Virus record (IMG/VR): IMGVR_UViG_3300037502_002229
Coordinates: 1 to 20,075 of that record
Strand: one strand, 5' to 3'
Source of the DNA: a virus
Length of the DNA stretch: 20,075 nt
A program made the position numbers and the translations under genes. Below, in pieces: positions 1 to 20,075 of the stretch. Positions within the stretch are counted from its first letter, which is position 1. The number at the start of each line of letters is the position of its first letter. The notes beneath the pieces were generated by a model, which worked only from the letters and a program-made list of their open reading frames with translations, was not told where the DNA came from and did not search any database.

Positions 1-1
1 A

Positions 2-1300
2 GCTGAAAAGGGTTTGATTTCGATTATTGCAACCGGCTCTCAGGTGAAGCCGGAGAATGCCGCGAAGCTTTGGGAACAATCTACGCTCTCGGGAGGTGAC
101 TTTTCGTCTCCGGCATTGGGTGAGGTTTGGGATGCTGTCGGAGCCTACGTGCAGCAAGGGCAGGCCGTTGACTTTCTAGCCATCTCCGAGAAGTTGAAGC
201 TCTCGCCGGAAGTTCAAAAAGCCGGTGGGCAAAAATTCATCGTCGAGCTTCTGATGGCCGTAGCACCGTCGAAGCACATTGCCGCAGAATACGCGAGGTT
301 AGTTTCTGACGCATCTTTGAGGCGCAAGGCTATCACCCTAGTCGGTAACATCACAAAATGGATTAGAAGCGAAGCTAGGCCCATTCAAGAGGCATTGTCG
401 GAGGCGTCAGAGGCTTGGCAGGCTTTAACCAAGCGTATTCAAGGACTACGGACTTCAGAACAGGATGTTTTGACCTATTGCGAGCAGGCCGAGTTGGCCT
501 CGAGGGGCAAGAAAACCTACGTCCATCCTACCGGCATCGAGGCCCTTGATGCTGAAATCGGTGGCCTTCAGGCGTCAGTCTTAACGATGGTGGGTGCCTT
601 TCCTGGGGTAGGCAAGTCGGCTCTTCTCTCGACCATTGTCTACAACCTCGCGAAGTCAGGCGTGAAGGTAGGTTTCTTTTCGCTTGAGGATGAGCGTCTA
701 TGGGTGACGCGCAGGTGGCTTTCGCTTTTGTCTGGTGTGCCTCTGTTTAATCTCACCACGTACCGCCTCAATGAATATCAACAGGGCAATCTCGCCGACG
801 CAGCTTGCACCGTATACAAGCTTCTGGAAAATGTGGTTATCGACGATAGGCAGGGACTTACACCCACAGAGGTCGCCTCGGCGGCAAAAGATATGATTCT
901 CAACCATGGGTGCAAGGTTATCATTGTTGACCACCTCGGAGAGATGAGGCTCGACCGCTCAGAGCGCTATGACTTGGACGTCGCCGATGCGCTCTCAAGC
1001 CTTCGAGACATTGCGAAGCGGCATCAATTACCGGTGGTGGTGGCCTCCCACGTAAGACGCCGACAGGGGTTAACGGTGGACGACGCGCCGAGTCTGACTG
1101 ATTTCGCCAACAGCAGCGCGCCGGAGCGCATGGCTCGAGTTGCCCTGGGGCTGTCGAAAGTTTCGGGAGGCATTCGATGCAGCGTGCTAAAACAAACCAA
1201 CGGCCCGAGCGGTGCCGAGGTTGGCCTCCGGCTGGTGGAACATGCCGCCATGGTGTCAAACACTGAGACGGTAGATGCAGGAGGGGCATCGAATGAGTGA
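2..1300 (+). CDS. DnaB-type replicative DNA helicase (5' partial)
   Basis: A hexameric 5'-3' helicase that would unwind phage DNA at the replication fork. The frame is open to the window edge, and the first visible residues (AEKGLISIIAT) match the start of a DnaB N-terminal domain, so the true start lies a few codons upstream. The TTG at 14 is not a convincing start. The N-domain spans roughly residues 1-110, followed by a linker and the RecA-like ATPase domain. Counting from the TTG, Walker A is GAFPGVGKS at about 194-202. It is followed by FSLE, typical of DnaB helicases, then VIIVDHLGEM as Walker B. The segment LPVVVASHVRR then LTDFANSS resembles the late DnaB motifs 'PVIALSQLSR' and 'LSDLRESG'. 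The stop overlaps the start of the next gene. The family assignment is firm; the exact start is unknown. Confidence 0.9.
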   Translation, partial: AEKGLISIIATGSQVKPENAAKLWEQSTLSGGDFSSPALGEVWDAVGAYVQQGQAVDFLAISEKLKLSPEVQKAGGQKFIVELLMAVAPSKHIAAEYARLVSDASLRRKAITLVGNITKWIRSEARPIQEALSEASEAWQALTKRIQGLRTSEQDVLTYCEQAELASRGKKTYVHPTGIEALDAEIGGLQASVLTMVGAFPGVGKSALLSTIVYNLAKSGVKVGFFSLEDERLWVTRRWLSLLSGVPLFNLTTYRLNEYQQGNLADAACTVYKLLENVVIDDRQGLTPTEVASAAKDMILNHGCKVIIVDHLGEMRLDRSERYDLDVADALSSLRDIAKRHQLPVVVASHVRRRQGLTVDDAPSLTDFANSSAPERMARVALGLSKVSGGIRCSVLKQTNGPSGAEVGLRLVEHAAMVSNTETVDAGGASNE

Positions 1301-1538
1301 GAGGGACTGCTACGAAATGATGGCGCATTATGACGGGCCACAAATGCCAGCACTGATTGAGGCGTTCAAGGCGTGTCTAATTAAGATTCATCGATTCCTC
1401 AGACTTCAGCGAGATGCTGTCGAGTCGGCTCTTGAGGGTGAAACTGACGATGGACCGGCCCTTGAATACGAGGCACAGATTCAATCTCGGTGGGCGCAGT
1501 GTCGCAAAGATATGCAAATCATTGCGGGTGCTGAATGA
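1293..1538 (+). CDS. Small hypothetical protein, 81 aa
   Basis: I do not recognise a family. I chose the ATG at 1293 because a strong ribosome-binding site, AGGAGGGG at 1279-1286, lies six bases before it. The in-frame ATG at 1275 overlaps that site and has none of its own. The gene starts inside the last codons of the helicase gene, and its stop overlaps the methylase start as ATGA, so it is translationally coupled on both sides. The protein looks mostly helical and is acidic in its second half (ALEGETDDGPALEYEAQ), with two cysteines and no membrane segment. Its position between helicase and methylase suggests an early or DNA-metabolism role, but that is only context. Confidence 0.75.
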   Translation: MSERDCYEMMAHYDGPQMPALIEAFKACLIKIHRFLRLQRDAVESALEGETDDGPALEYEAQIQSRWAQCRKDMQIIAGAE

Positions 1539-2464
1539 AACCGCCGATTTCGTATTACGGCGGCAAGCAACGAATGGTGCACAACATTCTACCGCTTATT
1601 CCGAAGCATACAGTCTATGTGGAGCCGTTCGCTGGCGGGGCCGCGGTATTTTTTGCGAAGCCGTGGCCGAATACAGAAAACAGCCACCATTACCGCGAGG
1701 TGTTAAACGACAAAGACGAGCATTTGATTAATTTCTACCGCGTCTTGCAGACACCAGAAAAGCGCGAGGCATTGATTGACCGCTTGAGCCTGACACTTTA
1801 TTCCGAGGCCGAATATGCCAAATCCAAAGACCTCGAAAACGGAGACGAAGTGCAACGGGCTTGGGCTTATTTTGTTAACATCAACACAAGCTTTTCAAAT
1901 AAGCTTAATGGTGGCTGGGGACGCCAAGTATTCGCCAGAAACAGTGCTGCAACATGGGTTCAACGAGTTGAACGTCTTTCAGAATATTTAGAGCGAATGT
2001 CCTCCGTGTATATTGCCTGCGATGATGCCTTGACAGTCATTCGACAATGGGATTCACCTCAGACTTTTTTCTATTGTGATCCACCATATCCTGGCACCGA
2101 GTGCGGCCATTATGGCGGCTATACAGTCGAAGATTTTCAAGCCTTGGTAAGTACCCTTAACGAATGCCAAGGAAGCTTCATTCTTTCAAACTACGAGCAG
2201 GCCGGCGCAAACATTCCAGACGACTGGGAACGGTTTGAGTTTGAGGCTACGATGTCTAGCAAGGGCCGAGTAGGTTACGACAGAAGCAAAAAGGCGGATG
2301 AGTCACACCAGAATCGAGAGCGCACTGAGGTTGTTTGGAGACGGTTTAATCGAGTGCCCATGCGTGATGAAATCAAGCGTCTTTACGCAAGCGGTGCCTT
2401 CGACTGTTTCGCCTCAGCACCCACGACTGAAACAGATGATTTGCCGTTGTTTGCTTTCAGGTAG
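1535..2464 (+). CDS. D12-class DNA adenine N6-methyltransferase (Dam family)
   Basis: Transfers a methyl group from S-adenosylmethionine to the N6 of adenine in DNA. The N-terminus has the family's ISYYGGKQRM entry (residues 5-14), followed by the cofactor-binding motif YVEPFAGGAAVFF (from residue 28). The catalytic motif is DPPY at residues 182-185 in FFYCDPPYPGTE. At 309 residues it is in the normal range for T4 Dam and DpnM relatives. The start overlaps the previous stop as ATGA. No partner restriction endonuclease is seen, so it is probably a solitary phage methylase for self-protection or gene control. The recognition site cannot be read from the protein. GATC is the commonest target of the family, and GATC is strikingly rare in this window (see findings). 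Confidence 0.92.
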   Translation: MKPPISYYGGKQRMVHNILPLIPKHTVYVEPFAGGAAVFFAKPWPNTENSHHYREVLNDKDEHLINFYRVLQTPEKREALIDRLSLTLYSEAEYAKSKDLENGDEVQRAWAYFVNINTSFSNKLNGGWGRQVFARNSAATWVQRVERLSEYLERMSSVYIACDDALTVIRQWDSPQTFFYCDPPYPGTECGHYGGYTVEDFQALVSTLNECQGSFILSNYEQAGANIPDDWERFEFEATMSSKGRVGYDRSKKADESHQNRERTEVVWRRFNRVPMRDEIKRLYASGAFDCFASAPTTETDDLPLFAFR

Positions 2465-2473
2465 ACTCAAGCC

Positions 2474-2770
2474 ATGTACTGCCACGCCAAAGGCTGTCGA
2501 GATTATGTGACTTCGAATGGGAACGGCCCTTTCTGCTTTACCCACCAACAGGAAAACATCTTGTTGGCTCAAAAGGATGCAATCTATTTGCACGGGCAGG
2601 GTTTCGGGCATGCCACCTGCCATGTCTGCTTCTTACCGCAAGAATTTCACCACGGTGTGTTTTCTAAGCATGACTCAGAGGACGGGCCGTGCGATGGTGG
2701 CGGGCAGGAAATCGCTTTCTTTCGTATTCCGAAGCGAACAAGGGGCAGGACATGGAATCAATCAAGGTAA
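2474..2770 (+). CDS. Small cysteine/histidine-rich, probable zinc-binding protein, 98 aa
   Basis: The N-terminus has C3, C8, C21 and H24 in the spacing C-x4-C-x12-C-x2-H. This resembles the small zinc fingers that are common in phage accessory genes, where they often accompany HNH-type or DNA-binding proteins. A second pair, C49 and C52, sits in a histidine-rich stretch (HATCHVCFLPQEFHH) and could complete another metal site. The C-terminus is basic. No strong ribosome-binding site precedes the ATG, and the end overlaps the next gene by 19 bases. I judge it real because it fills the gap between methylase and resolvase and has the Cys/His pattern. Its function is unknown. Confidence 0.6.
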   Translation: MYCHAKGCRDYVTSNGNGPFCFTHQQENILLAQKDAIYLHGQGFGHATCHVCFLPQEFHHGVFSKHDSEDGPCDGGGQEIAFFRIPKRTRGRTWNQSR

Positions 2771-3126
2771 CGTTGCCTTACCCACCGAGCGTCAACCGCT
2801 ACTTGCGCTTCGCACCTGGTGGCTATGCCTACACAACGAAAGAGGCGAAGGCATACAAGCAAGGTGCAAAACTTCGGGCATTGACTCAAGGCATGCGGCC
2901 AATTTCTTCTGGCGAGGTCTCACTTCTCATCACAGTTTTTAGGCCTCGAAAGACGGGCGACTTGGACAACCATCTCAAGGTGCTTTTGGACAGTCTTAAC
3001 GGCATCGCATATGCTGACGATAAGCAGGTGGGCGAAATCTTTATCAGCCGGTTTGAAGACAAAGAAAACCCTAGAGTCGAAGTGCGTGTTATGCCTCGGG
3101 AGGGAAAACATGGCGCAACGGAATGA
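2752..3126 (+). CDS. rusA: RusA-type Holliday junction resolvase
   Basis: A dimeric endonuclease that cuts four-way DNA junctions. In phages it usually serves recombination and the clearing of branched DNA before packaging. I chose ATG 2752, preceded by AGGGGCAGGA. The protein is then 124 aa, close to E. coli RusA at 120 aa, and begins with a first strand typical of the family, IKVTLPYPPSVNRY. The signature TGDLDNHLKVLLDSLNG then IAYADDKQV places acidic residues at D70, D72 and D89/D90 and a lysine at K76. The E. coli catalytic residues are D70, D72, K76 and D91, so the active site looks complete. An upstream in-frame ATG at 2689 would add an unrelated N-terminus and is rejected. The end overlaps the next gene by 17 bases. 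Confidence 0.9.
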   Translation: MESIKVTLPYPPSVNRYLRFAPGGYAYTTKEAKAYKQGAKLRALTQGMRPISSGEVSLLITVFRPRKTGDLDNHLKVLLDSLNGIAYADDKQVGEIFISRFEDKENPRVEVRVMPREGKHGATE

Positions 3127-3340
3127 CGGGAATGACGGGCGGAGCCGAAATGCTTTGTCGAAGTATGTTGTCGACCGCATCGTTAAACTAGACATCGAAG
3201 GCCTTAAGCGCGTTGAAATTGAAGAGCGTCTCGGCGTATGTGACGAAACCATTCGCAAGTATTTGCGAGAAGCTGGCCGGCCCATTCACATGATTGGAAT
3301 GGCAGTTGTGAAAGCGCGAAAAGAAGGGAAGGGCAAATAA
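3110..3340 (+). CDS. Small helix-turn-helix DNA-binding protein, 76 aa
   Basis: The start at 3110 follows a good ribosome-binding site, GGGAGGG at 3098-3104, inside the end of the rusA-like gene. A single helix-turn-helix occupies about residues 22-54: a first helix VVDRIVKLDIEGL, then KRVEIEERLGV, then the recognition helix CDETIRKYLREAG. This is the homeodomain-like/resolvase-type HTH. The N- and C-terminal tails are basic. It lies directly before the small terminase and could be a transcription regulator or a packaging accessory, since HTH proteins often sit beside terminase genes. It contains the heptamer TTGGAAT at 3294-3300, which recurs at later gene junctions. Confidence 0.75.
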   Translation: MAQRNDGNDGRSRNALSKYVVDRIVKLDIEGLKRVEIEERLGVCDETIRKYLREAGRPIHMIGMAVVKARKEGKGK

Positions 3341-3341
3341 T

Positions 3342-3809
3342 ATGGGCAAGGCAGGCAGGCCAACCCACCTCAATGATGAAGTGCAGCGAATCATCTGTGA
3401 GGCTCTTGCGAACGGTAATTTTCGCAGCGTCGCGGCCGCAAGCGCGGGTGTGCCTTTGCGCACATTTCATGAATGGATGAAAAAGGGTGAAGAGGAGACT
3501 GACGAAAGGTGCATTCAATTTCGCCGAGCCGTTATTCAAGCAGAGAAGAATGCTGAAATCAGGGCCGTTCAAATGATTATGGCGAAAGCCGCGGAGGACC
3601 CAAAGCACGCCCAATGGTGGCTTGCCCACCGCTTCCCTGAGAGATGGGCAGAACGCTACAGAGGCCGCATCGAGCATACGGGAAAGAACGGCGGCCCTAT
3701 TCAGGTGACAGATGCCAGAGACAAACTCATTGAGAAGCTGTCTTCAGTCCTTGCGGGCAACACCACCGACACCGACGAATCTGAAGAAGATTCTGGCTCG
3801 CCTCACTGA
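3342..3809 (+). CDS. terS: Terminase small subunit (homeodomain-like HTH)
   Basis: Recognises the packaging site on phage DNA and hands it to the large subunit. The N-terminus GRPTHLNDEVQRIICEALAN opens a homeodomain-like helix-turn-helix: FRSVAAASAGV then LRTFHEWMKKGEEE. An amphipathic helix follows (FRRAVIQAEKNAEIRAVQMI). Then comes the motif WWLAHRFPERWAERY at about residues 89-103, which is characteristic of this group of phage small terminases and HTH proteins. The acidic C-terminus may contact the large subunit. The ribosome-binding site GAAGGG lies at 3328-3333. The 3' end overlaps the large terminase reading frame. At 155 aa the size is normal. Confidence 0.82.
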   Translation: MGKAGRPTHLNDEVQRIICEALANGNFRSVAAASAGVPLRTFHEWMKKGEEETDERCIQFRRAVIQAEKNAEIRAVQMIMAKAAEDPKHAQWWLAHRFPERWAERYRGRIEHTGKNGGPIQVTDARDKLIEKLSSVLAGNTTDTDESEEDSGSPH

Positions 3810-5040
3810 CAATGAAATCGATGCTCTCCTTTATGACTGGGAGGGCCTCTGGGCGAGAGAAAACCAGCTACCACCGGCTGGACCTTGGCGAGTTTGGCTG
3901 ATTAACGCTGGGCGTGGTTTCGGTAAGACTCGAAGCGCAGCAGAATGGGTGCGTCAACAGCTCGTCGAGATGCCTGGATGCCGGATTGGCATCATTGCTC
4001 GAACCTATTCCGACGCAACACAGGTATGCGTAGAAGGCGAATCTGGTCTGTTGTCTACATTCTCGCCAGCAGAGAGGGACGGCCTTGAGTGGAATCGCAG
4101 CTTAGGCGAGGGCATCTTAAAGAATGGAAGCCGTTGGACGGTATTCACCTCAGAGAAGCCGGACAGCTTGCGCGGGCCTCAATTTCACTGTCTCTGGGCT
4201 GATGAACTCGCGGCATGGGAAAAGAACAGGGCAGCATGGGAGCAGGTGCCTTTCGTGGTGCGCTTGCCATGGCCGTCGGCGCCTGAAAGGGCAGGTCGCA
4301 TCGTGGTGTCGACGACGCCTAGGCCAGTGAGGGAGATTCGAGAGCTACTCAAAAGCCCTGACACAGCTGTCACGGGCGGCACCTCTTTTGAGAACTGGAA
4401 AAACCTCAACAAGTTGGCGCAGGCGAAGCTGGAGGCCCTTCGAGGGACTCGCTTAGGCCGGCAGGAATTGATGGCTGAGATTCTCGACGATGTCCCCGGG
4501 GCTTTGTGGCAGCGGGCAAACATTGAAAAACACCGCCTACAGATTGCGCCTGAGTTGAGTCGGGTGGTGGTGGGTGTGGACCCTGCCGTCACCGCTGGCG
4601 AGGATTCAGACGAAACCGGCATCGTGGTGGCAGGCAAGGGCGTTGATGGCCGCTTTTATGTGTTGGCAGATAGGACATGCCGCCTTTCGCCCGATGGGTG
4701 GGCGCGTCGCACAATCGAGGCCTTTGAGGAGTTCGAGGGCGACAGGGTTGTAGCTGAGGTCAATCAGGGTGGGGACTTAGTCGAGCGCCTATTGCGCAGC
4801 GCATCGAAGAATGTGCCCTACAAAGCAGTGAGGGCAACCAAGGGCAAGAGGACACGGGCAGAGCCCATTGCGGCGCTTTACGAGCAGGGCAAGGTTTCGC
4901 ATGTCGGCATTCATGAGAAACTTGAAGACCAGCAATGCACATTCACTCCCGATGGTTTCGATGGAAGCCCTGACAGGGTGGACGCCTTGGTGTGGGCGCT
5001 TACAGAATTGTCAGAAGGGACTCGTGTCGTCATTCGTTGA
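3712..5040 (+). CDS. terL: Terminase large subunit (ATPase and nuclease)
   Basis: The motor that pumps DNA into the procapsid and cuts it. With the ATG at 3712, the conserved opening LARLTDNEIDALLYDWEGLWARENQ is a normal N-terminus for the family, except that it is preceded by about 28 residues overlapping terS. Walker A is AGRGFGKT at about 66-73, and Walker B is CLWADE with D164/E165. The RNase H-like nuclease has VVVGVDPAV (D290), then DETGIVVAG, and the late acidic motif DRVDALVWA (D421, D424). It belongs to the T4 gp17/Terminase_6 branch that is also found in gene transfer agents. The start is uncertain: 3712 has AGGTGA only three bases upstream, and TTG codons at 3730 or 3751 are alternatives. 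Confidence 0.93.
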   Translation: MPETNSLRSCLQSLRATPPTPTNLKKILARLTDNEIDALLYDWEGLWARENQLPPAGPWRVWLINAGRGFGKTRSAAEWVRQQLVEMPGCRIGIIARTYSDATQVCVEGESGLLSTFSPAERDGLEWNRSLGEGILKNGSRWTVFTSEKPDSLRGPQFHCLWADELAAWEKNRAAWEQVPFVVRLPWPSAPERAGRIVVSTTPRPVREIRELLKSPDTAVTGGTSFENWKNLNKLAQAKLEALRGTRLGRQELMAEILDDVPGALWQRANIEKHRLQIAPELSRVVVGVDPAVTAGEDSDETGIVVAGKGVDGRFYVLADRTCRLSPDGWARRTIEAFEEFEGDRVVAEVNQGGDLVERLLRSASKNVPYKAVRATKGKRTRAEPIAALYEQGKVSHVGIHEKLEDQQCTFTPDGFDGSPDRVDALVWALTELSEGTRVVIR

Positions 5041-5044
5041 ATAT

Positions 5045-5066
5045 TTGGAATGATAAAGGGAAGGCT
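5045..5066 (+). repeat. Junction repeat TTGGAAT (long form), before portal gene
   Basis: TTGGAAT starts four bases after the terL stop. The 22-base block continues through AAAGGG and AGGCT, which also serves as the ribosome-binding region of the portal gene. It matches 19 of 22 bases with 13863-13884, upstream of the tape measure. It has the same strand and position relative to the next start as the other copies. The role is unknown: promoter part, protein-binding site or translation signal. Confidence 0.6.
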
Positions 5067-5071
5067 AAGAT

Positions 5072-7210
5072 ATGGCCTGGAATCTCAAAGCAGCCGTTAA
5101 AGCATTGTTTGGCCCTGACGCCTCGAAGAGTGCCGGTGGGCTTTTGGCCGGTGTCACGATGGGCGGTGCCCGAGCGCCTCGGCGTGGTAGCAAAGAATTG
5201 ATGCTGGCCTACCGCGAGCAACCTTGGCTTCGGGCCATTGTGCAGCGCATCGCGCAAGACGTAGCCTCTGTGCCCTTGCGTCTTCTGGCTCCAGCGCGTC
5301 CGGCAGGCAATGGCCTTGTGGCGCGTTCGGTGGGCGCTTCTGGTGAGATTCGTCGGAAGATGTTGGACGACGGCCTTCAGAATGGAAGCTTGACGCTTGT
5401 TGAAGAGCACCCATTTCTAACGCTTCTCAACAAGATGAATCCCGCCCTTCGAGCTGTTGGAAGCATGACATGTACGCAGGCGTGGATTGACTTAAAGGGC
5501 GAGGCCTTTTGGGTGCTCGAGCGCAATGGTGCAGGCCAGCCAATCGAGGCATGGCCGGTGCCGCCACACTGGGTGACTGACACACCCACCGAAAGCAGGC
5601 CCACCTTTAGGATGCAGGCCAGCGGGTGGACAAAGGAACTCAAAGAAACGGACGTCATCTGGTTTAGAAACCCTGACTTAGAAAACCCATACCTCCGAGG
5701 CTCTGGCTTAGGTGAAGCTCTGGCAGACGAGATTGACGTTGATGAATACGCGGCGAAGCATGTGCGCGACTGGTTTTTCAACGGTGGCCGGCCTTCTGGT
5801 TTCGTCTCTCTTCAGGGGGCTGGTGAGGATGAGGTGACGCGGTTTGAGGAGAAGTGGCGCAGCCGTTACCAAGGCCTCGGAAAGGCCCACCAGATTCATT
5901 TCACGAATGCGGCCATCGGCTATGAGGATTTGTCTCACACCTTCCGAGACCAAGATCTTCTGGCCTTGAGACAGTATCAATCCGACTTGATGCGTCAAAC
6001 CTTCGGAGTGCCTCCTGAAATTCTAGGCATTATTCAAAACAGCAACCGCGCAACCATCGACTCAAGCTATTACCTCTACAGCCGAGGAGTGTTGGTGCCT
6101 CGAATGGTGCAGCTCTGCGACACATTGCAGACGCTCGCTGCCGAGTGGGACGAGCGCCTTATTGTGGATTTCCTTTCGCCGGTGCCTGAGGACGTAGAAT
6201 TCAAGAAAGCTGCGATGGTGGCCTTGCCCACCAATTACACCGTCAACGAGCATCGCGCCCTTGCTGGCCAGCTTCCAATCGACTCTGGAGATGTCATGTA
6301 TTCGGTGGCTCCGGCTGCACCTCAGTTTGTTGGCCTATCCAAAGAGCCTCAATTCACCAAAAGCCTGGGCCTCTGGAAGACAAACGAGACAGTTGAAAGG
6401 ATTGTTCGTACCCTGACTCGAGAGCAGATTGCTGAAATCATTGGGCCTGTTATTCGTGGCCAGTTTTCTCAGGTAGGAAAACAGACTCTTGACGGCCTCG
6501 GAGTGGTGGACTCAGGCGTCTTCTCTCTTGTCAATCCTCTGGTGAAAGACGCTATTCAGGAGTCTTCTGAGAAGATAACGGGCACCAACGAGACGACTCA
6601 GCAATACATAAGAGACACTCTGCAAGAGGGCATTCTGGCCGGTGAAGGCATCGACAAGCTGGCAGATAGAATCGAAGCCGTATTCGATGAGGCAGACAGC
6701 TACCGCGCGCGCATGATTGCTCGCACCGAAACCGTCTCAAGCGCAAATAAGGCGAAGCTGACAGCCTATGTCGCCTCAGGCGTGGTGGCAGGTAAGGAGT
6801 GGCTCTCAGTGCAAGACGCTAACACCAGAGACGAGCACCGACAGCTTGACGGTGACATCGTGGGCCTCGACGCACCCTTCCGCACTGACTTAGGGCAGGA
6901 GACGATGGCCCCTGGGCAATTCGGCATTGCGGCACAGGATATTAACTGTCGATGCACCGTGCTTCCAGTTACCGATGAAGCTGAAATCCGCTCGAAGGAG
7001 TGGCGCGTTGAAGAGTGGAAGCGCTTCGACCGCGAAATGGTGAAGCAAGAAAACAAGCTTGAGGCGGCAATGTTGGACGTATACGCCACCCAACGCGAGG
7101 CCGTGTTGAATGAGTTGGAAGCCACCTTCGGGAAGTCGATTCGAGGGCGACGAAAGAAGCTAAAGGCGAAGGCCAAAGCAAAGGGCCAGCTTGCCCTACC
7201 TATTAAATGA
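5072..7210 (+). CDS. Portal protein fused to a MuF-type head morphogenesis domain
   Basis: The portal is the dodecameric ring at one capsid vertex through which DNA enters and leaves. Residues about 1-430 are an HK97-family portal, with PWLRAIVQRIAQDVASVPLRL near the start, then an FRNPDLENPYLRGSGLG loop and later MRQTFGVPPEILGIIQNSNRATID. The C-terminal part, about 480-690, is a MuF/SPP1-gp7-like domain. Its marks are IARTETVSSANKAKL (from about 547), EWLSVQDANTRDEHRQLDG, APGQF and NCRCTVLPV (near residue 625). MuF proteins are minor head proteins bound to the portal inside the capsid. At 712 aa, it combines what are usually two adjacent genes. The C-terminus is strongly basic (RGRRKKLKAKAKAKG). 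The start is ATG 5072 after AAAGGGAAGG. Confidence 0.92.
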   Translation: MAWNLKAAVKALFGPDASKSAGGLLAGVTMGGARAPRRGSKELMLAYREQPWLRAIVQRIAQDVASVPLRLLAPARPAGNGLVARSVGASGEIRRKMLDDGLQNGSLTLVEEHPFLTLLNKMNPALRAVGSMTCTQAWIDLKGEAFWVLERNGAGQPIEAWPVPPHWVTDTPTESRPTFRMQASGWTKELKETDVIWFRNPDLENPYLRGSGLGEALADEIDVDEYAAKHVRDWFFNGGRPSGFVSLQGAGEDEVTRFEEKWRSRYQGLGKAHQIHFTNAAIGYEDLSHTFRDQDLLALRQYQSDLMRQTFGVPPEILGIIQNSNRATIDSSYYLYSRGVLVPRMVQLCDTLQTLAAEWDERLIVDFLSPVPEDVEFKKAAMVALPTNYTVNEHRALAGQLPIDSGDVMYSVAPAAPQFVGLSKEPQFTKSLGLWKTNETVERIVRTLTREQIAEIIGPVIRGQFSQVGKQTLDGLGVVDSGVFSLVNPLVKDAIQESSEKITGTNETTQQYIRDTLQEGILAGEGIDKLADRIEAVFDEADSYRARMIARTETVSSANKAKLTAYVASGVVAGKEWLSVQDANTRDEHRQLDGDIVGLDAPFRTDLGQETMAPGQFGIAAQDINCRCTVLPVTDEAEIRSKEWRVEEWKRFDREMVKQENKLEAAMLDVYATQREAVLNELEATFGKSIRGRRKKLKAKAKAKGQLALPIK

Positions 7211-7220
7211 ATTTGGCACG

Positions 7221-7227
7221 TTGGAAT
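7221..7227 (+). repeat. Junction repeat TTGGAAT, before prohead protease gene
   Basis: The copy lies ten bases after the portal stop and 17 bases before the protease ATG. It continues as TTGGAATTGA and then CACAGAA, a pattern shared with the copy at 12193. It is part of a set found at five gene junctions on the same strand. Confidence 0.55.
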
Positions 7228-7244
7228 TGACACAGAAAGAATGA

Positions 7245-8246
7245 ATGCCGATGGAATACAAACCGAAACTTCTGGACTCTGGGACATGGAAAGCCACCTT
7301 ACGCGGTGAAGGCAAGGTGTGCGCCGTGCGCAAAGAAGTCATCACAGACGTTGCGGCAACGGCCGATGGCCTGAATTTCATTCTGTCAACAGCCGCTGTC
7401 GACCGGCACGGTGACACGGTTTCTCAATCGGGCTGGAAGCTGGACAATTACCGGAAGAATCCGGTTGTCTTGTTTGGACATGATCAAAACAGCCCACCCG
7501 TAGGCCGCGCTCCTGTTGTCGTCGTCGAGGGCGACAAGCTGATTGCTAAGGGCGTCGAGTTTACACCGAAAGACTTGTCTCCATTCGGGCACATGATTGG
7601 TGAGATGTACCGTAAAGGCTTCATGAATGCCGTCTCCGTCGGCTTTCTTCCTGCAAAATTCAAGGAGAACGACGAGCGCGGTGGCCTTGCGATGGACTTT
7701 GAAGAGCAGGAATTGCTCGAGTTTTCAGCCGTGCCCGTGCCGGCCAACCCAGAGGCCTTGCAAGGTGCGAAGTCTGCCGGCATTGAGGTTACGCCTCTTA
7801 TTGAGTGGGCCTCGAAAATACTCGACACCAAAGACGGCACCCAGACGGTACAACGAAGCATGGCCGAGCGAGTTTATAAGTCACTTTCCCCGAGGAAATT
7901 TAAAATGGCACAGAGAAAACAAGAGCCCGTGGCACCGGACGAGCTGGCCCCGGAAGTCGAAAAGCCTGAGGTTGAAATTGAATTGCCTGAAGGTATGGGG
8001 CCTCTTGTTGATTTGCTCACCGGCCTCATGGGTGAGGTGAAGATGTGCCGGAAGGAAATGGGCGAGCTTGTCGAGAAAATGTACGAGATGAAAGAGTACA
8101 TGAAGGAATTGAAGCTGCCGGCAGAAAACCCAACGCAAGAAATGCCGCCTCTTGAGCCGATGAAGTCGTCTCCTGAGGTGTTGGCTAAGAAGGTTAACGA
8201 TGAGGTGAAGCGCCGCATCTCTGCCATGCTGGGAAAGCTGGGTTAA
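7245..8246 (+). CDS. HK97-type prohead protease with scaffold-like C-terminal region
   Basis: A serine protease (S78 family) that cleaves scaffold and capsid precursor during head maturation. The protease domain covers about residues 30-175. Expected catalytic residues are H79 in VLFGHDQ and S131 in MNAVSVGF. The hallmark ending ELLEFSAVPVPANPEAL carries E159 as the likely acidic partner. HK97 protease itself is about 225 aa, and here roughly 110 more residues follow. This tail is charged, rich in proline, glutamate and lysine, with a Met-rich predicted coiled coil (MCRKEMGELVEKMYEMKEYM), and looks like a scaffold. An in-frame ATG at 7905 with its own ribosome-binding site could express it alone. 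The start could be ATG 7245 or 7251; neither has a strong ribosome-binding site. Confidence 0.88.
   Translation: MPMEYKPKLLDSGTWKATLRGEGKVCAVRKEVITDVAATADGLNFILSTAAVDRHGDTVSQSGWKLDNYRKNPVVLFGHDQNSPPVGRAPVVVVEGDKLIAKGVEFTPKDLSPFGHMIGEMYRKGFMNAVSVGFLPAKFKENDERGGLAMDFEEQELLEFSAVPVPANPEALQGAKSAGIEVTPLIEWASKILDTKDGTQTVQRSMAERVYKSLSPRKFKMAQRKQEPVAPDELAPEVEKPEVEIELPEGMGPLVDLLTGLMGEVKMCRKEMGELVEKMYEMKEYMKELKLPAENPTQEMPPLEPMKSSPEVLAKKVNDEVKRRISAMLGKLG
7892..8246 (+). other. Possible internal start: separately made 113-aa scaffold protein inside the protease gene
   Basis: GAGGA at 7892-7896 stands eight bases before an in-frame ATG at 7905. The point is exactly where the protease domain ends and the charged coiled-coil tail begins (MAQRKQEPVAPDELAPE). 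Phage lambda makes its scaffold Nu3 from an internal start in the protease gene C in just this way. Production of the short form here is inferred from that precedent and from the ribosome-binding site, not shown. Confidence 0.5.
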
Positions 8247-8249
8247 GCG

Positions 8250-9836
8250 ATGCCGCTGTCTTTTGACTATCCTCAGAGCGCTACCGAGGCCGCGAGAAAG
8301 GCCTTGAAGCACAAAGAGGAGAAAGACAGCGAGTGCGGAACGCGAGTGGGTTGGTTTCGGGCGAAGCAGTTGGCCAACAGGGAGCCGCTCGAGCCTGAGG
8401 AAGTGCGCAGGACTTATAGTTTTTTGAGCCGGAGTGAGGTTTACAACACTGGCGAATATGTAGATGCAGACGGAAAAGAAGTCTGCGGAAGCGTGATGTT
8501 TGATGCTTGGGGTGGTGAGTCGATGTTGCCCTGGGCGAAGAAGAGAGTTGAAGAGTTGAATGTAGAAGAAGAGAAGCACCTAACCCGTAGCAAAGGAAAC
8601 GAAACCATGAGCGACACCAATGGCATTGACGCGGTGGTGGCAAAGGCTGTGGCCGATGCCATGAAGCCGCTTGAAGAGCAGTTGAAGCAGAAGGCGACGT
8701 CGAATTTCACTCCTCCCCCTGCTAAGGCAGAGGGCAACAGCACCATCGAATTCCACGGCAAAGAAGCCGCGGAAGGCTCTGGTTTGGGCTTCATTCGCTT
8801 TGCTAAGGCGAAGGCGACCGCTGCATTGCGCAGCCAGAAAGAGGGACGCTACGTCTCGCCTTCTGAAGTTGCCAAAGGCTGGGGCTACAACACTGTCGCG
8901 AAGGCATTGAATCAGAATGACTTCGACAACGGCGGCAGCTTGGTGCATCAGCAGTTTGCCTCGGAGATGATTGAGCTTCTCCGAAACAAGGCTGTCGTGC
9001 GCAAGGCTGGTCCTCGAGTGTTGCCGATGTTCGGTGGAAACCTGACAATCGACCGTCAATCGGCCGCTGCTACTGCTTACTATGGGCAAGAGTCGACTGC
9101 GATTACGCCTTCGGATCCGTCCACCGACCAAATCGTCCTCTCTGAAAAGAAGCTGACGGCTCTGGTTGCTGTCTCGAACGACCTCATCCGCAATGCCTCC
9201 ATCAGCGCGGAAGAGTTTGTCCGTGACGACCTCCTCAACGTTATGGCCATCCGCGAGGATTTGGCTTTCTTGCGCGGCATTGGCTCTGTCTCCGAGCCCA
9301 CTGGCTTGCGCAACCGCATCGCCTCGGCTCACGTCTACAACGAGACCGTCTCTGTTGAAGGTGCGCCCACCTTTGCCGAAATGAAGGCAGAGTTGGATAA
9401 GGCCGTTTCCAAGCTGGAATTGGCCAACGTGCCGATGATTAAGCCAGTTTGGTTCATGTCTCCTCGCACGAAGCTTGCCATCATGCGTTCGGCAGGCCCT
9501 GGCGCGGAAGGCACCAACAGCCTCGAGCGTGAAATGGTTGAGATGGGTACCCTTCGTGGATTCCCCTTCTACGCCACCTCACAGATTCCGACCAACCTCG
9601 GAACCGATGGCGACGAGTCTGAATTGTACCTCGTGGACATGTCGGAAGTACTCGTGGGCGACAGCCTCAACCTTGAAATCGAAGTCTTCCCCAATGGCGC
9701 TTGGTCGAACTCTGGCACCATCGTTTCGGGCATCTCGAACGACCAAACGGTCATCCGAGCCCTCTCGAAGCATGACATCAACCTCCGTCACACCACGGCA
9801 GGCGTGGTTGTGAAGGAACTCAGCTGGGCCTACTAA
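8250..9836 (+). CDS. Major capsid protein (HK97 fold) with an extra N-terminal domain
   Basis: Forms the icosahedral shell. The C-terminal ~350 residues are an HK97-fold capsid protein, with NDFDNGGSLVHQQFASEMIE, RVLPMFGGNLTIDRQ, EEFVRDDLLNVMAIREDLAF, PTGLRN, then GFPFYATSQIP and the closing DINLRHTTAGVVVKELSWAY. Before this lies a delta-domain-like helical stretch, VVAKAVADAMKPLEEQLKQK, normally removed by the prohead protease. The first ~110 residues are extra: a small domain with GTRVGWFRAKQLANREPL, EEVRRTYSFLSR and DAWGGESMLPWAKKRVEEL. This resembles a small phage domain ending in a WGG...W motif that I recall from other head-region proteins; its role is not known to me. An in-frame ATG at 8607 with AAAGGA would give a 409-aa capsid protein of usual size. 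Confidence 0.93.
   Translation: MPLSFDYPQSATEAARKALKHKEEKDSECGTRVGWFRAKQLANREPLEPEEVRRTYSFLSRSEVYNTGEYVDADGKEVCGSVMFDAWGGESMLPWAKKRVEELNVEEEKHLTRSKGNETMSDTNGIDAVVAKAVADAMKPLEEQLKQKATSNFTPPPAKAEGNSTIEFHGKEAAEGSGLGFIRFAKAKATAALRSQKEGRYVSPSEVAKGWGYNTVAKALNQNDFDNGGSLVHQQFASEMIELLRNKAVVRKAGPRVLPMFGGNLTIDRQSAAATAYYGQESTAITPSDPSTDQIVLSEKKLTALVAVSNDLIRNASISAEEFVRDDLLNVMAIREDLAFLRGIGSVSEPTGLRNRIASAHVYNETVSVEGAPTFAEMKAELDKAVSKLELANVPMIKPVWFMSPRTKLAIMRSAGPGAEGTNSLEREMVEMGTLRGFPFYATSQIPTNLGTDGDESELYLVDMSEVLVGDSLNLEIEVFPNGAWSNSGTIVSGISNDQTVIRALSKHDINLRHTTAGVVVKELSWAY
8592..8609 (+). promoter_or_regulatory. Internal ribosome-binding site and ATG in the capsid ORF
   Basis: AAAGGA at 8592-8597 is nine bases before ATG 8607, in frame with the capsid gene. 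The point separates the extra N-terminal domain from the delta-domain-like and capsid regions. This may be the main start of the capsid protein, with the 528-aa form made in smaller amount. Alternatively it is a relic of two genes that fused. Confidence 0.55.
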
Positions 9837-9857
9837 GCCTTGAAAGGATAGACACAC

Positions 9858-10304
9858 ATGGGAGCCCCACATATTGCAGACTTCGGGAAGTACTTTAAAG
9901 CCGCCTCGTGCAACGGCATCAGCATCACCGCCGCTGGCACTGGCGACAACGTTGCCTTGACGGGTGCAAGCATCGACCGTCTGGGTTACGGAAGCGCCAG
10001 CTTCGTCATTGCTTACAAGACGACGCTCGCCGCAGCCGAGACCCTGTCTTTCGCGGCTGAATACCAGTTGAGCTCAGACAACAGCAACTGGGATACCGCA
10101 GTCTCGTTGCAAGCGGCAACGGTTGCTCGCACCGGCGCGGTGACTGCCGGACACGGCGTGGTGAAGTTTGACGTCAACCTGGAAGGCGCGAAGCGTTACA
10201 TTCGCTTTAACTTCACGCCCAACCTGTCGGCCTCCGGCACGGACACCGCGGTGGTGTACGGCACGGCCATTCTGGGCGGCGCTGACTTGGTACCCGCAGT
10301 CTAA
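9858..10304 (+). CDS. Probable capsid cement (decoration) protein, 148 aa
   Basis: It lies directly downstream of the major capsid gene with ribosome-binding site AAAGGAT at 9842-9848. The sequence is all-beta in character: SASFVIAYKTTLAAAETLSFAAEY, DNSNWDTAVSLQAATVA, then a final strand region RYIRFNFTPNLSASGTDTA and AILGGADLVP. This pattern (IDR, sample-width comparison, 'FTPNLSASGTDTA', 'LGGAD') resembles phage capsid cement proteins of the Bbp16 kind, which bind the outside of the shell and stabilise it. The assignment rests on position and on remembered family pattern. Two consecutive stop codons (TAATAA) and a stem-loop follow the gene. Confidence 0.65.
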   Translation: MGAPHIADFGKYFKAASCNGISITAAGTGDNVALTGASIDRLGYGSASFVIAYKTTLAAAETLSFAAEYQLSSDNSNWDTAVSLQAATVARTGAVTAGHGVVKFDVNLEGAKRYIRFNFTPNLSASGTDTAVVYGTAILGGADLVPAV

Positions 10305-10319
10305 TAAAGTTGTGACACC

Positions 10320-10357
10320 GAAGGGGCTGGGCTGGCGGGCGCTCGCCTGGCCCCTTC
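10320..10357 (+). terminator. Stem-loop after capsid and cement genes; possible partial terminator
   Basis: GAAGGGGCTGGGC at 10320-10332 pairs with GCCTGGCCCCTTC at 10345-10357. This gives a 13-bp GC-rich stem with two adjacent G-U pairs and a 12-base loop. No U-run follows, so strong intrinsic termination is unlikely. It may reduce read-through into the connector genes or protect the 3' end of the abundant capsid mRNA. The next ribosome-binding site (AGGAG, 10363-10367) lies just outside the stem and stays free. Confidence 0.5.
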
Positions 10358-10372
10358 ACCATAGGAGATGTC

Positions 10373-10624
10373 ATGGCCGTCATCCGTATGTTGAAGACTT
10401 TTGGAAGCAATGTTGCCGAGGAGGTATGCGGGCAACCTGACGACGTCGCGGCCTATTTAGTGGAGCGCGGCCTTGCTGTGTTTGTGACGGCAGCGCCGGT
10501 GCAAGCTGTAACAAAAGAAGTGAAGCCGACAGAACAAGTCACGAAAGAGGTTTTCGTGATGGACATGAAGGTAGAGACGGAAGAGTCAAAAGGCATTTTC
10601 AAGAAGTCTAAGAAGAAGGGCTAA
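10373..10624 (+). CDS. Small head-region protein, 83 aa, unknown function
   Basis: AGGAG at 10363-10367 precedes the ATG. The N-terminal ~40 residues (VIRMLKTFGSNVAEEV...QPDDVAAYLVERGLAVFV) follow a pattern often seen in short proteins between capsid and adaptor genes: a first strand, a small loop, then a helix and 'ERGLA' strand. The second half is low complexity with repeated TKEV/TEQVTKEV and a lysine-rich end (IFKKSKKKG). No enzyme motif is present. A role in head completion is possible from position only. Confidence 0.7.
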   Translation: MAVIRMLKTFGSNVAEEVCGQPDDVAAYLVERGLAVFVTAAPVQAVTKEVKPTEQVTKEVFVMDMKVETEESKGIFKKSKKKG

Positions 10625-10627
10625 CCC

Positions 10628-11278
10628 ATGGCTTTGGCCGCTTATGCGCTGACGACTTTGGCGCAAGCTAAGACAGAGTTGGGCGTTACGGTATCGACTC
10701 ATGATGCCGTTATTGAGCGCCTCATCGACACTGTTTCGAGCGCTGCGGCCGAGTTTTGTGAACGCACCCTGCATTATGAGACGGGCATCGCCGAGAGGGT
10801 TGCAGGCTACGGAGGCCAGCTTCTCTACGTTTCGCGAACGCCCATTGTTTCTATTACCTCCATTGAGCTGTTGCCGTCATCGCTTTCGACAGCTGGCACC
10901 GGCACCACATATGCGGCCACCTCATACACAGTGCGCAACGCCAGCGCTGGCATCATCTTTCGATTGGATGGCTGGCAATGGACGGCCAATTACGCCGAGC
11001 GCCTAACATCGGCCCCGCTTCGGCCTGGGACTGAGGATGTGCGCTTCTTGGTGACGTATGCCGGAGGCTATGTAACAAGGCCTCAAGGTGGAACCATTAC
11101 CCTTCCGCCGGACATCGAGCAAGCTGTCTTGTGGGGTATTGCCAACCTCTGGAGACACCGAGGCCGAGAGATTCACGCGCAAGTGGAGACGGAAGATGCG
11201 GCCACCATTGAGTGGCGCTCGATGGTGCTTCCGAAGGCTTCTCGCGATTTGCTCTTGCCATATAAACGGGTGCGATAA
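10628..11278 (+). CDS. Head-tail adaptor, HK97 gp6-like
   Basis: The adaptor forms a ring below the portal and starts the head-tail connector. The N-terminus has the helical pattern typical of gp6-like proteins: LAQAKTELGVTVSTHDAVIERLIDTVSSAAAEFCERTL. A central strand region follows (QLLYVSRTPIVSITSIEL), then the closing helices PPDIEQAVLWGIANLWRHRGRE. At 216 aa it is longer than HK97 gp6 (about 110 aa) but similar to the larger adaptors of this family. The end overlaps the next gene as TAATG. The ribosome-binding site is weak (AAGGG before the previous stop), consistent with coupling. Confidence 0.8.
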   Translation: MALAAYALTTLAQAKTELGVTVSTHDAVIERLIDTVSSAAAEFCERTLHYETGIAERVAGYGGQLLYVSRTPIVSITSIELLPSSLSTAGTGTTYAATSYTVRNASAGIIFRLDGWQWTANYAERLTSAPLRPGTEDVRFLVTYAGGYVTRPQGGTITLPPDIEQAVLWGIANLWRHRGREIHAQVETEDAATIEWRSMVLPKASRDLLLPYKRVR

Positions 11279-11790
11279 TGGCAAAGGCCCTCGAATTAAA
11301 GGGCATTGGGGAAGTCAACAAGGCCCTCAAAGCCTATGCGAAGAAATACCCAGCGGCCTCGGCGCATGCCATCTACGCCGAAGGTTTCGAGATTGAACGT
11401 GAGGCTACCAGAAGAGCGCCGGTAGAATTCGCTCGGCTTCGGGCCAGCGCCTACACAGTCCCACCCACAGAGAAAAACATCACCACGGAAACAGGTTTTG
11501 GCACCGAGTATGCGGCCATCCAGCATGAGGAACTGACTTTCCAGCACCCCCGAGGTGGTGAGGCGAAATACCTAGAGAATGCCGTTAATATGAGGAGCGC
11601 CGGCATGATTCAGAGACTCGTCGAGAAAATAAAGTCACTGGTGGCAAAGGGTGTCGAAACATACCCAGCAGCCCAAAGCAATACGCGGCCGGTGGTGAAG
11701 CCGGCACCTAAGAAGACTCGGAAAAACAAAGTGCAGAAAAGGGCCACGAAGAAGCAAATCAAGCGACAGACGCCGAAGGGTAGGCGGTAG
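11278..11790 (+). CDS. HK97 gp10-like neck/tail-completion protein with basic tail
   Basis: The first ~120 residues match the HK97 gp10 family found in the neck between adaptor and tail: GIGEVNKALKAYAKKYP at the start, EREATRRAPVEFARLRAS, then YAAIQHEELTFQHPRGGEAKYLENAV. The family normally has 'APVDTGRLRAS' and 'HE...HP.G.AKFLE', so the match is good. The last ~30 residues are unusual: about half are lysine or arginine and none are acidic, which suggests contact with DNA or RNA, or a disordered basic anchor. The start codon shares a base with the previous stop (TAATG). Confidence 0.78.
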   Translation: MAKALELKGIGEVNKALKAYAKKYPAASAHAIYAEGFEIEREATRRAPVEFARLRASAYTVPPTEKNITTETGFGTEYAAIQHEELTFQHPRGGEAKYLENAVNMRSAGMIQRLVEKIKSLVAKGVETYPAAQSNTRPVVKPAPKKTRKNKVQKRATKKQIKRQTPKGRR

Positions 11791-11793
11791 CCT

Positions 11794-12192
11794 ATGGCTT
11801 CGGTTGACGCTGATGTTGTTACCATGTTGCAGGCAACGCCGGCACTGTCGGGCGTTAGCGTCTTTCAGGGCCCTGTGCGCGAAATCGGGGCACTGGTGAC
11901 GCCCACCGCTGTCTTTGTGCTTCAGACTGGCGGCATCGCACCCACCCCATACCTGGGCACCGCAACCGATGTAAGAGAATCGGGCCTACAGGTGCGAATC
12001 CGAAGCGACGTGGCCAACGGGTACAATACCGGCGTCGAGCTCGCACAGACGGTGCTTTCGGCCATTCAACGCAAGACTGCAACTGGACGGGTGACAGCCT
12101 TCGTCAATGAGTCAGAGCCCACCTACCTGGGGCAGGATGACTACGGAAACTTTGAATGGAGCTTGAATGCTCGCGTCGTTTGGGTTGGCTAG
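11794..12192 (+). CDS. Tail terminator protein
   Basis: Caps the head-proximal end of the tail tube and sets the joining surface. At 132 aa it fits the family of minor capsid/tail-terminator proteins in siphophages. The marks are DVVTMLQATPALSGVSVFQGP at the N-terminus, a middle segment DVRESGLQVRIRSDVANGYNTG, and the C-terminal ESEPTYLGQDDYGNFEWSLNARVVW. The 'GLQVR.R...Y.TG' and 'YLG.DD.G..EWSLN' patterns are typical. GAAGGGTAGG at 11775-11784 can serve as ribosome-binding site. Confidence 0.78.
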   Translation: MASVDADVVTMLQATPALSGVSVFQGPVREIGALVTPTAVFVLQTGGIAPTPYLGTATDVRESGLQVRIRSDVANGYNTGVELAQTVLSAIQRKTATGRVTAFVNESEPTYLGQDDYGNFEWSLNARVVWVG

Positions 12193-12199
12193 TTGGAAT
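12193..12199 (+). repeat. Junction repeat TTGGAAT, before first tail tube gene
   Basis: The copy begins immediately after the terminator-gene stop and 34 bases before the tube ATG. It reads TTGGAATTGA with CACAGAA downstream, as at 7221. A separate ribosome-binding site, AAGGAGA at 12221-12227, follows, so here the heptamer is not simply part of the Shine-Dalgarno sequence. Confidence 0.55.
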
Positions 12200-12233
12200 T
12201 GAAGCCCACAGAATAACCGCAAGGAGAAAAACC

Positions 12234-12635
12234 ATGCCTTTAGCCGCACACAACCTCAAAGTCAGAATTCGCACCGCATCCGGCCTCGGAACTGACTCAG
12301 ACAACATGACAGGCGTCCATGACGTCGGCCTGAATCGCGTTCGAGATGAACTCGAAACGACTGACTTCAACGACACGTCGAAGAACTTCATCCTAGGCTT
12401 GCGTGGTGCGGAGGTTTCATTCTCCGGTGCCTACGAGTCGGCTGATACAGCCTACGGACGCATCGAAACCGCTTTCGGTGATGGTACTTCTGTTTGGGCT
12501 GTGATGCTGTGGAATGGGACCGCTGGCCATAACGTCGAATGCAAGGTGGTTTCTTTGGACATTTCAGGCGCTCGCGATGGCCTTGTCGAGGTTTCTGGGA
12601 CGCTAAGGGCCACAGGCGCGGTTGCCACTGTTTGA
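12234..12635 (+). CDS. Tail tube protein, copy 1
   Basis: A 133-aa beta-rich protein starting MPLAAHNLKVRI, with AAGGAGA at 12221-12227. An in-frame ATG at 12156 lies inside the terminator gene and is rejected. Conserved blocks are VRDELETTDFNDTSKNFILGLRGAEVSFSGAY and the closing VSLDISGARDGLVEVSGTL. The pattern of strands with 'E.TdF.d..k.fi.Gl.g...s..G' fits major tail tube proteins of siphophages, as does its position between terminator and chaperone. It is paralogous to the next gene, so the pair arose by tandem duplication. Confidence 0.82.
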   Translation: MPLAAHNLKVRIRTASGLGTDSDNMTGVHDVGLNRVRDELETTDFNDTSKNFILGLRGAEVSFSGAYESADTAYGRIETAFGDGTSVWAVMLWNGTAGHNVECKVVSLDISGARDGLVEVSGTLRATGAVATV

Positions 12636-12646
12636 TGAGGTGAGTC

Positions 12647-13315
12647 ATGCCAGTCGCAGCGCATAGTTGCATCTTGAAATACGGCAGCGGTACATACAAT
12701 GCGAATGCAAGCGCAACGACGCTCATCTCTGGAACCACCTATAGGGTGAGCGTCGCTACTAATCGCGTGATGAATCCGAACGTGTCTGTTGTTGTTAAGG
12801 ATGGTGGTGTTGCGCTTGCGACAACAGCCTACACCGTGGATTATTTAAAGGGCGAAGTGACGCTTAATTCCGCACCATCTGGCGCTGTGACTGTCGACTT
12901 CAACAACATCTCGATGCAGCCAGCCCTAGAAGCAAGAGAGTTTTCAATTAACCTCGTTCGAGATGAATTAGACTCTACTGTTTTCGGAGACACCGCAAAG
13001 GAATTCATCCTCGGCTTAAAGGGTGGCGGTGGCACCATTGGTGGCCTCGATGTGTTGTCCACGAATTTTCTCAACCTTCTTGCGCAAACAGAGTCAATCG
13101 AAAGCGTCTGGGAAGGTGGAAAAGTCATGGTGATGGAAATTGCACTGGCGCCTACAACGACTCGAATTTTTCGTGCTTTCGTTAGCATTCCTTCTCTCGA
13201 CTTGTCAGGCGCTCGCGACGGCCTCATTGAGGGCAGCTTCCCCTTCACTATTAACGAGAGAACGACGCCTCAGGCTGTTGGCGGTAGGTCAAGCTTTGCG
13301 TTTCTGACGTATTAA
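12647..13315 (+). CDS. Tail tube protein paralogue, copy 2
   Basis: A 222-aa relative of the preceding gene. It starts with MPVAAHSCILKY (compare MPLAAHNLKVRI) and shares VRDELDSTVFGDTAKEFILGLKGGG and VSIPSLDLSGARDGLIEG with copy 1. Exact DNA matches persist: GTTCGAGATGAA at 12339 and 12956, and TCAGGCGCTCGCGA at 12564 and 13205. The extra ~65 residues are an insertion near the N-terminus (about residues 13-85), beta-rich: TTYRVSVATNRVMNPNVSVVV...AYTVDYLKGEVTLNSAPSG. Such a segment could stand out on the tube surface. Which copy forms the main tube cannot be decided. The ribosome-binding site is GAGGTGAG before the ATG. Confidence 0.8.
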   Translation: MPVAAHSCILKYGSGTYNANASATTLISGTTYRVSVATNRVMNPNVSVVVKDGGVALATTAYTVDYLKGEVTLNSAPSGAVTVDFNNISMQPALEAREFSINLVRDELDSTVFGDTAKEFILGLKGGGGTIGGLDVLSTNFLNLLAQTESIESVWEGGKVMVMEIALAPTTTRIFRAFVSIPSLDLSGARDGLIEGSFPFTINERTTPQAVGGRSSFAFLTY

Positions 13316-13336
13316 CCTGCAGGAGGACATGAGAAT

Positions 13337-13705
13337 ATGAGCGAGCAGCCCTTAAGAAATAGCGCGTTAGAGCCTGACACCCTTGGTTTCGTTGAGTTTG
13401 AGCATAAGGGGCAGCGTTACGGAATCAAGCCACCCACCTTGCTTCAGCAGAAACAAGCAAAGCTGGCAGCAAAAACAAAGGACGGCATCGACGAAACGTT
13501 GATGGGAATCCTGCTTCTGGTTTCGTGCATTGTCGACCCTGCCACCGGCGCTACAGTCTTCACCCGTGCAGACATCGACTCCCTCATGAATCAACCTTCT
13601 ACGCCTAACAGCTTCATCGGAAAGGCATTGAAAGCCTTTGGCCAGTTGTCAGAGCAACAGGCAGAGGTCGAAACTTTTTTCGAGGCAACCGGCAACGCCA
13701 GCTGA
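13337..13705 (+). CDS. Tail assembly chaperone, short form (gpG-like)
   Basis: The zero-frame product, 122 aa, starting at ATG 13337 after AGGAGG at 13321-13326. Tail assembly chaperones coat the tape measure and recruit tube subunits; they are not kept in the virion. The position between tube protein and tape measure is diagnostic. The protein is mostly helical with LLQQKQAKLAAKTKDG, a hydrophobic helix ETLMGILLLVSCIV and a C-terminal region ending EVETFFEATGNAS. Its last codons overlap the slippery heptamer at 13675-13681. Confidence 0.85.
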   Translation: MSEQPLRNSALEPDTLGFVEFEHKGQRYGIKPPTLLQQKQAKLAAKTKDGIDETLMGILLLVSCIVDPATGATVFTRADIDSLMNQPSTPNSFIGKALKAFGQLSEQQAEVETFFEATGNAS

Positions 13706-13860
13706 TTTACGCGATTGCACGCGAAACAGGCGTTTTGCCGGACGAAATAGAGGCACGGTTGACAAGCTTTCACCTGGCCGAATGGGTGACGTCATATAAG
13801 ATGGAGAAAGAGGCCAATGATGAGGCCATGCGAAAGGCCAAAATGAAGCGCGGCCGGTAA
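13337..13860 (+). CDS. Tail assembly chaperone, frameshifted long form (gpGT-like)
   Basis: A -1 shift after codon 115 (13679-13681) moves ribosomes into an open frame that runs to TAA 13858-13860. It adds 59 residues for a total of 174 aa. The added part contains LIYAIARETGVLPDEIEARL and SFHLAEWVTSYKMEKE, followed by a basic tail. This '...TG..PDEI...F.L.EW...Y..E' pattern is what gpT-type extensions of siphophage chaperones look like. The extension has no plausible start of its own, and it fills the 155 bases between the short form and the tape measure junction. The join is 13337-13681 with 13681-13860. Confidence 0.82.
13675..13681 (+). promoter_or_regulatory. -1 programmed frameshift site TTTTTTC
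   Basis: The sequence in the zero frame is GAA ACT TTT TTC GAG, giving the X_XXY_YYZ heptamer T TTT TTC. The zero-frame stop TGA (13703-13705) follows 24 bases later, close enough for a typical tail-chaperone shift. I did not identify a clear downstream stimulatory hairpin by eye. Confidence 0.82.
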
Positions 13861-13862
13861 GG

Positions 13863-13884
13863 TTGGAATAAGAAAGGGTAGGCT
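13863..13884 (+). repeat. Junction repeat TTGGAAT (long form), before tape measure gene
   Basis: Starts two bases after the chaperone long-form stop. It shares 19 of 22 bases with 5045-5066: TTGGAAT, AAAGGG and AGGCT are identical, with single-base changes between. It ends six bases before the tape measure ATG and contains its likely ribosome-binding site. Confidence 0.6.
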
Positions 13885-13890
13885 TTCAAC

Positions 13891-15663
13891 ATGGCACTGA
13901 GTCTCGGTACCCTCTTTGTGAAGTTGAACGCTGACCCTTCTCAGCTCGTTAAGGGCATGAATGATGCCGCCGACAAGGTGGCAAAATTCGGAAACAAGAT
14001 GAACGAGGTGGCCGGAAAGCTTGGAGCCATCGGCGTCTCGATGACTGCCATCGGTGCCGGAGCCATTCGCCTCGCCTCGCAGTTTGATTCACAGGTGAAG
14101 ACAGCCACTGATGAGCTTGGCAATTCATTCAACGCCATTGCCGTTGAAATAGGAAGGGCACTTGTGCCAGCCATTCAAGCGCTCTCACAAGGCCTGACGG
14201 TTGTTGCTAATTATTTTAGAAGCCTGTCACCGGAAACGAAGCAGATGGTTGCTGGTTTTGCGGCTGTTACGGCTGCGACATTGACGTTGACGGCCGGTGC
14301 AGCAAAAATCATTTCAGCATTCACAGCCCTTGCGCCTGTAATTACCGGTGCACTTTCTCCAGTTGCTGGCGCGATACTCCCGATTGTCGCTGTTATTGCA
14401 GGCATCATCGCTATTGTTCCTCTGCTTTGGGCTGCATGGAAAAACAATTTCGGCAACATTCAGGGTTTCACTGGCGCTGTTGTTGACTGGATTCAAGAGA
14501 AGTGGGCCTCCTTTAAAAGCTTTTTCGGTGGTGCCATCGACTTCATCGGCAAGGCCTGGAGCAACCTTACAGAATTTCTCTGGAAAAGCTGGGCGACCGC
14601 AATGAAGACGGTGGCCGGATGGGCTGCAAAAGTCGCAAAGGTTTTCGGTGCAGACTGGGCTTATGAGCTCGAGGCCTTCAATGAAACTATTGACGAAATC
14701 GCAAACAGAGGTTTCGGTGGGTTGGTTGACGATGCTGTTGAAGGCGCAAAGGTGATGGCTTTTGCTTGGAAAGAAGGTGCGTCGGATATTGCTGGGGCTA
14801 TTAAGGACAAACTGGGCGCAGCCATTCGAGACGTCATCGGCGAATACGGGCAAGGCTTGGAGAAAATGAAGAAAGATTCTGGCGTTTCAGCAGGAGCAAA
14901 GCCGAAAAAACCAGTGATTATGATGCCGGAACTCCACATCACCGGAAAGGTTGAAGAGGAGGCCACGAAAGTTATTGATTCAACAGCCAATCAATTCAAC
15001 GAGGCTATGGGTAGCGCGGCAAACAGGCTTGCTGCAAATATGGGCGAGGTTGGAAGCATCATTCAGAATGCGGTACAGATGTCTACAATAGCAGGGCCTT
15101 GGGGCGCTGTTGTGAGCGTGGTTTTAGACATCCTCATGAAGACAGAGAGTTTCTCGAAATATGTTGGGAAACTTTTGGAAGTGCTTGGCGCAATCGTTCA
15201 GCTTCTGGATTTTGTTCTCGGCCCCATATTCGACGCGATGACATGGTTGTTTGATCAAGTGCTTGTCTTCCTTGATTGGGTGAATACAGCCATCGGAAAT
15301 TACGCAAAAGAAATAACACTTCAGGGCACTGCCTCTGAAGTTGTTGTCGAAGATGCAAACACAAAACTCACATATGATGGAATCGGTCGACTTGGAGACG
15401 CAGCCACAGAGACGGCAACGACACTGAATGAGCTGAACGCCTCTCTGACAAACATTCCGGCAGGATTCAAAATTGCCGCAGCTCGCTTCAATGCGACAGC
15501 GCCTTCTGTTTACGACTTCGGAATGGGCGCAAACATGCAAGAGATTGAAGTTAACCTAAACCTTGACGGGCGACAGATTCACAAGTCAATCGTGCTCGCG
15601 AATGCTCGAGGCCAATATATTCACCGAGGCGGCGTAATGCCTTCTAAGTGGTGGGGTGCTTAA
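13891..15663 (+). CDS. Tape measure protein
   Basis: Sets tail length during assembly and is ejected ahead of the DNA. It starts MALSLGTLFVKLNADPSQLVKG, a normal opening for siphophage tape measures, followed by long helices. A strongly hydrophobic stretch at about residues 118-183 (FAAVTAATLTLTAGAAKI...ILPIVAVIAGIIAIVPLLWAAW) is likely the membrane-active segment used at DNA entry. A second helical/hydrophobic region lies near the C-terminus (LEVLGAIVQLLDFVLGPIFDAM). At 590 aa it is short; using the usual ~0.15 nm per residue, the tail would be about 90 nm. I see no lytic transglycosylase or peptidase domain. Confidence 0.9.
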   Translation: MALSLGTLFVKLNADPSQLVKGMNDAADKVAKFGNKMNEVAGKLGAIGVSMTAIGAGAIRLASQFDSQVKTATDELGNSFNAIAVEIGRALVPAIQALSQGLTVVANYFRSLSPETKQMVAGFAAVTAATLTLTAGAAKIISAFTALAPVITGALSPVAGAILPIVAVIAGIIAIVPLLWAAWKNNFGNIQGFTGAVVDWIQEKWASFKSFFGGAIDFIGKAWSNLTEFLWKSWATAMKTVAGWAAKVAKVFGADWAYELEAFNETIDEIANRGFGGLVDDAVEGAKVMAFAWKEGASDIAGAIKDKLGAAIRDVIGEYGQGLEKMKKDSGVSAGAKPKKPVIMMPELHITGKVEEEATKVIDSTANQFNEAMGSAANRLAANMGEVGSIIQNAVQMSTIAGPWGAVVSVVLDILMKTESFSKYVGKLLEVLGAIVQLLDFVLGPIFDAMTWLFDQVLVFLDWVNTAIGNYAKEITLQGTASEVVVEDANTKLTYDGIGRLGDAATETATTLNELNASLTNIPAGFKIAAARFNATAPSVYDFGMGANMQEIEVNLNLDGRQIHKSIVLANARGQYIHRGGVMPSKWWGA

Positions 15664-15666
15664 GCC

Positions 15667-16446
15667 ATGCCTTTTCTGTCTGCGAGCGGCATTGAGATTC
15701 CAGTTGCAGTCGACACCTTCACCGAAGAGGTGAGAGAGGTGGGCTCTACCGTGCAGGCATTCTCCGGCGCATTGGTGAGAAGCCGCATCGCCACAAAAAG
15801 AGACATCGAATTTGAGGTGCCACTGACGGCAAATACGCTTGCGGGGCAATACGAGAGGTGGCTTCGAGGTGAAGGTGAGATGTGGACTTTCACTAACCTT
15901 TACGGAAGCAAGGGTACCGGCCCCGAGTCTGGTTATTCCGGCACCATTCAGGCTTCGAGCGGCATTAGCGGCACCGGCAACCTAACTGTCGCATCTGGAA
16001 GCCATGCCTACCGCATCGCGCCAGCCGGTAGCAGTTGGACTTTCGCGGTTTGGTATTCGACGGCCGCAAGCCCCAGTTACACCCACTATGTCGTCACCTC
16101 GGCAGGGAATAAGTGGGTTGATGGCGTTAGCAATAACGGCGCATCGACAACCTGGGCCGCTGTCTCGAATGGCATTTTGACGTTAACGGGTGGCACTGAC
16201 AGGCGGTGGGATAACCTCTTCGCCTTCCCTGCGACGGTAGACTCGACGTGGCCACCAATATTCTACGGAACGGCCGGCAATGGTGACGTTGCCTCAGGCG
16301 CAGCCCTCATGCCCTACTTGAATCTGACAGGCGATGCCATCCTCGAGACGACTCGAAGCGCGATGGGTGAGGTAATGGGCACCTCGGTGCTCGCGGCCGA
16401 TGGCAGCACGAGGCGTAAGTTGACGGTGAGGCTTGCTCAACGATGA
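15667..16446 (+). CDS. Dit-like distal tail protein with inserted beta domain
   Basis: The first gene after the tape measure, where the distal tail protein is expected; it joins the tube end to the hub. The N-terminal ~75 residues (SASGIEIPVAVDTFTEEV...RDIEFEVPLTANTLAGQYERWL) and the final ~35 residues (LETTRSAMGEVMGT...RRKLTVRLAQR) look like the two halves of one beta-sandwich. Between them, about residues 78-220 are glycine-, serine- and tryptophan-rich (SWTFAVWYSTAA, YTHYVVTSAGNKWVDGVS, RRWDNLFAFPA). They resemble a LamG/concanavalin-type sugar-binding fold. The LamG idea is inference from the strand pattern. The stop overlaps the next start as ATGA. Confidence 0.68.
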   Translation: MPFLSASGIEIPVAVDTFTEEVREVGSTVQAFSGALVRSRIATKRDIEFEVPLTANTLAGQYERWLRGEGEMWTFTNLYGSKGTGPESGYSGTIQASSGISGTGNLTVASGSHAYRIAPAGSSWTFAVWYSTAASPSYTHYVVTSAGNKWVDGVSNNGASTTWAAVSNGILTLTGGTDRRWDNLFAFPATVDSTWPPIFYGTAGNGDVASGAALMPYLNLTGDAILETTRSAMGEVMGTSVLAADGSTRRKLTVRLAQR

Positions 16447-19214
16447 GAACAATAGGTGCAAGACAGCAGGCCGTCATTGACGGTGGCCTTAAAGGGTACC
16501 GCCTCAAAGTGGAACTCAAAGACGGCCTTAGCCAGTGGCGTGACATGTCGACTTACCCTGGCTTTGACTCTGTCGTCTCTGCCTCATGGGATGAAAACAT
16601 CGACGATGGCATGGCCTCGGCATCGGTTGAGTTTATTCGAGAGTTAGACGGCCTAAGCATTGCGCCCCTTGTTTCGTCTGGGCCGAACAACACCTTCGAC
16701 CCTACCGCCTCAAACTACCCACCCATCTCGGTAAACAACGAAATCAAAATATACGTGGCCGTCAATTCGGGTGATGGGACGCCGGCCAGCGGTGACTACG
16801 AGCTTTTCTTCCACGGCATCATCGACAGCTACAACGCCTCAGACTTCATCATAAAAGTCGAATGCCGAGACATGGCCGGCAAGCTGACAGATGCTTACAT
16901 TGAGAAGGAGCGTGTCTACGCAATAGCAGCTGTTTCCGGCGCGCCTGTGGGCATTCGCATCTGGGCCCCTGGCGAAGTCTGGGCGCTTGGTGAGTATGTG
17001 ATGCCCACGGAGGCCAATAGGACAATCTCTGGCTCTGGACGCTTCTTTGAGGTTTCAACGGCAGGCACGGCAGGTACCGCAGAGCCAGCGTGGGATATTT
17101 CCGGAGCAACAACAGACGGGACAGCTGTCTTCACATATGAGGCAGCGCTGACACCTACGACGGGCTATGCTGTCCAATCTGTCATGCAGCAGATTCTCAA
17201 TGACAACGGGCTTTCCTCAATAACGCTCGCGACTCCTGTATCTCCGAGCTGGAACATTCTTCCCTATAAGCAAGACCGCACCTCTGTTTTCGATGCCCTG
17301 CGAGCGCTGGCGACTCAAATTGGCTGGGACTTACGCATGAAGTGGGACAGCGGAACGTCGGCATTTAAGCTGACGTTTTATGATCCCAACCGCACAAAGA
17401 CGACTCCAGACTACACCTTCGACAGCGACGACTATGAGCAACTTTCTGAATTGTCGTTAGACAAACAAGGCGTCAGAAACGTCATTCAAGTAATCTATGG
17501 TAACCGCTCATCACTTGCCCCATTAGGCCAAAGCAAGCGAACCATTCTTCAGGTTTCCGACGCGACGAGCATATCGAAATATGGACGCCTGTTTTTTGAG
17601 ATTGCGGAAGAAGCAACCAGCAACATTGACTCATCAGCCGAAGCAACGACGCTCGCCAATGCCGCGCTTGCTGACTTAAAGGAGCCCACAGTCTCTCACA
17701 CAGCAGACCTGGCATTCGGCTTCCCTTATGCCGAGTTGAATGACTTGTACCGCTTTACGGCCAATGGGAGGCATTATAGCAGCAACCAAGACTTAGCCCT
17801 AGTGGCCGTCTCTCATTCTGTAGCAGATGGCATCATGCGCACCTCTCTCTCGTGTAGAGGCAAGCCTACGGCAGGGACTCAGGTTTGGACGAACGCTAAT
17901 GTCAGGCCGGTGGGCAGCGGCACAATTCACAGCACCGAAATCTTGGCGACTGAGAGCGGCATCACCGCTTCTTCGTCGGCCATCATCGGGGGAACTCGCC
18001 TCAAGTTCGATGGAACGTCAGTCCTGAAAGACATTCCACTGGAGATTGAGGTCCATGTTTCCGACACCACCGGCTTCACGCCCAGCGCTTCGACGTTGGT
18101 TTATCAAGGGACAAGCAGGGAGGTGGAGGTTTCTAAGTTAAACCCTGGGGCCACCTACTATGCGCGCTTCGTGCCTTGGTACCGAAACTCAACGATGCTG
18201 GTGCGAGGACAGCCTTCGGCAGAGTTTTCTTTTGTGGCTGGGCGTGGTGTCTCTGCTCATATGCCGTCAGAGGTGGACTTCTCAGTTCGTCCACTTAATG
18301 CCTTCTTGGACAACCGCTTTGGCGATGGCGACAGAAAAGACGACTTGCCAGACCATTGGACGTTGACGGCCGGTACATTGGGGACTCAAGTCACCTCGAA
18401 ATATGACGACACAGCTGGTGTGGGTAATGCTCGCACGGGCCGCTATTATGTGCGCTTCAATACCTCATCATCGACGGGTGCGATTGAGAGTCGACCGGCC
18501 ATCGTGGAAGGTGGGCGACGGTATAAAGTCTCGGCACTCTCCAAAAACATTAGCGGCACCGGAAGCTGGAATCTTAAGGTTTATTGGCTGAAATATGACC
18601 AAACAGCACTCTCCAATGAATCCATCGCGCAGTCAGTGACGGCCGACGTGGGCACCTGGGTTGACAGGGCCGAGTATTATACGGCGCCAGCTAATGCCCG
18701 TTACGCCAAAATCGAAGTCTCGACGGCCACCACCTCAACGCAAAGTTTTGATGTTGACTCTGTTCGCCTCGAGGAAGTGCCGGAGATTGCCCGTTACTAC
18801 CATTACCCAACCTTCGGAATTGGCGCTTCAATACCGGATGCAACCTCCACTATCGTCAACTTCAACACCGCTTTCAATTCACAGACGAACGGAAACGTGA
18901 CGACGGGCGCCGCTTGGAAGTATACCGCGCCGAGGCGTGGGTATTACCTAATCCAGACAGCCATCACCATCGTCTTCAACAACAACGACACGGGCACTTG
19001 TTACATTGAAGTCTTCAAAAATGGCACCGTTGATCGCCGAATGACGAGGCAGTCTGGGCACGTCCTTCGAGAAGAGACGCAATATATGGCCTCTTCTATA
19101 CTGTTTCTCAATAAGGGAGACTACATCGACGTCAGAATTTATCAATCCACCGGCGGGGCTCGAAGCTTAGAGGCTGGCTCTCAGACTTACGTCGAGATTT
19201 TGCAGGTTGGTTGA
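16443..19214 (+). CDS. Tail tip hub protein with several adhesion domains
   Basis: A 923-aa modular protein at the tail tip. About residues 1-160 and 240-490 resemble the phage hub (gp27/gp44-like) fold, with LKGYRLKVELKDGLSQWRDM, FHGIIDSYNASDFIIKVECRDMAG, then VMQQILNDNGLSSI and RTSVFDALRALATQIGWDLR. Inserted at about 170-235 is a small module common in phage tip proteins: IWAPGEVWALGEYV, STAGTAGTAEPAWD, TDGTAVFTYE. Residues ~525-610 look like a fibronectin III domain (LEIEVHVSD, REVEVSKLNPGATYYARFVPW). Residues ~618-780 look like a carbohydrate-binding jelly roll. The end, ~781-923, is C1q/TNF-like (APRRGYYLIQTAITIVF, FLNKGDYIDVRIYQS). Attachment to the host surface is the likely task. Domain calls are by pattern. 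Confidence 0.82.
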   Translation: MRTIGARQQAVIDGGLKGYRLKVELKDGLSQWRDMSTYPGFDSVVSASWDENIDDGMASASVEFIRELDGLSIAPLVSSGPNNTFDPTASNYPPISVNNEIKIYVAVNSGDGTPASGDYELFFHGIIDSYNASDFIIKVECRDMAGKLTDAYIEKERVYAIAAVSGAPVGIRIWAPGEVWALGEYVMPTEANRTISGSGRFFEVSTAGTAGTAEPAWDISGATTDGTAVFTYEAALTPTTGYAVQSVMQQILNDNGLSSITLATPVSPSWNILPYKQDRTSVFDALRALATQIGWDLRMKWDSGTSAFKLTFYDPNRTKTTPDYTFDSDDYEQLSELSLDKQGVRNVIQVIYGNRSSLAPLGQSKRTILQVSDATSISKYGRLFFEIAEEATSNIDSSAEATTLANAALADLKEPTVSHTADLAFGFPYAELNDLYRFTANGRHYSSNQDLALVAVSHSVADGIMRTSLSCRGKPTAGTQVWTNANVRPVGSGTIHSTEILATESGITASSSAIIGGTRLKFDGTSVLKDIPLEIEVHVSDTTGFTPSASTLVYQGTSREVEVSKLNPGATYYARFVPWYRNSTMLVRGQPSAEFSFVAGRGVSAHMPSEVDFSVRPLNAFLDNRFGDGDRKDDLPDHWTLTAGTLGTQVTSKYDDTAGVGNARTGRYYVRFNTSSSTGAIESRPAIVEGGRRYKVSALSKNISGTGSWNLKVYWLKYDQTALSNESIAQSVTADVGTWVDRAEYYTAPANARYAKIEVSTATTSTQSFDVDSVRLEEVPEIARYYHYPTFGIGASIPDATSTIVNFNTAFNSQTNGNVTTGAAWKYTAPRRGYYLIQTAITIVFNNNDTGTCYIEVFKNGTVDRRMTRQSGHVLREETQYMASSILFLNKGDYIDVRIYQSTGGARSLEAGSQTYVEILQVG

Positions 19215-19221
19215 TTGGAAT
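19215..19221 (+). repeat. Junction repeat TTGGAAT, after hub gene
   Basis: Directly follows the hub stop codon and lies 32 bases before the ATG at 19254. The ribosome-binding site GGAGGA at 19245-19250 is separate. It is the last of the five junction copies on the same strand. Confidence 0.55.
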
Positions 19222-19253
19222 CCTACTTCTTAAGCTATTGCAACGGAGGAAAC

Positions 19254-19619
19254 ATGCGGAAACTACTTGTAGGTGTTGCACTTTGGGCGGTCTCGGTGTC
19301 AGGCGCTGACAAATACGTCGGCACCATCACGACGACGACGGCGAACGTCTCTGTTTCTAACAGCACAACAGCTGCCACTTTCGAGTTGGTGAAGGGTGGG
19401 CGCTACATGGTGCAATGTGACGTCGAGTCATGCGTGGCCTCCGTGAAGACTGGGAGTCAGGCCATTAAGTGCAGCGGCGTCGCAGGTACGGCCATCATTG
19501 CAAATAGAGTCGGCCAAAAGATGATTTATGACCTCACCCTGGCGGCTTCCGATGAGTTTATTGCAGCGGTGGCTACCACGGGTGCGACAAACTGTGACGT
19601 TTATGCGGTGACGCCATGA
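19254..19619 (+). CDS. Small exported protein of the tail-tip region, 121 aa
   Basis: ATG 19254 has an excellent ribosome-binding site (GGAGGA, 19245-19250). A longer reading frame from TTG 19215 starts inside the junction repeat and is rejected. The N-terminus MRKLLVGVALWAVSVSGA is a Sec-type signal peptide, with cleavage likely after SGA. The mature part is small-residue-rich and beta-like (TITTTTANVSVSNSTTAATFELVKGGRYM...). It has four cysteines (QCDVESC, IKCSG, TNCDV), consistent with disulfides outside the cytoplasm. I do not recognise a family. Possible roles are a secreted or surface factor expressed late, or a virion protein with an unusual leader. It overlaps the next gene as ATGA. 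Confidence 0.75.
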   Translation: MRKLLVGVALWAVSVSGADKYVGTITTTTANVSVSNSTTAATFELVKGGRYMVQCDVESCVASVKTGSQAIKCSGVAGTAIIANRVGQKMIYDLTLAASDEFIAAVATTGATNCDVYAVTP

Positions 19620-20075
19620 CGAATAAAATCAAGATGGCCGGTGCTTTCCTCATTGGCTTGTCGGTTGCGTCTTCTGTCACCTTCGCTCAGCTCGGTGGGC
19701 GTGGCCGGAATGTGGCCTTCGTCGATGGGACAATCATCAGCCCAGCCTCTGTGACAGCTTCTGGCACTGGCGATCAATTCGTCTGCACCTCGACGACAGC
19801 CACCTGTGAGGTGGAATCAAGCGCAAGCGCAGCCACCATGACAGCCACAGTGCCGGCTTTTGATATTGGCCCCACGGCAACACCTGGGGCGAATGACCGG
19901 CTGGCTTGCTTCTCTTATGGGCCATCTGGAAGCAAAACTCGCGTTGCTTGCGTAGATGTTGAAGGCGATATGACCGCAAATGCCTTAAATATTGGAACAA
20001 CGACGAGTCAAGCAAGGCTCCATGTACTGACAACAACGACTGATTTTGGGCCCAATTCTTATGGGTTGGGGCATG
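19616..20075 (+). CDS. Signal-peptide protein, probable tail fibre-like, 3' partial
   Basis: Starts at ATG 19616, overlapping the previous stop, and stays open to the window end (153 residues visible). The leader MTNKIKMAGAFLIGLSVA...VTFAQ is a clear signal peptide with basic start, hydrophobic core and TFA-Q cleavage site. The mature part is rich in Thr, Ser, Ala and Gly, with cysteines in a similar style to the previous gene (FVCTSTTATCEV, LACFSY, RVACVDV). Its end, MTANALNIGTTTSQARLHVLT, resembles the repeated beta segments at the start of long phage fibre and S74-type chaperone-tailed proteins. It is probably a structural or adhesin-like protein. The end is unknown. Confidence 0.7.
   Translation, partial: MTNKIKMAGAFLIGLSVASSVTFAQLGGRGRNVAFVDGTIISPASVTASGTGDQFVCTSTTATCEVESSASAATMTATVPAFDIGPTATPGANDRLACFSYGPSGSKTRVACVDVEGDMTANALNIGTTTSQARLHVLTTTTDFGPNSYGLGH

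Follow-up and report, generated by a model that had tools for sequence, protein, structure and literature searches.

Stoperators, to which a repressor binds, are distributed across a phage genome as short asymmetric sites that are repeated and lie mostly in one orientation. They are 13 bp long and act in the regulation of transcription (PMC3203893). The start-associated sequences (SASs) of cluster K mycobacteriophages are 13-base elements, GGGATAGGAGCCC, located 3–7 bp from the start codon; they are partly able to pair with 16S rRNA and are tied to non-structural genes (PMC3203893). Middle promoters of bacteriophage T4, which are used through sigma appropriation, combine a host -10 element with a MotA box centred at -30, the two being separated by 12 ± 1 bp (PMC2988021). 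Late promoters of the jumbo phage AR9 share a single consensus, AACA-N6-TA/G, which precedes many late genes; this phage has its own multisubunit RNA polymerase, and the leaders are 26–491 nt long (PMC5312081).

The window analysed here is a complete IMG/VR record of 20,075 bases. Among its products are RusA, a DNA adenine methyltransferase and a DnaB-type helicase, and its genes also include those for TerL, portal, protease, capsid, tail tube and tape measure. Most of the phage's own early region is missing from the window. Searches of named phages with the TerL sequence revealed no close relative (the best matches were 41–49% identical), and a search with the 923-amino-acid tail protein gave no match. 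Moreover, nothing was found in a prophage and host search in which the major capsid protein (MCP) was aligned to genome contigs, while a TerL search of genomes returned only relatives of 40–45% identity, in Sphingomonadales, without the extended motif described below.

The heptamer TTGGAAT occurs six times in the window, at the positions read by eye in the original prediction (3294, 5045, 7221, 12193, 13863 and 19215). All copies lie on the + strand, and none is present on the - strand. The same prediction put the chance expectation at about one copy in 20 kb, which is too low: in dinucleotide shuffles the two strands together hold 2.9 copies, and 1.8 are expected on the + strand under an order-2 Markov model. 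At least six copies were reached in 8 of 100 dinucleotide shuffles; thus, the count alone says little, and the placement is what matters. Predicted gene gaps sum to only 336 bases of the window, and five of the copies lie in them, each in a different gap and 0–10 bases past a stop codon. Every gap of at least 29 bases carries the heptamer, except for one gap of 68 bases that contains a hairpin. This represents an over-representation in gaps: when the gap sequences were dinucleotide-shuffled 2,000 times, no 7-mer ever occupied five of them (the maximum was four gaps, in three shuffles). Distances from the heptamer to the next start codon agree with the 17–41 bases given before, with the protease value becoming 23 instead of 17 if the start is at 7251. 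This start is the one that aligns with two relatives, L005 and L006, the alternative being 7245.

The heptamer is contained within a longer element of fixed spacing, TTGR-N4-TTGGAAT-N9-NANRMT-N6-A. When copies are aligned on the heptamer, TTG is found 8 bases 5' of it in all junction copies except that of the tape measure gene. The NANRMT hexamer begins 16 bases past the first base of the heptamer, its A (A17) and T (T21) are invariant in nine sites, and most aligned sites have an A six bases past the hexamer. Sigma70-type -10 hexamers are marked by an A at position 2 and a T at position 6, and in promoters of this family the transcript begins 6–8 bases past the hexamer. Both bases were present at the fixed spacing in 10 of 10 junction copies, as opposed to 2 of 26 controls; the full NANRMT occurred in none of the controls, and TTG at -8 in one. 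The controls were the non-junction TTGGAAT copies in the fetched loci, excluding contigs that had been fetched by the pattern itself, and they are independent of the choice of columns.

A register-shift test gave p = 0.0016, 0.0004 and 0.0006 (three statistics) for the downstream columns and p = 0.04, 0.009 (top-four sum) and 0.06 for the upstream ones; since the -10 and TTG columns had been noticed before they were tested, these values are optimistic, and they derive from nine sites of about five loci, with the post-hoc choice only partly corrected for. Additionally, a weight matrix trained on the sites it recovers scored the five window sites at 25–33 bits, with the next + strand match at 7.8 bits and a - strand match of 18.6 bits in the tail gene. 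A generic sigma70 scan left four of the five sites below threshold. Two other promoter readings were rejected. If TTGGAA were a classic -35 element, a -10 element 17 bases further on would reach or pass the start codon of the portal, protease and tape measure genes. A sigma54 promoter (GG at -24, GC at -12) does not fit either, as most aligned sites lack GC at the required spacing.

The sixth copy of the heptamer (3294..3300, + strand) lies within gene 3110–3340, before terS. While its coding position is as originally described, its supposed role alongside the other copies did not hold. It lacks both the -10 T and the TTG at -8, and because the homologous position in L006, where the small gene is also present, reads TTGGCCG, this copy looks coincidental and was rejected as functional.

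The five junction sites, all on the + strand, fall into two classes of distance between the first base of the heptamer and the start codon, namely 24–30 and 39–42 bases. The predicted portal promoter (5037..5072; 33.3 bits) consists of TTGA at 5037–5040, corresponding to about -36, TTGGAAT at 5045–5051 and the -10-like AAGGCT at 5061–5066. The sequence 3' of the heptamer is GATAAAGGG AAGGCT AAGATA TGG, with the third block ending in the A of the ATG codon. Transcription of the portal gene is predicted to begin on the ATG at 5072 or 1 base away from it, which would leave the mRNA leaderless. The predicted protease promoter (7213..7251; 27.8 bits) has TTGG at 7213–7216, TTGGAAT at 7221–7227 and AAGAAT at 7237–7242 as its -10-like hexamer; past the heptamer it reads TGACACAGA AAGAAT GAATGC CGATGG. 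This is the site flagged by the generic sigma70 scan (7213–7242, as TTGGCA-18-AAGAAT), and its transcript would start about two bases or less from the ATG at 7251, again without a leader. In the predicted tape measure promoter (13863..13891; 25.1 bits), TTGGAAT at 13863–13869 is followed by AAGAAAGGG TAGGCT TTCAAC ATG, with the -10-like TAGGCT at 13879–13884 and no TTG at -36. Its transcript start is predicted on the ATG at 13891, which would likewise make the mRNA leaderless.

At the two remaining junctions, the predicted start falls upstream of the coding sequence. The predicted tail tube promoter (12185..12234; 31.1 bits) includes TTGG at 12185–12188, TTGGAAT at 12193–12199, the -10-like CAGAAT at 12209–12214 and the ATG at 12234. 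Past the heptamer it reads TGAAGCCCA CAGAAT AACCGC AAGGAG, and transcription is predicted to begin at 12221, at the Shine–Dalgarno sequence AAGGAG, 13 bases 5' of the ATG. Similarly, the predicted promoter that precedes a gene encoding a small exported-type protein (19207..19254; 30.6 bits) includes TTGG at 19207–19210, TTGGAAT at 19215–19221, the -10-like TAAGCT at 19231–19236 and the ATG at 19254. Here the downstream sequence is CCTACTTCT TAAGCT ATTGCA ACGGAGG, and the predicted start is at about 19243, beside the Shine–Dalgarno sequence ACGGAGG and about 11 bases 5' of the ATG.

Scans of viral contigs revealed one close and near-complete relative, L002 (29,988 bases; TerL 84% identical), and three further relatives that are fragments, L004, L005 and L006. 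Scans with portal, TerL, MCP, tail tube and tail protein found no close relatives beyond these four contigs. Base identity to the window is about 71% for L005 and L006 and 67–78% for the longer pieces of L004. The heptamer is conserved at three junctions: before the portal gene (L005 at 1330, L006 at 1775), before the protease gene (L005 at 3506, L006 at 3950) and before the tail tube gene (L004 at 3274). Over the 20 bases 3' of it at these junctions, identity between the window and its relatives is only 52%, which indicates that the heptamer has been retained in a changing context. Even its spacing from the stop codon differs between the window and the relatives in the case of the protease gene.

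L002 has the same gene order as the window and lacks the heptamer at all five junctions; at that of the exported-type protein gene, only a Shine–Dalgarno sequence is present. A very short portal gap in L002 was considered and dismissed, as the likely start codon lies about 40 bases further on. L004 lacks the heptamer before the tape measure gene, where the gap is about 4 bases in both L004 and L002. According to the original prediction, related phages that keep the junctions and lose the heptamer would refute it. L002 is such a phage, but L004, L005 and L006 contradict this outcome; hence, the element is lineage-specific rather than absent from relatives. Its absence from a phage as close as L002 also means that members of this family can do without it.

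Larger collections were searched for the same sequences. Among 2.9 million viral contigs, the exact leaderless-class pattern was found in 26, and only L005 and L006 (also listed as L048 and L045) contained two matches per contig. The remaining matches look like chance occurrences, in mostly AT-rich DNA. Two other contigs, L033 and L044, carry 10 and 6 copies of TTGGAAT on one strand, but these are coding and mostly without the pattern. In 398 Pseudomonadota genomes, a sample that may not include the host's group, the extended pattern was not enriched (21 matches versus 8 for the reversed control). As far as the searched collections show, the element appears to be specific to a small clade.

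Of the four roles originally offered for the heptamer, namely a late promoter element, a regulator site, an RNA-processing site and a module boundary, the fixed -10-like hexamer and the TTG 8 bases 5' favour the first over the other three. TTGGAAT probably forms the middle box of a phage-specific late promoter that recurs along the window. Numbered from the hexamer, TTGGAAT would span about -28 to -22 and TTGR about -36 to -33. The -10-like hexamer would presumably be read by the host RNA polymerase through a sigma70-family factor, and the box TTGR-N4-TTGGAAT, centred near -29, would replace or overlap the -35 element. This box would most likely be contacted by a phage-encoded activator or sigma-modifying factor. 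Transcripts of the portal, protease and tape measure genes would then start no more than about two bases from the ATG and be leaderless, and those of the tail tube and small exported-type protein genes would start 11–14 bases 5' of the ATG, at the Shine–Dalgarno sequence. In this manner, transcription of the late operon may begin anew where its blocks open. One promoter geometry accounts for both classes of start-codon distance, and the predicted starts coincide with either the ATG or the beginning of a Shine–Dalgarno sequence. From sequence features such as these, we infer the promoter activity, the start sites, the leaderlessness and the reading factor.

Early proteins of L002, itself free of the motif, were scanned for a candidate reader. 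They include a LexA-type DNA-binding-domain protein, an Erf-type annealing protein and a PD-(D/E)XK nuclease, together with two small zinc-ribbon/ribbon-helix-helix-like proteins (weak Pfam matches); no sigma factor, RNA polymerase, MotA-like activator or sigma-remodelling protein was found among them. Since the motif is missing in L002, its reader is probably encoded in the own early region of the window phage, outside the window. A more far-reaching proposal, which we put forward tentatively, is that these sites form a new promoter class, in which an undescribed phage factor would bind the 15-base TTGR-N4-TTGGAAT and redirect the host RNA polymerase to the ATG codons of virion genes, giving leaderless portal, protease and tape-measure mRNAs.

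Other explanations must be weighed against late promoters that depend on a phage factor. The sites might be host-type promoters used by a host sigma factor alone, which is a sub-case of the late-promoter reading. The -10-like hexamer retains two key host -10 bases, and TTGR at -36 with an 18-base spacer resembles ordinary promoters; however, a host spacer would not be expected to be nearly as constrained as the heptamer is. The absence of enrichment in the Pseudomonadota genomes, although only a partial test, points the same way and makes host factors alone a rather doubtful explanation. It is unlikely that the element is a stoperator-like regulator site without its own promoter, where a repressor or pausing protein on the 8-base direct repeat of TTGR-N4-TTGGAAT would damp or time late transcription. 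The single orientation, the repetition in gaps and the half-repeat 8 bases apart would suit such a site, and L002 does encode a LexA-type protein and two small candidate regulators, but this bearer of the regulators is without sites. Moreover, a regulator site leaves unexplained both the fixed spacing of A17 and T21 and their alignment with start codons and Shine–Dalgarno sequences.

An RNA element for translation initiation or mRNA processing, acting like an SAS in the late transcript 5' of the ribosome site, is quite unlikely. It would account for the constant placement on the coding strand, beginning 24–42 bases 5' of the start codon. Nevertheless, the distance to the start codon or Shine–Dalgarno sequence varies in two classes while that to the -10-like hexamer is fixed, the nine sites share no common fold, an Rfam search of the element gave no match, and SASs themselves lie 3–7 bases from the start codon (PMC3203893). 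Sequences marking exchange joints between modules represent a very improbable alternative. L004 is a mosaic, with 59–77% identity to L002 over most of the 2 kb before the tail-tube start, then about 98%, and then 83–95%, so that identity jumps near a heptamer. Yet no second breakpoint was observed, the return of identity coincides with the ATG and not with the heptamer, the gene order of L002 is unchanged though it has no heptamer, and -10-like columns are not predicted by recombination. Finally, a chance cluster is compatible with the shuffles that matched the total count, but scarcely credible in view of the gap placement and the conservation at three junctions in relatives.

Among the described systems, the element as interpreted here works most like the T4 middle promoters, as both would combine a host-type -10 with a phage-specific box in the place of the -35 element before many genes, and the centre of the 15-base box, near -29, is close to the -30 of the MotA box. 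Yet it is not a member of that group: the box is TTGGAAT and not TGCTTtA, it lies 9 bp from the hexamer and not 12 ± 1, and the window's promoters precede virion genes, with several predicted to be leaderless; neither a MotA nor an AsiA gene is known from this phage. The stoperator and SAS analogies of the original prediction fit poorly, as the element has its own -10-like hexamer, lies 24–42 bases from the start codon and is placed before virion genes. It does share with SASs a short word, mostly in one orientation, before many genes and specific to a clade, although the sequence differs. Cluster A stoperators are likewise short, asymmetric, repeated and mostly in one orientation; unlike them, the present element has another sequence and length, a -10-like hexamer at fixed spacing and a position at late gene starts. 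The AR9 late promoters are similar in that one phage-specific consensus is repeated before late genes, but AR9 uses its own polymerase, and none was found among the scanned L002 proteins.

If the late-promoter reading is true, it provides a testable map of late transcription, covering capsid and tail genes, that can be read from the sequence of an uncultured phage group, and it predicts leaderless translation of the portal and tape-measure genes. It would also point to an undescribed phage factor that shifts the promoter choice of the host polymerase. The occurrence of a promoter set at many junctions in one lineage and at none in a close one would constitute a natural test of the gain and loss of a regulon.

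The only long gap without the heptamer (10305–10372) follows the capsid gene and the next small gene, and contains a strong hairpin at 10320..10357 on the + strand, with a folding energy of -33.2 kcal/mol. Hairpins of other sequence occupy the same gap in L004 (-31.8 kcal/mol) and L002 (-31.4 kcal/mol), and the structure is possibly a terminator or an RNA-stability element.

The near-complete related contig L002 (IMGVR_UViG_3300023179_000368; 29,988 bases) carries overlapping ends, in which bases 1-1790 and 28199-29988 are 92.5% identical, and it therefore wraps round a genome of roughly 28 kb. The contig seems to consist of two strain variants joined together. Its left part shares 94% identity with L004, another related viral contig that is itself a fragment. 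Near the tail tube start (about 3300-3400 in L004), identity between these two contigs jumps from approximately 60-76% to about 98%, and this abrupt change is best read as a recombination joint between a head module and a tail module.

The tail tube gene of the window (12234-12635) and the gene that follows it (12647-13315) have repeats of 68 and 41 bases in common, which are 74-80% identical and suggest an old duplication of a tail tube gene. A gap located 3' of the capsid gene and the next small gene contains a strong hairpin in all three phages (window 10305-10372; L004 1405-1462; L002 16574-16638). Its stem sequences differ among them, with folding predicting similar stabilities of -31 to -33 kcal/mol; a terminator or a stability element is possible.

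Two adjacent small proteins encoded on the - strand of L002 (1260-1631 and 1761-2018) are candidate regulators, each combining a zinc-ribbon-like CxxC pattern at the N-terminal end, recognized by eye, with a ribbon-helix-helix-like C-terminal part, indicated by weak Pfam matches.

The promoter matrix, derived from the junction sites, has a single antisense match in the window (17389, - strand, 18.6 bits), located within the tail gene and probably due to chance. TTGGAAT is unusually frequent, on one strand and within coding sequence, in L033 (10 copies) and L044 (6 copies), two contigs from the pattern scan that belong to a phage lineage unrelated to that of the window.
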